Translations under genes and position numbers: made by a program
From: Actinomyces faecalis
GTDB taxonomy: Bacteria; Actinomycetota; Actinomycetes; Actinomycetales; Actinomycetaceae
DNA length: 64,000 bases
Direction of reading: 5' to 3'
Assembly: GCF_013184985.2 (NCBI RefSeq)
Contig: NZ_CP063418.1
Location: 868,001 to 932,000, forward strand
The notes under the pieces: model-generated
What the model was told of the DNA's origin: nothing
Databases searched by the model: none
What the model saw: the letters and a program-made list of their open reading frames with translations, nothing else
In this document: in pieces, positions 1 to 64,000 of the stretch
How the letters are laid out: every line of letters starts with the position of its first letter
How positions within the stretch are numbered: position 1 is the first letter of the stretch

Positions 1-228
1 CCGCTGACCTCGCAGCATGAGGGCGTGGGAGTCGGACAGGGCGGACACGAACGTGGTGCAGCGCGTGTACGTGACCGAGCGGTCCAGGCCCTCCCCCAGG
101 AGCGGCCGCCCGCCCTCGCCGAGTCGTGGAGCGCTCACGCGCGGGCGGCTGCGCCCGTCCCGCTCGAAGGAGTCCGAGGGGCCGTGCAGTCCCATGGCTG
201 CGGCCTGCTGCGCGACGGTGGTGCTCAT
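1..228 (-). CDS. Partial phage protein of unknown function (N-terminus only)
   Basis: The first 76 codons of a leftward gene that continues past the window edge. It starts at an ATG that overlaps the stop of the preceding gene as ATGA, so it belongs to the same coupled operon. The visible part begins MSTTVAQQAAAMGLHGP and has a single cysteine (TRCTTF). I recognise no domain. The strand and start are supported by the unbroken chain of 4-base overlaps through this operon; the function is unknown. Confidence 0.6.
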   Translation of the reverse strand, partial: MSTTVAQQAAAMGLHGPSDSFERDGRSRPRVSAPRLGEGGRPLLGEGLDRSVTYTRCTTFVSALSDSHALMLRGQR

Positions 229-548
229 GCTGCCGCCTCCACCAGGTCCAGGAGGCTGGGGGTGCCCGTGTCGTCGGCGTGCCCCTGGGCCTGGGTCCAG
301 CGGGAGAGGCAGGTGCCGCACAGGCGGCCCGTGCTGGCAGCCAGCCCGATGTCACGGTCCGCGCGCCCCACGTCCGACGGGACGCGAGCGAGCGCCTTCC
401 CCTGGCACAGGCGCCTGACCGTCACCCTGGGGCGGTCGGGGCCGCCCAGGGTGCGGGTGGTGACCGGTGAGACCGCCATGACGTGGCGGGTGGTGGTGCC
501 CGCCCTCGATCCGGTCAGCACGTAGTCAACAGTGTCGGCAGCGCTCAC
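225..548 (-). CDS. Small phage protein with CxxC motif, unknown function
   Basis: 107 aa. The GTG start at 548 overlaps the upstream stop as GTGA, and its own stop overlaps the next ATG as ATGA. The open frame extends further upstream, but that part is a shadow of the neighbouring gene. The sequence contains LCGTC, perhaps half of a small zinc or DNA-binding site, and ends DLVEAAA. Its place after WhiB-like and HTH genes suggests an early lytic accessory protein. No family is recognised. Confidence 0.6.
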   Translation of the reverse strand: MSAADTVDYVLTGSRAGTTTRHVMAVSPVTTRTLGGPDRPRVTVRRLCQGKALARVPSDVGRADRDIGLAASTGRLCGTCLSRWTQAQGHADDTGTPSLLDLVEAAA

Positions 549-700
549 TGCCCCTCCTTCAGCTCGTCGCGCTGGTCGCGCCAGCGCTCGTAGTCCTCGT
601 CGTCGTCGGCCCACCACTCCTCGCGCTCGTCGTGCCCGTCGTGGTCGGCGGTGTCGCGCCGCTCCAGCTCGACCTGGAGGGCGAAGTCCTCACGGTTCAC
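545..700 (-). CDS. Small acidic phage protein (51 aa), unknown
   Basis: A short gene from GTG 700 to TGA 545, coupled by GTGA overlaps at both ends to the WhiB-like gene upstream and the next gene downstream. The protein (VNREDFALQVELERRDTADH and onward) is very acidic and Trp-rich near the end (EEWWADDDEDYERWRD). It is highly charged and could be a DNA mimic or protein-binding peptide, but that is speculation. The coupling at both ends is the main reason to accept it. Confidence 0.55.
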   Translation of the reverse strand: MNREDFALQVELERRDTADHDGHDEREEWWADDDEDYERWRDQRDELKEGQ

Positions 701-1134
701 GGGGTCACCGTCCTTGCGTAGGCCTGGCTGATCCTGGCCGCCGTGGCGGCACTGACCCGCCCACCGCCCCTGAGCTTCCGCAGCGTCACCAGGCTCACCC
801 CGGTCGCCTCCGACACCTGCTCCCACCTCATCCCGGCGGCGCGCATCGCCTCGACCTGCCTGCGGGAGGCGTCCGACGCTCCGCGCCTCACCCAGGGGTC
901 CCGCCTGTACCTCTGGAGCGGGGTCAGCCCGCCCCAGACACCGAACCGGTGGGTGTGGCCCAGGCCCGCCTCGGCGCGGGCGGCCTGCTCCAGGCACGCG
1001 CGGCGCAGCGGGCAGGAGCGGCACACGCGCACCGCCTGGGGGTGCAGGTCGGTCAGGTCGAACCAGGCGTCCGGGTCCAGGCCGGAGACGGCGCAGGCCG
1101 GCGCCACGACGGCCGCGGTCAGGTCCTCACTCAT
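697..1134 (-). CDS. WhiB-family Fe-S regulator with C-terminal HTH
   Basis: 145 aa. The N-terminal half has the WhiB signature: four cysteines (PACAV, then VCRSCPLRRAC), DPDAWF between the first and second, and FGVWGGLT after the last, as in [4Fe-4S] Wbl proteins that bind the housekeeping sigma factor. The C-terminal half (about residues 75-145) resembles an HTH domain: MRWEQVSEATGVSLVTLRKLRGG. The ATG at 1134 is preferred because it has a GGAAGG ribosome site and overlaps the upstream stop as ATGA. Phage-borne Wbl proteins such as WhiBTM4 repress host whiB2 and affect division and superinfection; a similar role is possible here. Confidence 0.85.
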   Translation of the reverse strand: MSEDLTAAVVAPACAVSGLDPDAWFDLTDLHPQAVRVCRSCPLRRACLEQAARAEAGLGHTHRFGVWGGLTPLQRYRRDPWVRRGASDASRRQVEAMRAAGMRWEQVSEATGVSLVTLRKLRGGGRVSAATAARISQAYARTVTP

Positions 1135-2285
1135 GCTGCTTCCTTCCATCCTTCGTTCGGTAGCGGTCGCGTGCGCCGCGGGACCGGCCCGAGCCGCACC
1201 GGCGCCTTGGCGGGCTTCCTGACCGGGGCCTTGGCCGGCACGCGGGCCGCCGCCCCGCTGGTCTTGCGCGAGGGTGCTGGCCGCTTGGGGCGCTTCACAC
1301 CCGCCGCCCCTCGCCTCCGCCGCGTCTCCTCGGCGAGGCGGCCCCAGTTCTCGCGCACCGCCGCCGCCCTGGCGTCGGCGGCCGCCTGCGCCTCCAGGTG
1401 CTGGCGCTCACGCTCACGCTCCGCCTCCACGCGCAGCGTCTCTGCGCGCACCCGCACAGCCTCACGTGCCCGCCGCGAGGCGGTCAGCCTGCGCTCGACG
1501 GCCTCCTCCAGGGCGGTCAGGTCCAGGCCGTCCGGCAGCCCCTCGGGCCACCCGAACCAGCACACCAGGTCCGCCACCGCCTCGACGTCGACGCTCGTCT
1601 CACCAGGGGCGGCCTGGGACACGCCGCGGCGGCGCAGGAACGCCATGTAGTCGTACGACGGCCTGCCCATCACCTCGGCCAGCCGGGCCCGGTCGTGGCA
1701 CCCTGCCGCGATCACCGCGGCGGCCAGCTGTGAGCGGGGCGGCCGTACCCGCCCGCGCGGCGTCGGCGTGTGGGTGGCCACGTGGTGCCGCCCGGCCCGC
1801 GTGAGGGCGATGCTGCCGTCGCCGGCGTACCCCTCCACCAGGCCGCGCTCGCGCAGCCGGCGCGTCGCGTACTGGAGGGAGCCGGCCTCCAGGCCGCACG
1901 ACTCGCGCAGCCCCGAGCTGGTGCGGATGCCGGCCTCCAGGGCCATGAGGACCTGGTCCTGCATGGTGGCGGGGCCGCCGCCGGGCACGTGGACCCGGAC
2001 CACCGGGTCCGCTGCCGGCTGCTCGCGGCGTGAGCCGGACCTGCGCAGCGCCTCGCAGGCCAGGCAGGACCGCTCGACGGTGACGCCCTTGCCGCAGTCG
2101 CTGCGGTCGCGCACACGCACCCGCGCGGTCCGCGCCGTCCACCGGTGGCCGCGTGTGCAGGACGTGGGCCAGCCGCGCTCCTCCATGGCCTCCAGCCACT
2201 GCTCCACCATGTCCTCGGGCAGCTGGGCGGACCTGCGCCCGGCCAGCAGGGACAGCGCCCGCGACCTCCACCTCTCAGATGTCAT
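1131..2285 (-). CDS. Large phage protein with winged-helix region and basic tail
   Basis: 384 aa, ATG 2285, coupled by ATGA at both ends. The middle (about residues 105-170) looks like a winged helix: ALEAGIRTSSGLRESCGL, then ATRRLRERGLVEGY. A cysteine cluster lies before it (SDCGKGVTVERSCLACEALRR). A long charged coiled-coil region (about residues 255-310) and a Lys/Pro/Ala-rich basic tail follow, ending GWKEAA. This suggests a DNA-binding protein, possibly a replication or regulatory factor. No specific family is recognised. Confidence 0.65.
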   Translation of the reverse strand: MTSERWRSRALSLLAGRRSAQLPEDMVEQWLEAMEERGWPTSCTRGHRWTARTARVRVRDRSDCGKGVTVERSCLACEALRRSGSRREQPAADPVVRVHVPGGGPATMQDQVLMALEAGIRTSSGLRESCGLEAGSLQYATRRLRERGLVEGYAGDGSIALTRAGRHHVATHTPTPRGRVRPPRSQLAAAVIAAGCHDRARLAEVMGRPSYDYMAFLRRRGVSQAAPGETSVDVEAVADLVCWFGWPEGLPDGLDLTALEEAVERRLTASRRAREAVRVRAETLRVEAERERERQHLEAQAAADARAAAVRENWGRLAEETRRRRGAAGVKRPKRPAPSRKTSGAAARVPAKAPVRKPAKAPVRLGPVPRRTRPLPNEGWKEAA

Positions 2286-2467
2286 GACACCTCACCCCAC
2301 CTGGCGGCCAGGGCGGCCCGCTCACGGCGCACGCGGCGGCGCTCGGTGTACTCGTCCCACGCCAGCGACAGGCCGGCCGTGGCGGCGCACACGGCCACCA
2401 CCGGCCACAGGGCGACCAGCAGGACCACGGCGACGACGGCCTCGGCGGCGGCGCGTGCCCGGCTCAC
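2282..2467 (-). CDS. Small single-pass membrane protein
   Basis: 61 aa from GTG 2467. It has one hydrophobic segment (about residues 9-34, VVAVVLLVALWPVVAVCAA) followed by a highly basic cytoplasmic-type tail (TERRRVRRERAALAARW). Both ends are coupled to neighbours by GTGA/ATGA overlaps. Such proteins are common in phage early operons and have no assignable function. Confidence 0.6.
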   Translation of the reverse strand: MSRARAAAEAVVAVVLLVALWPVVAVCAATAGLSLAWDEYTERRRVRRERAALAARWGEVS

Positions 2468-3717
2468 TGGTCCCCACCCCCCACCGGCTGGCCGTGGACG
2501 TCGACCTCACGCACCACGACCACCCTGGCAGCCTTCGCCTTCGGCTCCCCCTTGCCGGGGACCGGCACCAGGTCGTCCAGGGGCGCACGGCACTCCAGGA
2601 ACCGCGCCCCCTCCTGCTCCTCCTCGCCCAGGAACGTCAGGGCGTGGGACGGTGTGGGGGACAGGTGCAGCCCGCCCCCGCACGCGGGCGTGGCGTCCCA
2701 GTCGGGGCAGGCCACGGCACCGGCCGTGGGCCACACGGTCTCGTGCCTGTAGCCCCTGCCGCTGGTCAGGTCCGGTGGCAGGGCCTTGTAGAGGGTGGCC
2801 TGGCCGTCACGGACGTCGGCGAGCACGTAGTCGCACCACTGGCGGGGCGTGAGGCCGGTGGCGCCGGTGTGGTCGATGACCACCCCGCCGCTGACGTCGC
2901 AGTCGCTGCTGTGCTGGTGGACAGCCACGTGGGACCCCGCCCTGACCGTGGCCTTCTCGCGTGCGGTGACCGTGGCCGAGCCGCCCGCCTGGACCGTGGC
3001 CGAGTCGTGTGCGTTGACCGTGGCGGAGTCGAACGCCTCGACCAGGGAGAAGCTGTAAGCGGTGACCGTGGTGGAGTCGAACGCCTTGACCGCGGCGCGC
3101 TCGGACGCGATGACCTTGGCCGAGTTGTGTGCGACGACCCTGGCGTTCCCGGACGCCTCGACCGTGGCCAAGCCGTAAGCCTTGACCGTGGCCGACTCGC
3201 GTGCCTTGGCCGTGGCGCGCTCGGACGCGACGACCGTGGCCTCCTCGCGTGCGACGACCCTGGCGGTCCCGGACGCGGTGACCGTGGCGTGCCCGGACGC
3301 GGAGACCGTGACGGCCTCGGACACGGTGACCGTGGAGGAGGCGTGCGCCAGGACCTCCGCGAGGCCGGACGCGTTGACCGTGGCCGAGTCGAACGCCTCG
3401 ACCAGGGCGAAGCCGTAAGCGATGACCGTGGTCGAGTCGCACGCGGTGGCCATGGCGTGCCCGCCCACGGAGACCGTGGTCGAGTCGAACGCCTTGACCG
3501 TGGCCTCCTCGCGTGCGATGACCTTGGCCGAGTCGCGTGCGGTGACCCTGGCGGTCCCGGACGCGAAGACTACGGTCTTCCCGCAGGCCCGCACGTCCTT
3601 CCCACGGGTGTCATCCACGTGCACCTCCTTACCGGCGGGAGAGTGGATGAGGATGATCTGCTTGCTGCCAGCGAGGGCCGCGTCCAGCTCCGCCTGGTTC
3701 TCTACCCTCACGCTCAC
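2464..3717 (-). CDS. Octapeptide-repeat beta-solenoid phage protein
   Basis: 417 aa. Residues about 54-270 are some 27 tandem octads with a V-x-A/x-x-S/A-A-T-V pattern (for example DSATVNAS, EEATVKAF, GLATVEAS), as expected of a beta-solenoid with one hydrophobic ladder. The N-terminus carries a short lead-in, AGSKQIILIHSPAGKEVHV. The C-terminal ~130 residues (LTPRQWCDYVLADVRDGQ, then CGGGLHLSPTP and a basic PKAKAARV stretch) form a separate domain that resembles the C-terminal region (DUF7666, from memory) of similar actinophage proteins. Start GTG 3717 overlaps the upstream stop. Function unknown; it lies among early genes, so it is probably not a tail fibre. Confidence 0.75.
   Translation of the reverse strand: MSVRVENQAELDAALAGSKQIILIHSPAGKEVHVDDTRGKDVRACGKTVVFASGTARVTARDSAKVIAREEATVKAFDSTTVSVGGHAMATACDSTTVIAYGFALVEAFDSATVNASGLAEVLAHASSTVTVSEAVTVSASGHATVTASGTARVVAREEATVVASERATAKARESATVKAYGLATVEASGNARVVAHNSAKVIASERAAVKAFDSTTVTAYSFSLVEAFDSATVNAHDSATVQAGGSATVTAREKATVRAGSHVAVHQHSSDCDVSGGVVIDHTGATGLTPRQWCDYVLADVRDGQATLYKALPPDLTSGRGYRHETVWPTAGAVACPDWDATPACGGGLHLSPTPSHALTFLGEEEQEGARFLECRAPLDDLVPVPGKGEPKAKAARVVVVREVDVHGQPVGGGDQ
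2908..3558 (-). repeat. 24-nt tandem coding repeat array (octapeptide repeats)
   Basis: About 27 degenerate 24-nt units encode the octapeptides of the beta-solenoid gene. The units keep codon phase and vary most at the exposed positions. Several blocks are nearly identical over 40-60 nt (around 3,010-3,060, 3,075-3,100, and 3,375-3,420), which suggests recent block duplication. Confidence 0.8.
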
Positions 3718-4124
3718 CGCACCTCACCGCCCTCAGCGGCCTCGGCGGCGTCCAGGGCGTCCCAGTCGATCGGGTCCAGCCCCTCGGCCCGGGCGTGACG
3801 GTCCACGAAGTAGCGGATCCAGCCATCCACGACCTCGCCGGCGGCGGCGCGCTCGTACCAGCCCTGGCGCCAGTCCCAGCGGTCCTGCGCATCGGACAGG
3901 ACGTCCCTCTCCTCAGCGGGGGTCATCAGGCGCCTGAAGACCGTGCCACCGTCCTCGCCGGGCCAGGGCTTGAGCCAGCAGGTGGAGTCGAGCATCGCCC
4001 TGACGTCGGACAGGGAGCGCAGCGCCTCGCCGTCGAGCGCGGCGACGTCCGTGGCGTGGATCGTGACGACCGGCGCGATGCGGTCCTTGACGGGCAGGTC
4101 GGTGATGGTTTCGGGTCGGCTCAT
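3714..4124 (-). CDS. Conserved-looking phage protein, unknown
   Basis: 136 aa, ATG 4124. It is rich in Trp and acidic residues (DRWDWRQGWYERAAAG, then GLDPIDWDALDAAEAAEGG). It looks soluble and globular, with no transmembrane segment. Four-base overlaps couple it to both neighbours. No family recognised. Confidence 0.6.
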   Translation of the reverse strand: MSRPETITDLPVKDRIAPVVTIHATDVAALDGEALRSLSDVRAMLDSTCWLKPWPGEDGGTVFRRLMTPAEERDVLSDAQDRWDWRQGWYERAAAGEVVDGWIRYFVDRHARAEGLDPIDWDALDAAEAAEGGEVR

Positions 4125-4321
4125 CGGTGAGCCCCTTTCTGTGAGTCAGAGTCAGTCAGTGAGTCAGTGATGTCAGTGGCGGGCAGGTCGGCCAGCCACA
4201 TGAGGGCCAGCCCCGCCCCCGCCCCCACCAGGCAGGCAGGGTTCGACACCCCACCCAGGACAGCGGCCAGGCACCCAGCCAGGCCAGAGGCAAGAAAGAT
4301 CAGGAGCCCGAGGCACTTCAT
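4121..4321 (-). CDS. Small two-helix membrane protein
   Basis: 66 aa, ATG 4321, coupled by ATGA on both sides. It has two hydrophobic segments (LGLLIFLASGLAGCLAAVL and LVGAGAGLALMWLADL) and then a short polar tail with a run of Asp/Ser/Thr. The DNA encoding the tail has a small repeated pattern (gtcagtcagt). It is holin-sized, but its position among regulators argues against a lysis role. Confidence 0.55.
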   Translation of the reverse strand: MKCLGLLIFLASGLAGCLAAVLGGVSNPACLVGAGAGLALMWLADLPATDITDSLTDSDSQKGAHR

Positions 4322-4656
4322 GCGGGCCTCCTGTACAGGCGCCTGCGGCGGTGCGGCGAGGAGCTGACGCGCCTGGGGGCCTCCACCTGACCGGTGGCGA
4401 CCATGTCGCGCACACGCGCAGCCGACAGGTCACGCTCAGCCACGGCAGCACGCTGCGCGGCCCTCGCGGCCACGGCAGCCTCCTGGGCCGCCACGTACTC
4501 CGCCAGCGCCTGCGGGCGGATGCGGTAGGGGCCGCCGGGCTCCATCTGCACCGCCGCCAGCACGCCGGACCGGCACAGGGACTCCACCCGCTGCCGTGAG
4601 CAGGACAGGACCTGGGCGACCTGCACGGTCGTGAGCGTCTGCTCCACGACGTTCAT
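4318..4656 (-). CDS. MerR/excisionase-type HTH protein
   Basis: 112 aa, ATG 4656. The N-terminal ~55 residues fit a helix-turn-helix type 17 / excisionase fold (TTVQVAQVLSCSRQRVESLCRSG, then the wing ending in QALAEYVA). An Ala/Arg-rich helix and a basic tail follow (SSSPHRRRRLYRRPA). ATG 4656 overlaps the previous stop as ATGA. It could be the recombination directionality factor for the integrase at 10,924, or simply a regulator. Confidence 0.65.
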   Translation of the reverse strand: MNVVEQTLTTVQVAQVLSCSRQRVESLCRSGVLAAVQMEPGGPYRIRPQALAEYVAAQEAAVAARAAQRAAVAERDLSAARVRDMVATGQVEAPRRVSSSPHRRRRLYRRPA

Positions 4657-5225
4657 GACGCACCTCCCGCCTGGCAGCGGCGGCACGAGCCCGTCAGCGC
4701 GTACAGGTGGCAGCCGGTAGGGGAGGGGGCCTCCTCGGTAGGCTCGCCGGCACCACTACCTGACGACGGCGTCACAGCGTCCTGCTCGACGCCACCTACC
4801 GAGGAGGAGACATGGAGAAGCTCTTCGTCACCGTCAACAGGCAGGGCTACACGGTCAGCTCTGCCAGCAAGATCGGTTACGCACCCACCAAGGACGCACG
4901 CAGTGCACTTGACGTCGCGAACCTGTTCAGTACGCCCGGCGTCGTCACGATGCGCACCACCGTCGGGGAAGTTGCTGTCTCTGTGCCTGAAGGCGGAGCC
5001 CTCGTCACGGTACAGCCCGTCCAGGAAGGCTAGGACCTCACGCAGGTGGCGGGTGACGACGCCCGCCACCTGCCCCAGGTCACCCTGGTGGCAGGCCTCC
5101 AGCAGAGCAGCCTGGTCTCGTAGGACGCCGGCTGTGCTCAACAGGCTGAGGCCGGTCTGCGTGCGCTCAGCGGAACCGGTGAAGCCGTGGCGCTCGGTCC
5201 AGGACATGGGGTCGTTGACGCTCAT
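4653..5225 (-). CDS. Phage protein of unknown function, C-terminal CxxC
   Basis: 190 aa. The start is chosen at ATG 5225 (an ATG also occurs at 5228) behind AGGAAGGAGG. The first ~85 residues (MSVNDPMSWTERHGFTGSAE to LAFLDGLYRDEGS) look like normal coding sequence. The rest is low-complexity and ends in a GSCRRCQAG motif. The frame stays open to an ATGA overlap with the next gene, which supports translation to the end. A plausible rightward gene (4812-5033) lies antisense to the second half, so the C-terminal part is less certain. Confidence 0.55.
   Translation of the reverse strand: MSVNDPMSWTERHGFTGSAERTQTGLSLLSTAGVLRDQAALLEACHQGDLGQVAGVVTRHLREVLAFLDGLYRDEGSAFRHRDSNFPDGGAHRDDAGRTEQVRDVKCTACVLGGCVTDLAGRADRVALPVDGDEELLHVSSSVGGVEQDAVTPSSGSGAGEPTEEAPSPTGCHLYALTGSCRRCQAGGAS
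4812..5033 (+). CDS. Candidate antisense small phage protein (73 aa)
   Basis: The only rightward gene in the leftward operon. It starts at ATG 4812 with an excellent GAGGAGGAG site 4-5 bases upstream. The protein (MEKLFVTVNRQGYTVSSA onward) has the balanced composition of a real small beta-rich domain. It lies wholly inside the C-terminal half of the leftward gene at 4653-5225. Either both strands code, or one frame is spurious. Confidence 0.45.
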   Translation: MEKLFVTVNRQGYTVSSASKIGYAPTKDARSALDVANLFSTPGVVTMRTTVGEVAVSVPEGGALVTVQPVQEG

Positions 5226-5227
5226 CA

Positions 5228-5329
5228 TCAGCCCTCCTTCCTGTGCCGGGGCGTGTGCCTGGGTGTGGTCAGTGCCCGCCACAGGGCCGCCAGGGGAGCG
5301 GGCGGGTGTGCGTGAGACGGGGCGGTCAT
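5228..5329 (-). CDS. Possible 33-aa coupling ORF
   Basis: Begins with ATG 5329, overlapping the upstream stop as ATGA. Its TGA overlaps ATG 5228 as TGATG, and the ribosome site of the next gene lies in its last codons. It encodes a Pro/His/Arg-rich peptide with no recognisable fold. It fits the coupling pattern of this operon and may serve mainly to carry ribosomes to the next gene. Confidence 0.35.
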   Translation of the reverse strand: MTAPSHAHPPAPLAALWRALTTPRHTPRHRKEG

Positions 5330-5667
5330 GAGTCACCCCGCCTGCCCGTGGAGGAGTGCGCGTGCCAGACCTGCCCGCCCTGCGCGAAGCTGTAGTTACT
5401 GAGCAGTTCATAGGCGGCGCAGGCGATGACGGTTCGCATGGAAAACCACGGAGCTGCTGTATCGATCACGACCTCATCTGGGAGGTGGATACGGAACTTC
5501 TCCTCGCCCTCGTCCCTGACGCTGAGGAAGCCGACCCTGGCCCCGTCGTCACTGTCAGTGAAGGGCCAGTGGATCTCCCATGCGCAGCCGTTGACGGTCA
5601 TCGTTGCGATGTGCTCCTGCCCGAAGGGGGCGGCCGGCAGGTCGATGCTCGCGAGCGGGTAGGTCAT
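5326..5667 (-). CDS. Phage protein, unknown function
   Basis: 113 aa from ATG 5667, overlapping the stop of the antirepressor upstream. The sequence (MTYPLASIDLPAAPFGQEHI, later VNGCAWEIHWPFTDSDDGARVGF) suggests a small alpha/beta domain with several aromatic residues and no membrane segment. No family recognised. It is probably co-translated with the antirepressor. Confidence 0.6.
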   Translation of the reverse strand: MTYPLASIDLPAAPFGQEHIATMTVNGCAWEIHWPFTDSDDGARVGFLSVRDEGEEKFRIHLPDEVVIDTAAPWFSMRTVIACAAYELLSNYSFAQGGQVWHAHSSTGRRGDS

Positions 5668-6437
5668 CGGGCACCCCCGAGCTTCGCGGCGAACTTCTCG
5701 GTCCACACGCGCTCCATCAGCGGGCGGTCGGCCTCCGTGTACGCCTTGGCCGGACGGACCTGGCCGTTGCCGACCTCCAGCATGTAGTCGTTGGGCTCGA
5801 CGCCGTTCTCCGCGACGTAGGCGGCCTTGACGGCCTTGCCGAAGTTCCCAACGACGCTGCGCAGCTTGCTGCGCGACAGGTTCTTGGAGCGCAGGAAGTC
5901 CTGCGTGTACAAGGGCCTTGACTGCGGGTCGATCTGCGGGGCCTCACCCATGCCTCGGGCCAGGATGATCCGGGCCTTGGCCTGCAGGTGGTCGGCGTCG
6001 ATCAGCCCCTTGGCGGCCTGGCACAGCTCCATCTGCATCTGGGCCTGGTGGATGAGGGCCTTGACCTGGTGCTCGGTGGCGCGGGGGCTGATCGCGCCGC
6101 CGTCGTGGAAGTAGCGGTCCAGGGCGTCGGCGGCCTCGGTCTGGTAGGCGACGACGAGGGCGCGCGCCTCCTGGTCCTTGACGCGGCTGGTGTCGATGGT
6201 GGCCAGCCACATGGTGAAGGTACGACGGTCGACGGTCAGCATTTCACGGCTCTTGCCGTCGGATGCAACTGCGTCCATGATGGACGTGGTTGCCCATGGC
6301 TGACGTTTGAGTCGCTTCTGCTGGGCGTAGGCATCGAGGCCGATCGCCTCGCACACCGGCTTCAACGCGATCTGGGTGCCGTCGTCGTTGGTGACGATCT
6401 CGGTCCCGTGGAACGGGACCCTGGTAACCTCGCTCAT
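5664..6437 (-). CDS. P22-type phage antirepressor
   Basis: 257 aa. Residues about 5-115 match the P22_AR_N antirepressor domain: VPFHGTEIVTNDDGTQIALKPVCEAIGLDAYAQQKRLKRQPW, with the later block LTVDRRTFTMWLATIDTSRV. The remainder is helical, with LSRSKLRSVVGNFGKAVKAAY near the end. Antirepressors bind and inactivate phage repressors and trigger induction. ATG 6437 is chosen over the in-frame ATG at 6452 because AAAGGA stands 7 bases ahead of it. A hairpin (6461-6487) sits in its leader and resembles the one before the second antirepressor. Confidence 0.85.
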   Translation of the reverse strand: MSEVTRVPFHGTEIVTNDDGTQIALKPVCEAIGLDAYAQQKRLKRQPWATTSIMDAVASDGKSREMLTVDRRTFTMWLATIDTSRVKDQEARALVVAYQTEAADALDRYFHDGGAISPRATEHQVKALIHQAQMQMELCQAAKGLIDADHLQAKARIILARGMGEAPQIDPQSRPLYTQDFLRSKNLSRSKLRSVVGNFGKAVKAAYVAENGVEPNDYMLEVGNGQVRPAKAYTEADRPLMERVWTEKFAAKLGGAR

Positions 6438-6460
6438 GAGGATTCCTTTCATTCTCAACG

Positions 6461-6487
6461 CCCTCACCTGCTGCAACCAGGTGGGGG
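6461..6487 (-). promoter_or_regulatory. Leader hairpin of the P22-type antirepressor gene
   Basis: A 10-bp stem (CCCTCACCTG paired with CAGGTGGGGG, one G-U pair in RNA) closes a 7-nt loop, 24 nt upstream of the start codon. Sequence and loop are almost the same as in the hairpin at 7976-8002, ahead of the BRO antirepressor. Confidence 0.6.
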
Positions 6488-6503
6488 CACTTCTCTGTGG
6501 CGG

Positions 6504-6746
6504 TCACGCCGCCGCTTTCATCTGGTCATGTCGGTGGGCAGCGGCTTCCGAGGCGCGACGCATCAGCTCCCACGGCTCAACGGAGAGACCGGCGCCAATT
6601 CGCTCCAGGTCAGGGACGGTGATTTGTGATTCCCCGCCCGTCTTGCGGTTCAAGGTGGATCGCCCCATGCCGATACGGCGCGCGAGGTCTTTCCCGCTGA
6701 TCTCTTGACGAGCCATCTCGGCTCGGATCTCGGCGGCTAGGTCCAT
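6504..6746 (-). CDS. Cro-like XRE-family HTH regulator (second switch)
   Basis: 80 aa. An XRE-type HTH fills residues about 8-58: IRAEMARQEISGKDLARRIGMGRSTLNRKTGGESQITVPDLERIGAGL. Start ATG 6746 has GGAGG at good spacing. It is divergent from the HTH gene at 6866, with three operators between them, and lies just upstream of the P22-type antirepressor, so it probably controls that gene and its own. It ends QMKAAA. Confidence 0.8.
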   Translation of the reverse strand: MDLAAEIRAEMARQEISGKDLARRIGMGRSTLNRKTGGESQITVPDLERIGAGLSVEPWELMRRASEAAAHRHDQMKAAA

Positions 6747-6772
6747 TGCCAGCCTCCTTTCTCACTCAAGGG

Positions 6773-6857
6773 TGTTCCTTGTCGGGCACACCCAACTATA
6801 TGTGCCCTGTTGGGCACAGAGTCAACATGTTGCGCAGTATGTCCCTAATCGGGCACA
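6773..6857. promoter_or_regulatory. Three 18-bp operators of the second repressor switch
   Basis: Three inverted-repeat sites share one design, a 7-bp half-site, 4-bp spacer and the half-site GGGCACA. They are TGTTCCT-TGTC-GGGCACA (6773-6790), the perfect TGTGCCC-TGTT-GGGCACA (6801-6818) and TGTCCCT-AATC-GGGCACA (6840-6857). They fill the 119-bp gap between the divergent HTH genes at 6746 and 6866. Confidence 0.8.
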
Positions 6858-6865
6858 CTCAGCCC

Positions 6866-7132
6866 ATGAGCGACAAGCGAAAACTCGACATCGGAGACCT
6901 ACAGGCTTCGGCGTGTCGCATCATCCGCGAAACTCTGGACGCTCGAGGGCTGTCGGGGCGCTGGCTAGCTGAGCACGCAGATATCGGAGTGACGCGCTGC
7001 GCCGCCATGCTGCGACTAGAGCGCGTCATGACTGTGGACGAGCTAGATCGCATCTGCGCGGCCCTCGGATTTTTGACATGGCAGTTCGTCCAGGAGGCCC
7101 AGACGCGCGTGCCGTCCGACCCTGGTGCGTAA
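6866..7132 (+). CDS. Small HTH repressor (second switch)
   Basis: 88 aa, ATG 6866. It has a lambda-repressor-like HTH fold: LDARGLSGRWLAEHADIGVTRCAAMLRLERVMTVDELDRICAALG. It is transcribed rightward into the end of the BRO antirepressor gene and is divergent from the Cro-like gene at 6746. There is no clear ribosome site, so the message may be leaderless or weakly translated, as for many repressors. The context makes it a second repressor inside the early operon. Confidence 0.75.
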   Translation: MSDKRKLDIGDLQASACRIIRETLDARGLSGRWLAEHADIGVTRCAAMLRLERVMTVDELDRICAALGFLTWQFVQEAQTRVPSDPGA

Positions 7133-7152
7133 AGAAAAGGCCTCCACGGCGG

Positions 7153-7959
7153 TCATGCGGCGGCCTCCTCGTCGACGGTGAAGCGACCAGCCAGGAACCG
7201 GGTTACGAAGTAGGCCTGCCCCTTGCCGGTCACCTTCGGGGTGCGCGAGACGGTCACATGACCGTCGGAGTGGGTAATCGCGGTCTCCTTGACCCTGAAC
7301 AAGCCCATCTCCTGCGCCCGCTGGGTCGGCATGTTGCGATCCGTGCCCTTGCGAGCAATCAGGAAGCCGTTGCGGCGCATCCACTTGAACAGGCGGTTCG
7401 CCCCGATCTCGACGCCGTTCTGGCGCAGCAGCTTGGCGAGGTCTCCGATCAGGATCGTGGAGTGTGAGGCTGTGACAGCGTCAGCGAACAGGATCTTCGG
7501 TCTGTCCGCCTCGGCTTGTGCCTGGAGTGCCTGCCGCTGCTCGCGCTCGGTCTTGAGGGCGGTCAGGGTGGCGATCATGGTGTCGGGGTCTGCGAGCATG
7601 GCCTCGACCGTTCCCGGTGTCGCGTACGCGCCGTGACGGCGGATCGCGGGCAGGACCTCGTGAGTCACCCACCGCTTGAAGGCCCTGGCCTCGGGCTTGC
7701 GACTGCGCAGGATGAGGGAGTACAGGCCAGCCTCGGAGACAACGAGGGGAGAGCGGCCGCCGTTTTCTGTTGAGATTCCGCCAATGTGGATACTATCCAC
7801 ATTGCTGATCTCGTCCTCGTCGAGGACCTTGCGCAGGTCGCGGGTCTCAGTGCCGAGGATGTCGCAGGCGTCCTTTGCGACGAACCAGGGGTCGCCGGCA
7901 CTGTCTCGTAGTGCCCTGAAGTTGGTACCCTCGTAGTCGAAGGGGATCAGGTCATTCAT
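7153..7959 (-). CDS. BRO-N / KilAC-type phage antirepressor
   Basis: 268 aa, ATG 7959 behind AAGGAAGGAAA. Residues about 1-115 form a BRO-N domain: FRALRDSAGDPWFVAKDACDILG, then VVSEAGLYSLILRSRKPEARAFKRWVTHEVLPAIRRHGAY. A helical linker leads to a C-terminal KilAC/ANT domain (about residues 165-260: IGDLAKLLRQNGVEIGANRLFKWMRRNGFLI, then GKGQAYFVTRFLAG). Such proteins act as antirepressors or DNA-binding regulators in the lytic switch. The prophage therefore encodes two antirepressors of different families. It ends DEEAAA. Confidence 0.88.
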   Translation of the reverse strand: MNDLIPFDYEGTNFRALRDSAGDPWFVAKDACDILGTETRDLRKVLDEDEISNVDSIHIGGISTENGGRSPLVVSEAGLYSLILRSRKPEARAFKRWVTHEVLPAIRRHGAYATPGTVEAMLADPDTMIATLTALKTEREQRQALQAQAEADRPKILFADAVTASHSTILIGDLAKLLRQNGVEIGANRLFKWMRRNGFLIARKGTDRNMPTQRAQEMGLFRVKETAITHSDGHVTVSRTPKVTGKGQAYFVTRFLAGRFTVDEEAAA

Positions 7960-7975
7960 GATGTTTCCTTCCTTG

Positions 7976-8002
7976 CCCTCATCTGCTGGAACCAGATGAG
8001 GG
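7976..8002 (-). promoter_or_regulatory. Leader hairpin of the BRO antirepressor gene
   Basis: A perfect 10-bp stem (CCCTCATCTG and CAGATGAGGG) with the 7-nt loop ctggaac, 17 nt upstream of ATG 7959. It differs at only a few positions from the hairpin at 6461-6487 before the other antirepressor. Confidence 0.65.
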
Positions 8003-8064
8003 CGTTCTTGCCTCTGGTGGTCAGCGCGAGCTGGGCAGGTACCCGGAGACGGTGGCGAAGACGC

Positions 8065-8478
8065 TCACGCTGGCACCACCTCGGTGCGAGAGGGCCGCAC
8101 GAGCCCGCGACGGATCGCGGAGTCGAACGTCAGTCCCACCAGGTAGGCGAGGTCAGACACGTGAGTGCGGGAGACAGTGGTTCTTGGGTTGGAGTAGGCG
8201 CGGTCGGCGACGTCGCTGAGCACGGCGACCTCCTCGTTGCGAGTCAGGTAGTAGGTGATGTCGGGGTGTCGGGCAGGGACCGTCGGGACCGGTTTCGGGT
8301 CCGGCTCCGGCTCGGGTTCTGGCTGCGGTGCTGCGGGCCTGTCGGGCCAGCCCAGCGACATGCCGCACTTGCGGCACGTGTCGGCCCCGGTCCGGACGAA
8401 GCCCATGCAGCGGCCGCAGCGCAGGCGACCCCAGCAGGTCGACTTCTTCTGTCGTCTGGCGTTGGTAGAGTTGGACAT
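8065..8478 (-). CDS. Zinc-ribbon phage protein, unknown function
   Basis: 137 aa, ATG 8478 with AAGGAG ahead. The N-terminus has a four-cysteine zinc ribbon (LRCGRC, then DTCRKCG). A Pro-Glu-rich linker (about residues 50-65) leads to a C-terminal helical domain (ITYYLTRNEEVAVLSDVADRAY, then DLAYLVGLTFDSAIRRGL). It may bind nucleic acid or protein. It lies between the Cro-like gene and the BRO antirepressor and is preceded by its own hairpin. Confidence 0.6.
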   Translation of the reverse strand: MSNSTNARRQKKSTCWGRLRCGRCMGFVRTGADTCRKCGMSLGWPDRPAAPQPEPEPEPDPKPVPTVPARHPDITYYLTRNEEVAVLSDVADRAYSNPRTTVSRTHVSDLAYLVGLTFDSAIRRGLVRPSRTEVVPA

Positions 8479-8504
8479 GAGAACTCCTTGTGATTGGTGT
8501 TCCA

Positions 8505-8536
8505 CCCCTCCGGACTGTTGACATGGGCCGGAGGGG
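8505..8536 (-). promoter_or_regulatory. Intergenic hairpin upstream of the zinc-ribbon gene
   Basis: A 9-bp GC-rich stem (CCCCTCCGG and CCGGAGGGG) with a 14-nt loop, 27 nt upstream of ATG 8478. It is the third hairpin in this operon placed just before a gene start. Its sequence is unrelated to the antirepressor hairpins and there is no T-tract. Confidence 0.5.
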
Positions 8537-8556
8537 ACTTGTGGTTGGAGGTGTTG

Positions 8557-8820
8557 TTATGCGGCTTGCTCCTCGATGAGCCGCTGAACCGGAATGTCGA
8601 GCCATTTGACGACCGTCTCGATCTCGTCGAGGTCCATGCTCACTTCGCCTGTCATTCGGCGAGAGGCGGAGGACTGACTGAGACCAAGAGCAGAAGCAAG
8701 GTCTGAGCTTGATCTGCGGCGGAACGCCATTTCGGCTCGCAAGCGGCCAGCAGCGATCTGAGTGAGCGTCTCTCGTGAACTCACGTGAGTTAACTTAACC
8801 TGAGCGGGTTTGATCGTCAA
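8557..8820 (-). CDS. Cro-like XRE-family HTH regulator (first gene of early operon)
   Basis: Up to 87 aa. The HTH is clear: LRAEMAFRRRSSSDLASALGLSQSSASRRMTGEVSMDLDEIETVVKWL. The start is uncertain. TTG 8820 gives 87 aa, but GTG 8784 (75 aa) would leave the AACTCACGTGAGTT palindrome overlapping the start region, as expected of an operator. Divergent from the repressor gene at 8862. It ends EEQAA. Confidence 0.75.
   Translation of the reverse strand: MTIKPAQVKLTHVSSRETLTQIAAGRLRAEMAFRRRSSSDLASALGLSQSSASRRMTGEVSMDLDEIETVVKWLDIPVQRLIEEQAA
8778..8791. promoter_or_regulatory. Probable operator palindrome of the main immunity switch
   Basis: AACTCACGTGAGTT is a perfect 14-bp palindrome beside an AT-rich GTTAACTTAAC stretch, in the divergent region between the Cro-like and repressor genes. 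A single GGGCACA half-site, the same as in the second switch, lies at 8826-8832. Confidence 0.5.
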
Positions 8821-8861
8821 CTCTCGGGCACAGTCGGCGTGTCGTGGGTACCCTTGTGCCT

Positions 8862-9326
8862 ATGACCTCAGAGCTTCATCGGTGTGTATCCGCTGCTGTC
8901 AGGGCGCAGTTGGCCGTCCAGCGGGTGTCTGGAAACACGCTGGCTGGACGCATCGGCAAGAGTCAGAACTACGTCGCGGTACGCCTGCGAGACGAGAAGC
9001 CGTTCACTCTCGATGACGTTGAGTTGATCGCAGACGTTCTCAGCAATGAAGGTGTCGAGAGATTCCTTGAGGATGCCCTCAATGGGCAGATGGGGTACGT
9101 ACTTGCGCTACGCACCTCCGACGACTCCATCAGAACCCCCACCGCCCCCGCCCCCACCAGCGACGGCGCCGACGTCCTCGCCTTCCCCCCGCCACCCCCA
9201 CCACCCGTCGACCTAGCAGCAGCCCGCCAGGTCAGCCACCGCCCCGAGTGGGAAGCCACACACCAGTGGGACCAGGTCGGCGAGGAGACACAGGTCAGGG
9301 ACGACGAGGACGAGGGGGGGCAGTGA
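8862..9326 (+). CDS. Prophage 1 repressor-like HTH protein
   Basis: 154 aa from ATG 8862 (an upstream in-frame GTG at 8844 is less likely). Residues about 5-75 form a lambda-repressor-like HTH: VRAQLAVQRVSGNTLAGRIGKSQNYVAVRLRDEKPFTLDDVELIADVL. A disordered region containing a run of seven prolines and an acidic tail follow. Its position at the head of the rightward cluster, divergent from the Cro-like gene, marks it as the main repressor. The long flexible tail could be where the ImmA-like protease downstream acts. Confidence 0.75.
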   Translation: MTSELHRCVSAAVRAQLAVQRVSGNTLAGRIGKSQNYVAVRLRDEKPFTLDDVELIADVLSNEGVERFLEDALNGQMGYVLALRTSDDSIRTPTAPAPTSDGADVLAFPPPPPPPVDLAAARQVSHRPEWEATHQWDQVGEETQVRDDEDEGGQ

Positions 9327-10381
9327 GCGATCCGGCTCAGCAGCCGCTCGATACTGTCGGAGACATCTGGGATGCTCAGAGGGTGCCGACCAGGACCTAC
9401 ACCGAACGCGCCTCCTTCACCTTCCACGGCCTTGCCGTGGAAGGTGGGACGATGCGCGCCGCCGAGTTCGGGCAGGCCCTCATCGGCTACTCCAAGATGG
9501 TCGGCGAGGCCGCGCGCACCATCAGTCCCAAGGCGGGCGACGTCGACGTGCGCGTGCTCTCCACCGAGCGGGGATCGTTCATTACTGTCCTCAGCGTCTC
9601 GGTTGACCTGAGCCACGTCCAGGCCCTCTGGGAGTGGTTCGGCACCCCTGATGCCGAGGCCGCCGCCCGAGCACTCGACATGGTTGCCGACGGCACAGAG
9701 GAGGCAACCAAGCTCACGCTCTACATTGCGGGAGCGGTCGCCTTGTGCAAGAGGCTACGAGGCAGGCGGATTGCTCGGCGCGAGAAGGTCGACAAGCACC
9801 ATGACAGGATCATCATGGAGGATGGCGAAGACTTTCTTGCCGTCGCCAAGGCTGTGGATGTCGCAGAAAACCCTACCTTCCGGAAGGCTGTCAAAGATTT
9901 CTCCGCTCCTATCACCAGGCCCGGCATCGAGTCGGTCACTCTTGACGCCGGCGAGGAAAGCGAGACCATCACCCCGGCGGACCGTAACTGGTTCTCGGAC
10001 GAGGAAGCGGACAAGGACCTGGTAGAGGTCATCCCGATGCGCCTCCAGGTCGAGAGAGTGGCCTTCGATGGAGGTGCATGGCGCTTTACTGACATGGCGC
10101 CGTCTGACGGCTCTGCGCCCTACGCCTTTGCTGCGGAAATCGATGACGAGGCGTTCTTGGATGACGTCGCCGCTCGGCGACTCCGCTTCGCTGTCGGAGA
10201 CGAGCTGGACGCTATTGTCGAGGTCGTGTATCCGCGAGTTCCTCGCCGAGGTGCTCGTAGACACTTTCGCGTGCGCTCGGTCGAGAAGGTGTATGGCAGC
10301 AACGTGAAGGCGTCAGAAGGGTTCCTGACTCCTGACGGCCTGGATCTACGTGACGAGATGCTCCCACCTCACACGAGCTGA
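9323..10381 (+). CDS. Phage protein of unknown function in the immunity operon
   Basis: 352 aa. GTG 9323 overlaps the repressor stop as GTGA and follows a G-rich ribosome site. The sequence is mixed alpha/beta: an N-terminal domain (about residues 20-110, ERASFTFHGLAVEGGTMRAAEFGQALIGYSKMVGEAARTI), a hydrophobic stretch (LTLYIAGAVALCKRL), and a C-terminal beta-rich domain with FRVRSVEKVYG near the end. I recognise no family. Co-expression with the repressor suggests lysogenic expression, for example in immunity, exclusion or defence. Confidence 0.7.
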   Translation: MSDPAQQPLDTVGDIWDAQRVPTRTYTERASFTFHGLAVEGGTMRAAEFGQALIGYSKMVGEAARTISPKAGDVDVRVLSTERGSFITVLSVSVDLSHVQALWEWFGTPDAEAAARALDMVADGTEEATKLTLYIAGAVALCKRLRGRRIARREKVDKHHDRIIMEDGEDFLAVAKAVDVAENPTFRKAVKDFSAPITRPGIESVTLDAGEESETITPADRNWFSDEEADKDLVEVIPMRLQVERVAFDGGAWRFTDMAPSDGSAPYAFAAEIDDEAFLDDVAARRLRFAVGDELDAIVEVVYPRVPRRGARRHFRVRSVEKVYGSNVKASEGFLTPDGLDLRDEMLPPHTS

Positions 10382-10443
10382 CTGGCGTAAGCACAAGAGG
10401 GCTGCCTGACGTTCGTGTCGCACCCCGCCGCTAGCCTGCCCTC

Positions 10444-10845
10444 GTGTTCCATCCGTGGCGGTACCTGCGCGACACCCACCCCGGCGTGCTCGTCTGGCAC
10501 ACCAGGACCCTGCCACCCACCGTCCTGGGCGTCACCGACGGGCAGGACGTGTGGCTGGACGCCGACATGACGCAGGCCGAGCGCCGCTGCACCCTCGTCC
10601 ACGAGACCATCCACATCGAGCGAGGCCACCACGGCTGCCAGCCGCCCGCCGTGGAGGCCAGCGTCGAGCGCGAGGCCGCACGCCGCCTCATCCCCCTGCA
10701 CGCGCTGGGGGAGGCCCTGGCGTGGGCGCGCAGCGAGGCAGAGGCTGCCGAGGAGCTGTGGGTGGACGTGGCCACGCTGAGGGTGCGCCTGGCGTCCCTG
10801 AACCACGCAGAGCGCGGCTACCTGAAGCGGCGCCTGGAGGAGTAG
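10444..10845 (+). CDS. ImmA/IrrE-family metallopeptidase
   Basis: 133 aa, from GTG 10444. The zinc metallopeptidase motif HETIHIERGHH (HExxH) is preceded by DADMTQAERRCTLV, and a third ligand candidate lies in VEREAARRLIPL. This layout matches the ImmA/IrrE (DUF955) peptidases. ImmA of ICEBs1 and phi105 cleaves the element's repressor to allow induction, and here the gene lies downstream of the repressor. No ribosome site is evident. Confidence 0.82.
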   Translation: MFHPWRYLRDTHPGVLVWHTRTLPPTVLGVTDGQDVWLDADMTQAERRCTLVHETIHIERGHHGCQPPAVEASVEREAARRLIPLHALGEALAWARSEAEAAEELWVDVATLRVRLASLNHAERGYLKRRLEE

Positions 10846-10923
10846 GCCGAGCGCGATCGCCGCCGAGACGGGGCTACCCAGGTGGGTGGTGCCCGCCTAC
10901 CGGCGCACCCTGCGGAGGGCGCG

Positions 10924-12339
10924 CTAGGCGCCGATCTGCGCCACCTGGGCGTCCTCGACCACCTCAGCGTCCACCACCTCCCCGCCCGCCACCGCCCCCA
11001 GCGCCCCGGACAGGGCGGACAGCTGGGCGCGCAGCGCCTCCATCTGCTCGGCCAGCCCCGCAGTCGCCCGCCCCAGGTCCGGGGACGGGGCGGGGGAGGC
11101 GAAGGCGGGGGAGGTGACGTTGACGATCGCCTCGGCGGCGTCCGTGGCCGCCGCGTAGGCGTCCGGCGTCAGGTGCCCGTAGGTGTCCACCGTCGTCGTG
11201 ATCGACTTGTGCCCCAGGCGCCGCTGTACCGCGATGATCGGCACGCCCGCCCCCAGCAGCAGCGAGGCGTGGGTGTGGCGCAGGTCGTGCACGCGCGGGG
11301 CCTTGGTCAGCCCCGCCTCCGCCGCCCGCCTGAGGGCCGGGTGCCACACGCGGGTAGAGAAGTGCTGGGACTGCACCCGCCCGCCCTCGCGGGTAGTGAA
11401 GACCAGGTCCGTGGACGCCTTACCATCCACCGCGACCGCCAGCGCCCTGGCCAGGTTCGCCGGCAGCGCCACGGTGCGCGTGGTCGCGCCCTTGGTGCCG
11501 CCCAGGTACACCCCGCCCGGGCCGTCACCCTTCTTCCACGCCCGGCAGATACGCACCGTCGCAGGGCTCGCGCCCAGGTCCAGGTCGCGCACCTGCACGG
11601 CGGTAGCCTCCCCGAACCTGGTGCCGGTGCCCGCCAGGAAGGACACCAGGGGACGCCAGTAGGGGTCGACGGCCTCGATGAGCACGCCCAGCTCGTCGCG
11701 GGTGAGGAAGGTGGTTCGCTCGCCCTTGACGTCGTCGTCAGGCACCTTCACGCCCCTGGCCGGGTTGGTGCGCAGCAGGCCCTCCTCCACGGCGGCCTTG
11801 AGGACCTGGGACAGCAGGCGCTGGGCCTCACGGATCGTCTTGCACGACAGGGGCGCGGGCTCGGCCCCCTTGCGCCTGGGGGCGCGTGAGGCGCGCATGG
11901 AGGCCACCCAGGCCACCACGGTGGAGCGCTCGACCTGGGTCAGCAGCAGCGACCCCAGGGGCCGGTCGAGGTAGCGGGCGAACACGCGCCGGTAGCCGTC
12001 GACGGTGCCGGGGGTGGCGTAGGAGGCCACCTGCTGCAGGTAGGTGGCGAACCACGCGCGCAGCGTGGGGACGGCGGTCGCGGCGTCCGCGGCGTCCAGG
12101 GCGGCCAGGGCCGCCGGGGCCCCCAGGGAGGTGACCAGGTCGCAGAAGGACTCGGCGGCGGCGGCGGTGGGGAAGGACTCCTGCACGCGCGGCCCGCCGG
12201 GGTAGGTGGACAGGCGCACCTGGTAGCGGCACGAGCCGTCCTTGCGCCGCACCTGGCGCACGGTGGGGCGGCGCCTGCGCGGGGTGGACAGGGCGGTGCC
12301 TGTCGGGAGTGTGAGGGTGAGCTGTCCCGTGGAAGCCAT
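10924..12339 (-). CDS. Tyrosine integrase of prophage 1
   Basis: 471 aa from ATG 12339; the frame stays open upstream through tRNA-His, so longer starts are artefacts. An arm-binding N-terminus (VRQVRRKDGSCRYQVRLSTYPGGP) and a SAM-like core-binding domain precede the catalytic domain. Its residues are visible: Arg in GTGTRFGEA, Lys in GGTKGATTRTV, HDLRHTH, LGHKS, and the nucleophile in VDTYGHL. A C-terminal coiled-coil extension follows (MEALRAQLSALSG). It catalyses integration and excision at the neighbouring tRNA-His. Confidence 0.93.
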   Translation of the reverse strand: MASTGQLTLTLPTGTALSTPRRRRPTVRQVRRKDGSCRYQVRLSTYPGGPRVQESFPTAAAAESFCDLVTSLGAPAALAALDAADAATAVPTLRAWFATYLQQVASYATPGTVDGYRRVFARYLDRPLGSLLLTQVERSTVVAWVASMRASRAPRRKGAEPAPLSCKTIREAQRLLSQVLKAAVEEGLLRTNPARGVKVPDDDVKGERTTFLTRDELGVLIEAVDPYWRPLVSFLAGTGTRFGEATAVQVRDLDLGASPATVRICRAWKKGDGPGGVYLGGTKGATTRTVALPANLARALAVAVDGKASTDLVFTTREGGRVQSQHFSTRVWHPALRRAAEAGLTKAPRVHDLRHTHASLLLGAGVPIIAVQRRLGHKSITTTVDTYGHLTPDAYAAATDAAEAIVNVTSPAFASPAPSPDLGRATAGLAEQMEALRAQLSALSGALGAVAGGEVVDAEVVEDAQVAQIGA

Positions 12340-12475
12340 GAGCAGCGTATGTCCTGACATACGGGGTGCCCCACCGGGCGAACGACGCACGAAAGTGGCA
12401 CCAAACTGGCACCGGTCGACAGTGCAACGTTGAACAACCGTCACTTTTCGTTGGAATAGCAACGGTTTCTCTCGG

Positions 12476-12549
12476 GGTGGCTGACGGGGCTCGAACCCGC
12501 GACCTCCTGGACCACAACCAAGCGCTCTGCCAACTGAGCTACAGCCACC
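12476..12549 (-). tRNA. tRNA-His (GTG)
   Basis: The minus strand folds as a full cloverleaf. The acceptor stem is GTGGCTG with CAGCCAC, an extra 5' G (-1) faces C73 as in tRNA-His, the anticodon loop is TTGTGGT, and the T-arm is GCGGGTTCGAGCCCCGT. No CCA is encoded. The 3' end faces the integrase. A small CGTTG/CAACG hairpin downstream (about 12,440-12,465) may end the transcript. Confidence 0.93.
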
Positions 12550-12724
12550 ACTGCTGCGAACGTGCCGCAACGAGTCGGTACTTTATCGGCTTGTCGGTGG
12601 CGCCACCAAACTGTCGGCCGTGCACTGTGTCACGTTCACGGTGGTACCGCTGGCGGGTCCATGCGGTTCGCGGCGCCAGGCCTTGTTCAGCCTGCCTCCA
12701 GGCGAGGTCGCTGACCAGGAGAGG

Positions 12725-13345
12725 TCAGGCGAGAGACGCCGTCGGGTGCGCCGTGATCTCGTCTGCCGCAGCCTTGCACTCCTGCGAGCTCGGTCCCTCG
12801 CCGGAGGGGAAGAGGACGGCGCGGTAGTAGCGTAGCTCGTCGATGGACTCCAGGATGTCTGCCAGTGCGCGGTGGCCGCCGTGCTTCTCCGGCGCCTGGA
12901 AGTAGGTGCGCGGGTACCAGCGCTTGGCCAGCTCCTTGATCGAGGACACGTCCACGATCCGGTAGTGCAGGTAGTTGATGAGCTCGGGCATGTCGCGCAC
13001 GAGGAAGGACTTGTCGGTGCCCACGGAGTTGCCAGCCAGCTGGGCGGTTCCGGCCTGCGGGACGAGGGACTTGACGTAGTCCAGGACCACCTGCTGCGCC
13101 TCAGCCATCGTCATGCCACCGTCGAGCTCGTCGAGCAGCCCGGAGGAGGTGTGCATCGTGCGCACGAAGTCGTTCATCTGCTCCAGGGCCTCGGGGGAGG
13201 GCTTGATCAGGACGTCGATTCCCTCGTCCAGCGGCTTGAGCTCGTAGTCGGTGACGACGACGGCGACCTCGATGAGCGCGTCCTTACCAAGGTCGAGCCC
13301 GGTCATCTCGCAGTCGATCCACACCAAGGGGTCAGAAGTTGTCAT
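12725..13345 (-). CDS. orn: Oligoribonuclease (DEDDh 3'-5' exonuclease)
   Basis: 206 aa from ATG 13345 (GTG 13357 is an alternative). It degrades 2-5 nt RNA remnants and pGpG in the cytoplasm. All exonuclease motifs are visible: WIDCEMTGLD (Exo I), GNSVGTDKSFL (Exo II) and HRALADI with the DEDDh histidine (Exo III). Length is slightly above the usual ~180-200. It is the only host protein gene between the two prophages. Confidence 0.96.
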   Translation of the reverse strand: MTTSDPLVWIDCEMTGLDLGKDALIEVAVVVTDYELKPLDEGIDVLIKPSPEALEQMNDFVRTMHTSSGLLDELDGGMTMAEAQQVVLDYVKSLVPQAGTAQLAGNSVGTDKSFLVRDMPELINYLHYRIVDVSSIKELAKRWYPRTYFQAPEKHGGHRALADILESIDELRYYRAVLFPSGEGPSSQECKAAADEITAHPTASLA

Positions 13346-13503
13346 CTGTCGGCTCACGGCTCCGCAGTCTACGCGTGACCGTGACGGAGTGGGGCAGGGC
13401 GGGTGACCTCCAGCCCGGAGCCGGCGCCGTGACGGACGACGGCGCCCGCCACGTGACGCTGCTTGCTATCCTTCGCTGTCAGGTGGCCACCTGGCTGCCT
13501 GTC

Positions 13504-13579
13504 GCCTCCGTAGCTCAATGGATAGAGCATCGGCCTTCTAATCCGCAGGTTCCCGGTTCGAGTCCGGGCGGGGGCACCA
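13504..13579 (+). tRNA. tRNA-Arg (TCT)
   Basis: A complete cloverleaf: acceptor GCCTCCG with CGGGGGC (one T-G pair), anticodon loop TTCTAAT reading TCT, T-arm GTTCGAGTC, and encoded CCA. Its 3' half is the attachment core of prophage 2 (attL), so the phage restores an intact gene on integration. Confidence 0.95.
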
Positions 13580-13840
13580 CTCATCGCCCGGCGCGGGCGT
13601 CATCAGCGCCCACGGCGTCGTACCGAGCGTCTCCGCGACAATGTCCAGGTCCTCGAGCTGCCACTGACGCTCCCCGCGCCACCTGAGCGCTACTGCATTG
13701 CGGGCCATACCGATTGCGCGCGAGAGGTCGGAGGCGTTCCAGCCCACCCGTGCCGCTGCCATGCGGACGTTCGCGGCGACGATCTCAGCTGCTGTTGTCG
13801 CGGGAGCAGTCTTGGGCTTCGGAAGTGTCATCGTGCTCAT
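13538..13840 (-). CDS. Prophage 2 repressor, prophage (truncated) form
   Basis: 100 aa. An HTH of lambda-repressor type lies at about residues 20-75: VRMAAARVGWNASDLSRAIGMARNAVALRWRGERQWQLEDLDIVAETLG. The last ~15 codons are read antisense through the tRNA-Arg 3' half, and the TAG stop (13,538-13,540) uses a host base. In circular phage DNA the frame would run past the core into phage sequence and add YTAWGLAA before TAA (see 31,151-31,175). ATG 13840 or 13831 could start translation; neither has a ribosome site. Divergent from the Cro-like gene. Confidence 0.85.
   Translation of the reverse strand: MSTMTLPKPKTAPATTAAEIVAANVRMAAARVGWNASDLSRAIGMARNAVALRWRGERQWQLEDLDIVAETLGTTPWALMTPAPGDEWCPRPDSNREPAD
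13539..13580 (+). other. attL of prophage 2 (42-bp core)
   Basis: Starts taatccgcaggttcccgg and ends gggggcaccac within and just past tRNA-Arg. It is identical to 31,176-31,217. The base before the core is C here (host) and G at attR (phage). Confidence 0.95.
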
Positions 13841-13846
13841 GCGTCA

Positions 13847-13950
13847 ATGATGACACGAAACGGGTCATGTCGCATTGGATATCTATGGGGCGACACGCCG
13901 AGAGGAACTACGCGCTTGTGATTTGTCCTCGAAATGAGTCATCATCACTC
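13847..13950. promoter_or_regulatory. Divergent operator region of prophage 2
   Basis: The 112-bp gap between repressor and Cro-like gene holds an inverted pair: ATGATGACAC (13,847-13,856) next to the repressor start and GAGTCATCAT (13,936-13,945) next to the Cro start, matching in 9 of 10 positions as reverse complements. The second lies in GAGT-catcatc-ACTC. These are candidate repressor/Cro sites. Confidence 0.5.
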
Positions 13951-13952
13951 GC

Positions 13953-14177
13953 ATGAGTCAGCGACTATCGGCGCCTCAGGCCGCGACGACGCGGGCCGCG
14001 CGCAACCTCATGCAAGAACGTCAGTGGTCACAGGCGGACCTAGCCCACGCCCTCGACATGATGACTTCGACCCTCCGAGGCCGTCTGTACGGCCATCGTC
14101 GTTGGACGTTGGACGACCTCGACCGCCTGGCCCTGCTGGGTGCTGAGGTGCCTGCCTTCGGGGAGGTGGGGGCGTGA
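13953..14177 (+). CDS. Cro-like HTH protein
   Basis: 74 aa, ATG 13953. The HTH is clear: ARNLMQERQWSQADLAHALDMMTSTLRGRLYGHRRWTLDDLDRLALL. It is the first gene of the rightward lytic operon, divergent from the repressor. Its stop overlaps the next GTG. By position it is the Cro equivalent that shuts off repressor synthesis or modulates early transcription. Confidence 0.8.
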   Translation: MSQRLSAPQAATTRAARNLMQERQWSQADLAHALDMMTSTLRGRLYGHRRWTLDDLDRLALLGAEVPAFGEVGA

Positions 14178-14473
14178 GCGGGGGGCCTGTGTATAACCCT
14201 CGTGTGGTGCAGGACTGCCTGGCCCTGGAACCGGCGGGTGTGAGTGCTGGTGTGGACACCCTGGGGAGGCTGTGCCTGTACCTGGAGGGCCTGACCCAGC
14301 CGGTGGCCGTGGTGCTGTGCCCTCTGGAGGACGCCCACCACATCGAGTACATGATCCGTGCCACTGCCGCCGTGTACACCGTGCCGGACGACGCCTCCGA
14401 GATCGCCACCACCACGCCCGCCGCGCCTGGGATGCCGACGCCTCGTGACGTGTTCGGGGGTGAGCGGGCGTGA
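14174..14473 (+). CDS. Small early phage protein, unknown
   Basis: 99 aa from GTG 14174, GTGA-coupled to the Cro-like gene. The protein starts MSGGPVYNPRVVQDCLALEP and includes LYLEGLTQPVAVVLCPLEDAHH, a beta-rich small domain without recognised family. It is co-translated with neighbours; no function can be assigned. Confidence 0.6.
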   Translation: MSGGPVYNPRVVQDCLALEPAGVSAGVDTLGRLCLYLEGLTQPVAVVLCPLEDAHHIEYMIRATAAVYTVPDDASEIATTTPAAPGMPTPRDVFGGERA

Positions 14474-14667
14474 TTGCTCAGTGGTCCGACGTGACGGCCT
14501 CCCTGTGGATCGTGGCCGCATTCGGCTTCGGTGCGTGGGTGGGGCGCGTGTTTCGTCGTGGTGTGCGTCTGACCCTGGCCGGGTGGGCCTACGGGGCCGC
14601 GTGCCGCCTGGAGCGTGTCTCTGACCGGCTCATCGGCTCGGTCGTGCGCGCAGGGAGGGACCAGTGA
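14470..14667 (+). CDS. Small early membrane protein
   Basis: 65 aa from GTG 14470, overlapping the previous stop. One hydrophobic N-terminal segment (SLWIVAAFGFGAWVGRVF) is followed by a basic, partly amphipathic tail. Possibly a membrane-associated exclusion or accessory protein; unsupported beyond topology. Confidence 0.55.
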   Translation: MIAQWSDVTASLWIVAAFGFGAWVGRVFRRGVRLTLAGWAYGAACRLERVSDRLIGSVVRAGRDQ

Positions 14668-14861
14668 TGGTGACCTTCCTGCTGACTCTCCTTGGTGTCC
14701 TCATGGTCATGGCCGGGTGGGGCGTGGCCTGCCTGGCCGTCCTGGGCCTGGCCCATGTCTATGGTGCGGGCCTGCGTCCCTCGGTGGCCGGGTGGGTGGC
14801 TGTCGTCGTGCTCCTGCTGGTGGCTGTGGGTCTGTGTGCGGGCGGGGTGAGGCTGCTGTGA
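14667..14861 (+). CDS. Small two-helix membrane protein
   Basis: 64 aa from ATG 14667 (TGATG overlap with the previous stop, AGGGAGGGA upstream). Two strongly hydrophobic segments (FLLTLLGVLMVMAGWGVACLAVLGLA and VAGWVAVVVLLLVAVGLCAGGV). With the preceding gene it makes a pair of small membrane proteins in the early operon. Function unknown. Confidence 0.55.
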   Translation: MVTFLLTLLGVLMVMAGWGVACLAVLGLAHVYGAGLRPSVAGWVAVVVLLLVAVGLCAGGVRLL

Positions 14862-15157
14862 GTACCGACCCGCTGCTTGGCCCTATGGGCACGCCCCTGG
14901 ACGCCGTGGCCCGCCAGGGCCTGGCCGACGGCGACGCTGCCTCCTGCATCGAGCAGGTGCGCTGGGCCCGCCATGCCGCCGTGCTCACTCCTACCGGTGG
15001 GCTGGTGCGTGCCGTGGATACCGGCCACCGCCCCGGGGACATCATGGGCCGCCTCAGGGCTGACGGCGGGATACCTGATCCGGTGGCCGTGTGCGGGACG
15101 TGTGGCCAGGGGTGGCCGTGCCGGTCGCGTCGGCTGGAGGCGGGGGCGGGGCTGTGA
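14858..15157 (+). CDS. Small early protein with cysteine motif
   Basis: 99 aa, GTG 14858, coupled at both ends by GTGA. It starts MSTDPLLGPMGTPLDAVARQ and ends with a possible metal site, VAVCGTCGQGWPCRSRR. The rest looks like a small soluble helical protein. No family recognised. Confidence 0.6.
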   Translation: MSTDPLLGPMGTPLDAVARQGLADGDAASCIEQVRWARHAAVLTPTGGLVRAVDTGHRPGDIMGRLRADGGIPDPVAVCGTCGQGWPCRSRRLEAGAGL

Positions 15158-16032
15158 GTGCGCCGCTGACTCGCCCGGCCCGTGCCCCGCGCCGTCGTCT
15201 GCGCACGGCCACGGCCCGCATGAAGACCAGCACGCTGGTGGACATGCTGGAGATGCGGGGGTGGGGCGCGCTCAACGACGTGGGCCGTAAGGGCACCCGC
15301 GCCACCCTGCGCGCCCTGGTGCTGTCCCTGCCCTTCGGGTCGGGGGAGGGGTATGCCACCGTCCCACAGATCGCCTACAAGGCAGGTTACAGCTCGCGTC
15401 ACTGGGTGGGGGAGATGCTGGCCGACCTGGAGGGCCTGGGCCTGGTCACCTGGCGGCGTGGCGGGGTGTATCACGGCGAGCCCGTGCCCTCCTACTTCCG
15501 TATCAATAAGCAGCTCCTCGCTGACCTCGTGAACTCCGCGCGCGAGCAGTGCGCGGAGGAGCTGGCGGCCATGCGCGTCAAGATGCGCGCCCACCTGGCC
15601 AAGTGGCGCCACCTGCGCTACATCGCGCCAAAAACGCGCAAGCCCCGCCCCGACATTTCGCAGGCGCCGCAAGGGCAAACCGCCTCCTCGCAGAGTACAG
15701 TCACCGGTCACCCAACCCCCCAGGGTGGGGAGGCCCCGGTAAGCGGGGGGCCTCACACGCTTACAACGCCTTCTGATAAGCGGAGCGCTTCGCGCGCTCA
15801 CTGCCCGGACGAGCCCGCCCGTGGGCGGGACGGCACCCCGGCTCACCCGATCAGCCTCATGCGCAAGGTCGCAGCCATGGCCGGGCCACGCAGACGCGTC
15901 ACCCCTGCCGCCAGGGCCGCCCTGCCCTGGCAGGACCCGCGCCCCATGCCCGACCCCTCACCCGCCGTCCTGGCCGCCAGAGCAGCAGCGGCTGACGCCG
16001 CCGCTGCTGGAGCAAGGAGGAAGATGTCATGA
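15154..16032 (+). CDS. Winged-helix protein, possible replication initiator
   Basis: 292 aa, GTG 15154. Residues about 30-115 look like a MarR/helix-turn-helix domain: GTRATLRALVLSLPFGSGEGYATVPQIAYKAGYSSRHWVGEMLADLEGLGLVTWRRGG. A coiled stretch (NSAREQCAEELAAMRVKMRAHLAKW) and a low-complexity Pro/Ala-rich tail follow. The layout, a winged helix that reads like a plasmid/phage replication initiator followed by a flexible tail, and its position before HNH and terminase suggest a replication protein. No polymerase or helicase is encoded by this phage. Confidence 0.6.
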   Translation: MSAPLTRPARAPRRRLRTATARMKTSTLVDMLEMRGWGALNDVGRKGTRATLRALVLSLPFGSGEGYATVPQIAYKAGYSSRHWVGEMLADLEGLGLVTWRRGGVYHGEPVPSYFRINKQLLADLVNSAREQCAEELAAMRVKMRAHLAKWRHLRYIAPKTRKPRPDISQAPQGQTASSQSTVTGHPTPQGGEAPVSGGPHTLTTPSDKRSASRAHCPDEPARGRDGTPAHPISLMRKVAAMAGPRRRVTPAARAALPWQDPRPMPDPSPAVLAARAAAADAAAAGARRKMS

Positions 16033-16394
16033 CGGCCACGCGCCCATACGTGCCGGTGCCGTGCATCCACGGACACGAGGACTACCGCCTGTGCCTGGCC
16101 TGCCAACGCAAACTCACCCACGACCGAGCGGACACAGCCAAACGCTCGCGCCGACGCGTGAGCCTGCCAGACACGTCCGCTAGCCCCGAGCCTCTGCCCG
16201 CACCTCCACCTGAGCCGGTCCCGGCGTCAGCTGAGGCGATAGCAGCAGCCCGCCAGGCAGCGGCCCAGGCCCAGGCACACAGCACCACCACCCACCAGGC
16301 CCGCCGCTACGCACGCGACGCCGAGGCGGCCCAGGCCCGCCGCGCCGTCATCGCCCAGGCCATGGCATCCCTGTACAAGACAAGGAGCGTGTAG
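16029..16394 (+). CDS. Phage protein with N-terminal zinc-ribbon-like motif
   Basis: 121 aa, ATG 16029 overlapping the upstream stop. The N-terminus PCIHGHEDYRLCLACQRK could bind a metal (Cys/His). An Ala/Gln/Arg-rich helix occupies the rest. No family recognised; translationally coupled. Confidence 0.55.
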   Translation: MTATRPYVPVPCIHGHEDYRLCLACQRKLTHDRADTAKRSRRRVSLPDTSASPEPLPAPPPEPVPASAEAIAAARQAAAQAQAHSTTTHQARRYARDAEAAQARRAVIAQAMASLYKTRSV

Positions 16395-16396
16395 TG

Positions 16397-16600
16397 ATGG
16401 AGCACGAGCCGCGCGAGTTCTGGACGGCTAGGGAGATGGCGGCGCAGCTGAGTATCAGTGAGAAGGAGCTGGCTGCCCTGCGCACACGCGGGGACGGCCC
16501 GCCCTTCATCTACCTGGGCCGCCGTGTGCGCTACCCCGTGGCAGCCGTGCGCCGCTGGACCATGGCCCGCTCACGCTGCCAGACAGGAGCGGGCAGGTGA
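16397..16600 (+). CDS. Excisionase-like HTH protein
   Basis: 67 aa from ATG 16397 (GTG 16394 is an alternative; AAGGAG lies upstream). It has the classic MerR/AlpA/Xis-type fold: FWTAREMAAQLSISEKELAALRTRGDGPPFIYLGRRVRYPVAAVRRW. It is a good candidate for the recombination directionality factor that partners the integrase at 30,204, or for a regulator. Confidence 0.75.
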   Translation: MEHEPREFWTAREMAAQLSISEKELAALRTRGDGPPFIYLGRRVRYPVAAVRRWTMARSRCQTGAGR

Positions 16601-16914
16601 CCGACCACCACGCTGAGTGGAAGGCGATACCGTACGCACAGCGCCGGGACCTGATCGCCCAGGTGCGTGAGCGGGACGGGAGCCTGTGCCACCTGTGCGG
16701 CCTGTACGTGGGTGAGGACGAGGAGAGCGCGGACCACATCGTGCCCGTCTCCCAGGGCGGGCGCTCGAGCGTGGACAACCTGGCTCTTGCTCACCGTCAC
16801 TGCAACTACGCACGCGGCAACCGGCCGGCCACCACCACGCCGTCGGTGCCTGTGCCAGAGCATGACGGCCTGGCCGACTTCATCCGAGCGGACGAGGCGG
16901 CGGGCCGCGCGTGA
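16597..16914 (+). CDS. HNH endonuclease
   Basis: 105 aa, GTG 16597 coupled by GTGA. The HNH core is complete: CHLCG, then DHIVPVSQGGRSSVDNLALAHRHCNYARGN. HNH proteins beside terminase genes stimulate packaging cleavage at cos sites in many siphophages (as for HK97 gp74), so this is likely part of the packaging machine. A cos site may lie nearby. Confidence 0.88.
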   Translation: MTDHHAEWKAIPYAQRRDLIAQVRERDGSLCHLCGLYVGEDEESADHIVPVSQGGRSSVDNLALAHRHCNYARGNRPATTTPSVPVPEHDGLADFIRADEAAGRA

Positions 16915-17014
16915 CCGCCACTAGTTTTTCTGAAGAAAAGCATCACGGAACACCCCGCGCCAGCGTGTTCTCTCCCCCAAAGTCGGGAAGAAAAAAGCGG
17001 AAGGAGGACAGGAA

Positions 17015-17371
17015 ATGACGATTGCGGCCCTGCCCGGAATGGAAATCGCGGAAAAGCCACGAATCACCGACGGACCTATGCTCACGGCCACAAAAACAGT
17101 CGTGGACCGGATACAAACCGATCCTGTCTTGTCCTCGCGATATGCTGCCCTGTGCGCCCTGGCCCTGGTCATGGGGGAGGACGTCGATAACATCGACTAC
17201 ACCGAGAAGGCCTACGCGCGTACCAAGCTCTACGACGCGGCCGCCAAGGTCTGTCAGGCCCTGGCCGAGGCTATGGCGGAATCTGGCGGCGGGGACATCC
17301 TCACCGCCACCCTGGAAGCCATTAGGGCCACTGACACTATCGCCGCCGACGCGGAAGGCGATGACCTGTGA
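17015..17371 (+). CDS. Probable terminase small subunit
   Basis: 118 aa, ATG 17015 behind GGAAGGAGG. Mostly helical (ATKTVVDRIQTDPVLSSRYAALCALAL, then YTEKAYARTKLYDAAAKVCQALAEA) and immediately upstream of the large subunit, overlapping by 4 bases. The call rests on position, size and helical character; the sequence itself is not diagnostic. Confidence 0.65.
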   Translation: MTIAALPGMEIAEKPRITDGPMLTATKTVVDRIQTDPVLSSRYAALCALALVMGEDVDNIDYTEKAYARTKLYDAAAKVCQALAEAMAESGGGDILTATLEAIRATDTIAADAEGDDL

Positions 17372-18837
17372 CAGGCCGGTTCCCGCGCTTTACTCACCTC
17401 CCCGCCCCACGCCACTGCCCCCGCCCGGACCCCGCCTACCCGTACAACGAGGGCCGCGAGATCGCGAGCGTGTGCCACCTGCTGGGCTCCTCCCTCCAGC
17501 CCTGGCAGCGTATGACCATCAACCGCGCCACGCAGTACCGCCCCGCCCGCGACATCAGGGGCCGTCGTGTACGCGAGTACAAGTACAAGAAAATCCTTGT
17601 TTCCGTGCCCAGACAGTCCGGTAAGACCTTCCTAACGGGGCCGCTTCAGATATGGCGGCTCCTGTGCCACCCCGGTGAGGGTCATCTCTACACCGCCCAG
17701 ACCGGTGCGGACGCCGGAGCCCGTATGCGCGAGCTGCTGGCCCTGGTGGCTGAGTCACCCTCCCGCGCCCTGTTCCGCCCCCGCTACTCCAACGGCTCCG
17801 AGGGCCTGGCCGTCATGGGGACCGGCGCCACCCTGACCCGCTTCAGCCCCACCCTCTCATCCGTCCACGGAGGCCACCCACCGCTAGTGACCCTAGATGA
17901 GATATGGAAGTACACGTCCGACCTCGGAAACGGACTCCTAGGCGCTATCGGCCCCTCACAGGTCACTGTCCGCCAGAAAGCACAAATATGGATGGTATCA
18001 ACCAAAGGTACGGCGAAAAGCGAGTTCATGAATGAACTCATTCGTCAAGGAATATCTGGCGAGGACGACTCACTGCTTTATGTGGAGTTCTCCATGCCTG
18101 ACGGGGCTGACCCCTACGATCCGCATACATGGTGGGGTTTTCATCCTGCCCTAGGGAACACCATCAGTGAGGAATCATTGCGCGCCGATATGGGGCTGCC
18201 TCACGCTGAGTGGATGCGCGGGTATATGAACGTCGTCGTCTCAGCTGACAACCCCATCATCGCCCTGGAGGACTGGGACCACCTTGCAGAGGAGACTCCT
18301 ACCCTGCCCTCTCTCAATGACTGCGCGATCGCCTATGAGGTCGCTGGAGGTGGGGAGTGCGCCGCCGTCGTGTCCGCGTGGCGCGACCTCCTGACACTCA
18401 CCCCTCACGTCAAGGTCCTGGCCCAGCGCCCCGGCACGGCGTGGCTGACCCCCTACCTGGCCATGCTCGCCCGCCGCTGGCCCGGCGCCCACCTGTACGC
18501 CGACGACGGCGGACCCACCCGCCGTATCACCGACCACCTGACCGATATCCTGGACACCGACCGCCTGACCACGCTGACCATGACCGAGAGAGGCGTGGCG
18601 GACGGCAACCTCCTGGCTGCCGTCACCGAGACCGGTGCCCTACGACATGACGGCTCCACGGCCTTGCGCATGGCGGTAGCCAACGCTGCCATGCGCACCA
18701 CCAACGCCGTCGAGCGCCTGGACCGCGACAAGTCAACCGCCCCTATCGCCGCCCTGATCGCCGCCTCCGTCGCCCTGTGGGGAGCTGACCACACCGCCGA
18801 CGCGTGGGCCGTGCCCGCGTGGGCCGTTCAGGACTAG
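17368..18837 (+). CDS. Terminase large subunit
   Basis: 489 aa, GTG 17368. The ATPase domain has Walker A VPRQSGKT and Walker B PLVTLDEIW, followed by a coupling motif MVSTKGT. The C-terminal half carries the RNase H-like nuclease, with Asp candidates in LNDCAIAYEV, LYADDGGP and DRDKST. It translocates DNA into proheads and cuts the concatemer. Length is typical. An 81-bp gap separates it from the portal gene. Confidence 0.93.
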   Translation: MTGRFPRFTHLPAPRHCPRPDPAYPYNEGREIASVCHLLGSSLQPWQRMTINRATQYRPARDIRGRRVREYKYKKILVSVPRQSGKTFLTGPLQIWRLLCHPGEGHLYTAQTGADAGARMRELLALVAESPSRALFRPRYSNGSEGLAVMGTGATLTRFSPTLSSVHGGHPPLVTLDEIWKYTSDLGNGLLGAIGPSQVTVRQKAQIWMVSTKGTAKSEFMNELIRQGISGEDDSLLYVEFSMPDGADPYDPHTWWGFHPALGNTISEESLRADMGLPHAEWMRGYMNVVVSADNPIIALEDWDHLAEETPTLPSLNDCAIAYEVAGGGECAAVVSAWRDLLTLTPHVKVLAQRPGTAWLTPYLAMLARRWPGAHLYADDGGPTRRITDHLTDILDTDRLTTLTMTERGVADGNLLAAVTETGALRHDGSTALRMAVANAAMRTTNAVERLDRDKSTAPIAALIAASVALWGADHTADAWAVPAWAVQD

Positions 18838-18918
18838 ACGGGTACTGCCCGGGTACCAGACAGGACAACCCACCCCCAAACCTAGCCACCCCACCACAGC
18901 CGGGCGCAGTCTCCCGCT

Positions 18919-20058
18919 ATGGCATCACTCCAGGCACTGGCACGGCTGCTCACCCGCAGCGCCGACACGGGCAGCGACCTCACCCGCGCAGTGATCGCCC
19001 TGTCCCAGCGCCACGAGGGCATCCAGCCACCCACCCGCCCCATGGGGGACCCACGCTCCCTCGTCGCCGTCTACCGAGCCGTCCAGGTCCTGACCACCGC
19101 CGCCGCGCAACTGCCCATCACCGTCCGCCGGGCCGGCGCCACCATCACCCCGCCGGCACACGTCGCCCAGCCAGACCCCCGCATGACACCGGGGGAGTGG
19201 AAGACCCACATGGTCGCCTCCCTCGCCCTCCACGGCAACGCCTACGCCCTCATCGAGCGCGACACGGACGGCACCATCCTCGCCCTGCGACCCCTGGACC
19301 CCGCCCGCGTATTCGTCAGCGTCAACCCCACCACCCACGCCCTGCGCTTCGGGGCCGAAGGCCGCACCCTGACCTCCTACGACGTCCTGCACGCCCACCT
19401 CCAGCCCGCCCGCCCCTCCGAGCCCCTAGGCCTGGGCCCCATCCAGGCCGCCCGCTCCGAGCTCGAAGGCGCCCACCACACGCGCGACTACGCCACACAG
19501 TGGTTCACCGGCACCGGCCTGCCCTCCGGCATCCTCACCGGCCCCGCCGGCGCCACCTTCGAGGACGCCCTCAAGGCCCGCAACCTGTGGAACGGCCTCA
19601 CCCCGGACGGAGCCAAGGCCCTACCCGGCGACAACCCCAGCCGCGTGCGCGTGACCTCCAAGGGCTACGACTTCAAGCCCGTGGCAATCACCCCAGAAGA
19701 TGCCCAGTGGCTGGAAGCACGACAGTTCGACACCCTCCAGGTCGCCCGCCTGTTCGGCATCCCCTCCACCCTCATGCTCGCCGCCCCAGACGGCGGCTCC
19801 ATGACCTACTCCAATATCGAGCAGGACTGGATCGCCTTCACCCGCTTCACCCTCATGGCCTACCTACGCCCCCTAGAGGAAGCCCTCACCAGCCACACCG
19901 TGCGCGGCCAGTCCGTCCGCTTCAACCTGGACGGCCTCCTGCGATCAGACACCAAGAGCCGCTACGACTCCTACGCCATCGGCCTCGCAAACCGCTTCCT
20001 CACCATCGACGAGGTACGCGCCCTCGAAGACCGCCCACCACTCCAGGAGCAGCCATGA
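18919..20058 (+). CDS. Portal protein (HK97 gp3-like)
   Basis: 379 aa, ATG 18919. It has typical portal features: SLVAVYRAVQVLTTAAAQLPITVRR, then MVASLALHGNAYALIERDTDG, YDVLHAHLQPARPSEPLGLGPIQAAR, and the C-terminal GGSMTYSNIEQDWIAFTRFTLMAYLRPLEEAL. It forms the dodecameric DNA gate of the capsid. Its stop overlaps the next gene as ATGA. A longer frame that starts at 18,804 is out of register with this gene and is not coding here. Confidence 0.93.
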   Translation: MASLQALARLLTRSADTGSDLTRAVIALSQRHEGIQPPTRPMGDPRSLVAVYRAVQVLTTAAAQLPITVRRAGATITPPAHVAQPDPRMTPGEWKTHMVASLALHGNAYALIERDTDGTILALRPLDPARVFVSVNPTTHALRFGAEGRTLTSYDVLHAHLQPARPSEPLGLGPIQAARSELEGAHHTRDYATQWFTGTGLPSGILTGPAGATFEDALKARNLWNGLTPDGAKALPGDNPSRVRVTSKGYDFKPVAITPEDAQWLEARQFDTLQVARLFGIPSTLMLAAPDGGSMTYSNIEQDWIAFTRFTLMAYLRPLEEALTSHTVRGQSVRFNLDGLLRSDTKSRYDSYAIGLANRFLTIDEVRALEDRPPLQEQP

Positions 20059-21677
20059 CCCTCATCCGCCGCGACGTCCCCGTCTCACTGACCACCCGCC
20101 ACGCCACTACCGATGACGTGGGCACTGCTGCCCATGTCATCGAGGGCGTAGCCGTGCCCCTGTCCGAGCCCACCACCATCATCCCCGGCTACCGCGAGCA
20201 GATCGCCCCCGGCGCCGTAGACACCGCCGCCCCTGTCAGCCTGTTCTACCGGCACGGTGAGCCCATCGGCGTGGTCACCCGCCTGTGGGAGGACGCCGAC
20301 GCCCTGCGCTTTGAGGCCACCGTCTCCGACACCGCCCTAGGACGCGACGCCTACACCCTCGCCCGCGACGGCGCCATCAGGAGCGCCTCCATCGGCTTCT
20401 ACGAGCGCGAGTGGGACGACACCGACGACGACGGCACCACCTTGCGCACACAGACCCGCATCGACCTGCGCGAGATCAGCCTCGTGCCCGTGCCCGCCTA
20501 CGAGGGCGCACAGATCACCAACGTCCGCCACCACACTGACCCGAAGGGAACCCCCATGTCCGACCTCTCCCAGAGCATCGAGACCATCGAGCGCGCCATG
20601 GACGACAACATCCAGGCCCTCGACACCCTCGCCCGCCGCCTGTCCCTCCTGGAGGCCACCGCCACCGCTGAGCCAACCCCCGCCCGTGAGACCCGCTCCG
20701 CCGGTGCGCTGATCAAGGCCGCCGCCGCCAAGGAGGACAGCGAGGCACGCGAGGCTGCCCGCACCGCCCTGGCACCCTTCGTCGGCCGCGCCGTGGACAC
20801 CACCACTGCCGACGACGCCCGCTACGAGGAACCGACATTCATCAGCGACCTCACGCGACTCATCGACAACGCGAACCCGCTGGCCTCCCTGTTTGCCACA
20901 GGGACCCTGCCGAGCGAGGGCAACACCATCGAGTTCGCGCGCCTGAAGTCCAACAGCCTCAAGGTCTCCAAGCAGGCCAAGGAAGGCGACACCCTGCCCA
21001 CTGGCACCATCTCCACCGAGACCGACACCGCCAAGATCGCCACCTATGGTGGCGCCTCCGTCCTGTCAATGCAGACCGTCCAGCGCTCACGCTCCAACAT
21101 CCTCGACCTGACCCTCCGGGGCCTGGCCATCGAGGCAGGCCGCGACCTGGCCACCAACTTTGCGACCTTCTTTGAGTCCGTCGTCTCCACCCGCGCCAGT
21201 GAGCAGACCATCACCACCACCAAGGCAGCCGCCGCCCTGGACTGGAGGAGCGTCCTGGCCCTCCTCCTGGACGGATCAGAGGCCTACGAGGACATCGCCA
21301 TGACCTGCGACGGCCTGGTACTCACCCGCGCCGCCTTCGAGGCCCTGGCAGGCATGACCGGCACCGACGGGCGCCCCATCCTCGCCGTCGCCTCCAGCAC
21401 CGGCGCCAACCAGATCGGCACCGTATCCGCCGCCGGAAAGTACATCAGCCTGGACGGCCTCAAGGTGGTCACCAACCGCTACCTCACCTCCGCCATGGGG
21501 GAGGGCGTAGTCGGAGCCTTCTACAACCGCCAGGCCCTACGCACCTACGCCACTCCCGTGGCCTCCCTGCAGGACACCGGAATCTACGACCTGACCGCCG
21601 GATACTCCGTCTACCGCTACGCCGCCTTCGCCGACGAGATCCCCGCCGCCATCATCCCGGTCAAGATGGGCGCCTGA
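20055..21677 (+). CDS. Fused prohead protease and HK97-type major capsid protein
   Basis: 540 aa. Residues about 1-165 are the serine prohead protease: GYREQIAPGAVD, catalytic His in LFYRHGEPIG, Ser in RSASIGFYE, and LREISLVPVPAYEGA. A coiled-coil scaffold segment (about 168-235) leads to the HK97 capsid domain (NPLASLFATGTLPSEGNTIEF to DEIPAAIIPVKMGA). An in-frame ATG at 20,556 with AAGGGA six bases upstream lies exactly at the join (codon 168), so free capsid precursor (373 aa) could be made as well as the fusion. The protease releases itself and trims the scaffold during maturation. Confidence 0.93.
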   Translation: MTLIRRDVPVSLTTRHATTDDVGTAAHVIEGVAVPLSEPTTIIPGYREQIAPGAVDTAAPVSLFYRHGEPIGVVTRLWEDADALRFEATVSDTALGRDAYTLARDGAIRSASIGFYEREWDDTDDDGTTLRTQTRIDLREISLVPVPAYEGAQITNVRHHTDPKGTPMSDLSQSIETIERAMDDNIQALDTLARRLSLLEATATAEPTPARETRSAGALIKAAAAKEDSEAREAARTALAPFVGRAVDTTTADDARYEEPTFISDLTRLIDNANPLASLFATGTLPSEGNTIEFARLKSNSLKVSKQAKEGDTLPTGTISTETDTAKIATYGGASVLSMQTVQRSRSNILDLTLRGLAIEAGRDLATNFATFFESVVSTRASEQTITTTKAAAALDWRSVLALLLDGSEAYEDIAMTCDGLVLTRAAFEALAGMTGTDGRPILAVASSTGANQIGTVSAAGKYISLDGLKVVTNRYLTSAMGEGVVGAFYNRQALRTYATPVASLQDTGIYDLTAGYSVYRYAAFADEIPAAIIPVKMGA

Positions 21678-21678
21678 C

Positions 21679-22035
21679 ATGCAGGAGGCAGCGACCCCAC
21701 AGACAGCACCGGACAAGCCCCTGCAGGACCTAGACGCCCGGCTCGCCCGCTACGTCCAGGCCCCCGCCTCTGACCCCTACCTGTCAGAGTGCACGGCCAC
21801 CGCCACGCAGATGGTCACCACCCACTGCGGCCAGGCCGTCGACAGCGTGCCCGCCCCCGTCCTGGACCGAGCCGTCCTCGAGGTCGCCGCCAACCTCTAC
21901 CACCGCCGAGCCGCCATCAACGGCGTCACCGGCCTGGAGGACACGGACACCACCATGCCCGATCCCGTCCCACGCAACCCCATGGCACCCGCCTACCCGA
22001 TCCTGCGCCCCTACATGTGGCCAGCAATCGCATAG
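21679..22035 (+). CDS. Head-tail connector (gp6-like)
   Basis: 118 aa, ATG 21679, two bases after the capsid stop. The sequence DLDARLARYVQAPASDPYLSECTATATQMVTTHC and VLEVAANLYHRRAAINGV is the usual pattern of HK97 gp6-type adaptors that dock below the portal. Position and length agree. Confidence 0.8.
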   Translation: MQEAATPQTAPDKPLQDLDARLARYVQAPASDPYLSECTATATQMVTTHCGQAVDSVPAPVLDRAVLEVAANLYHRRAAINGVTGLEDTDTTMPDPVPRNPMAPAYPILRPYMWPAIA

Positions 22036-22044
22036 GAGACAGGC

Positions 22045-22419
22045 ATGAAGATCAGCCCATGGGCCGCCACCCAGGCCCTGGCCCGTGACCTGGCCGACGC
22101 AGGCCTGTCCGTGGGCACGGACGCCACCGGGGCCACGGCCACGGTCCTGGCCGGGCACACCGCCGTCGTCCTGTCAGCCCCACGCGTGGACGCCGACGAC
22201 TACGCCGCCGCCCGCTACACCTGGCGCGTGGCAGTCATCGGCGCCCCCGTCCGCGACGAGCAGGCCGCCGGCGCCGCCCTTGACCAGGCCCTGACCGCCA
22301 TCGCCTCCACCCCCGATATCGAGGTCGGTGACGCCGAGCCCATCACCTGGACCGGCACGCAGACCGCCACCGCCCCCGCCTACCTCCTGACCCTCACCCG
22401 CCGCTACCCCACCACCTGA
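22045..22419 (+). CDS. Probable tail terminator / neck protein
   Basis: 124 aa, ATG 22045 with AGGAGA ahead. A compact alpha/beta domain: helix ATQALARDLADAGLSVG, a strand-rich core, and a C-terminal helix-strand unit ending LLTLTRRYPTT. It sits between connector and major tail protein, where tail terminators normally are. The family is assigned by position. Confidence 0.65.
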   Translation: MKISPWAATQALARDLADAGLSVGTDATGATATVLAGHTAVVLSAPRVDADDYAAARYTWRVAVIGAPVRDEQAAGAALDQALTAIASTPDIEVGDAEPITWTGTQTATAPAYLLTLTRRYPTT

Positions 22420-22431
22420 GAGGACGCACTC

Positions 22432-22875
22432 ATGACCGACTCACTAGGCGCACCCACGCCGATCTCCCAGAACCTCGGACCCGGCTCCCTGAAGTTCGGC
22501 GTCACCGGCAGCGAGCGGGAGTTCGCCGCCTCCACCACCAAGACCGAGCTCAAGCCGGAGTACAAGACCGAGGACCCCGTGCCCCTCCTGTCCGGGGACT
22601 CCTACGTCCCTGAGGGCGAGTGGGGCGGCAGCATCGAGGGAGAGTTCTACCAGGAGTTCTCCATGAGCGGCCTGCTGTCCTGGATCTATGACAACGCGGG
22701 CAAGACCCTGCCCTTCACCTTCCGCCCCCACAACAAGGGCGCCCTTGCCTTCAAGGGCAAGTGCGTCATCAGCCCCGTCAGCGTAGGGGGTGAGGCTGGC
22801 AGGTCCAACACCGCCTCCTTCTCCTTCACCCTCGTGGGTGCGCCTGAGCACTACGACGCCACCAGCGGGGCGTGA
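22432..22875 (+). CDS. Major tail tube protein
   Basis: 147 aa, ATG 22432. Strand-rich, with TKTELKPEYKTEDPVPLLSGDSYVP, GEWGGSIEGEFYQ and LPFTFRPHNKGALAFKGKCVISPVSVGG, then a closing FSFTLVGAP. This is the pattern of short actinophage tail tube proteins. It polymerises around the tape measure to form the tail tube. Gene order supports it. Confidence 0.8.
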   Translation: MTDSLGAPTPISQNLGPGSLKFGVTGSEREFAASTTKTELKPEYKTEDPVPLLSGDSYVPEGEWGGSIEGEFYQEFSMSGLLSWIYDNAGKTLPFTFRPHNKGALAFKGKCVISPVSVGGEAGRSNTASFSFTLVGAPEHYDATSGA

Positions 22876-23306
22876 GCGTGGCCGCCCCTGACCGGGCTGC
22901 CGGGACCGTCCAGGTCCAGGGCCTGCGCCAGCTACGGCGCACCATGCGCCAGGCCGGTGACGACCTGGCCGACCTCAAGCGGATCAACCGCGAGGTCGCC
23001 GATATCGTCACCGGCGCCGCCGAGGGGCGCGTGCCCACGCTCACCGGGGCGCTCGCCGCGTCTGTGCGTGGGGCGGGCACCAAGACCGCCGCCATCGTCC
23101 GCGCAGGCCGCGCCCGCGTGCCCTACGCAGGCGTCATCCACTGGGGCCGCCACTACTGGCCCCGCAAGAACCACTCCCGCGCCGTCCCCAGCCAGGTCGA
23201 GCCCCGCCCGTTCCTGTCCCAGGCCGCCACCTCCACCGAGTCCACATGGGTGGGCCGGTTCGAGGACGAGATACAGAAGATCCTAGAAACCATCGAAGGA
23301 CAATAA
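22872..23306 (+). CDS. HK97 gp10-type tail/neck protein
   Basis: 144 aa, GTG 22872 (GTGA overlap). It contains LRQLRRTMRQAGDDLADLKRINREVADIV, VPTLTGALAASVRG, and the characteristic VPYAGVIHWGRHYWPRKN plus PRPFLSQAA of gp10-like/minor tail-completion proteins. It lies here after the tail tube gene rather than before it, an uncommon but known order. Confidence 0.75.
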   Translation: MSVAAPDRAAGTVQVQGLRQLRRTMRQAGDDLADLKRINREVADIVTGAAEGRVPTLTGALAASVRGAGTKTAAIVRAGRARVPYAGVIHWGRHYWPRKNHSRAVPSQVEPRPFLSQAATSTESTWVGRFEDEIQKILETIEGQ

Positions 23307-23608
23307 TGAAGAGGACCTACCTAGACATCGAGCTCGCCGACGGGAGCGTGCACGAGGCCGTGCGCGTCGTCGCCGCCGACAAGGTGCGGGCCGCCCAGAT
23401 CGCCCGCCGTAATGACGTCCCGCTCACCGACGGCCCGGAGGTCGCCGAGCTGCTCGCGTACGCGGCCACCACCCGCACCGGGATCGTGGCGGCTGAGGAC
23501 CTGGAGGCATGGCGCGCCCAGGTCACCGACTACGCCGCGTCAGAGACCGACCCAGACGACACGGCGGACCCTACATCGGCGCCCCTGGCAGCGCCCTCTA
23601 TGCCCTGA
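23306..23608 (+). CDS. Tail assembly chaperone (first frame)
   Basis: 100 aa, ATG 23306 overlapping the previous stop. The small protein (KRTYLDIELADGSVHEAVRVVAADKVRAAQIARRNDVPL, then LEAWRAQVTDY) lies just before the tape measure gene, the standard position of the G-type chaperone. A second frame (23,509-23,718) overlaps its end, as in G/GT systems. Confidence 0.7.
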   Translation: MKRTYLDIELADGSVHEAVRVVAADKVRAAQIARRNDVPLTDGPEVAELLAYAATTRTGIVAAEDLEAWRAQVTDYAASETDPDDTADPTSAPLAAPSMP

Positions 23609-23718
23609 CCGTGCTGGCCATGCGCACCGGCATCCCGCCGGCCGCGTGGCTGGCGGACGACCCCGCGTACCTCGAGACCGCCCTAGCAGTCCTGGAGAAG
23701 GAGGCCACCCGTGGCTAA
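23509..23718 (+). CDS. Second frame of tail assembly chaperone (-1 frame)
   Basis: An open -1 frame relative to the preceding gene, reaching past its stop to the tape measure start. The credible part is GPYIGAPGSALYALTVLAMR followed by IPPAAWLADDPAYLETALAVLEKE, which looks like the T segment of tail chaperones. It may be made as a -1 frameshift fusion, or by restart at GTG 23611. I do not see a canonical slippery heptamer in the overlap (the best regions are near 23,566-23,585), so the mechanism is open. The coordinates give the open frame, not a proven start. Confidence 0.5.
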   Translation: MARPGHRLRRVRDRPRRHGGPYIGAPGSALYALTVLAMRTGIPPAAWLADDPAYLETALAVLEKEATRG

Positions 23719-25795
23719 AACCGCCATCCTGTCTATCCGCATCCTCTCCGACGCGCGTGACGCCATCAAGGGCCTGGGCGAGGCGGAGGACAAGGCGGGC
23801 GGCTTCGGCAAGATGCTGGGAGGCATCAGCCCCGGCGCCCTGGCCGTGGGCGGCGCCGTCGTGACCGGTGTCGCCGCCGCCGGCAAGGCCCTGTACGACC
23901 TCGGGAGCGTCTTCGACGACGTGGAGGACACCATCAGGGTAGGCACCGGCGCCACCGGCGAGGCCCTGCAGGGCCTGGTGGACGACGCCCACGCCGTGGC
24001 CACGAGCGTGCCCACGTCCTTCGAGGCCGCCGGGGCGACCGTCGCCGACCTCAACACCCGCCTCGGCCTGTCCGGCGACACGCTCCAGACGGTCGCCTCC
24101 CAGTACCTGGAGGCGGGCCGCATCCTGGGCGAGGACGTGGACATCAGCGCCACCACCGCCGCCTTCGGAGCGTTCCACATCGAAGGCGAAGGCGTGTCCA
24201 CGGCCATGGACGACCTGTTCCGGGTCTCCCAGGCCACCGGCGTCGGCATGAACGACCTGGCCACCTCGGTCCAGACCAACGCCCTGGCCCTGCAGGAGAT
24301 GGGGTTCTCCTTCGAGGACTCTATCGCCCTGGTCGGGTCCCTGGACAAGGCCGGTGTGGACGCCGACGCCACGCTTACCGCCATGCGCAAGGGCATGATC
24401 AACCTCGCCCAGCCCGGCGAGGACCTGACCGACGCGTTCAGCCGGGTCACCGGGCAGCTGCAGGGCTACATCGACGCGGGCGACACCGCCGCCGCCCTGG
24501 ACCTGGCCGGAACCGTTTTCGGCACCCGTGGCGCCGCCCAGATGGTCCAGGCCCTCCAGACCGGCACCCTGTCCATGGGGGACCTGACCGCCGCCGCAGG
24601 CGTGACCGGTGACACCATCCTCGGAGTCGGCCAGGACACTCAGGACGCCGCTGAGAAGTGGCAGATACTGAAGAACAAGGGCATGGAGGCCTTGGAGCCC
24701 TTGGCCTCAGCGGTGTTCGGCCTCGCCGGTGACGCCCTGGGTGGCCTGGTTGACTGGATCGACTCGGTGGACTGGAGCCCGCTCACTGAGGGCGTGGCTG
24801 CTGTCGGTGACGTGGCCGCCTCCTTCGGGCAGTGGATCGCCAGCCTCGACCTTGGTGCACTGACTGGGTTCTTCTCAGGGTTCGGTGACGCCGCCGGCAC
24901 CGTCGGCACCAAGCTCGCCGGCATCGGGGAGAGGATCGGGCCCCTGATCCAGACCATCCAGGCAGGCCTAGGCCCCGTCCTGGAGGCCCTGGCCCCCGTC
25001 CTCGCCAGCGTGTTCGAGACAGGCCGCGCCCTGGTTCAGAACTTTATCGACACCGCCATCACCGTGTTCGGCGGGTTCGTGGACTACCTGGGCGGCTTCT
25101 TCACCCTCGTCCGGGGCCTGTTCACCGGTGACTGGTCCGCCGTGTGGGAGGGCGCCAAGCAGATGGTGAGTGGCGGGATCGGTGTCATCCGCTCTGTCCT
25201 GTCCGGCCTGGGAGGCATCCTGTCCGGCCTGTTCTCCTCAGCGTGGGCCGCTGCCAGGAGCGCGGTCAGCAGCGGCGTGTCTACCGTCATCGGCGTGATC
25301 CGGGGCCTGCCCGGCCAGGCAGCCAGCGCCCTCGGCAACATCGGCTCCACCCTCGTGAACGCCGGTGCCCGTCTCATCAACGGGTTTATCGAGGGGATCA
25401 CGTCCAAGATCAGCGCCGTGCGTGACACACTGACCGGCCTGACGGACAAGCTCACCTCCTGGAAGGGCCCGGAGCAGCGAGACGCCACCCTCCTCGAGGG
25501 CGCCGGACAGCTCGTGATCGGCGGACTCATCCGGGGCCTGGAGTCCCAGTACCCGGCGGTACGCGCCTCCCTGCGAGGGCTGACCGCCGACATCGCACAC
25601 ACCCCTATGGGTTCACTGACCGCCCCCGTGGTCTCCCTGGACTCGGCCCGGGCTGGCCGGGGAACCGGTGTGTACGCCCCCACATACCATGTCCATATCG
25701 GCCCCGGTGCGGACGGTGAGCGCGAGGCAAGACGGTTCTTGGACACGATCCGCCGCCACGAGCGGCGCCACGGACGTATCGAGGTGGCGGCGTGA
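23711..25795 (+). CDS. Tail tape measure protein
   Basis: 694 aa, GTG 23711. The N-terminus is typical (MAKTAILSIRILSDARDAIKGLG), with alternating helical and hydrophobic segments, for example ALAVGGAVVTGVAAAGKALYDL and FIDTAITVFGGFVDYLGGFFTLVRGL. The core domain at about residues 60-250 resembles the phage minor tail/TP901 tape measure region (ATVADLNTRLGLSGDTLQTVASQYLEAGRIL). It sets tail length; 694 residues would imply a tail of roughly 100 nm at about 1.5 angstrom per residue. Confidence 0.92.
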   Translation: MAKTAILSIRILSDARDAIKGLGEAEDKAGGFGKMLGGISPGALAVGGAVVTGVAAAGKALYDLGSVFDDVEDTIRVGTGATGEALQGLVDDAHAVATSVPTSFEAAGATVADLNTRLGLSGDTLQTVASQYLEAGRILGEDVDISATTAAFGAFHIEGEGVSTAMDDLFRVSQATGVGMNDLATSVQTNALALQEMGFSFEDSIALVGSLDKAGVDADATLTAMRKGMINLAQPGEDLTDAFSRVTGQLQGYIDAGDTAAALDLAGTVFGTRGAAQMVQALQTGTLSMGDLTAAAGVTGDTILGVGQDTQDAAEKWQILKNKGMEALEPLASAVFGLAGDALGGLVDWIDSVDWSPLTEGVAAVGDVAASFGQWIASLDLGALTGFFSGFGDAAGTVGTKLAGIGERIGPLIQTIQAGLGPVLEALAPVLASVFETGRALVQNFIDTAITVFGGFVDYLGGFFTLVRGLFTGDWSAVWEGAKQMVSGGIGVIRSVLSGLGGILSGLFSSAWAAARSAVSSGVSTVIGVIRGLPGQAASALGNIGSTLVNAGARLINGFIEGITSKISAVRDTLTGLTDKLTSWKGPEQRDATLLEGAGQLVIGGLIRGLESQYPAVRASLRGLTADIAHTPMGSLTAPVVSLDSARAGRGTGVYAPTYHVHIGPGADGEREARRFLDTIRRHERRHGRIEVAA

Positions 25796-27603
25796 GCGCG
25801 CCCCTGGCCTCGTGCGCCCTGTGGGTGGCCGGGCAGCGTATGGCTGACACTGCCGCCCGCCTGGGCGTGGTGCCGACCGCCCTGGCCGGGCTGCGCGTGA
25901 CGTGGGGGCGCACTGATGCCCTATCTCAGCCCCGTGCGGCTACCGCTGAGGCCCGCCTGGTCCTGCCCGCCACCCCGGGGCGCGTGACGGACATGCTCAC
26001 CATCGGGCGCACCCTGTCCGTGACCGCCACCATCCCCACCTGGGGTGTGGGTGGCGCCTCCAGCCTGGACCTGGCACGCGCCCGGGCCGTGTCGGCCACC
26101 TGGGACGGTGCCCGGCTGACCCCCACCGGCCCAGGTGCGGCCACCCTCACCGTGCCGCCCGCCGCCCCGTCCGCCACGGTCGGTGCCTGGGACCACCTGC
26201 CCACCGCCGCCCCTGGCCAGACCTGGACCCTGACCGCCGCCGTCACCCTGCCCCCCGCCCCCGCCACAGCCACCCTCCACCCGGTCACCTACACCACCCC
26301 CACCGCCGCCCCCGTCCTGGGACCAGCCATCGCCACCACCACCGCCACCGGCACGCTCACCGGCACATGGCAGCCAGGTAGCCAGCACGCGGGGGCGTGG
26401 GTGGGCGTGGCCGTGCGCCTGTGGCCCACAGGCCCCACCTGGGCCGGGGTCCCCGGCCCCTGGACCTCCCAGGCGTACACCTGGGCCGGGACCGGGGACC
26501 TGACCCTCACCCGCGCCACCATCACCCCACCCAGGCAGGGCGCGCCCCTGACCGCGAGCGTGTTCGAGGGGGAGATCACCGACACCTGCCTCAGCTGGGA
26601 CCAGAGGCTAGACGCGCCCGTGCTGACGCTGACCGCCGCCGACCTCCTGGCACGCCTGGCCGCCCTGGAGGTGGGGGAGGAGCCCTGGCCAGAGCACACC
26701 GTGGCCCAGCGCGTGGCCGCCATCATGGACGCCGCCGACCTGGACACGCCCGTGCTCATCGACGCCCTGCCAGCCTCCCGCCACCTGGCCCCCGTAGACG
26801 TGGACTCCAAGGACGTCGCGACCCTGCTGGGCGAGGCCGCCACCAGCGCCGGGGCCGTGCTGTGGGCCTCCACCCACCGCACCACCGGCCCCTACCTGCG
26901 CATCGAGGACACATCAGCCCGCACCGCCCTGTCCCGCCTGACCGTCCCGGCCACCGGCCCCGCCACCGTCACCCCTACCACACGCGACGGCTACACCCTC
27001 TCAGCCCACCACCTGGGCGCACAGGTGGGCGTGAGGCGGACCGTGGCCGACGCCATCACCTCCGTGCGCCTGACCTGGGTCCAGCCCGGCGTGGGCGAGG
27101 ACGGCAAGGAGCCCACGCTCACGCAGCGCACCATCGTGATCACCGACACCGACGCCCAGCGCCTGACCGGCGCCCGTGAGGCGTCCGTGTCCACCTCCCT
27201 GTCACGCCAGGACGAGGCACAGGCCGTCGCCGCCCGGCTGGCGCGGCTGACGTCCGCCGGCGGGTGGGTCCTGGACTCCCTGACCTGGGACACCGACGCC
27301 CCCGCCGCCCCCGCGTCCCTGGCCACGCTCGCCGCCCTCCTGGACGCCACCCGCCGCATGGGCGCACCCGTGCGCGTCACCGACCTGCCCGCGTGGATAC
27401 CCGGCGCCCCCACCCTGACCGCCTACGTCGACGGCGGCACCCTCACCTGGACACAGGAGCGGCCCCGGTGGGTGGCGGAGATGACCCTGACCACCGCCAC
27501 CACCGACGGCGCCGGGATGACCTGGACAGACACCCCCACCTCCCTGACCTGGGACCGCACCGGACACATCACCTGGGCGCACACCGCATCCATCACCCCC
27601 TAG
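25792..27603 (+). CDS. Minor tail / tail tip protein
   Basis: 603 aa, GTG 25792 coupled by GTGA. Rich in Thr, Ala and Pro and mostly beta-structured. It contains VTWGRTDALSQPRAATAEARLVL near the start, carbohydrate-module-like stretches in the middle (TWTLTAAVTLPPAPATATLHPVTY), and a hub-like region (YTLSAHHLGAQVGVRRTVADAI) later. By position and size it combines distal tail and tip functions. The very biased composition limits finer assignment. Confidence 0.75.
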   Translation: MSAPLASCALWVAGQRMADTAARLGVVPTALAGLRVTWGRTDALSQPRAATAEARLVLPATPGRVTDMLTIGRTLSVTATIPTWGVGGASSLDLARARAVSATWDGARLTPTGPGAATLTVPPAAPSATVGAWDHLPTAAPGQTWTLTAAVTLPPAPATATLHPVTYTTPTAAPVLGPAIATTTATGTLTGTWQPGSQHAGAWVGVAVRLWPTGPTWAGVPGPWTSQAYTWAGTGDLTLTRATITPPRQGAPLTASVFEGEITDTCLSWDQRLDAPVLTLTAADLLARLAALEVGEEPWPEHTVAQRVAAIMDAADLDTPVLIDALPASRHLAPVDVDSKDVATLLGEAATSAGAVLWASTHRTTGPYLRIEDTSARTALSRLTVPATGPATVTPTTRDGYTLSAHHLGAQVGVRRTVADAITSVRLTWVQPGVGEDGKEPTLTQRTIVITDTDAQRLTGAREASVSTSLSRQDEAQAVAARLARLTSAGGWVLDSLTWDTDAPAAPASLATLAALLDATRRMGAPVRVTDLPAWIPGAPTLTAYVDGGTLTWTQERPRWVAEMTLTTATTDGAGMTWTDTPTSLTWDRTGHITWAHTASITP

Positions 27604-27618
27604 GAGGAGGTCACACCC

Positions 27619-28068
27619 ATGCCAGCCACCACCACCCGCATGAAAATCCCCTACCCACTACCCGGCGACCGCCTCGCCGACTACCCCACCACCGCACAGC
27701 AGGCCGCCGCCCGCCTCGAAGCCGCCCTGACCCCCGCCCGCACCACCCTGACCCTGGAGACCGGCTGGCAGGCCGACACCTCCAGCGGCCCCCTGTCATC
27801 TATCGGGGTCCTGCACACGACCCCCATCTGCGTGAAGTGGCCACGCTCGGACTTCAGAGTGACCACGAGCGACAGCTTCCCGATCTACCGCATCCCCACC
27901 GGCATACCCACCCCACCGGACTGGACCTGCCTGGGCTTTATCCACAACGGCGCCTACGTCATGCCCCTGGTCTACCGCTCCGCCGACCGCTCCATCCGAG
28001 TCCAGCCCACCAGCTCCTTCACCTGGGGCACCGGCTGGTGCTACGGCACCGCCACCTGGATCGCCTAA
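27619..28068 (+). CDS. Probable minor tail / receptor-binding protein
   Basis: 149 aa, ATG 27619 with AGGAGGAGG upstream. The start (MPATTTRMKIPYPLPGDRLADYPTTAQQAAARLEAAL) is typical of actinophage minor tail proteins that follow the tip. The C-terminal ~100 residues are beta-rich and aromatic (VKWPRSDFRVTTSDSFPIY, then FTWGTGWCYGTATWIA), compatible with a receptor-binding head. Confidence 0.65.
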   Translation: MPATTTRMKIPYPLPGDRLADYPTTAQQAAARLEAALTPARTTLTLETGWQADTSSGPLSSIGVLHTTPICVKWPRSDFRVTTSDSFPIYRIPTGIPTPPDWTCLGFIHNGAYVMPLVYRSADRSIRVQPTSSFTWGTGWCYGTATWIA

Positions 28069-28090
28069 CCCACCCACGAAAGGAAACAGC

Positions 28091-28918
28091 ATGACCGCTA
28101 TCGCCCCCAACACCGCCGTCACCGAGGTCGTCCCCAGCCCCAACCTCACCCAGGGGCGCACCGGCCCTCTCACCGGGATCGTGATCCACCACTGGGGCAC
28201 CGACGGCCAGACCCACGACCAGGTGCTGCGCACCCTGCGCACCGCCAACACCACGGGCAGGGTATCGGCCCACTACTGCGTCTCCGCCGGACGCGTCACC
28301 CAGCTCGTCTCCGACCGGGACACCGCATGGCACTGCCGGGGCAGCAACGCGACCACCATCGGTATCGAGTGCAGGCCGGAGATGAGCGACGCCGACTTCG
28401 AGACCGTGGCGGGCCTGGTCGCCGCGATCCGCTCCGAGCACGGGCCCCTGCCCCTGTCCGGCCACCTGGACCACATGGCCACCGCCTGCCCGGGCCGCTG
28501 GTACGCCCGCCTGGCCGACCTGGACGCCCGCGCCCGCCAGATCGCAGGCACCCCCGCCGCCCCGGGCCTGGTGCAGTCCGCCTGCCTGGCCCTGGACGGG
28601 ATCATCGGGTGGGCCACCATCCGCGCCCTCCAGGCCCTGCTCGGCACGCCCGTGGACGGGGAGATATGGGGCCAGTGGGCACCCAACCACGCCTACGTGC
28701 CGGCTGCTGGCGGAGGCTGGGTCTGGGACCGCTCCGGCGCCGGGTCCCCGGTCGTCCGCGCCCTCCAGGCACGGCTGGGCGTGACCGTGGACGGCCTCCT
28801 CGGCCCCGAGACCATCCGGGCGTGGCAGGCCCGCCTGGGCGTGGCCGTGGACGGCGTCCTCGGCGCCGAGACCGCCCGCGCGATCCAGACCGCCCTCAAC
28901 CGTGGAGGACTGTGGTGA
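28091..28918 (+). CDS. Endolysin: N-acetylmuramoyl-L-alanine amidase with two PG-binding domains
   Basis: 275 aa, ATG 28091 after AAAGGAAA. Residues about 20-150 form an Amidase_2/PGRP domain with zinc ligands in IVIHHWGTDG, the AHYCVSAG core, and DHMATACPGRWY. Two short peptidoglycan-binding repeats follow (VRALQARLGVTVDGLLGPETIRAWQ and ARLGVAVDGVLGAETARAIQ). It cleaves the stem peptide from glycan at lysis and is followed by holin-type genes. Confidence 0.93.
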   Translation: MTAIAPNTAVTEVVPSPNLTQGRTGPLTGIVIHHWGTDGQTHDQVLRTLRTANTTGRVSAHYCVSAGRVTQLVSDRDTAWHCRGSNATTIGIECRPEMSDADFETVAGLVAAIRSEHGPLPLSGHLDHMATACPGRWYARLADLDARARQIAGTPAAPGLVQSACLALDGIIGWATIRALQALLGTPVDGEIWGQWAPNHAYVPAAGGGWVWDRSGAGSPVVRALQARLGVTVDGLLGPETIRAWQARLGVAVDGVLGAETARAIQTALNRGGLW

Positions 28919-29139
28919 CCATGGGGCGACACGAAGCCAAGCCACTGATCAGCCCCGCCGTCCGACGCCGTGCCTACCCCGTCGCCCTGGCCCTGATCGC
29001 CCTGGCGGTGGCCTACGGGCTCATCGAGGGCGAGCAGGTCGCCGCCTGGACCAACCTCGCCGCCGCCCTCACAGGCGCGGGAGTAGCCGCCCTGGGCACC
29101 GCCTACCGGCCAGACGACGACCAGGAGACCGGTCAGTGA
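28915..29139 (+). CDS. Holin-like membrane protein
   Basis: 74 aa from GTG 28915 with GGAGG seven bases ahead; overlaps the endolysin stop. Two hydrophobic segments (AYPVALALIALAVAYGLI and ANLAAALTGAGVAALGTAY) and a charged C-terminus ending DDDQETGQ. Position directly after the endolysin makes it the prime holin candidate. Confidence 0.75.
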   Translation: MTMGRHEAKPLISPAVRRRAYPVALALIALAVAYGLIEGEQVAAWTNLAAALTGAGVAALGTAYRPDDDQETGQ

Positions 29140-29498
29140 TCGGCGACATCATCACCGCCCTGTCCTCCCTGGGAGGCCTGGGCGGGCTGGCCGCCGCCGT
29201 CACAGCCGTATGCGCGCTACGCAGACGCGACGACGACATGACCGCCGTGCGCGCCGCCGTCGAGCCCAACCACGGCTCATCCATGGCGGACGCGGTGCGG
29301 CGTATCGAGCACGGCCAGGACGCCACCCGCGACGGCATGGCCGACCTGTCCCGCCGTCTGGGCCACGAGGTCGGAGAGCTGCGCCGCGAGGTCGCAGACG
29401 TGCGCCGGGCCCTGTCCGACCTCACACACTCAGCCGACGCCACCCACACCGACCACGCCGCCCGCATCCGCCACCTCGAGCACACCCACCACACCTAG
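29136..29498 (+). CDS. Second lysis-cassette membrane protein with coiled coil
   Basis: 120 aa, GTG 29136 (GTGA overlap). One N-terminal hydrophobic segment (IITALSSLGGLGGLAAAVTAVCAL) is followed by a charged coiled coil (DGMADLSRRLGHEVGELRREVADVRRALSDL). It resembles the single-pass coiled-coil membrane proteins often found beside actinophage holins. Confidence 0.65.
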   Translation: MIGDIITALSSLGGLGGLAAAVTAVCALRRRDDDMTAVRAAVEPNHGSSMADAVRRIEHGQDATRDGMADLSRRLGHEVGELRREVADVRRALSDLTHSADATHTDHAARIRHLEHTHHT

Positions 29499-29506
29499 GA
29501 CACCCC

Positions 29507-30181
29507 ATGACACACACCACCATGACCACGACCGCTACCTCTACCGCTGCTCAGGGGACGTGTCGGCTGACCGGGCGCGTCGTGGACGCCACCGGCCACC
29601 CCACCCCCGGCACCGTGGTCACCCTGACCCCCGTCCCACCCCTACCAGCCAGCCCCGGCCAGGTCCCCGCCCTCATCACCCCCGCACGCCTGGACCTAGA
29701 CACCGACGGGCGCATCACCTCACTAGACCCCGCCACCGGCCTAGCCCGACCGTGGGCAGACGTCATCACCGGCCCCTGGACCACCCGCGTGCGCCTGACC
29801 GGGCCAGGCACCACCTGGGCCGTAGACACCCACCTACCCGCCGGTGGCAGCGTGGACATCACCACCCTGGTACCAGCCACCGGCACCATCCCAGACGCCA
29901 CCGACCCCGACACCCCGCCAGACGGGTGGCCCGCACACATGCGCGCAGACCTAGACGCCCTCACCACCCGCCTGGACACCCTCACCACAGGGCTCAGCAC
30001 CGAGCTCGAGGCCGTGGTCGGGCAGATCTCCGAGTTCGGCAGCCTCATCACCACCCGCCTCGGCCCCGAGCACATCACCACCCTCCTGACCCGCCTCGAC
30101 ACCCTCGAGAGCACACAGGGCCAGCTCACCGAGGGCCTCGAGGCCCTCGCACAAGAACTACAAAAACTAGGCGCGGCGTGA
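29507..30181 (+). CDS. Possible tail-associated protein with carboxypeptidase-like fold
   Basis: 224 aa, ATG 29507. The N-terminal part (CRLTGRVVDATGHPTPGTVVTLTPVPP) looks like a carboxypeptidase-regulatory or Ig-like beta domain. The C-terminal ~85 residues are a heptad coiled coil (ADLDALTTRLDTLTTGLSTELEAV, then LLTRLDTLESTQGQLTEGLEAL), suited to trimerisation. It is the last rightward gene and lies after the lysis genes, an unusual place for a fibre. It ends QKLGAA. Confidence 0.55.
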   Translation: MTHTTMTTTATSTAAQGTCRLTGRVVDATGHPTPGTVVTLTPVPPLPASPGQVPALITPARLDLDTDGRITSLDPATGLARPWADVITGPWTTRVRLTGPGTTWAVDTHLPAGGSVDITTLVPATGTIPDATDPDTPPDGWPAHMRADLDALTTRLDTLTTGLSTELEAVVGQISEFGSLITTRLGPEHITTLLTRLDTLESTQGQLTEGLEALAQELQKLGAA

Positions 30182-30223
30182 TGGCTGTCGCTGCCCGGCC
30201 AGGTCAAGCAGCGACAGCCATCA
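30179..30223. terminator. Bidirectional hairpin between convergent late gene and integrase
   Basis: A perfect 15-bp stem (TGATGGCTGTCGCTG with its complement) and a 15-nt loop. It spans the stop of the rightward gene and encodes, on the other strand, the last residues of the integrase (VMAVAA). There is no strong T-tract. Confidence 0.65.
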
Positions 30224-31019
30224 CGGCCCGGCGTAACCGGTCGGGCTCAACGACGACGTAGGCGAGCGTGGTCGTGGGTGAGGCGTGTCCGAGGATCGCC
30301 TGCACTGCGAGCACGTCCCCGGTCAGTCCGTAGGCCCGCGAGGCGAACCTGTGGCGCAGGCTGTGCATACTCCAGTCGCCCTCGAGGGCCTCGCTCACGC
30401 GGTCACCGATAGCCCCGGGCGTCATGTGCCCGTCGCCGAACCGGGCGGGGAAGGCCCATCCTCCATTCGCGCGGCACCGGGCGTCGATTTCGCCGGCGAG
30501 ATCGTCACTGAGCGGGATGGTCCTCTCCTTGCCACCCTTACCATGGACGATGAGGGAGCGGCCCATCAGGTCATCGATGAGGTCATGCGCGTGGACTCGT
30601 GCGACCTCTCCACGCCGTAGCCCGGCCTCGCTGGCTAGGCGGATCATGAGGGCTGTCTCCTCGTCCGCCTGTGCCAGGGCCTGCCTGATCACGTCCTCAG
30701 GGCACGGGTGCGGGCGTGGTCCTGCCTGTCGGATCGCGGGTAGCGCAGCGGCGGGGGAGTCATCGACATACCCAGCCCTCTCAGCCCACCCGTAGAACTT
30801 CGACACACTGGCATAGGCGGCTCGGCGCGTGTTGCGCGCCCACTCGTGTGTGCCGCCCCATGCGGTGAGGTGGTCCTCCTCGACCTCCCACGGGCCTACG
30901 CCTACCCATCGGCCCATCCGTCTGACCCATCCGGTGCGCAGTCGGATCGTGCTGGCCGGGTACCCGCTCGCAGTGAGGGCGGTACGCCACTGCTCGATCG
31001 CCTCTTCCCATGCTGTCAT
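30204..31019 (-). CDS. Tyrosine integrase of prophage 2
   Basis: 271 aa, ATG 31019. The catalytic set is complete: GLRRGE (Arg), VHGKGGKER (Lys), HSLRHR, LGHAS, and nucleophile Tyr in LAYVVVEP. It lacks an arm-binding domain, like other short integrases. It ends AVMAVAA, resembling an ssrA-type degron. In circular phage DNA it lies 131 bp downstream of the long form of the repressor gene, in the same direction, so repressor and integrase would be one transcription unit. Confidence 0.95.
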   Translation of the reverse strand: MTAWEEAIEQWRTALTASGYPASTIRLRTGWVRRMGRWVGVGPWEVEEDHLTAWGGTHEWARNTRRAAYASVSKFYGWAERAGYVDDSPAAALPAIRQAGPRPHPCPEDVIRQALAQADEETALMIRLASEAGLRRGEVARVHAHDLIDDLMGRSLIVHGKGGKERTIPLSDDLAGEIDARCRANGGWAFPARFGDGHMTPGAIGDRVSEALEGDWSMHSLRHRFASRAYGLTGDVLAVQAILGHASPTTTLAYVVVEPDRLRRAVMAVAA

Positions 31020-31150
31020 CACGCCTGCCCCAACCGTCACACCGGGCACAGAGATTTCCCCTACGCACCTGCAGCCAGGTCGCTAGAAGGGCGCGTCCTG
31101 CTCGCCCTTATCGCGCGCCTCGTATTCCGGCGTCCCGGCTGCGTACCCGC

Positions 31151-31175
31151 TTATGCCGCCAGCCCCCACGCCGTG
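31151..31175 (-). other. Detached 3' end of the viral-form repressor gene
   Basis: Read leftward from the attR core, in the frame of the repressor at 13,538-13,840, this phage DNA encodes YTAWGLAA and then TAA (31,151-31,153). In the prophage it is about 17.6 kb from its gene and not translated as part of it; excision would rejoin them. Confidence 0.85.
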
Positions 31176-31217
31176 TAATCCGCAGGTTCCCGGTTCGAGT
31201 CCGGGCGGGGGCACCAC
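31176..31217 (+). other. attR of prophage 2 (42-bp core)
   Basis: Identical to 13,539-13,580; a tRNA-Arg 3' fragment without the 5' half, so not a functional tRNA. Host DNA resumes at 31,218; nothing is seen between there and 31,347. Confidence 0.95.
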
Positions 31218-31346
31218 CTCCGGGCTGCTGCCTAGGCTGGCCCACGGCTGCCGTGACCGTCCGAGTCGCCAGAACGAGCTTAGTGACGGCCTCGCCCTGT
31301 ACGGCTCGATGCCCCCAGAGCCACGGGGTTCCCTTAGTGTTGGACC

Positions 31347-32948
31347 ATGGTCTCAACCGTCTTCCCCTCCCCTGCAGGACAGGGCGATCGCCCCTGGGCG
31401 CTGAGCCGTGGGCGGCTGATCGACATCCTGACCCACACGGTTCACGACCTCGCTGGCCTCGATCTCACCCTGGAGGCCGACGGCGTCGCACAGGGCCGCC
31501 GTCTTCGCGACAGCCTGACCGGGCAGATCCGTGACCACATCCTGCCGCGGCTGCAGGACGCTGACGTGCCGGCCGTCGTCGTCGTCGGAGGCTCGACCGG
31601 GGCCGGCAAGTCCACTCTCGTCAACTCCGTCCTGGGTACAGAGGTCTCTGACGCAGGGGTCCTGCGCCCGACTACTCGCACACCGGTGCTGGTGGTCAAC
31701 CCTGAGGACGCTGAGGCCCTGGACGGCCACCCGGTGGCTGAGGTCTGCCGGCTGGTGACGTCCGCGGCCGTTCCGGCCGGACTGACCCTGATCGACGCCT
31801 CGGACCTGGACTCGGTCCAGGAGACCAACCGCGCACTCGCCTCGCGGCTCCTGGAGGCTGCGGACCTGTGGCTCTTCGTCACGACGGCAGCCCGCTACGG
31901 GGACCTGACCCCGTGGACCACCCTGGAGGACGCGGCGCGTCGTGGCACACCGATCGCCGTCGTGCTCAACCGTGCCCCGGCCAAGGTCCTCCCCGAGGTC
32001 AGGCGTGACCTCATCGGTCGTCTGGAGACGCTCGGCCTGTCGGAGGCGCCCTTCTTCGTGGTCCCCGACGCGGGACCGCACGAAGGGCTGCTCCAGGCTG
32101 ACGAGGTCGCACAGGTCCGCGACTGGCTCAGCCTGCTTGCCGGACGTCATCGTGCTGCCGGCCTCATGCGCCGTACGGACAAGAGCCTGTGGACGGGGCT
32201 GCGTGCGGACCTGACCGAGCTGGCCGACGCCGTCGACGCTCAGGACGTGGCGGGACGGGCGCTGGAGGAGGCCAGCCAGAGCCTGGTGGCTCAGGCACAG
32301 GACCGGCTGCACGAGTACGTTGAGCGCCGCACTGCCGGTGAGGGGGCGCCCGCGACTCGGTGGGTCACCCTGGCCTCGTCCGGTGCCCCGTTGGCTCCTC
32401 TGGCCCAGGGCAAGGCGCTTCGGCGTGGATGGCTCGGCCGCAGGGCCAGGGCCCGTAGCGAGGCCCTGGCGCAGCTTGCCGGCGACCTGCGAGAGGTTGT
32501 CGGGCTGCAGCTGTCGGCTGCGCTGACCGAGCTGACCGGGCAGGCGACCTGCGCCTGGACCCAGGCAGGTGCGCGGGAGGAGGCGGGCACTGTGCTGGGC
32601 AACGGTCTCAGCCCTGTGGGCGCCACCGCGCAGTGGGCGCGGCGCACTGCTGAGCTTCTTGCCGAGCGAGCACAGCCTGTCAAGGGTCTGGATGACCAGG
32701 CTCTGGTCGACCTGGTGCTGGCGGGCTCCGCGGGCGTCGAGGGGGCGGCCGAGGCCGCCAGGCGTCTCGGCGTGGGTGACCAGGTCGAGGCGGCGCGGGA
32801 GGTCCTTGACGACGTCCTGACGCAGGCGCTGCAGGAGGCCGTCCCCGAGGGTAGTGCCCTCAGCCTCGTCCCCGATACCTCGCTGGCTTCCGCGCTGCGT
32901 CTGCGCGCAGGCGAGCTGGCGCCCCTTGTCCGCCCAGGAGGCGAGTGA
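31347..32948 (+). CDS. P-loop GTPase-like protein (first of a pair)
   Basis: 533 aa from ATG 31347. The P-loop GGSTGAGKST lies in VVVVGGSTGAGKSTLVNSVLG, with a TTRTP switch I region. G3 and G4 are degenerate (LIDASDLDS; VVLNRAP instead of NKxD). The C-terminal half is a long helical region with hydrophobic patches. It is adjacent to a second GTPase with intact motifs, like the paired dynamin/septin-like proteins of actinobacteria that act at the membrane. Substrate unknown. Confidence 0.7.
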   Translation: MVSTVFPSPAGQGDRPWALSRGRLIDILTHTVHDLAGLDLTLEADGVAQGRRLRDSLTGQIRDHILPRLQDADVPAVVVVGGSTGAGKSTLVNSVLGTEVSDAGVLRPTTRTPVLVVNPEDAEALDGHPVAEVCRLVTSAAVPAGLTLIDASDLDSVQETNRALASRLLEAADLWLFVTTAARYGDLTPWTTLEDAARRGTPIAVVLNRAPAKVLPEVRRDLIGRLETLGLSEAPFFVVPDAGPHEGLLQADEVAQVRDWLSLLAGRHRAAGLMRRTDKSLWTGLRADLTELADAVDAQDVAGRALEEASQSLVAQAQDRLHEYVERRTAGEGAPATRWVTLASSGAPLAPLAQGKALRRGWLGRRARARSEALAQLAGDLREVVGLQLSAALTELTGQATCAWTQAGAREEAGTVLGNGLSPVGATAQWARRTAELLAERAQPVKGLDDQALVDLVLAGSAGVEGAAEAARRLGVGDQVEAAREVLDDVLTQALQEAVPEGSALSLVPDTSLASALRLRAGELAPLVRPGGE

Positions 32949-32953
32949 GAACC

Positions 32954-34396
32954 ATGACGTCTGCTGACGCCAGTCCTGCTGCACGCCTGGAAGCGCGCCT
33001 GGAGGCGCTGCGCCAGGCTCTTGACGAGTGCCCGACGGAGGTCCCGGCGTCCCTGGCCATTCCCGCCAGGAACAACCTGGACTCCGTGGCCGAGCGCCTG
33101 GCCCTGGGGGTGGATCACACGGTGGTCGCGCTCTTCGGCGGCACCGGGTCCGGCAAGTCCTCACTGTTCAACGCCCTGACACAGCTGGAGTTCGCCGACG
33201 TCGGCGCCCGCCGCCCCACCACCTCGCGCGCGGCGGCCTGCACCTGGGGAGATGACGCGTCTGCTCTGCTGACCTTTCTCGGGGTGGATCCGGAACGGAG
33301 AATCCGCCGCGAGTCCCTTCTGGACGGCAGCGACCAGGACGATCTGGCTGGTCTGGTCCTGCTCGACGTACCGGACTACGACTCGGTGACCGCCGCCCAC
33401 GCCTTGCAGGTGGACCGGCTGGTCCCCCTGGCCGACATCCTGGTGTGGGTCCTGGACCCGCAGAAGTACGCTGACTCCGCACTGCACGACGGGTACCTCC
33501 GAGGTCTGGGGGCCCGTCAGGAGGACATGCTCGTCCTGGTCAACCAGGTTGACACCCTGCCTGAGGGAAGCCGGGACCGCCTGATGGAGGACGTGCACAG
33601 CCTGCTCGTGGCTGACGGCCTTGAGGACGTCACGGTGCTGCCCGTCTCGGCGGTGCGCGGTGACAACCTTGCAGCCGTGCGACAGATCCTCCTGGACCGC
33701 GTGGTGCGTGAGTCCAACGCCGCTCGTACGGCGACGGCGGAGCTGGACCGTATCGCCACCCGTCTGCTTCCCACAGCCGCGGCTCGGGGCGTGGAGATCA
33801 CGCAGGAGCCGCGCGCTGAGCTCGTGGACACCCTGGTCAAGGCCTCCGGTGCCGGGGTCGTGGCTGACTCGATCCGTGTGAACCTGGCCAAGGTGGTGCC
33901 TGCGGCCCTGGCCCGTCCTGAGCCTCCGGCGCGCTCAGCGGTTGAGGCGTCCCGGACCCGGTGGCTGGCGCACACGAGCGAGGGCATGCCCTCGGTGTGG
34001 TCACGCTCGGTGTCCTCGGCGGTGTCCTCCGCTGACTCGCTGGGTGCTCAGGTTGCTGAGGGTGTGGCCTCGGTGCGTCTACCTGCCTCGCGCTCGGCCG
34101 GTATCGAGCTGGCGTGGTGGGGCGGAGCGGCGGCGCTTATCGTCGGTCTGGTGTGGACAGCGGTGGCGCTGGCCACCGGCGGGCCGTTCTGGGTCCCGGT
34201 CGTGGCGGCGGGCGTCGGCGTCGTGGCGGCCTTGTGGGCTCGTGGGGCCAGGCGGCGCCGGGCGCAGGCTGAGGCAGAGTCCTACGCGGCAGCGGTCTGG
34301 GAACGGGTCGAGGCGGTCGTCGCGCGTGGGCTGGTCGAGCCTGCCTCTGGCGTTCTGGACCGCCACCGCCGGTTGCAGCAGGCACTGCGGCGCTGA
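32954..34396 (+). CDS. Dynamin/Era-like GTPase with C-terminal membrane segments (second of a pair)
   Basis: 480 aa. G1 LFGGTGSGKSS, switch I PTTSRAA, G3 LLDVPDYDS, G4 VLVNQVD and a G5-like VLPVSAVRG are visible. The C-terminus has two hydrophobic segments (IELAWWGGAAALIVGLVWTAVALA and FWVPVVAAGVGVVAALWA) and then a basic helix. ATG 32954 is chosen; GTG 32945 (overlapping the upstream stop) is an alternative. The two genes are co-transcribed. Confidence 0.75.
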   Translation: MTSADASPAARLEARLEALRQALDECPTEVPASLAIPARNNLDSVAERLALGVDHTVVALFGGTGSGKSSLFNALTQLEFADVGARRPTTSRAAACTWGDDASALLTFLGVDPERRIRRESLLDGSDQDDLAGLVLLDVPDYDSVTAAHALQVDRLVPLADILVWVLDPQKYADSALHDGYLRGLGARQEDMLVLVNQVDTLPEGSRDRLMEDVHSLLVADGLEDVTVLPVSAVRGDNLAAVRQILLDRVVRESNAARTATAELDRIATRLLPTAAARGVEITQEPRAELVDTLVKASGAGVVADSIRVNLAKVVPAALARPEPPARSAVEASRTRWLAHTSEGMPSVWSRSVSSAVSSADSLGAQVAEGVASVRLPASRSAGIELAWWGGAAALIVGLVWTAVALATGGPFWVPVVAAGVGVVAALWARGARRRRAQAEAESYAAAVWERVEAVVARGLVEPASGVLDRHRRLQQALRR

Positions 34397-34600
34397 CCGA
34401 GTACCTGGTGCCCTGTCTCGTGGCGTGCTGCGTGGACGTGGCCTCGCGGAGCGTGACGAGCGCCCGGGCTCCACAGGCGCTTCCCGTGACACCCTTGTCC
34501 ACAGGACTCGGAAGGCGTGGTGGCAGGGACGGGTGGCAGACGGGCACGGTGTGAGTGAGCCAGCACGTGGCTGGCCCGCCGAGCCGAAGGAGCAACCGCC

Positions 34601-35323
34601 ATGTCGCGTCAGATCGACGTCGTCGTCCAGGGGACCCTGGGGACGACCCCGTCCCTCGTCCACACCTCGAAGGACCGCCTCTACTGCCACTTCCGCCTTG
34701 CCACGACCCCGACCTACCGCGTTGACAACGAGTGGCGGGAGGGAGACACCCTGTGGTTCACGGCCAAGGCCTGGGGCGCCCTGGCGCGGAACCTGGCGAT
34801 GAGCCTGCGCAAGGGAGACCCTGTGGTGCTCGTGGGCCGATTCACCCAGGAGACGTGGAGGCGGGAGGACGGCTCAGAGAGCCTGTCCAACGTGCTGACC
34901 GTCTCCGCGGGAGGCCATGACCTCACACGTGGTGAGAGCAGGTTCATGAAGGTCGCCCCGCCTCCTCGGTCCGCGGACTCGGCCGAGGAGGCGGGGATGA
35001 CGAGCCAGAGGAGGGCGGAGGACCAGGACGGCACCGCGTCGTCGAGCACCTCGCTGCCGGTGGGATCTGACGAGCGCAGGAGCGGCGGTGAGCCTGCTGC
35101 GAGCCTGCCGGGGCAGGCTGCTGGCAGCGAGACAGACCCCTGGGAGGTTCCGTCGCCTGACGCCCACCGAGACGAGGGCGACGTCGGAGCCCGGGTGGGT
35201 ACAGACCCGGATCCAGGTGAGGGGGAGCCCGCGCTCTCGCAGGAGCCGGCGGCTGAGGCGCTGAGTGAGCAAGGTGAGACCGCGCTCGGGACAGGCGACC
35301 GGCCCAGGTACGTCGTGGTGTGA
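34601..35323 (+). CDS. Single-stranded DNA-binding protein paralogue
   Basis: 240 aa, ATG 34601. The N-terminal ~110 residues form an SSB OB-fold: VVVQGTLGTTPSLVHTSKDRLYCHFRLATTPTYR, LWFTAKAWGALARNLAMSLRKGDPVVLVGRF, WRREDGSESLSNVLTVSAGG. A long acidic, low-complexity tail ends RPRYVVV and lacks the DDDIPF-type tip that recruits partner proteins in canonical SSB, so this is probably a secondary SSB (SsbB-like). Confidence 0.85.
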   Translation: MSRQIDVVVQGTLGTTPSLVHTSKDRLYCHFRLATTPTYRVDNEWREGDTLWFTAKAWGALARNLAMSLRKGDPVVLVGRFTQETWRREDGSESLSNVLTVSAGGHDLTRGESRFMKVAPPPRSADSAEEAGMTSQRRAEDQDGTASSSTSLPVGSDERRSGGEPAASLPGQAAGSETDPWEVPSPDAHRDEGDVGARVGTDPDPGEGEPALSQEPAAEALSEQGETALGTGDRPRYVVV

Positions 35324-35336
35324 GCAGGGAGCGGAC

Positions 35337-35831
35337 TCAGCCGAGCCGCGTCAGCAGGTGGTCGAGGTCAGCGGGGTGAGCCACGTCCAGCACCTCGATG
35401 AGGACCCGGGCGACGGCGTCGGCTGCGCTGGCTCCGTCCGGCAGGAGCCGGACGAGTAGGTCGGTGTGTCGGCGCCACCCGAGGGCCTCCAGGTCCTCAA
35501 CAGCCTGAGGTGGTAGCAGGACGGCGCCGACGGCGTCCAGGACGGGGAGAGCGACCTCGACGCCGTCGGTCCTGACGGTGAGTACCACTCCCGGGACCTC
35601 GTGGGAGGCCACCGGTGCAGGACGGCGGCGGAGAAGGGCCCGCAGTCCTCGTGGTTGTGACAGGGAGTCCGACGTGGCGACGGGGGACGGGGTCGTCAGG
35701 AGCAGGGTCAGGTACTCACCCTGACCACGGCAGCGATCAAGAAAGGTGGCGAGCGAAGGCTGGAAACGGGACCACGATCCGAGGTCCGCCACGTCGTCCA
35801 GGGGCGGCAGGTCGGGGGAGTCGGGACTCAT
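35337..35831 (-). CDS. Conserved actinobacterial protein, unknown
   Basis: 164 aa, ATG 35831. It contains [55 protein letters not shown] and a closing helix [13 protein letters not shown]. It looks like a compact alpha/beta domain without membrane segments or catalytic motifs. Convergent with the SSB-like gene. Function unknown. Confidence 0.65.
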
Positions 35832-35970
35832 ACCCTGTTCCTACGCTATGGCGAGCGGCCCTCGCCACACACCTTGCCCGCGTGTCTGCGTGTGGTCGCG
35901 CGGGATGGGTCGCTACGGTGACTGGGACTGGGCGTGTCCGCGCCCGTGCCCGCTAGGAGAGCGCCAGACA

Positions 35971-36660
35971 ATGATCCGATTTGACCACGTGTCCAAGGTC
36001 TACAAGCGAGGCGCGCGCCCTGCGCTCGATGACGTCACCATCGAGATCGAGCGTGGGGAGTTCGTCTTCCTCGTCGGGGCCTCCGGCTCGGGCAAGTCGA
36101 CCTTCCTGCGCCTGACCCTGCGTGAGGAGCGCCCGACCTCTGGGCGTATCCACGTCCTGGGGCGCGACCTGTCCCAGGTGTCCACCTGGAAGGTGCCGCA
36201 GCTGCGTCGGGAGATGGGATTCGTCTTCCAGGACTTCCGTCTCCTGGAGAACAAGACCGTCATCGAGAACGTGGCCCTGGCGTCCCAGGTGATCGGAAAG
36301 CCGCGCCACTACATCCTCTCCGCTGTTCCTGAGGCCCTTGACCTGGTGGGGCTCAGTGGTAAGGAGCAGCGCAAGCCGCACGAGCTCTCCGGCGGCGAGC
36401 AGCAGCGCGTAGCGATCGCGCGCGCCATGGTCAACCGTCCCAAGCTCTTGCTGGCTGACGAGCCCACCGGAAACCTCGACCCCTCGACCTCAGTGGGGAT
36501 CATGCGTCTGCTGGACCGGATCAACCGCCAGGGCACCACCGTGGTCATGGCGACCCATGACGACGAGATCGTCGACCAGATGCGTAAGCGCGTCATCGAG
36601 CTCAAGGCCGGTGAGGTCGTTCGCGACCAGGCCCGTGGCGTCTACGGCTCGGACCGCTGA
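35971..36660 (+). CDS. ftsE: Cell division ATP-binding protein FtsE
   Basis: 229 aa, ATG 35971. An ABC ATPase with Walker [10 protein letters not shown], signature LSGGEQQR, Walker [13 protein letters not shown] and H-loop ATHDD. It pairs with FtsX at the septum to activate peptidoglycan hydrolases, here probably the M23 protein two genes downstream. FtsX starts 11 bp after its stop. Confidence 0.97.
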
Positions 36661-36671
36661 AGGAGACTCGC

Positions 36672-37589
36672 ATGCGATTCCGTTTCATCATGTCCGAGAC
36701 CTTCAAGGGTCTCACCCGCAACCTCGCGATGACGATCTCGGTCATCCTGGTCTCGTTCGTCTCCCTGCTCTTCGTGGGGGCCTCGGCGCTGCTGCAGGTC
36801 CAGATCGACACCATGAAGGGCGACTGGTATGACAAGGTCGAGGTCAGTGTCTACATGTGCCCGCCCTCGTCCAGCTACGCTCAGTGCGCTGACGGCGAGG
36901 CCAGCCAGGACCAGGTCGACGCGGTTGAGGAGCTGGTCAACTCCGACGCGCTCAAGCCCTACGTCAAGAGCTACACCATCGAGTCCAAGGCCGAGGCCTA
37001 CGAGAGCTTCATGAAGGCCTACGGCTCGACCAACATCGGTCGTAACGCCACTGAGGACATGATGCCGGTGTCCTTCCGCATCAAGCTGATCGACGCCGAG
37101 AAGTACCAGGTGGTCGCGGAGCAGTTCACTGGGCGTGACGGCGTGGAGCGCGTGGTCGACCAGCGCGCCACCCTGGAGCCTCTCTTCCTCGTGATGAACC
37201 GGGCCTCGTGGATCACCGGTGGTCTGGCGGCGGTGATGGCTGTGGCTGCGGTCCTGCTCATCACGACGACGATCCGCCTGTCTGCGATGAGCCGTTCCAA
37301 GGAGACCGGCATCATGCGCCTGGTGGGAGCCTCGAACCTGTTCATCCAATTGCCCTTCATGCTTGAAGGGGCTCTGGCAGCGCTTGCCGGTGCCCTGCTG
37401 GCGGTAGGGGGCCTGTGGGCAGGCGTGCGGTACATCATCGAGGAGTGGCTGGCGCAGTCGATCAGCTTCACGACGGCCTTTATCTCCACCTCTGACGTGC
37501 TGCGCATGGCGCCGTTGCTTCTCCTGGCTGCGATCGTGCTGGCAGCCGCCTCATCCGCCTTCTCTCTGTCGAAGTACACAAGGGTCTGA
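36672..37589 (+). CDS. ftsX: Cell division permease-like protein FtsX
   Basis: 305 aa, ATG 36672 after AAGGAG. A first membrane segment (AMTISVILVSFVSLLFVGASALL) is followed by a ~150-residue extracytoplasmic domain with two cysteines (VYMCPPSSSYAQCADG), then three membrane segments, the standard FtsX layout. The cysteine-containing lobe matches the extracellular domain that binds RipC-like activators in actinobacteria. Confidence 0.96.
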   Translation: MRFRFIMSETFKGLTRNLAMTISVILVSFVSLLFVGASALLQVQIDTMKGDWYDKVEVSVYMCPPSSSYAQCADGEASQDQVDAVEELVNSDALKPYVKSYTIESKAEAYESFMKAYGSTNIGRNATEDMMPVSFRIKLIDAEKYQVVAEQFTGRDGVERVVDQRATLEPLFLVMNRASWITGGLAAVMAVAAVLLITTTIRLSAMSRSKETGIMRLVGASNLFIQLPFMLEGALAALAGALLAVGGLWAGVRYIIEEWLAQSISFTTAFISTSDVLRMAPLLLLAAIVLAAASSAFSLSKYTRV

Positions 37590-37594
37590 TCCGC

Positions 37595-38974
37595 ATGCGC
37601 AGCCTGCACCACGAGGAGGGCGCGTCCCTCACGGCCATGCTCCCCGCTTCTCTGAGACGGGACGGACGGTCACGTCTCAGCAGGAGGGTGCGTGCCACTG
37701 CCGCGGCGGCACTGGCTGCAGGTGCGCTCGCTCTGGCCCCGATGGCGACCACGAGCGCTCCGGCTGCTGCGGACGAGCGTTCGGACGCCGTCGAGCAGCA
37801 GCGCCAGGCCACACAGCGCAAGGCTGAGCTGACCGCGTCGCTGGAGGGAGTCTCGGCCGAGCTGGGACAGGCGTACCTGGACCTGCAGGCAGCCCAGACC
37901 GCGCTGAGCTCGGCTCAGACCGAGCTGGACGGCGCGGAGGCCACATTGGCTGAGAAGCAGCGTGAGCAGCAGGTTGCGGCGGACCGTCTGTCCGTCGCGC
38001 AGGCGGATCTTGACACCCTGACGAGTCAGGCGGAGAATTCCGCCGCCAAGGTGAGCGCCCACCAGGACGCCGTCGCCTCGCTGGTCGTGTCCACCTACCA
38101 GGGAGACTCGTCGCTGACCTCGTGGACCTACGTGCTGGACTCTGACTCAGTGGAGGACCTCAGCCAGAGAGCCTCCACGATGGAGATCGCGTCCGGTATC
38201 CAGGAGTCGGTGCTGGCTGCTGCTGAGCAGGAGCGCGCACAGGACGCGAACCGGAAGGCCCGTCAGGACGCCGTGACCGAGCGCGTCAGCACGCTGGCGG
38301 CGCAGGCTGACCAGGCCAAGGCAGCGGCCGAGGAGGCTGCGACCGCCGCACAGACCAAGCGGGACGAGGTCGCCACGCTCACCTCCCAGAAGCAGACCGC
38401 TGCGGCAAGCCTGGAGACGCAGAAGGCGAGTCTGCAGGAGCAGGTGCGCCAGTCCGAGGCGGACGCGGCAGCAGCCGCTCAGACGATTGCGGCGATCGAC
38501 GCGCAGAACCGCGCGTCCTCGAGCTACACGGGCACCTCCTCCGGGGCCGCTGCGGCTGCGGACCTCGGGAACGGCGCGATCGGCCACCCGATCACCGGGC
38601 CGCTGACAGTCGCCTCCTCCTACGGCTACCGCGTCCACCCCATCACGGGCGCCTACCGGCTCCACGCCGGGGTCGACCTCGTGGCCTCGCAGGGGACACC
38701 TCAGTACGCCGCGGTCTCCGGCTCGCTCCAGCAGTTCCAGAGCGCGACCTGCGGTAACGGGATCATCCTCAACGGTGGCGTCATCAACGGCCAGTCCGTG
38801 GTCATCATCTACTGCCACCTGTCGGCCTACTCCGTCGGGAGCGGCATCAACGTGAGCAAGGGGCAGCAGATCGGTCTGACCGGCATGACTGGTGGCGCCA
38901 CGGGGCCTCACGTCCACTTCGAGGTCCACATCAACGGCTCTACGGTCAACCCGATGTCGCTGCCGGGCTTCTGA
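37595..38974 (+). CDS. Secreted M23 metallopeptidase with coiled coil (FtsEX partner)
   Basis: 459 aa from ATG 37595 (ATG 37637 also possible). A Sec signal peptide (RRVRATAAAALAAGALALAP, cleavage near APAAA) is followed by a long Gln/Ala coiled coil (about residues 60-300) and a C-terminal LytM/M23 domain with HAGVD and HVHFE zinc motifs. This is the EnvC/RipC-type layout that FtsEX controls, and the gene is directly downstream of ftsX. Whether it cuts peptidoglycan or only activates another enzyme cannot be read from sequence; zinc ligands appear intact. Confidence 0.9.
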   Translation: MRSLHHEEGASLTAMLPASLRRDGRSRLSRRVRATAAAALAAGALALAPMATTSAPAAADERSDAVEQQRQATQRKAELTASLEGVSAELGQAYLDLQAAQTALSSAQTELDGAEATLAEKQREQQVAADRLSVAQADLDTLTSQAENSAAKVSAHQDAVASLVVSTYQGDSSLTSWTYVLDSDSVEDLSQRASTMEIASGIQESVLAAAEQERAQDANRKARQDAVTERVSTLAAQADQAKAAAEEAATAAQTKRDEVATLTSQKQTAAASLETQKASLQEQVRQSEADAAAAAQTIAAIDAQNRASSSYTGTSSGAAAAADLGNGAIGHPITGPLTVASSYGYRVHPITGAYRLHAGVDLVASQGTPQYAAVSGSLQQFQSATCGNGIILNGGVINGQSVVIIYCHLSAYSVGSGINVSKGQQIGLTGMTGGATGPHVHFEVHINGSTVNPMSLPGF

Positions 38975-39064
38975 GTACAGGCGGCTCGCGGGCGGCTCCT
39001 CGGTCTTGACGGACCGCGTAGGCTAGGCTCTCGCGCCTGATTGTCGTACAGGAAGGAGAAGCAG

Positions 39065-39595
39065 ATGGCTGGCAAGAACGACCGCCCCAGGAAGCCCACG
39101 GCGGGGGAGAAGGCCAAGGCTGCCTCCGACGCCCACAAGACAGTGGCACGCAACAAGAAGGCGAGTCACGACTACTTCATCGAGGACCGCTACGAGGCGG
39201 GACTGTCCCTGACCGGGACCGAGGTCAAGGCGCTGAGGATGGGGCGTGCTTCCCTGACCGAGGCGTGGATCGAGATCGACCGGCACGGTGAGGCCTGGCT
39301 CCAGGGCGCTCACATCCCGGAGTACCTGCAGGGTACGTGGAACAACCACTCGCCGCGGCGAAAGCGCAAGCTTCTGCTGCACCGCGCTGAGCTGGATCGA
39401 CTGTCTCAGCGGGTCCAGGCCAAGGGCTACACCGTGGTCCCGCTGGAGCTGTACTTCATTGGGGGACGAGCCAAGATCGAGATCGCCCTGGCACGAGGTA
39501 AGCAGGACTGGGACAAGCGTCAGTCCCTGCGCGAGGCTCAGGACAAGCGCGAGGCCGCACGTGCGATGGCGGCTGCTAACCGACGACGGGGATGA
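39065..39595 (+). CDS. smpB: SsrA-binding protein SmpB
   Basis: 176 aa, ATG 39065 behind GGAAGGAGA. Contains VARNKKASHDYFIEDRYEAGLSLTGTEVKALRMGRASLTEAWIEI and LELYFIGGRAKIEIALARGKQDWDKR, all family hallmarks. It delivers tmRNA to stalled ribosomes. The tmRNA gene is in this window at 43,438-43,808 on the other strand. Confidence 0.97.
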   Translation: MAGKNDRPRKPTAGEKAKAASDAHKTVARNKKASHDYFIEDRYEAGLSLTGTEVKALRMGRASLTEAWIEIDRHGEAWLQGAHIPEYLQGTWNNHSPRRKRKLLLHRAELDRLSQRVQAKGYTVVPLELYFIGGRAKIEIALARGKQDWDKRQSLREAQDKREAARAMAAANRRRG

Positions 39596-39629
39596 CCCGG
39601 GCAAGGACGTGTCCTGAGGAAGGACGACG

Positions 39630-39806
39630 GTGAGGAGTACGTCCAAGATCCTGGTCTGTCTTCTTGCCGGGTGTGCTGCCGCTCTCCTACGGGCGACTCC
39701 GAGCCTTCCCAGCGTGCAGATGGCCGTCACGGTCTGGACCTCGTGGCTCCTGGCTGTGGTGGTCACGGTGTGGACTGCCTGCCCGGTCAGGAGCCGTGAT
39801 GAGTGA
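39630..39806 (+). CDS. Small membrane protein (58 aa)
   Basis: GTG 39630 with GGAAGGA six bases ahead, overlapping the next gene by 8 bases. The first segment (ILVCLLAGCAAALL) and a second one (MAVTVWTSWLLAVVVTVWTA) are hydrophobic. Likely the small membrane partner of the HTH gene that follows; not recognised. Confidence 0.45.
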   Translation: MRSTSKILVCLLAGCAAALLRATPSLPSVQMAVTVWTSWLLAVVVTVWTACPVRSRDE

Positions 39807-40020
39807 GCCGGTCCGCTACCTCGGACGCATCGACCTGGCGGCACGAGCCGGCATCACGGCCAAGACGGCTGAGAACTATCAGCGTGACGGCTACCTGCCG
39901 GCCCCCGACGTAGTCATCACCAACGGCGCCAGGTCGGTGAAAGGCTGGCTGCCTGAGACGGTGGACACCTGGCTTGCGAATCGTCCTGGCCGTGGCGCTC
40001 GGACGGACCTGCGCCGCTAG
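39799..40020 (+). CDS. Excisionase/MerR-like HTH protein (73 aa)
   Basis: ATG 39799, AGGAG five bases ahead. Sequence LGRIDLAARAGITAKTAENYQRDGYLPAPDVVI followed by KGWLPETVDTWLANRPGRG is a winged HTH of the AlpA/excisionase type. Small HTH genes like this are typical of integrated elements, and this one marks the left border of the accessory island. Confidence 0.65.
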   Translation: MSEPVRYLGRIDLAARAGITAKTAENYQRDGYLPAPDVVITNGARSVKGWLPETVDTWLANRPGRGARTDLRR

Positions 40021-40324
40021 GGCTGACGGCCCTCGCTCTACCTCTGCGCTGGCTCGGGCGGGGGCTGTCTCCCTCTCGTTCCCCAGGCTTCCCAGTTCCT
40101 GGGTCGAGCCTGCCCGCTGCGGGTTGGCTGGGTGCCTGCGCCGGGAGTCGGACCCTGCGCGCGTCTCTTCCGTGGGTCCCGTCTGGGTGGAGGGACGCGC
40201 GCACGCCGGTGGCAGGCAAGACGCGCCCCCCCGTGCCGTGGTGGCCGAGGGTTCCTGCATTCAGACGTGCTTGACGCCCGTTGGGGGGGGGCAGTCAACG
40301 CGCCTAGTCATTACGCGGCAAGTA
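40021..40324. other. Intergenic stretch without recognisable gene
   Basis: About 300 bp between the HTH gene and the Fic gene. It contains a G9 run near 40,283 and no convincing start, tRNA or hairpin. It may be remnant sequence of the accessory island. Confidence 0.5.
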
Positions 40325-41485
40325 TCAGGGTTTGAAGGCGTCGATAACTGCCATGTTCGACGCCCACAGGCCTCGGTCCGGCTGCCAGAGAAGGTGGAGG
40401 TCGCGGAGCCGGTGGAGGTCTCTGGTCAGGGTGCGCTCGGTGTTGATGTAGGCGGCTGCGAGGTCGGGCGTGAGCCGGGAGATCTCACGTCGCGACAGCG
40501 GGCGCTCCGGCATGGCGAGCGCCAGGTCCCGGCGGCGGTCCTTGGTCTTTCCTGAGGGCTCGTCGTGCATGACCTCGTGGATGTAGCTGACCCAGGCGAT
40601 CCGTCGCTGGTCCTCCTGGACCTCTGCGATCTGCTCGCGCAGCTTGTCGACGAACCCGCCCGCGCTGTACTGGATGAACCCGGCGACGTCATCCTTCTTC
40701 GAGGCGTCGTCCAGGCGCCGGTAGTAGCGGGTCCTGGTCTCGTTGTAGAAGTCTGACAGGAGGTTGGTGGACACCCACGGCACGATCCCGGAGGCGGCCA
40801 GGATCGCGACCTGCAGGAGTCTGGCTGTCCGCCCGTTGCCGTCTCCGAAGGGGTGGATCCAGGCGACGTAGAGGTGGCCGAGGGCTGCGGCGAGGAAGGC
40901 GTTGAAGAACCTCATGTCAGCCGGTGCGTCCGGGTCGTTGACGTGGGTCAGGTACTCGTCGTTGAGCCACTGGCAGAGCCGCTCGACGAGGTAGGGCACG
41001 TCCTCAGGCGGTGCGGGACGGTAGGTGCCGACGGACAGCTGGGCGGTCGTGTACTCGCCGGGGGTGACGTGGTCGGCGACCTCGAGGCCCTTGAGGATCC
41101 TGGCGTTCTGGTCCTTGAGCCACTGCGCGGTCAGGGTGAGGCCTCGGCCGCGCTGGGTTGAGTCGATGTCGTGGAGGGCCTCGAGGATGTTGCGTACCTC
41201 CTGCTCCAGGTACTCCCTGGACGGGGGCAGGCTCTCGCCGTCGTCGATGATCCGGTTGAGGTCGTCCTCGGTCAGCGTGTTGCCCTCGATGGCCGTGGTT
41301 GAGAGGGCTCCGCGCCTGACGTAGAGCGAGGCTAGCTCGTTGGCGCGTTGGGGCTGCAAGGGGGTGCCTACTAGGTGCTGGCACTTGGAGAAGGCTTCGC
41401 CCAGCTGAGCCCACAGGGCGTTGTACTCAGTGTGGAACGTGAAGGTGATCCAGGGGGCACGAGTGGTGTAAAGACGCTCTCCCAT
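40325..41485 (-). CDS. Fic-domain AMP-transferase-type protein
   Basis: 386 aa from ATG 41485 (ATG 41521 would add 12). The inhibitory motif S-T-T-A-I-E-G-N lies about 65 residues in, and the active-site motif HPFGDGNGRTAR near the middle, so this is a class II Fic protein with an N-terminal autoinhibitory helix. A C-terminal winged helix (PLSRREISRLTPDLAAAYINTERTLTRDLHRL) follows, as in the common Fic/DUF4172-like family. It transfers AMP (or another nucleotide) to an unknown target. All catalytic residues appear intact. Confidence 0.92.
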   Translation of the reverse strand: MGERLYTTRAPWITFTFHTEYNALWAQLGEAFSKCQHLVGTPLQPQRANELASLYVRRGALSTTAIEGNTLTEDDLNRIIDDGESLPPSREYLEQEVRNILEALHDIDSTQRGRGLTLTAQWLKDQNARILKGLEVADHVTPGEYTTAQLSVGTYRPAPPEDVPYLVERLCQWLNDEYLTHVNDPDAPADMRFFNAFLAAALGHLYVAWIHPFGDGNGRTARLLQVAILAASGIVPWVSTNLLSDFYNETRTRYYRRLDDASKKDDVAGFIQYSAGGFVDKLREQIAEVQEDQRRIAWVSYIHEVMHDEPSGKTKDRRRDLALAMPERPLSRREISRLTPDLAAAYINTERTLTRDLHRLRDLHLLWQPDRGLWASNMAVIDAFKP

Positions 41486-41542
41486 GCAGCAGATACTACA
41501 ACTTTGCTCTATTTTGTCCATATCTCGCGGTATGTGGGCTGT

Positions 41543-42034
41543 CTAAAGATTGAGCTCACGCGGCAAGTGGTCGCATGCGCGCGTTGACCTGGGCGAGGTT
41601 GACCTGGCCCGAGCATCGGTGTCGATGATGCCGCGCTTGACCCACTTCTTGAGGGTGTCGGCTTTGAGACCCGGGTGGAGTGCGCAGGCCTGCTCGCGAC
41701 TGACCCAGACCTCGGCGCTGGTGGTGGTGAGGGTGTGGGTGCGGGTGGCGTCGATGATGTGGCCGTCGGGCCACCAGGCGTCGCAGTCCCGGCATGTGCG
41801 CCAGTCGGACAGGCCCGTCTCGGTGGGCTGACGGGTCAGCACTCCGCCGCAGGCGGGGCAGGCGTGGTCCTCGTCGATGGTGTCGGTGTGGCCGGTGAGG
41901 GCGGCGACCCTGGCGTGGTGACGGGCCAGCTCCTCGCTGAGCGACCTCCACTCCTCGGGGTGGGCGCGCACGGCCTGGTCCGCGATGGAGGCGAGGTAGG
42001 TCAGGGAGTCGGTGAGGCGGTCTGCGTTGTGCAC
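41543..42034 (-). CDS. Zinc-ribbon/HTH protein, phage- or plasmid-like
   Basis: 163 aa from GTG 42034 with GGAGGAG ahead. A four-cysteine zinc ribbon (HACPACGGVL and TCRDCDAWW) is followed by a MerR-like HTH (VWVSREQACALHPGLKADTLKKWVKRGIIDT). An N-terminal helical segment precedes both. Such proteins occur in actinophage and integrative-element cargo. Its C-terminus (STSPRSTRACDHLPRELNL) looks frayed and could be altered. Confidence 0.6.
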   Translation of the reverse strand: MHNADRLTDSLTYLASIADQAVRAHPEEWRSLSEELARHHARVAALTGHTDTIDEDHACPACGGVLTRQPTETGLSDWRTCRDCDAWWPDGHIIDATRTHTLTTTSAEVWVSREQACALHPGLKADTLKKWVKRGIIDTDARARSTSPRSTRACDHLPRELNL

Positions 42035-42160
42035 GTGGCTCCTCCGGAGGGTGGGGCCGATACTCTAAATGATAGTGATTATTACTAACGTCTAGGGGTC
42101 GACAAGAACTTTCTAGTTCAGGCTTGCAATGATGTTCTAGTGTGGGGTCGGCTTCATGTC

Positions 42161-42370
42161 ATGAAGAGGGTGGCGGTACTCAAGCGGCTCAGGAAGCAGG
42201 CCGACAAGATGGGCCTTGAGCTCGACACGCACGAGCTCACGCGTCACACCGTCGTCGTCGGAGGCGTGTCGCGCACCCTCGGTCGCCACAGCGAGATCGA
42301 CGACGTGACCGCAGGATAGTTCTTCGACCAGTTCGCCGACGTGCTCGGCGAGAAAGGATGGTGGAGATGA
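42161..42370 (+). pseudogene. HicA-like toxin gene interrupted by TAG
   Basis: ATG 42161 opens a frame encoding MKRVAVLKRLRKQADKMG, then HTVVVGGVSRTLGRHSEIDD. A TAG at 42,317-42,319 interrupts it, and the same frame continues as FFDQFADVLGEKGWWR to TGA 42,368-42,370. The second part completes the protein naturally and overlaps the next ATG as ATGA, so a single nonsense mutation in a HicA-type gene is the simplest reading. The family is assigned from pattern and pairing. Confidence 0.7.
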
Positions 42371-42640
42371 GGACCTTCATGGTCACGGCCGAGCGAGGCC
42401 GAGGTGACTGGTGAGTGCTGGAGGCCCCCGAGGTGGGGGTCGTCTCCCAGGTCCGCCGCCTGGACCAGGCCGAGGAGGAGATGCGCGAGGCGATCGCCTA
42501 CCTGGCTGGCCTGGCTCAGGACGAGGTCGCGGTGGACCTAGTGCCCGTGCTGCCCGAGGCGTACACGTCCGCTGCTGCTCAGGCTGAGGAGTCGCGTCGT
42601 GCTGCGGCCGAGGCCACCCGTGCGGCGGCCAGGTGGAGGA
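42367..42640 (+). pseudogene. HicB-like antitoxin gene with in-frame TGA and lost 3' end
   Basis: ATG 42367 encodes MRTFMVTAERGRGDW, then TGA (42,412-42,414), and the same frame continues VLEAPEVGVVSQVRRLDQAE through MREAIAYLAGL, the recognisable HicB-type fold. A GTG at 42,415 could restart it without the N-terminus. After about 42,640 the frame is only the antisense of the leftward gene, so the usual C-terminal HTH is missing. Confidence 0.7.
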
Positions 42641-43118
42641 AGAACGGCCGTGCGACGTCGGGGTCGGCGTCGGTCTCCTCCTTGGCCTTGCGTAGATCCC
42701 GGATGAGGTCGGTTCGGACGGGGGTGAGGTCCTCCCGCTCGGTGATCTCGTCGCCGTGGTCCCGGCTGAAGCAGAAGTGGTCGTCCTCGCTGACGTATCC
42801 ACCGGCCGGATCACGTAGGGCGAGGGTGCCCGAAGGGATGGAGTCGCCTTTCCAGTCCGCGCTTTTGGAGATGCGGATGAGTGGGGCGATGGAGCACGCT
42901 GGTTTCTCTGGCCCTGGCTCGGTGGTGTCCGTGACGACGTCGACCGTGTAGTCGTCTTTCGTTGTGTACGGGTAATCACCTTTTACGTCGGTGAATATCC
43001 GTCTGGTGCCCGACGGCGTAGAGGTGATGGCGGTGACCGTCTCGGTCTGGCCATGCGCTCGGATCCTGTCGCCAGACTTGATGTCGTGGGCGGGGCGGAC
43101 GATGAGAGTTTCAGTTAT
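42579..43118 (-). pseudogene. Hypothetical protein gene with ATA in place of its start codon
   Basis: The credible protein begins ITETLIVRPAHDIKSGDRIRAHGQTETVTAI and continues with normal codon use for about 160 residues. An AGGAGG site (43,125-43,130) stands six bases before codon ATA at 43,116-43,118. No ATG, GTG or TTG occurs in frame near it, so the start was probably ATG and is now ATA, or ATA is used. The last ~20 codons are antisense to the HicB-like remnant, which suggests fusion by deletion near 42,640. Confidence 0.55.
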
Positions 43119-43437
43119 TACGATCCTCCTGCGTGCTGATCTCGTGCTGTAGCCAGGCGTCCGCCGTCGTGACGGCTGCACCGCCTGGAGAGTCCAACGA
43201 GGTGTCTGGCTGCTTGGGGGTAGTAGTCGATCTGCATCAGGCCTGTGTCTACGCGTGCCGTCTCCCCTAAGGGCAGCCCTTGGAGTGGGGGCCTGTGGCG
43301 CCGCGAGCGCTATTACGGTCCTCAACCTCGCCGTGGTCTTAGTGCTGGTAGGGGAGTGGGTGGGCATGGCGCGTGTCCCCACTGGGGCCCCATAGGCCCC
43401 CTCCGGGGGGGAATCGTTGGAATTCCAACGAAGAGTG
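43119..43437. other. Intergenic stretch between island remnant and tmRNA
   Basis: About 320 bp with no supported gene. The open leftward frame across it is only an upstream extension of the pseudogene. It ends in the palindrome at 43,414-43,431 just after the tmRNA 3' end. Confidence 0.5.
43414..43431 (-). terminator. Probable tmRNA terminator hairpin
   Basis: TCGTTGGAATTCCAACGA is a perfect 18-bp palindrome starting 7 nt after the tmRNA CCA end in the direction of transcription. There is no long T-tract. Confidence 0.55.
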
Positions 43438-43808
43438 TGGTGGAGATGGGGGGAATCGAACCCCCGTCCGACGGTGGTGCAACAGGACTTCTCCGGGTGC
43501 AGTTCGCTAGTGATTTTCTCAGCCCCGGCGTCTCACGCGAACAAGGACGCCGACGGGCTCAGTCACCTAAAAGTTCCGAAGCCCTCGATGACGAAGGACC
43601 TCAGCAGTGGCTCCCTAGATGACGCCAGGAACCGGGGCGGAAGCAGTCCCCGGGCTGACGGACTTCGAGGCTCGCTCAGGCGGCGAGGGCGAAGTCGGTG
43701 CGAGTGTTATCGGCACCTATTGGTTCGCACAGAGCGTTGACGAGATGACTGTGCATCCTCGACCCGCTTCTCCTGAACCCACGACCGTCGTCGAAACCGA
43801 TCATCCCC
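43438..43808 (-). ncRNA. ssrA: tmRNA (transfer-messenger RNA)
   Basis: Minus strand, 371 nt. The 5' end GGGGATGATCGGTTTCGAC pairs with the 3' end CATCTCC followed by ACCA, and the T-arm reads GGGGGTTCGATTCCCCC. The tag frame (43,714 to 43,676) encodes ADNTRTDFALAA and TGA. It works with SmpB to rescue stalled ribosomes and mark products for ClpXP-type proteolysis. The 3' end faces the accessory island, a common integration target. Confidence 0.97.
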
Positions 43809-44038
43809 TGTGTAGTTGTCAACGGCCGCCGGAGTGGCAACCTGCAACTGGCCCCTCAGGGCTGAACCGTTATGGTAGCAGCCCTGACGTCACGGGCAAC
43901 ACCGGTGTCTCGTCCTGCTGCTCCTGTCCTCCTGGGTCTCGCTGAGGGCGAGCAGCTGTAGAGCCGCGTTCAGGGGGTGCCATGATGGTGCCCACAGGCC
44001 GCACGTTGGCACGGCTGGTGCTCACACAGGAGGAGTCA

Positions 44039-45034
44039 ATGGAGACAAGGTTGTTCAAGGCTCTGGACCGACAGGTGTCTGCGGTCGGTGTCGGGACCTG
44101 GCAGCTCGGCGCTGACTGGGGAGAGGTGGACCCGGCTGACGCCACCGCCACGCTCGAGGCCGCCCTGGACAGCGGCGTGACCTTCATCGACACCGCTGAC
44201 GTCTACGGCGACGGCCGTTCCGAGCGCTTCGTGGGGAGCTTCCTCAAGGACCACCCTGACTCCGGCCTGACGGTGGCCACCAAGATGGGGCGCCGGGTGG
44301 ACCAGCTGCCGGAGAACTACACCCGTGACGCCTTCATGGCATGGAACGACCGCTCGCGGGGGAACCTGGGGGTCGAGGCCCTCGACCTGGTCCAGCTTCA
44401 CTGCCCGCCCAGCGAGGTCATTGACGCCGAGCAGACCTGGGACTGGCTGGAGGAGATGGTCGAGCAGGGGCGCATCCGCGCCTACGGCGTGAGCGTGGAG
44501 ACCTGCGACCAGGCCTTGTCCGCCATGACCCGGCCTGGCTGCGCCTCGGTCCAGATCATCCTCAACGTCCTGCGGCGCAAGCCCCTGGAGCAGGTCCTCC
44601 CGATGGCGCAGAGCACCGGTACCGCGATCATCGCGCGCGTCCCGCTCGCCTCAGGCCTGCTGTCCGGCCGCTACACCGAGACCACGACCTTCGCCCCGAC
44701 CGATCACCGCAGCTACAACCGTGACGGCTCGGCCTTCGACGTCGGTGAGACCTTCTCCGGAGTCCCCTACGAGATCGGTGTCCAGGTTGCTCGCGAGTTC
44801 GTCTCCCTGTGCTCACAGACGGGGCCGCACGGAGCGACGCCTGCTCAGGTCGCCCTGCGCTGGATCCTGGACCAGCAGGGCGTGACCACCGTGATCCCTG
44901 GCGCCCGAAACGGCGCCCAGGCGCGGGTGAACGCGGCTGCCGGAGGCCTTGCGCCGCTGTCTGCTGAGCTGCACACGGCCTTGGAGGAGCTGTACGACCG
45001 TCTCATCCGCTCCCACGTGCACGACCGCTGGTAG
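44039..45034 (+). CDS. Aldo/keto reductase
   Basis: 331 aa from ATG 44039, chosen for the AGGAGG site; an ATG at 43982 is upstream. The AKR barrel motifs are visible: GVGTWQLGADWG, FIDTADVYGDGRSERFVG (catalytic Asp/Tyr), TKMG (Lys), LDLVQLHCPP, and IPGARNGAQARVNAAA at the end for NADP binding. It reduces unknown carbonyl substrates. It stands alone between ssrA and the permease gene. Confidence 0.92.
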   Translation: METRLFKALDRQVSAVGVGTWQLGADWGEVDPADATATLEAALDSGVTFIDTADVYGDGRSERFVGSFLKDHPDSGLTVATKMGRRVDQLPENYTRDAFMAWNDRSRGNLGVEALDLVQLHCPPSEVIDAEQTWDWLEEMVEQGRIRAYGVSVETCDQALSAMTRPGCASVQIILNVLRRKPLEQVLPMAQSTGTAIIARVPLASGLLSGRYTETTTFAPTDHRSYNRDGSAFDVGETFSGVPYEIGVQVAREFVSLCSQTGPHGATPAQVALRWILDQQGVTTVIPGARNGAQARVNAAAGGLAPLSAELHTALEELYDRLIRSHVHDRW

Positions 45035-45125
45035 GCCGCCGCGCCGTCGTCACCTGGACGAGAAGAGGGGGCGGGCAGCGTCCTCAGACGCCGCCCGGCC
45101 CACCCGTGTCCTGGCGGCACCGGCC

Positions 45126-47102
45126 CTAGTCGAGCTGCTCGAACTTGCGCGACCAGGCGCTACGGATCGGGTTCGCGTCAGCCACCATGGCGTCGAAGCG
45201 CTCGTCAGCGATGTCGATGACCTCGCCCACCGCGCTGCGCGCCTCGCGGGTTGGCGAGCTCTCGACACGGGCCCAGCCCCGGGAGAGCAGCTGGTGGCGG
45301 TCGGTGACGCGTTCGACGCACATGACCAGCGGGCGGGCGAACTTCTCCTGATAGGCCTGCGACAGGCCGCGTAGCTCGGCCTCCTCGGCGTCGTTGAAGG
45401 CGCCGAGCGCTAGGGAGGCGGTGTCGAGATCAGCCTGACTGTCGCCGTTGTCGCCTAGCAGGAGGTCGGCGATGTCGGCGTAGCCGGAGACCAGCGCCTC
45501 CTGCTCCTGCGGGCTGGCGGAGATGACCTCGTCCTCGAAGGCCTGGCGCAGGGCGGCGGTCGAGGCGAAGGGTCGGTGCCCCCACGCGCGCTCGGCCGGC
45601 CAGGAGGCGCTGGCGTAAAGGCGTGAGAAGACCTCGACGAACTGCTCGCGGTCCATCTTGTTGACCTCGTCCAGACCCACGGGGCGCCCGTGCACGAGCG
45701 CCACATCAGCTCCCTCCTGCTGACCGAGGTGGAAGAACAGCAGGTTGAGGACGACGGCGGTCAGTGCACCGATCGTCACGCCTGAGCCAAAGAGGATGGC
45801 GAGCCAGCTGGGCATCATCGAGGCGATGTCCGGCCTGAAGGTCACCAGCAGCGCCAGCCCTATGGAGGTGGAGACGATGACGGCGTTGCGGTTGTCGTGC
45901 ATATCGACCTTGCCGAGGGTCTGGATCCCCACGACGGCGACCGAGGCGAACATGGTCAGAGAGGCCCCGCCGATGACGGGGGAGGGGATGGAGGCGACGA
46001 CGGCAGCGGCCTTGGGCAGGAGCCCCAAGACGATCATGATGACGCCGGCGCAGGTGACGACCCAGCGTGAGCGCACGCGTGTGAGGCGCACCAGGCCGAC
46101 GTTCTGGGCGAAGCAGGTGTAAGGGAAGGAGTTAAGCACCCCGCCCAGCATGGTGGACAGGCCGTCAGCGCGCAGGGCGTTGGCCACGTGGGAGGGTGTG
46201 ATGCGCTTACCCACGACCTCACCGGTGGCGAAGACGTCGCCCGTGGTTTCCACGGCAGTGACGGCCATGACGATGAGCATGGAGATGATGCCGGTGACGG
46301 TGAAGGTCGGGATGCCGAAGTAGAACGGTGTGGTCATGCCTACGACCGCTGCCTCTCCGACGCTGGAGAAGTCGGTGTCACCCAGTACCCAGGCCAGGCC
46401 CGTGGCGGTCAGGAGGCCAATAAGGACGGAGATCGTGGACATGAATCCCTTGAAGACACGCTGGACCAGGACGATGAGTGCGATGGTGAGTAGCGCGTAG
46501 CCCAGACCGCGGAGCGTGGGGCCCGTCGGGTCCGCTCCGGCAGCGCTGGCTTGCGTGCCCCAGGCGACGATGTCACCGGCCGACACGCTCATGAGGGTGG
46601 TGCCCATGACTGTGAGCAGGGTGCCGGTGACCACAGGTGGGAAGAAGCGCAGGAGCCGGGCGAACCAGGGGGCTACGAGGAAGGTGGCGAGCCCGGCGGC
46701 GATGATTGACCCGTACATGGCGGTCAGGCCCTCGGTCCCGCCAGCCCCGCCCGAGGCGGCCAGGCCGATGGCGATCAGCGGGGAGACGGCGGTGAAGGTC
46801 ACCCCCTGGATCAGCGGCAGGCGTACGCCGATTTTCGGCCCCAACCCGGCGGACTGGATGATGGTGGCGATGCCACAGGTCAGCAGGTCGGCATTGATGA
46901 GGTGAACGGTGGTGGCCGCATCCAGGCTCAACCCAGAGGCGATCACCAGGGGGACGACGACGGCGCCCGCATAGAAGGCCAGGACGTGCTGGATACCCAG
47001 CACGGCAAGGCGGCCGATGGGAGGGACGGCGTCAACGGGGTCCTTGGGGCGGAGGGAGGGGGAGACGGGATTGGTGGCACCGGGGGACTGGCCGTAGGAC
47101 AT
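45126..47102 (-). CDS. NCS2 urate/xanthine permease fused to OHCU decarboxylase
   Basis: 658 aa from ATG 47102. Residues about 25-480 form a NCS2 permease with ~14 membrane segments, including GIQHVLAFYAGAVVVPLV, the family motif QNVGLVRLTRVRSRWV and an acidic VETTGDVFATGEVVGKR block. Residues about 500-658 match OHCU decarboxylase (UraD): MDREQFVEVFSRLYASASWPAERAW, FEDEVISASPQEQEALVSGYADI, and ERVTDRHQLLSRGWARVES. UraD completes urate breakdown to S-allantoin, so the fusion points to urate or a close purine as the cargo. Confidence 0.9.
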   Translation of the reverse strand: MSYGQSPGATNPVSPSLRPKDPVDAVPPIGRLAVLGIQHVLAFYAGAVVVPLVIASGLSLDAATTVHLINADLLTCGIATIIQSAGLGPKIGVRLPLIQGVTFTAVSPLIAIGLAASGGAGGTEGLTAMYGSIIAAGLATFLVAPWFARLLRFFPPVVTGTLLTVMGTTLMSVSAGDIVAWGTQASAAGADPTGPTLRGLGYALLTIALIVLVQRVFKGFMSTISVLIGLLTATGLAWVLGDTDFSSVGEAAVVGMTTPFYFGIPTFTVTGIISMLIVMAVTAVETTGDVFATGEVVGKRITPSHVANALRADGLSTMLGGVLNSFPYTCFAQNVGLVRLTRVRSRWVVTCAGVIMIVLGLLPKAAAVVASIPSPVIGGASLTMFASVAVVGIQTLGKVDMHDNRNAVIVSTSIGLALLVTFRPDIASMMPSWLAILFGSGVTIGALTAVVLNLLFFHLGQQEGADVALVHGRPVGLDEVNKMDREQFVEVFSRLYASASWPAERAWGHRPFASTAALRQAFEDEVISASPQEQEALVSGYADIADLLLGDNGDSQADLDTASLALGAFNDAEEAELRGLSQAYQEKFARPLVMCVERVTDRHQLLSRGWARVESSPTREARSAVGEVIDIADERFDAMVADANPIRSAWSRKFEQLD

Positions 47103-47245
47103 GCGGGAAGACTCTCCTAGGATGGGACGGACACGCCAGGTGACCTCCAACGCCCGCTGCGCGCTCCCACCGTGGGGAGGATTGCGTGCAGCCTGGGACA
47201 CGACGCCTGCCACCTGGCGGCCGCCATGCTACTGAAGGAACAGTC

Positions 47246-48319
47246 ATGTCACCTCTTGTCCCTGCCCGCCCCGACTATGACCCGCACACCCAGGTGGTCC
47301 TGGACGCGCTGGACGCGGCAGGTTTCGACCTGCCTCTCAATGACGAGACCCTGCCCCAGTGGCGAAAGTCCGTCGAGGTCACCAGGCAGCGGCTGATGGA
47401 CCAGCACCCGGACCTGGTGACCGCCGAGCGCGAGATCACCCGTGAGGACGGGTCGGCGATGGCGGTGGCCGTTGTCACCCTGGGCCAGGCCTCGTCGGCT
47501 GGCTGCGGGCAGGCGGCGGGCGCGCCGTTGTTCCTGTCGCTGCACGGCGGGGGCCGGGTCGTGGGGAACCGGTACGACGACGTCGTGCGCTGCGTGCCGT
47601 GGATGCGGCGGTGGGGAGGGGTCATCGTCTCCCCGGAGTACCGGCTGGCTCCTGAGCACCCCTCGCCGGCCGCGACGCAGGACTGTGTCGCGGCGCTGCG
47701 GTGGGCGCGTGAGCACGCCGAGGAGCTCGGGTGCGACCCGAGCAGGATCATCGTCACCGGCCCGAGCGCGGGAGGCGGGCTGGGAATGTGCGTCGCTCTG
47801 GCTGAACGGAGGCAGGAAGGGCCGCGGGCACTGGGCTACCTCCTGGACTACCCGATGCTTGACGACCGCACCGGGACGGTAGGGGACGACGGCGTCGTCC
47901 GGCCCAGCTCCGCAGCCCAGTTCCCGCAGGACGGGCGCTGGCCGACGTCCTGGAACACCTGGGCCTGGCAGCAGGTGCTGGGGGACAGACGGGGTGGTCC
48001 AGAGGTGACCGAGGCGGATGCGGCCGCGCGTGCTACGGACCTGAGCGGGCTCGGCGCTGTGTTCCTGTCAGTGGCCTCCGCCGAGGTCTTCCGTGACGAG
48101 GTGGTGGAGATGGCGAGCAGGATCTGGCGTGACGGTGGTGACTGTGAGCTCCACGTCTATCCCGGTGGGACCCACGCCATGGAGATCGTGTGCTGCACGT
48201 GGCTGGCTCGTGACCTGGAGCAGGCGCGTCAGTCGTGGTTGGAGCGCCTCCTACAGCCTCAGGACCCTGCGGAGAACCTGCAGCTGGTCATTGACAACGG
48301 CACCTACCCGGGGCTCTAG
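47246..48319 (+). CDS. Alpha/beta hydrolase, HSL/esterase family
   Basis: 357 aa, ATG 47246 after GAAGGAA. Oxyanion-hole motif LSLHGGGRVVG, nucleophile elbow GPSAGGG, and late Asp (AEVFRDEVV) and His (YPGGTHAME) complete the catalytic triad of hormone-sensitive-lipase-like esterases. EYRLAPEHPSPA between them is a family hallmark. It probably hydrolyses small esters. It is convergent with the regulator gene downstream. Confidence 0.9.
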   Translation: MSPLVPARPDYDPHTQVVLDALDAAGFDLPLNDETLPQWRKSVEVTRQRLMDQHPDLVTAEREITREDGSAMAVAVVTLGQASSAGCGQAAGAPLFLSLHGGGRVVGNRYDDVVRCVPWMRRWGGVIVSPEYRLAPEHPSPAATQDCVAALRWAREHAEELGCDPSRIIVTGPSAGGGLGMCVALAERRQEGPRALGYLLDYPMLDDRTGTVGDDGVVRPSSAAQFPQDGRWPTSWNTWAWQQVLGDRRGGPEVTEADAAARATDLSGLGAVFLSVASAEVFRDEVVEMASRIWRDGGDCELHVYPGGTHAMEIVCCTWLARDLEQARQSWLERLLQPQDPAENLQLVIDNGTYPGL

Positions 48320-48347
48320 GAGCCTCCGTCGTGGTCTGGGCGGACGT

Positions 48348-48375
48348 CGTCAGGGCGCGCAGGAGCGCCCTGACG
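48348..48375. terminator. Bidirectional terminator between esterase and GntR genes
   Basis: An 11-bp perfect stem (CGTCAGGGCGC and its complement) with a 6-nt loop directly abuts the stop of the leftward regulator gene and lies 29 nt after the esterase stop. Confidence 0.65.
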
Positions 48376-49140
48376 TCAGCGGCTCACGGAGGCCAGGAGC
48401 GGCTGGTAGTGGGACTTGATGGCTACGAGGTAGGAGTCGAGGTCTCCGGCCTGGGCTGTGAGCAGCATCTGGCGGTGCGAGACGGCGGTGTTCAGGATGT
48501 CCTTGGGCTCAGGAGCGCGTAGCAGCGGGATGAGTAGGACGTGAACCGCCCACAACGCATCAGTCAGGTGCTGGTAGAGCGGGTTGTCCAGCCGTGCCAG
48601 CAGCTGGGAGTGGAAGGCGCGGTCCTGCTCGGGGAAGGGCTGTCCCTGGTGCGCCAGATCCTCCATCCCCTCCAACGTCGTCTCGATGTGAGGGTCCTTG
48701 TTTCCCTTCCACGCACGGACCACCTCTGGGGCCAGGGCGGTGTCAAGCGTGGCACGCAGCTCGACCACGTTGAGCAGGCCTTGGTGGCCCTGATCGCGGT
48801 TGAGCAGGCCCCTGAAGACGAGAGACTCCACCATGGGGCGCATGGAGGCCTGGCCGACGAAGGTTCCGTGGCCGTGACGTACCTCGACGATGTCGAGGGC
48901 GACGAGGGTGCGCACGGCCTCGCGCACCGATGAGCGGGAGACGCCGAGGTCCTCGCACAGCTGGGACTCGGTGGGCAACGGGTCCCCGGGCTGTAGGTGT
49001 GCCTGGATGATGTAGTCCTTGATCGCCTGCATCGTGATCGTCGCCTGGGTCGCTGGCGCGGGGCTCAAGGACGGGTAGGCGCTGCGAAGGGCTGGTGAGG
49101 CCAAGGTGACGCTCAGGGCGGAGGGCCTTGCGATTGTCAT
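48376..49140 (-). CDS. nanR: GntR/FadR-family regulator of the sialic acid locus
   Basis: 254 aa, ATG 49140. The N-terminal winged helix is typical: MQAIKDYIIQAHLQPGDPLPTESQLCEDLGVSRSSVREAVRTLVALDIVEVRHGHGTFV. The C-terminal FCD domain (about residues 120-245) has His/Asp ligands (FHSQLLARLDN, VSHRQMLLTA). It is divergent from the importer genes. Matching sequence sites upstream of 49,240, 51,160 and 61,290 suggest that it represses uptake and catabolic genes until an intermediate binds. The symbol is inferred from context. Confidence 0.82.
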   Translation of the reverse strand: MTIARPSALSVTLASPALRSAYPSLSPAPATQATITMQAIKDYIIQAHLQPGDPLPTESQLCEDLGVSRSSVREAVRTLVALDIVEVRHGHGTFVGQASMRPMVESLVFRGLLNRDQGHQGLLNVVELRATLDTALAPEVVRAWKGNKDPHIETTLEGMEDLAHQGQPFPEQDRAFHSQLLARLDNPLYQHLTDALWAVHVLLIPLLRAPEPKDILNTAVSHRQMLLTAQAGDLDSYLVAIKSHYQPLLASVSR

Positions 49141-49203
49141 GGCTCTTGTGTCCTTCCTTGCTTTTCACTTTGGGGTTCTCTGTGTTAATGTCAGTCTACC
49201 AAC

Positions 49204-49216
49204 GTCAGACAACAGA
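49204..49216 (+). promoter_or_regulatory. Candidate GntR operator upstream of the substrate-binding protein
   Basis: GTCAGACAACAGA, followed by CGTCCGAC, in the divergent gap between regulator and importer. Twelve of 13 bases match the site at 51,030-51,042. Confidence 0.6.
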
Positions 49217-49239
49217 CGTCCGACCTTAGGAGTGCTTCA

Positions 49240-50871
49240 ATGGCGATCTCGACTCCCCGCCCTTCCCGACGCGGCTTTCTCCGACTGACTTCGACGCTCG
49301 GCGTGGCTGCTGGCCTGGCTGCCACGCTGTCAGCGTGCGGCGGCTCAGGCTCCTCCTCAGGCTCAAGCATGAGCGACACCACGGACAAGGCGGAGGAATC
49401 GTCCGCCATGAGCAACCCTGACGGTGTCATCAAGGCGGGAATCTCCTACGAGCTGGGCACCAACGGCTACGACCCCATGACCACCACCGCCGCCCTGACC
49501 GTGGCTGCGAACTGGCACACCATGGAGGGGCTCACGGAGCTTCACCCCGCTACACGCGAGGTCTACGCCGCTCTCGGTGCCGACCTGCCGAAGAAGGTGG
49601 ATGACACCACCTACGAGGTCACCCTGCGTGAGGGCGCCGTCTTCACCGATGGCAACCCGGTGACCACTGATGACGTCGTCTTCTCCTTTGAGCGTGTCCT
49701 CAACCCGGACAACAACTCGCTCTACGCTCAGTTCATCTCCTTCGTTGACTCCATTAGCGCCAAGGACGACAAGACCGTCACGATCACGACCAAGTTCCCC
49801 TACTCCCTGGTGGCGGAGCGCATCAGTGTCGTCAAGATCGTCCCCAAGGCCGCTGCTGAGGCGGACGCCGCAGCGTTCGACATGTACCCGGTGGGCACCG
49901 GCCCCTACAAGATGACGGACAACGGTGCAGGCTCGCAGAAGATCGTCTTCGAGCGCAACGACGCCTACACCGGTTCTCACCCGGCCCTGGCCAAGTCCAT
50001 GGAGTGGCAGATCCTCCCCGATGACACCACCCGGACCAACGCGATCACCTCGGGCACCGTCCAGGCGATCGACGCCGTGCCGGTGGCCAACCTCTCCACG
50101 ATGCAGGCCCCGATCCAGGTGGCGGCACAGCAGGGCTTCTCTCTGCTGTTCGTCATGTTCAACAACTCGGTGTTCTCCGATCTCAAGGCGCGCCAGGCCA
50201 TCATGTACGCCCTGGACTACGCCAAGATCTGCGAGACGGGCATGGGGACGCTGGCGACGCCGGCCACCTGCTTCGTCCAGGAGGACCACCCGGCCTACAA
50301 GAAGGCGTCGACGGTCTACACCTACGACGCCGAGAAGGCCAAGTCGCTGCTCGCGGAGGCTGGGATCACCACGATCAACCTTCTGTGCACCGACCACGGT
50401 TGGTTCTCCTCGGCCCGCCCGATCATCCGTGAGAACCTGGAGGCCCTGGGCGTCACGGTCAACTACGACGAGAAGAAGTCCTCGGACGTCTACTCCTTCA
50501 TCGACTCCAACGAGGGCGCGTGGGACGTCATGGTGGCCCCCGGTGACCCCTCGGTGTTCGGTAACGACGCTGACCTCCTGCTGCGCTGGTGGTACGGCGG
50601 TGACACCTGGACCGAGGGGCGCATGCACTGGAAGGGTGCTGACTCCTACACCAAGGTCCAGCAGATGCTGGAGGAGGCGGTGCGCCTGGAGGGTGACAAG
50701 CAGGTGGCCAAGTGGCAGGAGATCTTCGACCTCGTATCCGACGAGGTGCCGCTCTACCCGGTCTTCCACCGCAAGACCCCGACCGGCTACGACTCCCAGA
50801 CGCTGACCGACTTCAAGCCGATCGCCCTGACCGGCCTGTCCTTCGTCGACGTCGGATCGACCCAGGCCTGA
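49240..50871 (+). CDS. Sialic-acid-type ABC importer, substrate-binding lipoprotein
   Basis: 543 aa, ATG 49240. The N-terminus has a twin-arginine-like motif SRRGFLR and a lipobox LSAC, so it is likely a Tat-exported lipoprotein. The remainder is a family 5 (DppA/OppA-type) binding protein: VTLREGAVFTDGNPVTTDDVVFSFERVL, then YPVGTGPYKM and the closing VPLYPVFHRKTPTGY. With permeases and ATPases of the Dpp type beside nanA, it matches SatABCD/SiaEFGI-type sialic acid importers. A strong hairpin separates it from the permease genes. Confidence 0.88.
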   Translation: MAISTPRPSRRGFLRLTSTLGVAAGLAATLSACGGSGSSSGSSMSDTTDKAEESSAMSNPDGVIKAGISYELGTNGYDPMTTTAALTVAANWHTMEGLTELHPATREVYAALGADLPKKVDDTTYEVTLREGAVFTDGNPVTTDDVVFSFERVLNPDNNSLYAQFISFVDSISAKDDKTVTITTKFPYSLVAERISVVKIVPKAAAEADAAAFDMYPVGTGPYKMTDNGAGSQKIVFERNDAYTGSHPALAKSMEWQILPDDTTRTNAITSGTVQAIDAVPVANLSTMQAPIQVAAQQGFSLLFVMFNNSVFSDLKARQAIMYALDYAKICETGMGTLATPATCFVQEDHPAYKKASTVYTYDAEKAKSLLAEAGITTINLLCTDHGWFSSARPIIRENLEALGVTVNYDEKKSSDVYSFIDSNEGAWDVMVAPGDPSVFGNDADLLLRWWYGGDTWTEGRMHWKGADSYTKVQQMLEEAVRLEGDKQVAKWQEIFDLVSDEVPLYPVFHRKTPTGYDSQTLTDFKPIALTGLSFVDVGSTQA

Positions 50872-50923
50872 TCCGACTGAGGTCTGGTGGCTGGGACATA
50901 GACGGGTGACGCCGTCGTCCATG

Positions 50924-50973
50924 CGATGACTCTGGGCCCTACAGCCTTCATGCTGTGGGGCCCAGAGTCATCG
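50924..50973 (+). terminator. Strong hairpin after the binding-protein gene
   Basis: A perfect 16-bp stem (CGATGACTCTGGGCCC with its complement) extended by an inner ACAG/CTGT pairing. It lies 52 nt after the binding-protein stop, with no T-tract. It may attenuate read-through into the permease genes or stabilise the binding-protein message. Confidence 0.7.
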
Positions 50974-51029
50974 AAGGGGTGTGATCTCTAGCGAACAGCA
51001 CCACCCCCATTTGCCATCAGACATCAGAT

Positions 51030-51042
51030 GTCAGACAATAGA
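51030..51042 (+). promoter_or_regulatory. Candidate GntR operator upstream of the permease genes
   Basis: GTCAGACAATAGA, overlapping an ATCAGATGTCAGAC repeat, 118 bp before the permease start. It matches the site at 49,204-49,216 in 12 of 13 positions and implies a second promoter for the permease operon. Confidence 0.6.
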
Positions 51043-51159
51043 ACTGCGGTCGGCACTGCCGCCGACCCTCCCGCACGTCACCCAGCAGCCGCACGGCACG
51101 CTGGCGGCCCAGTGTCCTGGCCTGGGACGTGCGGGGTACCGAAGCAAAGGAGCACCCTA

Positions 51160-52125
51160 GTGTCCAACCTCCTCCGCCTGATCGGACGGCGCCTTGTGGC
51201 GCTGCCCATCATGGTGCTGGGCGTGACGCTGCTCGTCTTCGTCGTCATGTCCTTCTCCTCCGCAGACCCGGCGCGCCTGGCGCTGGGGGAGTCGGCGACG
51301 GCGCAGGCTCTTGAGCAGTACCGCGAGGCCCACCACCTCAACGATCCTCTCCTGTCCCGGTTCTGGGACTACCTCGTGGGACTGGCCCACGGGGACCTGG
51401 GGACCACCTTCACCGGCGTCAAGATCTCCGACCTGGTTGCTCAGGCCTTCCCGATCACGCTGCAGCTGACCTTCATCGGTATCTTCGTGGCGGTCATCCT
51501 GGCCACTGTCCTGGGCGTCATCGCGGCGCTCTACCGTGACCGCTGGCCCGACCAGCTCATCCGGGTGATCTCGGTGCTCTGCCTGGCTACACCCTCCTTC
51601 TGGCTCGCACTGCTGCTGATCCAGCGCTTCGGAGACATCCCGGGCGCCAGCGGCACCTTCCCCTCGGTGGTCACCGAGTGGGTCCCCTTCAGCCAGGACC
51701 CCGCCACCTACGTGCGCCAGATCTTCCTGCCGGCCCTGGCCATCGCCGTGCCGAACACCGGCACCTTCACCCGCGTCGTGCGTACCGCCATGGTCGAGGA
51801 GCTGGACCGTGACTATGTCCGCACTGCCATCGGCGCCGGAATCCCCAAGCCCGTGGTCATCGCCCGCAACGTGCTGCGTAACGCGCTCATCACCCCGCTG
51901 ACGGTGCTGGGCCTGCGGCTGGGCTACGCCATGGGGGGTGCCGTCGTCATCGAGATGATCTTCAACATCCAGGGGATGGGGCAGCTGATCTTCCAGGGCA
52001 TCACCCGAAACGACATCAACATCGTCCAGGGCGTGTCCATCACCGTGGCACTGGCTTTCATCATCATCAACATCGTCGTTGACATGCTCTACGTGCTGGT
52101 CAACCCGAGGATCAGGAGCGTCTGA
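51160..52125 (+). CDS. ABC importer permease (DppB-type)
   Basis: 321 aa, GTG 51160 after AAAGGAG. It has the DppB pattern: one N-terminal membrane segment (ALPIMVLGVTLLVFVVMSFS), a periplasmic loop, then a binding-protein-dependent transport domain with the EAA-like loop ELDRDYVRTAIGAGIPKPVVIARNVLRNAL. Its stop overlaps the next ATG (TGATG). It forms the channel with the fused protein downstream. Confidence 0.92.
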   Translation: MSNLLRLIGRRLVALPIMVLGVTLLVFVVMSFSSADPARLALGESATAQALEQYREAHHLNDPLLSRFWDYLVGLAHGDLGTTFTGVKISDLVAQAFPITLQLTFIGIFVAVILATVLGVIAALYRDRWPDQLIRVISVLCLATPSFWLALLLIQRFGDIPGASGTFPSVVTEWVPFSQDPATYVRQIFLPALAIAVPNTGTFTRVVRTAMVEELDRDYVRTAIGAGIPKPVVIARNVLRNALITPLTVLGLRLGYAMGGAVVIEMIFNIQGMGQLIFQGITRNDINIVQGVSITVALAFIIINIVVDMLYVLVNPRIRSV

Positions 52126-54269
52126 TGCTGCACCGTCGCACACTCGACAAGGTAGCCCAGCCTGGACTGCGGTTCCAGGGCTGGAGAAAGCTGCCGCTGG
52201 GGAGCAAGGCTGCCGTCATCGTGCTTGCCCTGGTCGCGCTGCTAGCCGTTTTCGCCCCGCTGGTCGCCCCCTTCAACCCCGGAGCCACGGGCCTGGCCGC
52301 CAGCGAGTCCGTCACGCACGTCGAGGGCGTGGGAGACATCGTCTCCTCCGACCCTGCCACGGCCCCGTCCCTCGCCCACCTCTTCGGTACCGACGCCACC
52401 GGCCGCGACATCTTCTCCCGCGCGGTCTACGGCGCCAGGGTCTCCCTGGTGGTGGGCCTGAGCGCCACCGGCATCGCCCTGGCCCTGGCCACCGTGCTGG
52501 GAGCCATCGCCGCCACCAGCCGCAAGTGGATTGGTGAGGCGGTCATGCGCGTGCTCGACGTCGTCATGTCCTTCCCCGGCATCGCCCTGGCAGCGGTGCT
52601 GGTGCTGGCGATGTCGACCCGGTTGCCAACCGTGCCCGTCATCATCATCGCGACCGCCGTCGTCTACACCCCCCAGCTCACCCGAGTGGTCCGGGCCAAC
52701 GTCCTGGCCCAGTTCGGTGAGGACTACGTGGCCGCCTCCAAGGTCATGGGCGCACGCGTCCCCTGGATCCTGGCCAAGCACGTGGTGCGCAACTGCGTGG
52801 CCCCGATCATGGTCTACGCCACGGTGCTGGTGGCTGACGCCATCGTCTTCGAGGCCTCGCTGTCCTTCATCGGCGCCGGTATCACCTCGGTCAACACCCC
52901 GACCTGGGGCAACATGCTCTCCGAGGGCAAGGCGCTGCTGCTGTCCGGGCACTGGTGGCCGACCTTCTTCCCCGGCCTGATGATCCTGATCACCACGCTG
53001 TGCCTCAACGTCCTGTCCGAGGGCCTGACCGATGCCATGGCATCGCCGCGAATTCGGGCTCACGTGGATGTTGAGGCTGACGAGGAGGCCCTGCAGACCC
53101 AGCACGCCTGGAACGAGGCTGGGGCCGCGGTGCGCTCGCACGCTGAGCTGCCCGCCGACGCCGTCACCCAGGCCCAGGTCTCCGAGCTGACCGGGGTGGT
53201 GGGGCCTGCTGCTGAGGAGACTCCTCTCGAGGAGCGCCTGGCTACCTTGCGCGCAGCAGAGCTGGCGCGTCACGACCGGCTGGTCTACCCGACCCCCGAG
53301 GCGGAGTCCATTCTGGAGGTCAAGAACCTCTCGATCGCCTTCCCGGCGCAGCACGGCGACGTGAGTATCGTCGACGACGTCTCCTTCTCCGTCCGTCCCG
53401 GGGAGACCATGGGACTGGTCGGGGAGTCCGGGTGCGGCAAGTCGATCACCTCCATGGCCGTCATGGGGCTGTTGCCGCCGACGGCGCGTATCACCGGTGA
53501 GATCCTGTTCAAGGGACGCAACATCCTGGAGATGACCCCCGCGGAGCACAACGCCTTGCGTGGTCATGAGATGAGCATGATCTACCAGGACGCGCTGTCC
53601 TCCCTCAACCCCTCGATGCTCATCCGCTCCCAGATGAAGCAGCTGACTCGGCGCGGGGGCACCCGCAGCGCCGAGGAGCTGCTCGAGCTGGTGGGGCTTG
53701 ACCCGGTCCGCACGCTGAAGAGCTACCCGCACGAGCTGTCCGGCGGACAGCGTCAGCGAGTCCTCATCGCGATGGCTCTCACCCGTGACCCGAGCCTGGT
53801 CATCGCTGACGAGCCGACGACGGCCCTGGACGTCACGGTACAGAAGCAGGTCATTGACCTGCTCAATGACCTGCGTGAGAAGCTCGGCTTCGCCATGGTC
53901 TTCGTCAGCCACGACCTGGCGCTGGTCGCCAAGGTCGCCCACCGGGTGACGGTGATGTACGCGGGCCAGGTGGTGGAGCAGGCGGGGACCAGCGAGCTGC
54001 TGACCAACCCTGTCCACGAGTACACCCGTGGCCTGCTCGGGGCGGTCCTGTCCATCGAGGCCGGCTCCAACCGACTTCACCAGGTGCGGGGGACTGTTCC
54101 CAGCCCCTCGGAGTTCGTCAAGGGCGACCGCTTCGCCCCGCGCTCGTCCTACCCCACGGTCGGGCTGGACACCCGTCCGGTGCTCAAGCCGGTGACCGAC
54201 GGGAGCGACCACTTCTACGCCGTCACGCCTGAGCTTGAGGCGATCCTTGCCAAGGAGGCCATGTCATGA
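52125..54269 (+). CDS. Fused ABC permease (DppC-type) and ATPase (DppD-type)
   Basis: 714 aa in one frame. Residues about 1-315 are the permease, with EAA-like loop FGEDYVAASKVMGARVPWILAKHVVRNCV. A linker of ~85 acidic, Ala/Glu-rich residues follows. The ATPase (about 400-690) has Walker A GESGCGKS, signature LSGGQRQR and Walker B IADEPTTALD, and ends with the oligopeptide-transporter C-terminal extension. From memory, C. glutamicum SiaG has the same fusion, supporting a sialic acid importer. Confidence 0.93.
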   Translation: MLHRRTLDKVAQPGLRFQGWRKLPLGSKAAVIVLALVALLAVFAPLVAPFNPGATGLAASESVTHVEGVGDIVSSDPATAPSLAHLFGTDATGRDIFSRAVYGARVSLVVGLSATGIALALATVLGAIAATSRKWIGEAVMRVLDVVMSFPGIALAAVLVLAMSTRLPTVPVIIIATAVVYTPQLTRVVRANVLAQFGEDYVAASKVMGARVPWILAKHVVRNCVAPIMVYATVLVADAIVFEASLSFIGAGITSVNTPTWGNMLSEGKALLLSGHWWPTFFPGLMILITTLCLNVLSEGLTDAMASPRIRAHVDVEADEEALQTQHAWNEAGAAVRSHAELPADAVTQAQVSELTGVVGPAAEETPLEERLATLRAAELARHDRLVYPTPEAESILEVKNLSIAFPAQHGDVSIVDDVSFSVRPGETMGLVGESGCGKSITSMAVMGLLPPTARITGEILFKGRNILEMTPAEHNALRGHEMSMIYQDALSSLNPSMLIRSQMKQLTRRGGTRSAEELLELVGLDPVRTLKSYPHELSGGQRQRVLIAMALTRDPSLVIADEPTTALDVTVQKQVIDLLNDLREKLGFAMVFVSHDLALVAKVAHRVTVMYAGQVVEQAGTSELLTNPVHEYTRGLLGAVLSIEAGSNRLHQVRGTVPSPSEFVKGDRFAPRSSYPTVGLDTRPVLKPVTDGSDHFYAVTPELEAILAKEAMS

Positions 54270-55090
54270 GCGCTCAGTCCACAACCACGTGGGACCCTCA
54301 GACCGATCCGGTGATCGAGCTGCGCCACGCTCACGTGATCCACAAGTCCCGTACCGGCAAGCTGTTCCGCCCCGACACGGTGCATGCCGTCAACGACGTC
54401 TCGCTCACGGTGCGTCGTGGGGAGACCCTGGGGCTGGTGGGAGAGTCCGGGTGCGGGAAGTCCACCACCGCCCGCGTCATGGTCGGCCTGCAGCCGCTGA
54501 CCAAGGGCGAGGTGTACTTCAAGGGACGTCGCCTCGGTGGCTCCGCGGCTGACCGCAAGGCGCTGGGCCGCGCCGTGTCCGTGGTCTTCCAGGACCCGGC
54601 CACGGCGCTCAACCCGCGCATGATCGTCCACGACACCCTGATCGACCCGCTCAACGTGCACGGTATCGGCTCTCCCAAGGAGCGCGAGGCCAGGGTGCGT
54701 GACCTGCTGCACCTGGTGGGGCTGCCCCCCAGTGCCTTGGAGGTCCTGCCGCGCCAGATCTCTGGTGGACAGCGTCAGCGTGTGGCGATCGCCCGTGCGT
54801 TGGCGCTGGAGCCAGACATCATCGTCGCGGACGAGCCCACCAGCGCCCTGGACGTGTCGGTGCGGGCTCAGGTTCTCAATCTCCTCCAGGACCTCAAGAG
54901 CGCGCTGGGGCTGGGGCTGGTCTTCATCAGCCACGACATCAACACCGTGCGCTACGTCTCCGACCGCATCGCCGTCATGTACTTCGGCGAGATCGTCGAG
55001 ATGAACACGACCCGGGAGATCTTCTCCAACCCGCAGCAGGACTACACCCGCACCCTCCTGGGGGCGGTGCCCTCCCTGCTTGAGGCATGA
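54266..55090 (+). CDS. ABC importer ATPase (DppF-type)
   Basis: 274 aa, ATG 54266 overlapping the previous stop. Walker A GESGCGKST, signature ISGGQRQR, Walker B VADEPTSALD, H-loop ISHDI. It pairs with the ATPase half of the fused protein to energise import. Confidence 0.93.
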   Translation: MSAQSTTTWDPQTDPVIELRHAHVIHKSRTGKLFRPDTVHAVNDVSLTVRRGETLGLVGESGCGKSTTARVMVGLQPLTKGEVYFKGRRLGGSAADRKALGRAVSVVFQDPATALNPRMIVHDTLIDPLNVHGIGSPKEREARVRDLLHLVGLPPSALEVLPRQISGGQRQRVAIARALALEPDIIVADEPTSALDVSVRAQVLNLLQDLKSALGLGLVFISHDINTVRYVSDRIAVMYFGEIVEMNTTREIFSNPQQDYTRTLLGAVPSLLEA

Positions 55091-55127
55091 GCCTCAGACA
55101 CCCGTCCCACTTACGTTAGGAATCATC

Positions 55128-56048
55128 ATGATGGACGCCCGTTTCACCGGTGTCATCCCTCCGGTCGTCACGCCTTTTAAAAATGGCGAGGTCGACCTCG
55201 ACAGCCTGGACCACCTCATCGACTTTCTGATCGAGGCAGGTGTCAACGGCCTGTTCCTCCTGGGGTCCTCGGCTGAGGCCGCCTACCTCACAGACGCCCA
55301 GCGCGAGCTCGTCGTCGAGCGAGTCGTCGCACGTGTCGACGGCCGTCTGCCGGTCCTGGTCGGCGCCATCGACACGACGGTGAACCGTGTCATCGAGCAC
55401 GCCCGCCGCGCCCAGGCTCTGGGGGCGGACGCGATCGTCGCGGCCTGCCCCTTCTACGCCATCAACGACATGACCGAGATCGCCGACCACTTCACCGCGA
55501 TCCGCGGCGCGATCGACATCCCGTTGTTCGCCTACGACGTGCCGGTGCGCCTCAACGGCAAGAAGCTGGCCGCCGACATGCTCGTGTCCCTGGGCACGCA
55601 AGGGGTGCTCGCCGGCGTCAAGGACTCCTCAGGCGACGACGTCGGCTACCGGCGCCTGGTGGCGGCCAACGAGAAGGCGGGTCACCCGCTGGCCCTGCTG
55701 ACCGGCCACGAGTGCGTGGTTGACGGCATGCTGCTGCTGGGCGGGGACGGCATGGTCCCCGGCTACGGCAACGTCGAGCCCCGGCCCTACGTCGAGCTGT
55801 GGCAGGCGGCTCAACGGGGCGACTGGCAGGAGGCGCGACGGATCCAGGACCGGATCTGCGCCGGTTTCGAGATCGTCTTCGTGCCCCAGGGACGTTCTGC
55901 TGACGCCGCGGGCATCGGGGCCTTCAAGACCGTCATGGAGGCCCAGGGTACGATCGCCTCGAACGAGATGGCCTTCCCGGTACGCGCGCTGACGGGCGAG
56001 ACGAAGGAGAAGGTCATGGCCATCGCTCGAGAACAGGGACTGATCTGA
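55128..56048 (+). CDS. nanA: N-acetylneuraminate lyase (DHDPS/NanA family)
   Basis: 306 aa, ATG 55128 (ATG 55131 also possible) behind TTAGGA. A class I aldolase barrel with Schiff-base Lys165 in AGVKDSSGD and Tyr136 in FAYDVPVR. The GTGE-type substrate loop is replaced by LGSSAEAAYLT, a variation worth noting. It splits sialic acid into ManNAc and pyruvate. Followed after one base by the ROK kinase gene, so one operon with the importer. DapA-family members can have other substrates; context decides. Confidence 0.88.
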   Translation: MMDARFTGVIPPVVTPFKNGEVDLDSLDHLIDFLIEAGVNGLFLLGSSAEAAYLTDAQRELVVERVVARVDGRLPVLVGAIDTTVNRVIEHARRAQALGADAIVAACPFYAINDMTEIADHFTAIRGAIDIPLFAYDVPVRLNGKKLAADMLVSLGTQGVLAGVKDSSGDDVGYRRLVAANEKAGHPLALLTGHECVVDGMLLLGGDGMVPGYGNVEPRPYVELWQAAQRGDWQEARRIQDRICAGFEIVFVPQGRSADAAGIGAFKTVMEAQGTIASNEMAFPVRALTGETKEKVMAIAREQGLI

Positions 56049-56049
56049 C

Positions 56050-57087
56050 ATGAGCACACGGGACCGCTCTCGTCCGGGCACTGAGGAGGAGCCTCTCCTT
56101 GTCGGTGTCGACCTGGGAGGGACAAAGATCGCTGCGGCACTGGTGAGTGTCACTGGCCAGCTGCGGAGTGAGGTCCGCCAGGTCGCGACTCCCGGGCGGG
56201 AGGGTCCCGCCGCCATGCTTGACGCGATCGCCGGGCTGGTTGGTGAGGTCGTCGCGGCCGGTGACGACGGCGGTCGGTCACCCCGTCCGCTGGCTGTCGG
56301 CATCGGCTCGGCTGGCGTCATCGACGCGCGCAGCGGGGTCGTGCTCTCCGCGACCGACGCCATCACCGGCTGGCCGGGGACGAACGTGGCCGACGGCGTG
56401 GCCCGCCTGCTGCCCGAGCGAGGCGTGCTCGCTCCTGGCGGCGCAGCGCCGCTGGTGCACGTCGACAACGACGTCAACGCCTACGCGGCCGGCGAGGCCT
56501 GGCTGGGAGCCGGTCACGGAGCGTCCAGCGCGCTGGTCGTGGCGGTGGGCACGGGTGTGGGCGGTGCGCTCGTCCTGGGCGGTGCGGTCCACCACGGTGC
56601 TCACTTCCTGGCCGGGGAGATGGGGCACATGCCGTGCGAGGCTGCGGCTGGTGAGCCGTGTACCTGCGGCAAGCCCGGTCACCTGGAGGCCGTCGCGGCA
56701 GGGCCCCAGATCGCCCGGCGCTACCGCGAGGCCACGGGGGATACCTCGGTGACCACCGCGCTTGAGGTCGAGCGTCGTGCCCAGGCGGGCGACGCCGTCG
56801 CGCAGCGGGTCTACGAGGAGGCAGCGGTCGCGCTGGGGCGGGGGATCGCCCAGGTGGTCACCGCAGTCGACCCGGAGCGGGTCATCATCTCCGGAGGCCT
56901 GGCACGCTCCGGGGACCTGTGGTGGCAGCCTCTGCGGCGCACGGTCGCTGACGAGCTGATCGACCTGATCTCCGGCACCACTGAGCTGCTCCCCGCGACC
57001 CTGGGGACGACGGCGCCCATCATCGGTGCCGCTCACGAGGCGTGGTTGCGCCTGCCACAGGCTGTCAGGGAAGGAGACGTGGCGTGA
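56050..57087 (+). CDS. nanK: ROK-family kinase, probable N-acetylmannosamine kinase
   Basis: 345 aa, ATG 56050. ATP-binding motif VGVDLGGTKIAAAL, catalytic VHVDNDVNAYAAGE, and the ROK zinc cluster (GHMPCEAAAGEPCTCGKPGHLEAVA). It phosphorylates ManNAc to ManNAc-6-P in the sialic acid pathway; glucokinase activity cannot be excluded. Its stop overlaps nanE. Confidence 0.87.
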   Translation: MSTRDRSRPGTEEEPLLVGVDLGGTKIAAALVSVTGQLRSEVRQVATPGREGPAAMLDAIAGLVGEVVAAGDDGGRSPRPLAVGIGSAGVIDARSGVVLSATDAITGWPGTNVADGVARLLPERGVLAPGGAAPLVHVDNDVNAYAAGEAWLGAGHGASSALVVAVGTGVGGALVLGGAVHHGAHFLAGEMGHMPCEAAAGEPCTCGKPGHLEAVAAGPQIARRYREATGDTSVTTALEVERRAQAGDAVAQRVYEEAAVALGRGIAQVVTAVDPERVIISGGLARSGDLWWQPLRRTVADELIDLISGTTELLPATLGTTAPIIGAAHEAWLRLPQAVREGDVA

Positions 57088-57785
57088 TGGCAAGACCGAT
57101 GAGCAAGGACGAGGTCCTTGACCAGCTGTGTGGCGGCCTCATCGCCTCGGCCCAGGCCTACCCGGGTGAGCCGATGCGTGACCCTCGCACGATGGACCAG
57201 GTGGCACAGGCCTGCGTGGCAGGTGGCGCCGTCGGTATCCGGGCCCAGGGGCTGGCGGACCTGTCCCTGATCAACCAGCACGTGGACGTCCCGGTCATCG
57301 GGCTGTGGAAGGACGGGCACGACGGCGTCTTCATCACCCCGACCCTCACGCACGCCGTCGCCGTGGCGGGGACCGGCTGCCAGGTCGTGGCGATCGACGC
57401 CACCCGCAGGCCCCGTCCAGACGGGCTGACCTTTGCCCAGACGGTTGCTGGCTTGAAGGAGGCTTTCCCCTCGGTGCTCGTCATGGCTGACTGCGGGTGC
57501 CTGGAGGATGCGCAGGCGGCGCAGGACGGGGGAGCGGACCTGCTGGGAACCACGCTGGCTGGTTACACCGGGGACCGCCCCAAGACGCAGGGGCCGGACC
57601 TCGAGCTGGTGGACCAGGTCGCAGCGATCGCCCAGGTCCCGCTCATCGTCGAGGGACGTGTCCACACACCTGCCCAGGCCCGTACGGTGATGGAGCACGG
57701 CGCCTTCGCCGTCGTGGTGGGGACCGCGATCACCCACCCCACCACCATCACGTCCTGGTTCGTCGACGCCGTCGCCAGGCCCTAG
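57087..57785 (+). CDS. nanE: N-acetylmannosamine-6-phosphate 2-epimerase
   Basis: 232 aa, ATG 57087 with TGATG overlap and AAGGAG ahead. Family motifs: GGLIASAQAYPGEPMRDP, VGIRAQG, VPVIGLWK, FITPTLTHA, MADCGCLEDA, LLGTTLAGYT and VEGRVHTP. It converts ManNAc-6-P to GlcNAc-6-P. Last gene of the operon; nagA is not in the window. Confidence 0.96.
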   Translation: MARPMSKDEVLDQLCGGLIASAQAYPGEPMRDPRTMDQVAQACVAGGAVGIRAQGLADLSLINQHVDVPVIGLWKDGHDGVFITPTLTHAVAVAGTGCQVVAIDATRRPRPDGLTFAQTVAGLKEAFPSVLVMADCGCLEDAQAAQDGGADLLGTTLAGYTGDRPKTQGPDLELVDQVAAIAQVPLIVEGRVHTPAQARTVMEHGAFAVVVGTAITHPTTITSWFVDAVARP

Positions 57786-58077
57786 ACGCCTGCTGGTGAC
57801 GGGCCAGCACCAGCCTCCGGTGACCGGCTCCCACCACGCTCGCGGGAGCCGGTTTGCTGCACGGCAGCGACCGGCACGGGCGCGGCGCTGGCGGATCCTC
57901 GGCAAGGCTGTGGTTGATGTGACGAATGTGGCTCCAGAGGCATTCTTGGAGCAGAAAGTGATGTGCCCCGCCACGAAAGTGCCCGCCATATCTGACAAAA
58001 CCGGCCTTTTACGCATAGCGTTACGGCCAGCGGCACCGAACCGACTGGTGCCCACCCACGAACTGAGAGGCAAGTAC

Positions 58078-58359
58078 ATGTCCGTCAACCGCACTGAGCT
58101 CATCGCCGCCATCGCCGAGAAGGCCGGCCTGACCAAGACCGACGCTGACGCCTTCCTCGGCGCTTTCCAGGAGGTCCTGGTTGAGAACGTCGCCAAGGGC
58201 GAGGCCGTCAAGATCACGGGTCTCATGGGCGTGGAGCGTGTTGAGCGCGCCGCTCGCACGGGCCGCAACCCCCGTACCGGTGAGGAGATCCAGATCCCCG
58301 CTGGCTACGGCGTCAAGCTGACTGTCGGATCGGCCCTGAAGAAGGCTGTCGCCAAGTGA
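58078..58359 (+). CDS. hup: DNA-binding protein HU
   Basis: 93 aa, ATG 58078 after GAGAGG. MSVNRTELIAAIAEKAGLTKTDADAF and ARTGRNPRTGEEIQIPAGYGVKLTVGSALKKAV are the HU dimerisation and DNA-binding arm signatures. A highly expressed nucleoid protein. It has its own ~290-bp upstream gap (57,786-58,077, likely promoter, otherwise empty) and a very strong terminator. Confidence 0.96.
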   Translation: MSVNRTELIAAIAEKAGLTKTDADAFLGAFQEVLVENVAKGEAVKITGLMGVERVERAARTGRNPRTGEEIQIPAGYGVKLTVGSALKKAVAK

Positions 58360-58394
58360 CGGTCTGCTGACCTCCTCGCTGGGCGAGGACGTCA

Positions 58395-58450
58395 GCATGG
58401 ATGACGAGGGCGTGCCACCACCGCTGGTGGCACGCCCTCGTCATCCATGC
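58395..58450 (+). terminator. Very strong terminator after hup
   Basis: A perfect 26-bp stem (58,395-58,420 with 58,425-58,450) and a 4-nt ccgc loop, with no T-tract, 36 nt after the HU stop. Confidence 0.8.
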
Positions 58451-58522
58451 GGACAGGGTGGGTGGGCACAGATCCTTCGAGGGGAGGAGGTGTGTGTCAG
58501 TGGTACTGCCTAGGGTGAGGTT

Positions 58523-59407
58523 ATGAGCCAGAACACTTCTTTCGACGCTCCTCCACCAGCAGACCCTGTCACTGAGCACTCCGTCGGCGCGCAGCCGGGG
58601 CTGGGCCTGGCCGGTGCTGCTCCCCGGGACGGTGCCGAAGGAAGAGGTGTGCCGGCGCTGGCCTGTCAGGGGCTGTACAAGGCCTTCGGGCAGAAGCGTG
58701 CGGTGGACAACCTCAGCCTGGTGGTGCCGGCAGGCTCGGTCTACGGCGTGGTGGGGCCTAACGGCGCCGGTAAGACGACTACCCTGTCCATGGCCACAGG
58801 CCTGCTCGTGCCCGATGGCGGTCAGGTGACGGTCCACGGTGTCGACGTGTGGGCCGAGCCCCGCCGGGCCAAGGCGATGCTCGGTGTCCTGCCGGACGGG
58901 CTGCGTACCTTCGACCGCCTCAGCGGCCTGGACCTCGTGACCTACTCAGGGCTGCTGCGCGGTCTGGACCGCGAGGTGGTCGTGCCGCGGGCGACCCAGC
59001 TCCTGCACGTGCTCGGGCTGTGGGAGGCGGGCACGACCCTCGTCGCCGACTACTCCGCAGGCATGCGCAAGAAGGTCCACCTGGCCTGTGCCCTGGTGCA
59101 CTCTCCGGCCGTCCTGGTGCTGGACGAGCCCTTTGAGGCCGTGGACCCTGTCTCGGCCCAGACCATCCAGGGGCTGCTCACGGACTTCGCGGAGGCTGGG
59201 GGCACGGTGATCATCTCCAGCCACGTCATGGCCACGGTGCAGCGCTTGTGCAGCCACGTCGCTGTGATCGCCGCCGGTCGTGTCCTGGCGGCAGGGACCA
59301 CGCAGGAGGTCGCAGCAGGTCAGGACCTGGACGCGCGCTTCGCCCAGCTGGTGGGCGCTCCGACGACACGGGAGGAGCTGTCATGGTTGCGACCCTCGTC
59401 CGCCTGA
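58523..59407 (+). CDS. ABC exporter ATPase (ABC-2 type)
   Basis: 294 aa, ATG 58523. A 45-residue disordered leader precedes the ATPase: Walker A GPNGAGKTT, degenerate signature YSAGMRKK, Walker B LVLDEPFEAVD, H-loop SSHVM. It is coupled to the membrane subunit downstream, which starts before this gene ends. Substrate unknown. Confidence 0.88.
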   Translation: MSQNTSFDAPPPADPVTEHSVGAQPGLGLAGAAPRDGAEGRGVPALACQGLYKAFGQKRAVDNLSLVVPAGSVYGVVGPNGAGKTTTLSMATGLLVPDGGQVTVHGVDVWAEPRRAKAMLGVLPDGLRTFDRLSGLDLVTYSGLLRGLDREVVVPRATQLLHVLGLWEAGTTLVADYSAGMRKKVHLACALVHSPAVLVLDEPFEAVDPVSAQTIQGLLTDFAEAGGTVIISSHVMATVQRLCSHVAVIAAGRVLAAGTTQEVAAGQDLDARFAQLVGAPTTREELSWLRPSSA

Positions 59408-61086
59408 GGTGGCGGCTGACCGTCAACGGGCTGCTCCGCAACGTCTGGGCGGTCATCGGCACGATCGTCGGCGTGCTCTACGGCCTGGGTGGCCTGGCCG
59501 CACTCACTGTCCTCGCGGTCGGCCTGGGACAGGTCTCGCCGGAGGTGATCGGTGCGGTTCTGGCAGGAGCCGGGGCTCTCGTGGTAGCCGGCTGGACGCT
59601 TTTCCCGCTCCTGCTCACCGGAGCGGACTCGACGCTGGATCCCCGGGCGATCGCGGCCTGGACCGCGCCGTCACCTGCGCTCACACGCGGGCTAGCCGTA
59701 GCGGGAGCCGCCGGGATCCCCGGCATCCTCACCGGAGCGGGCCTGCTACTTCCCGCCGTGAGCTGGGCCTGCGCCGGGCAGTGGACGGCAGCCGTGCTCG
59801 CGCTCGCCCTGGCGCCAGTGGCGCTGGCGACCTGCGTGCTGCTCAGCCGCGTCGTCGTCATCGGCGCCGGTGTCTCCCAGTCCAGGAGAGGACGGGAGGT
59901 CGCAGGACTCGTGGGCATGCTGCTCCTGCTGGGGGTCGCGCTAGGCCCCTCCTTCTTGCAGGAGGTCAGCCTAGGGGCTGAGACGGGGCAGGCACTGCGG
60001 ACCGTCGGCACCGTGGTCGGGCTGACACCGTTGGGGTGGGCGCTGGCGGCTCCGGGGTACCTGGCACAGGGCTCGGTCCTGGCAGCGCTGGGGCTCACCT
60101 GTCTGGCTGTCGCCCTGCCTGCGGCCCTGATGCCGGTATGGGGCAGGGTCGTGGCACGTGCTATGACAGGTCCGGCGCGGAACCGAACGCGTAGCCAGTC
60201 CTACGAGGCGGCCGAGGCTGCCCGCAAGGGCGCACGCAGGAGAACGGCAGGCGTGGACCCGCTGGTCTGGCAACGCCGTCTCGCACGCCTCGTTCCCTCT
60301 CCGGCAGCGGCCGTGGCCGCGAGGTGTCTGCGCTACTGGCGAAGCGACCCGCGTTACCTGAGTCAGGTCATCAGCCTGGTCCTGCTGCCGACGGTGTTCG
60401 CCTTCGTCTTCGCCAGGTCAGCGGGCTCGTCCGCGGGACAGGGCGCCTCCATGACGTGGGGGCAGGCGCCTGTGACGGTTGTGGGGGCTGCCCTGCTCCT
60501 CGCCCTCTTCTCCGGGTGGGTGCTCAATAACGACCTCGCCACGGACTCCACTGCCGTGTGGCAGCTGGTCTCAGCAGGCGTGCGCGGCCGGGACGACCGC
60601 CTGGGACGTGTCGTGGCGGCGGCGCTGTGGCAGGTGCCGTTGACCTTCGCGGTCCTCGTCCTGACGACGGCCTACGCGGGGAGGTGGGAGACCCTGCCGG
60701 CGGTGGCGGGAACGGGCCTGGCGCTCTACGGCGTCGGCCATGCCTGGTCCGCGGTCTCCAGCGTCGTCATGCCCTATGAGACCAACGCGCCCGGAGACAG
60801 TCTCTGGAAGTCGCGAGGGTCGGGCATCAGCATGGTCATCGCTCTGGTCCAGGCCGCTGGTTTCGCGGTCATCGTCGCTGCCAGCGCGCCTGCGGTCGGT
60901 GGGCTGGTCTGGGTGGCGGTCTCAGGCGCCTGGGAGTGGGGCTGGCTGCTGCTCCTGGTCGGTACGGCGTGGGGCCTGGGCGCGGTGTGGGCTGGCGTCG
61001 TCTACGGCGGCCGGCTCCTGGACCGTCGCGGTCCGCAGGTCCTGGCGACGATTCGCTCCTGGCCCGGTCACGACGAGACCCGGTAG
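59383..61086 (+). CDS. ABC exporter membrane protein
   Basis: 567 aa, ATG 59383 with GGAGGAG ahead, overlapping the ATPase gene by 25 bp. About 12 hydrophobic segments, for example VWAVIGTIVGVLYGLGGLAALTVLAV and YLSQVISLVLLPTVFAFVFA, in two halves separated by a basic loop (ARKGARRRTAG). It forms the exporter with the preceding ATPase. Confidence 0.82.
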   Translation: MVATLVRLRWRLTVNGLLRNVWAVIGTIVGVLYGLGGLAALTVLAVGLGQVSPEVIGAVLAGAGALVVAGWTLFPLLLTGADSTLDPRAIAAWTAPSPALTRGLAVAGAAGIPGILTGAGLLLPAVSWACAGQWTAAVLALALAPVALATCVLLSRVVVIGAGVSQSRRGREVAGLVGMLLLLGVALGPSFLQEVSLGAETGQALRTVGTVVGLTPLGWALAAPGYLAQGSVLAALGLTCLAVALPAALMPVWGRVVARAMTGPARNRTRSQSYEAAEAARKGARRRTAGVDPLVWQRRLARLVPSPAAAVAARCLRYWRSDPRYLSQVISLVLLPTVFAFVFARSAGSSAGQGASMTWGQAPVTVVGAALLLALFSGWVLNNDLATDSTAVWQLVSAGVRGRDDRLGRVVAAALWQVPLTFAVLVLTTAYAGRWETLPAVAGTGLALYGVGHAWSAVSSVVMPYETNAPGDSLWKSRGSGISMVIALVQAAGFAVIVAASAPAVGGLVWVAVSGAWEWGWLLLLVGTAWGLGAVWAGVVYGGRLLDRRGPQVLATIRSWPGHDETR

Positions 61087-61189
61087 GGCCCTGCCTGTCA
61101 GGAGGCTGCGTGGAACGGGGGGGGGGAGGCGGACCGGGTGCTGTGCCCCTGGCACCAGGCCTGTGACTGACTGGGCGGCACAGACGCGC

Positions 61190-61211
61190 GTCTGACAGGA
61201 CATCTGACGTC
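61190..61211 (+). promoter_or_regulatory. Candidate GntR operator upstream of nagB
   Basis: GTCTGACAGGACATCTGACGTC; on the other strand it reads GACGTCAGATGTCC and TGTCAGAC, the same GTCAGA elements as the two sites in the nan locus. It lies 79 bp before the nagB start. Confidence 0.5.
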
Positions 61212-61289
61212 TTCGTCGATGGCGCTATGATGGACCGTGGTGCACGGACGCACCCGGCCACGGCCGTGACGTCTCAACTGAGGAGAACA

Positions 61290-62024
61290 ATGAAGCTCGT
61301 CGTCCTCGATACTGCCGAGCAGATCGCTTCTGCCGCCGCTGACGCGGTCGAGGAGCTGCTGACGGCCAAGCCGGACGCGGTCCTCGGGACCGCCACCGGT
61401 TCCAGCCCCCTTCCTCTGTACGACGAGCTGACGCGCCGGTGCCAGGCCGGCAGGATCTCTTTCACGGAGGTCACTGGCTTCATGCTCGACGAGTACGTGG
61501 GCCTGCCTGAGGGGCACCCCGAGCGCTACGCCACCTTCATGGAGCGCAACCTGCGATCGCGGGTGGACATGCGCCCTGGCGCCCTGCACGGGCCGGACGC
61601 GCTGAACGAGGACCTTGAGGCCGCATGTGCCGACTATGAGGCGCAGATGAAGGCAGCCGGCTACTGTGACCTGCAGATCCTCGGTATCGGCTCAGACGGG
61701 CACATCGGCTTCAACGAGCCTGGTGGCCCGCTGGACTCGCGCACGCACGTCGACGTCCTGACCGAGCAGACCCGACGTGACAACGCCCGGTTCTTCGACG
61801 GCGACGTCAACGCTGTCCCCACCCACTGCATCACCCAGGGGCTGGCCACCATCATGGAGGCTCGTCAGCTGGTCCTCATCGCCACCGGTGAGAACAAGGC
61901 CGAGGCCGTCCACCAGCTGGTCGAGGGCGAGGTGAGCCCGCAGTGGCCGGCCACCGTCATGCAGCGGCACGCTGACGCCCTGGTGCTGGTGGACCCGGCG
62001 GCCGCCTCGCGACTGAGCCGCTGA
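61290..62024 (+). CDS. nagB: Glucosamine-6-phosphate deaminase
   Basis: 244 aa, ATG 61290 after AGGAG. Motifs VLGTATGSSPLPLYDEL, FMLDEYVGL (catalytic Asp), LGIGSDGHIGFNEPG (His/Glu) and LVLIATGENKAEAV are all present. It turns GlcN-6-P into fructose-6-P and ammonia, the last step of sialic acid and GlcNAc use. The deacetylase NagA is not in the window. Confidence 0.96.
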   Translation: MKLVVLDTAEQIASAAADAVEELLTAKPDAVLGTATGSSPLPLYDELTRRCQAGRISFTEVTGFMLDEYVGLPEGHPERYATFMERNLRSRVDMRPGALHGPDALNEDLEAACADYEAQMKAAGYCDLQILGIGSDGHIGFNEPGGPLDSRTHVDVLTEQTRRDNARFFDGDVNAVPTHCITQGLATIMEARQLVLIATGENKAEAVHQLVEGEVSPQWPATVMQRHADALVLVDPAAASRLSR

Positions 62025-62072
62025 ACGGGCCTTGGGACTTACGCGCTGGGGTGTAGTCCCTCTGTCACGCAG

Positions 62073-62113
62073 ACGGGGTCTGTGCCCCTGCCCGGCAGGG
62101 GCACAGACCCCGT
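62073..62113 (+). terminator. Terminator after nagB
   Basis: A perfect 18-bp GC-rich stem (ACGGGGTCTGTGCCCCTG with its complement) and a 5-nt loop, 49 nt after the nagB stop; no long T-tract. Confidence 0.75.
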
Positions 62114-62257
62114 TGTCGTGTCTAGCGGGTACGAGGACGGACTCGTCGTGACCGGGCGGCCCGTGCGAGCAGCCGGCAGGGGAGCCGCGGCGCGGCGAGA
62201 GAGCTTCCACAGGCTCCGACGACGATCGCCCGGTCTGCCCGGCTTACACTGGAGGAC

Positions 62258-62638
62258 ATGACTGACCCCCTTGAGCAGATGACGGCGAGCACCGACTCTG
62301 GCCCCGGCGAGCCCGGCCGCCCGCTGTCGGACCCCGCCACCGGCGCCTCCACGGGGACCGCGGTCCTGGAGCGTGAGGAGCTTCAGTCCACCGACGACGG
62401 TGACGCCGATCGCTTCGCCCACTACGTGCGCAAGGACAAGATCGCGGCCGCCGCGGCGACCGGACGCCCCGTCGTCGCGCTGTGCGGCAAGGTCTGGACG
62501 CCGGGACGTGACCCGTCGAAGTACCCGGTGTGCCCCACCTGCAAGCAGATCTACGAGCAGATGCGAGAGGGCGGGGACTCCGGCTCTGGCAAGGGGCCGC
62601 GCTTCCCCCGCTTCCCCTTCTCCCGAGGCGGTCAGTGA
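62258..62638 (+). CDS. DUF3039-family protein
   Basis: 126 aa, ATG 62258. The C-terminal half has the family hallmark DRFAHYVRKDKIAAAAATGRPVVALCGKVWTPGRDP followed by CPTCKQIYEQM, a likely zinc site. The N-terminus is disordered. Its stop overlaps the helicase start, a conserved actinobacterial pairing. Confidence 0.88.
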   Translation: MTDPLEQMTASTDSGPGEPGRPLSDPATGASTGTAVLEREELQSTDDGDADRFAHYVRKDKIAAAAATGRPVVALCGKVWTPGRDPSKYPVCPTCKQIYEQMREGGDSGSGKGPRFPRFPFSRGGQ

Positions 62639-64000
62639 GCGGCGCGCGTCGCAACCAGGCAGCGAGCAACCCTACCCAGCCCTCCATCTTCGCCGCGGAG
62701 TCCATGCCGCCGGCCTACCCGCGTCGTGCCGCCTGGGGCACGGCAGGGTCACTGCGCGCCTGGCAGGCCGCTGCGCTGAGGAAGTACCTGGAGACCATGC
62801 CCCAGGACTTCCTGGCAGTGGCGACCCCCGGCGCAGGCAAGACCACCTTCGCGCTACGCATCGCCACCGAGCTCCTCAGCGCTGGCGACGTCCACCAGGT
62901 GACGGTGGTCTGCCCTACCGAGCACCTGAAGTACCAGTGGGCTGAGGCCGCCGCGCGCGTGGGCATCCACATCGACCCCTCCTTCACCAACAGCCAGGGG
63001 GCGCTGGGATCCCGCTTTGACGGCGTGGCACTGACCTACGCGCAGGTCGCGGCCAATCCCAACCTGCACCGCGCTCGAACCGACGCGCGGCGCACACTGG
63101 TCATCATGGACGAGATCCACCACGGTGGTGACGCCCGCTCCTGGGGTGATGCGATCCGCGAGGCCTTTACCCCGGCACGGCGCCGCCTGGCACTGACAGG
63201 GACCCCCTTCCGCTCGGATGAGTCCACGATCCCCTTCGTGCGCTACGTCGAGGAGGCCGGTGGTCTCAAGCGCTCGAGCTCGGACTACTCCTACGGCTAC
63301 TCCGACGCCCTGCGCGACGGGGTCGTGCGCCCGGTCATGTTCATGACCTACTCCGGCCAGATGCGCTGGCGGACCAAGGCTGGTGACGAGGTCGCCGCAC
63401 GCCTGGGCGAGCCCCTGACCAAGGACCTGGAGGCTCAGGCCTGGCGCACGGCCCTGGACCCCAAGGGGGAGTGGATCCCCTCGGTGCTCGCCGCTGCTGA
63501 CCAGCGCCTGACGGAGGTGCGCCGGCAGGTCCCGGACGCCGGCGGCCTCGTCATCGCCAGTGACCAGGCCAAGGCCCGCGCCTACGCCAAGCAGCTGCGC
63601 CAGATCACCGGTGAGGAGCCCACCGTCGTCCTGTCCGACGACTCCGGAGCCTCCAGCCGCATCGAGACCTTCTCCGCCTCCACCGACCGGTGGATGGTTG
63701 CGGTGCGCATGGTGTCTGAGGGTGTCGACGTGCCTCGTCTCGTCGTCGGGGTCTATGCCACCTCGACCTCTACGCCCCTGTTCTTCGCCCAGGCGGTAGG
63801 ACGATTCGTCCGTTCGCGCTCACGGGGAGAGACCGCCTCGGTCTTCCTGCCCTCGGTGGTTCCGCTGCTGAGCCTGGCCAACGAGCTGGAGGTCGCGCGT
63901 GACCACGTGCTGGGCAAACGGGCCTCGTCGAACGAGGACGACCTCTTCGCCGGCTACGCCGAGGACCGCCTCGTCGCCGAGGCCAACCAGGACGCGAAGG
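62635..64000 (+). CDS. SF2 DEAD/DEAH-box helicase, partial (C-terminus beyond window)
   Basis: GTG 62635 overlaps the DUF3039 stop; the frame is open to the window edge (455 codons). Helicase motifs: ATPGAGKT (I), MDEIHH (II), LTGTPFR (III), then VRMVSEGVDVPRL (V) and FFAQAVGRFVRSRS (VI). It resembles the large actinobacterial SF2 helicases annotated as DEAD/DEAH-box or type III restriction-like; role in nucleic-acid processing unknown. Confidence 0.92.
   Translation, partial: MSGARRNQAASNPTQPSIFAAESMPPAYPRRAAWGTAGSLRAWQAAALRKYLETMPQDFLAVATPGAGKTTFALRIATELLSAGDVHQVTVVCPTEHLKYQWAEAAARVGIHIDPSFTNSQGALGSRFDGVALTYAQVAANPNLHRARTDARRTLVIMDEIHHGGDARSWGDAIREAFTPARRRLALTGTPFRSDESTIPFVRYVEEAGGLKRSSSDYSYGYSDALRDGVVRPVMFMTYSGQMRWRTKAGDEVAARLGEPLTKDLEAQAWRTALDPKGEWIPSVLAAADQRLTEVRRQVPDAGGLVIASDQAKARAYAKQLRQITGEEPTVVLSDDSGASSRIETFSASTDRWMVAVRMVSEGVDVPRLVVGVYATSTSTPLFFAQAVGRFVRSRSRGETASVFLPSVVPLLSLANELEVARDHVLGKRASSNEDDLFAGYAEDRLVAEANQDAK

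Follow-up and report, generated by a model that had tools for sequence, protein, structure and literature searches.

An Actinomyces prophage in which a host tRNA base completes the repressor stop codon, a probable case of integration-dependent immunity

Results

Attachment site and repressor gene

In Actinomyces faecalis, a predicted immunity repressor gene of an integrated phage runs into the attachment core and ends there at a stop codon shared with the host, raising the question of whether integration itself determines which form of the repressor is made. We analyzed this locus in a window of 64,000 nt, meaning the whole stretch of DNA under study (NZ_CP063418.1, positions 868,001 to 932,000 of the forward strand), to which all coordinates refer. 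Extension of the match until it broke gave a 42-bp core in two identical copies, attL (13539..13580) and attR (31176..31217). The core reaches from the last anticodon base of a host tRNA-Arg(TCT) gene (13504..13579, plus strand; ARAGORN) to one base beyond its annotated end, and this gene, the attB target, stays intact at attL.

The predicted repressor, of the HTH type (13538..13840, minus strand), matched PHROG 4583 (E 5.8e-14) and PHROG 2328 (E 2.3e-9) and no Pfam family at E 0.001. Its TAG stop (13538..13540, minus strand) is antisense to the tRNA anticodon loop and is split, base 13538 belonging to the host and bases 13539 and 13540 to the core. A host base in the anticodon loop thus completes the stop at attL and limits the prophage form to 100 aa. 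The attP sequence was deduced from attL and attR: when the left flank of attR was joined to the core in silico, the phage flank (31151..31175, minus strand) supplied the third base of TAC, followed by TAWGLAA and a TAA stop, giving a viral form of 108 aa with the extra residues YTAWGLAA. The core, the host-base stop and the 108-aa form, as described in the original prediction, were all exact to the base. The C terminus of the viral form, GLAA, is ssrA-like and resembles the ALAA end of the tag (ADNTRTDFALAA) encoded by the host tmRNA (43438..43808, minus strand; ARAGORN); the host genome carries clpX as well as tmRNA.

A small HTH gene, Cro-like by position, lies divergently (13953..14177, plus strand) and matched Pfam HTH_26 (E 1.2e-4), PHROG 4583 (E 1.2e-5) and, like the repressor, PHROG 2328. 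The control region between the two genes (13841..13952) is a putative operator site; in simple scans of it, the longest inverted repeat had arms of only 6 bp, with no clear operator, and no sigma-70-like promoter was found.

Integrase and remaining prophage genes

The prophage encodes a BPs-like tyrosine integrase (30204..31049, minus strand; Pfam PF00589, E 1.4e-18) with 44% identity over the full length to that of mycobacteriophage Grizzly; relatives occur in 632 of 50,697 phage records, 270 from Mycobacterium and 136 from Gordonia. A point absent from the original prediction is that the integrase, like the viral repressor, has an ssrA-like -AA end (RAVMAVAA). Both genes read leftward in the window, and the order in the phage would therefore be repressor, attP, integrase, in one direction, as had been proposed, with the integrase just downstream of the repressor. 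The other genes identified, all on the plus strand, encode a terminase large subunit (17368..18837; PHROG 9, E 2.5e-43), a portal protein (18919..20058; PHROG 12, E 2.3e-69), a tape measure protein (23711..25795; PHROG 305, E 5.2e-48) and an amidase-type endolysin (28091..28918; PHROG 4018, E 7e-32).

Sister prophage and unoccupied site

G037, from the same genus, carries a sister prophage at the same tRNA-Arg site. The repressor protein of the sister is 72% identical to that of the window, and the repressor DNA is 69% identical outside the core. The tag peptide is nevertheless identical, with four base changes that are all silent, stop codon included; the chance of four silent changes out of four is 0.3 to 1.4%, depending on the assumed share of transitions. 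Two of the four also abolish the GTG start codon of a small ORF and may instead be due to decay of this ORF. G043, another species, has an unoccupied tRNA-Arg(TCT) between relatives of the two flanking host genes; the first of these lies about 2.75 kb farther from the tRNA. Scans of viral contigs for direct evidence of attP yielded neither an exact match to the tag pattern nor, in protein comparisons, a close repressor relative. A search for attP-bearing relatives yielded two distant integrase loci, at one of which (L104) the upstream frame ends in VNVA.

Survey of related integrases

The original prediction had pointed to related prophages as a place to look for the same junction. We surveyed 36 of 51 places with a related integrase in the bacterial family, the other 15 being mostly on short contigs, and the layout recurred: at 24 of the 36, the core is antisense tRNA sequence and a repressor frame reads into it. 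In seven of these (G000a, G012, G015, G018, G034, G159 and G154), two or more frames cross the core, and the HTH-bearing frame was picked by eye. No usable core was found at G041, contig 8 of G037, G048, G058, the first place in G150, G144 or G168; the cores at G026 (a 14-bp match on the sense strand), G044 and G106 (both sense strand) were unusable. G014 was excluded from the counts, the PAAA end of its viral frame notwithstanding, its sequence stretch stopping short of the tRNA, and so was G156, where the second core copy is 2.5 kb off, the frame spans an N gap and a repressor was not seen.

PHROG 2328 was matched by 22 of the 24 repressors, and the prophage stop lies at most two codons from the core in 22 of 24 systems; among open antisense tRNA frames, 11 of 65 would likewise give an immediate stop. 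Counted over all six frames of the window prophage, 9 of the 601 stops with at least five open codons ahead of them follow directly on -AA (1.5%). Because of this baseline, a single -AA end is weak evidence, and the weight rests on the sister prophage and the survey. Omitting the sister prophage, 6 of 23 viral repressor forms end in -AA, compared to an expectation of 0.26 (p 1.3e-7); among systems at tRNAs other than tRNA-Met, with the window excluded, the figure is 5 of 11 (p 3.7e-8). The -AA ends occur at Arg, Asn and Lys tRNAs. The remaining 17 of 23 forms lack -AA, among them all 11 at tRNA-Met, where the tails measure 18 to 96 aa and several are hydrophobic. Among tRNA-Met tails of at least 30 aa, 6 of 10 rank for hydrophobicity within the upper 5% of the null drawn for each tail and 4 of 10 do not, a result of one script in which three of the six come from sisters. 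With the window and its sister counted, 9 of 24 systems have an integrase with an -AA end.

Discussion

The comparison with the sister prophage and the family survey supports integration-dependent immunity with an ssrA-like viral tag as predicted from the window sequence, and we consider it highly probable that this 17.6-kb temperate phage is of that type, with a 108-aa viral repressor that would be degraded through GLAA and a 100-aa prophage form that would be stable. A host protease, most likely ClpXP, would remove both the viral repressor and the integrase via their -AA ends, and immunity would remain unstable until the integrase survives long enough for integration. Integration would then cut off the tag, leaving a stable repressor, and would part the integrase from the repressor promoter.

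An extension acting without ClpXP, by blocking oligomerization or DNA binding or by recruiting another protease, is unlikely: the viral tails vary widely, and those at tRNA-Met lack -AA and include several hydrophobic ones, but the two forms of the BPs repressor are reported to bind DNA similarly (PMC4557955), and GLAA is akin to the end of the host tmRNA tag. Still less likely is coincidence, with integration trimming eight inert residues, GLAA idle and both forms repressing equally. The excess of -AA ends over expectation, the tag peptide kept by the sister prophage through silent changes only and the recurrent -AA end of the integrase argue against it, even though 1.5% of the stops in this prophage would have -AA before them anyway and most related viral forms lack such an end. 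It is very improbable that the divergent HTH gene is the true repressor and the tagged gene Cro-like, with the tag tuning lytic entry and not immunity, since, although both genes match the same two PHROGs, the tagged gene has the stronger repressor-family match (5.8e-14 versus 1.2e-5) and in BPs the gene that holds attP beside the integrase is the repressor (PMC4557955).

On the preferred reading of integration-dependent immunity, we tentatively raise the possibility that, in this bacterial family, the tRNA that a phage targets is linked to its switch: phages would settle where the antisense anticodon region gives an immediate stop in the repressor frame. Viral tails would have evolved in two forms, one with an ssrA-like -AA end (Arg, Asn and Lys tRNAs) and the other long and in many cases hydrophobic (tRNA-Met). 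The novelty here would lie in the rule linking tRNA and frame and in the second tail kind, the single-base stop being already in print. We also asked whether a pyrimidine following the core would prove that read-through is selected, and abandoned this argument purely on reasoning: any base unlike that of the host avoids the stop in two cases out of three.

BPs and its relatives share with the window the gene order, attP inside the repressor, a tRNA-Arg target, a shorter prophage form, a host-base stop beside the core and proteolysis signals on repressor and integrase (PMC4557955, PMC9262239). The host-made stop was rejected as a new feature, being described at tRNA-Arg for BPs (PMC9262239) and also for M. 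abscessus prophages (PMC8092301). BPs, the type case, is said to be without an -AA end (PMC8092301), and an -AA tag is therefore not a defining mark of the system. Integration removes 33 residues in BPs, as reported, and 8 in the window system. Read in the same way, the 136-residue repressor of Grizzly (MH779505, Gclasvirinae) meets the junction after residue 103, equal to the sizes given for the two BPs forms (PMC4557955). The viral form of Grizzly ends in DKAS, in contrast to GLAA, and the repressors of the BPs group and the window show no clear kinship beyond the HTH type. The independent origin that the original prediction had proposed was not borne out, given the integrase identity with Grizzly.

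Mycobacteriophage Charlie (NC_023729; cluster N, Nclasvirinae in the record) carries its frame through the tRNA antisense as WCP..SN..PADY, like the window, with a viral end of DSAA and 21 residues after PAD compared to 8. With most of the tRNA part removed, the two repressors align weakly (23% over 84 columns, pairwise E 4e-5), and common ancestry was not drawn because the first match leaned on tRNA-derived residues. SpongeBob, Phloss and Tapioca, which gave the same repressor match as Charlie, have integrases 28% identical to that of the window. In Gordonia phage GRU3 (KR053197; 17.7-kb genome, another host), the integrase is 41% identical and the repressor matches only in the tRNA-derived part; its viral form ends in SLVTAA, with 9 residues after PAD by our own count. 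The 8-residue tag is thus short, as first described, but nearly matched by GRU3.

In M. abscessus prophages MabK, MabC, MabN and MabO, as reported, the first bacterial base at attL makes the stop, as in the window, and MabK likewise sits at a tRNA; 20 to 35 residues are lost, compared to 8, in a different host (PMC8092301). The claim of a first case outside mycobacteria does not hold, integration-dependent immunity with ssrA-like tags having been described in Gordonia phages (PMC5559632) and in Bifidobacterium prophages Bb423phi2 and 689b-1 (PMC6109161), in other hosts and, in the Bifidobacterium case, with 18 residues. What is possibly new here is the survey pattern, i.e., a stop near the core in 22 of 24 systems together with two kinds of tail.

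The viral form of such a repressor gene, when cloned, would probably give no immunity, and the prophage form would be the one to confer it. An 8-residue tag lost through one host base offers a small system in which to test genetic switches coupled to degrons. Should the link between tRNA choice and repressor frame be borne out in a larger set, it would help to account for the use of particular tRNA genes by such phages. The findings extend integration-dependent immunity to another actinobacterial family, and the presence of the layout in 24 of 36 places suggests that it is common there and not a speciality of mycobacteriophages.

A base of the host tRNA gene completes the repressor stop codon

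The 42-bp att core of the prophage was present in two copies (13539-13580 and 31176-31217), and the integration target, tRNA-Arg(TCT) (13504-13579), was intact at attL. In its prophage form, the repressor (13538-13840, minus strand) terminated with a TAG codon (13538-13540) that includes one host base, 13538; the original prediction that the host supplies this stop codon thus held. On the tRNA strand, this codon reads CTA and belongs to the anticodon loop of tRNA-Arg(TCT). Likewise borne out was the proposal that the excised phage would encode a longer repressor ending in GLAA, since local joining of attP gave a 108-residue viral form ending in YTAWGLAA. With genes for terminase, portal, head, tape measure and endolysin, the 17.6-kb element looks like a small tailed phage. 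Its BPs-like integrase (44% identical to that of mycobacteriophage Grizzly) ended in RAVMAVAA, i.e., a second -AA tag beside that of the repressor. The integrase of mycobacteriophage BPs also has a C-terminal proteolysis signal (PMC4557955, PMC9262239), and both proteins end in -AA in several M. abscessus systems (PMC8092301).

The host genome contained clpX, and its tmRNA tag ended in ALAA. In the proposed mechanism, ClpXP would recognize the end of the viral repressor, this form would be unstable, and immunity would arise only after integration. Integrase expression would cease in the prophage, because integration would cut the integrase off from the repressor promoter. At the sequence level, the architecture has the tested features of integration-dependent immunity except promoters and operators, none of which were found in the window prophage by simple scans.

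A sister prophage shares the tag

A prophage in genome G037 occupied the same tRNA as the window prophage and was flanked by the same host genes. The two repressors were 72% identical, and their DNA, core excluded, was 69% identical. In G037, too, the viral form ended in YTAWGLAA. Four of the 25 phage-derived bases in the tag region differed between the two prophages, all silently, one being TAA to TGA; the chance of four random changes in this region all being silent is 0.3-1.4%. This silent-change test is helpful but not decisive, because two of the four changes, in our reading, at the same time abolish the GTG start codon of a small ORF. This 51-codon ORF, complete in G037, lies between repressor and integrase (locus L034, 3558-3713) and has a GTG start that overlaps the stop codon of the repressor; the window counterpart (31083-31151, minus strand) lacks this start and has an internal deletion.

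The architecture recurs in the family

A search of 213 genomes of the family located BPs-like integrases (E at most 1e-30) at 51 places in 45 genomes. We examined 36 of these, taking genus members and then mostly long-contig places, with the window and G037 counted in. A shared core overlapped a tRNA at 28 of the 36 places, in antisense orientation at 25, and a repressor-like frame (picked by eye in seven systems) read into the core in 24 of these 25. The targets were tRNA-Arg(TCT), -Arg(ACG), -Lys(CTT), -Lys(TTT), -Asn(GTT) and -Met(CAT).

Viral forms ended in -AA in 7/24 systems: GLAA in the window and G037, TLAA in G111, RGAA in G054, RIAA in G000a, TIAA in G034 and PVAA in G189. Without the sister G037, this left 6/23, whereas the stops in all six frames of these prophages predict 0.26 (p 1.3e-7). 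Divided by tRNA, a split chosen post hoc with the data already seen, -AA ends occurred in 6/12 systems away from tRNA-Met without G037 (p 8.5e-10), in 5/11 when the window was also removed (p 3.7e-8) and in 0/11 tRNA-Met systems. These p-values overstate independence, since the surveyed systems are kin. Two further viral forms ended in LVA (G130b and G078). Neither end was seen in the other 15/24, an argument against the ssrA tag being universal.

The viral extensions of the 11 tRNA-Met systems were 18-96 residues long. When tails of at least 30 residues (n=10) were each compared with their own null, six ranked in the top 5% for hydrophobicity (G012, G015, G150b and the sisters G161, G159 and G154) and four did not (G000b, G018, G002 and G130a). 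The tRNA-Met tails possibly carry a signal of another kind. A similar long tail, ending in GGAR or GGPR, was kept in the three sisters (L164-L169, L175-L177).

The source genome itself held a second prophage of this architecture at tRNA-Asn(GTT) (G000:C1, about 1583400-1619000; L070-L072), whose viral repressor would end in PQRIAA and whose integrase ends in AAAA, and a third at tRNA-Met(CAT) (about 722400-765000; L073-L075), with a 34-residue viral extension lacking -AA. In two species, fragments resembling a repressor lay immediately downstream of tRNA-Arg(ACG) (L036, 13861-14262; L037, about 12059-12298); they read in the direction of the tRNA and probably remain from lost prophages. A further tyrosine integrase in the window (10924-12570, minus strand; PHROG 1, E 5.6e-65 for the 10924-12270 part) adjoins tRNA-His (12474-12548) and probably marks a separate integrated element in the left part of the window.

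Position of the prophage stop and relation to known systems

The prophage-form stop lay 0-2 codons past the core in 22/24 systems, the exceptions being G000a (8 codons) and G053 (6 codons); the 24 systems cover only about ten tRNA-frame combinations. Among 27 tRNA entries from the surveyed stretches (one per isoacceptor, one untyped), 65 of 81 antisense frames were open as far as about base 37, and in 11 of the 65 a stop followed within two codons, a comparison made approximate by the single gene per isoacceptor and the fixed core end. In Grizzly, a BPs-like mycobacteriophage, the same reading left 103 of the 136 residues ahead of the junction, which agrees with the sizes published for the BPs forms.

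Published work already describes how the host base next to the core converts a codon to a stop, in BPs, integrated at tRNA-Arg (PMC9262239), and in four prophage clusters of M. abscessus (PMC8092301). A tie between tRNA identity, frame and stop was not found in the available text of open-access literature on such systems. Integration-dependent immunity itself has been reported in Gordonia (PMC5559632) and in Bifidobacterium (PMC6109161), and the term appears also for Arthrobacter and Streptomyces phages; we found no open-access paper that brings it together with Actinomyces. The interest of the present case lies in the family-wide pattern and the short tag, rather than in the mechanism.
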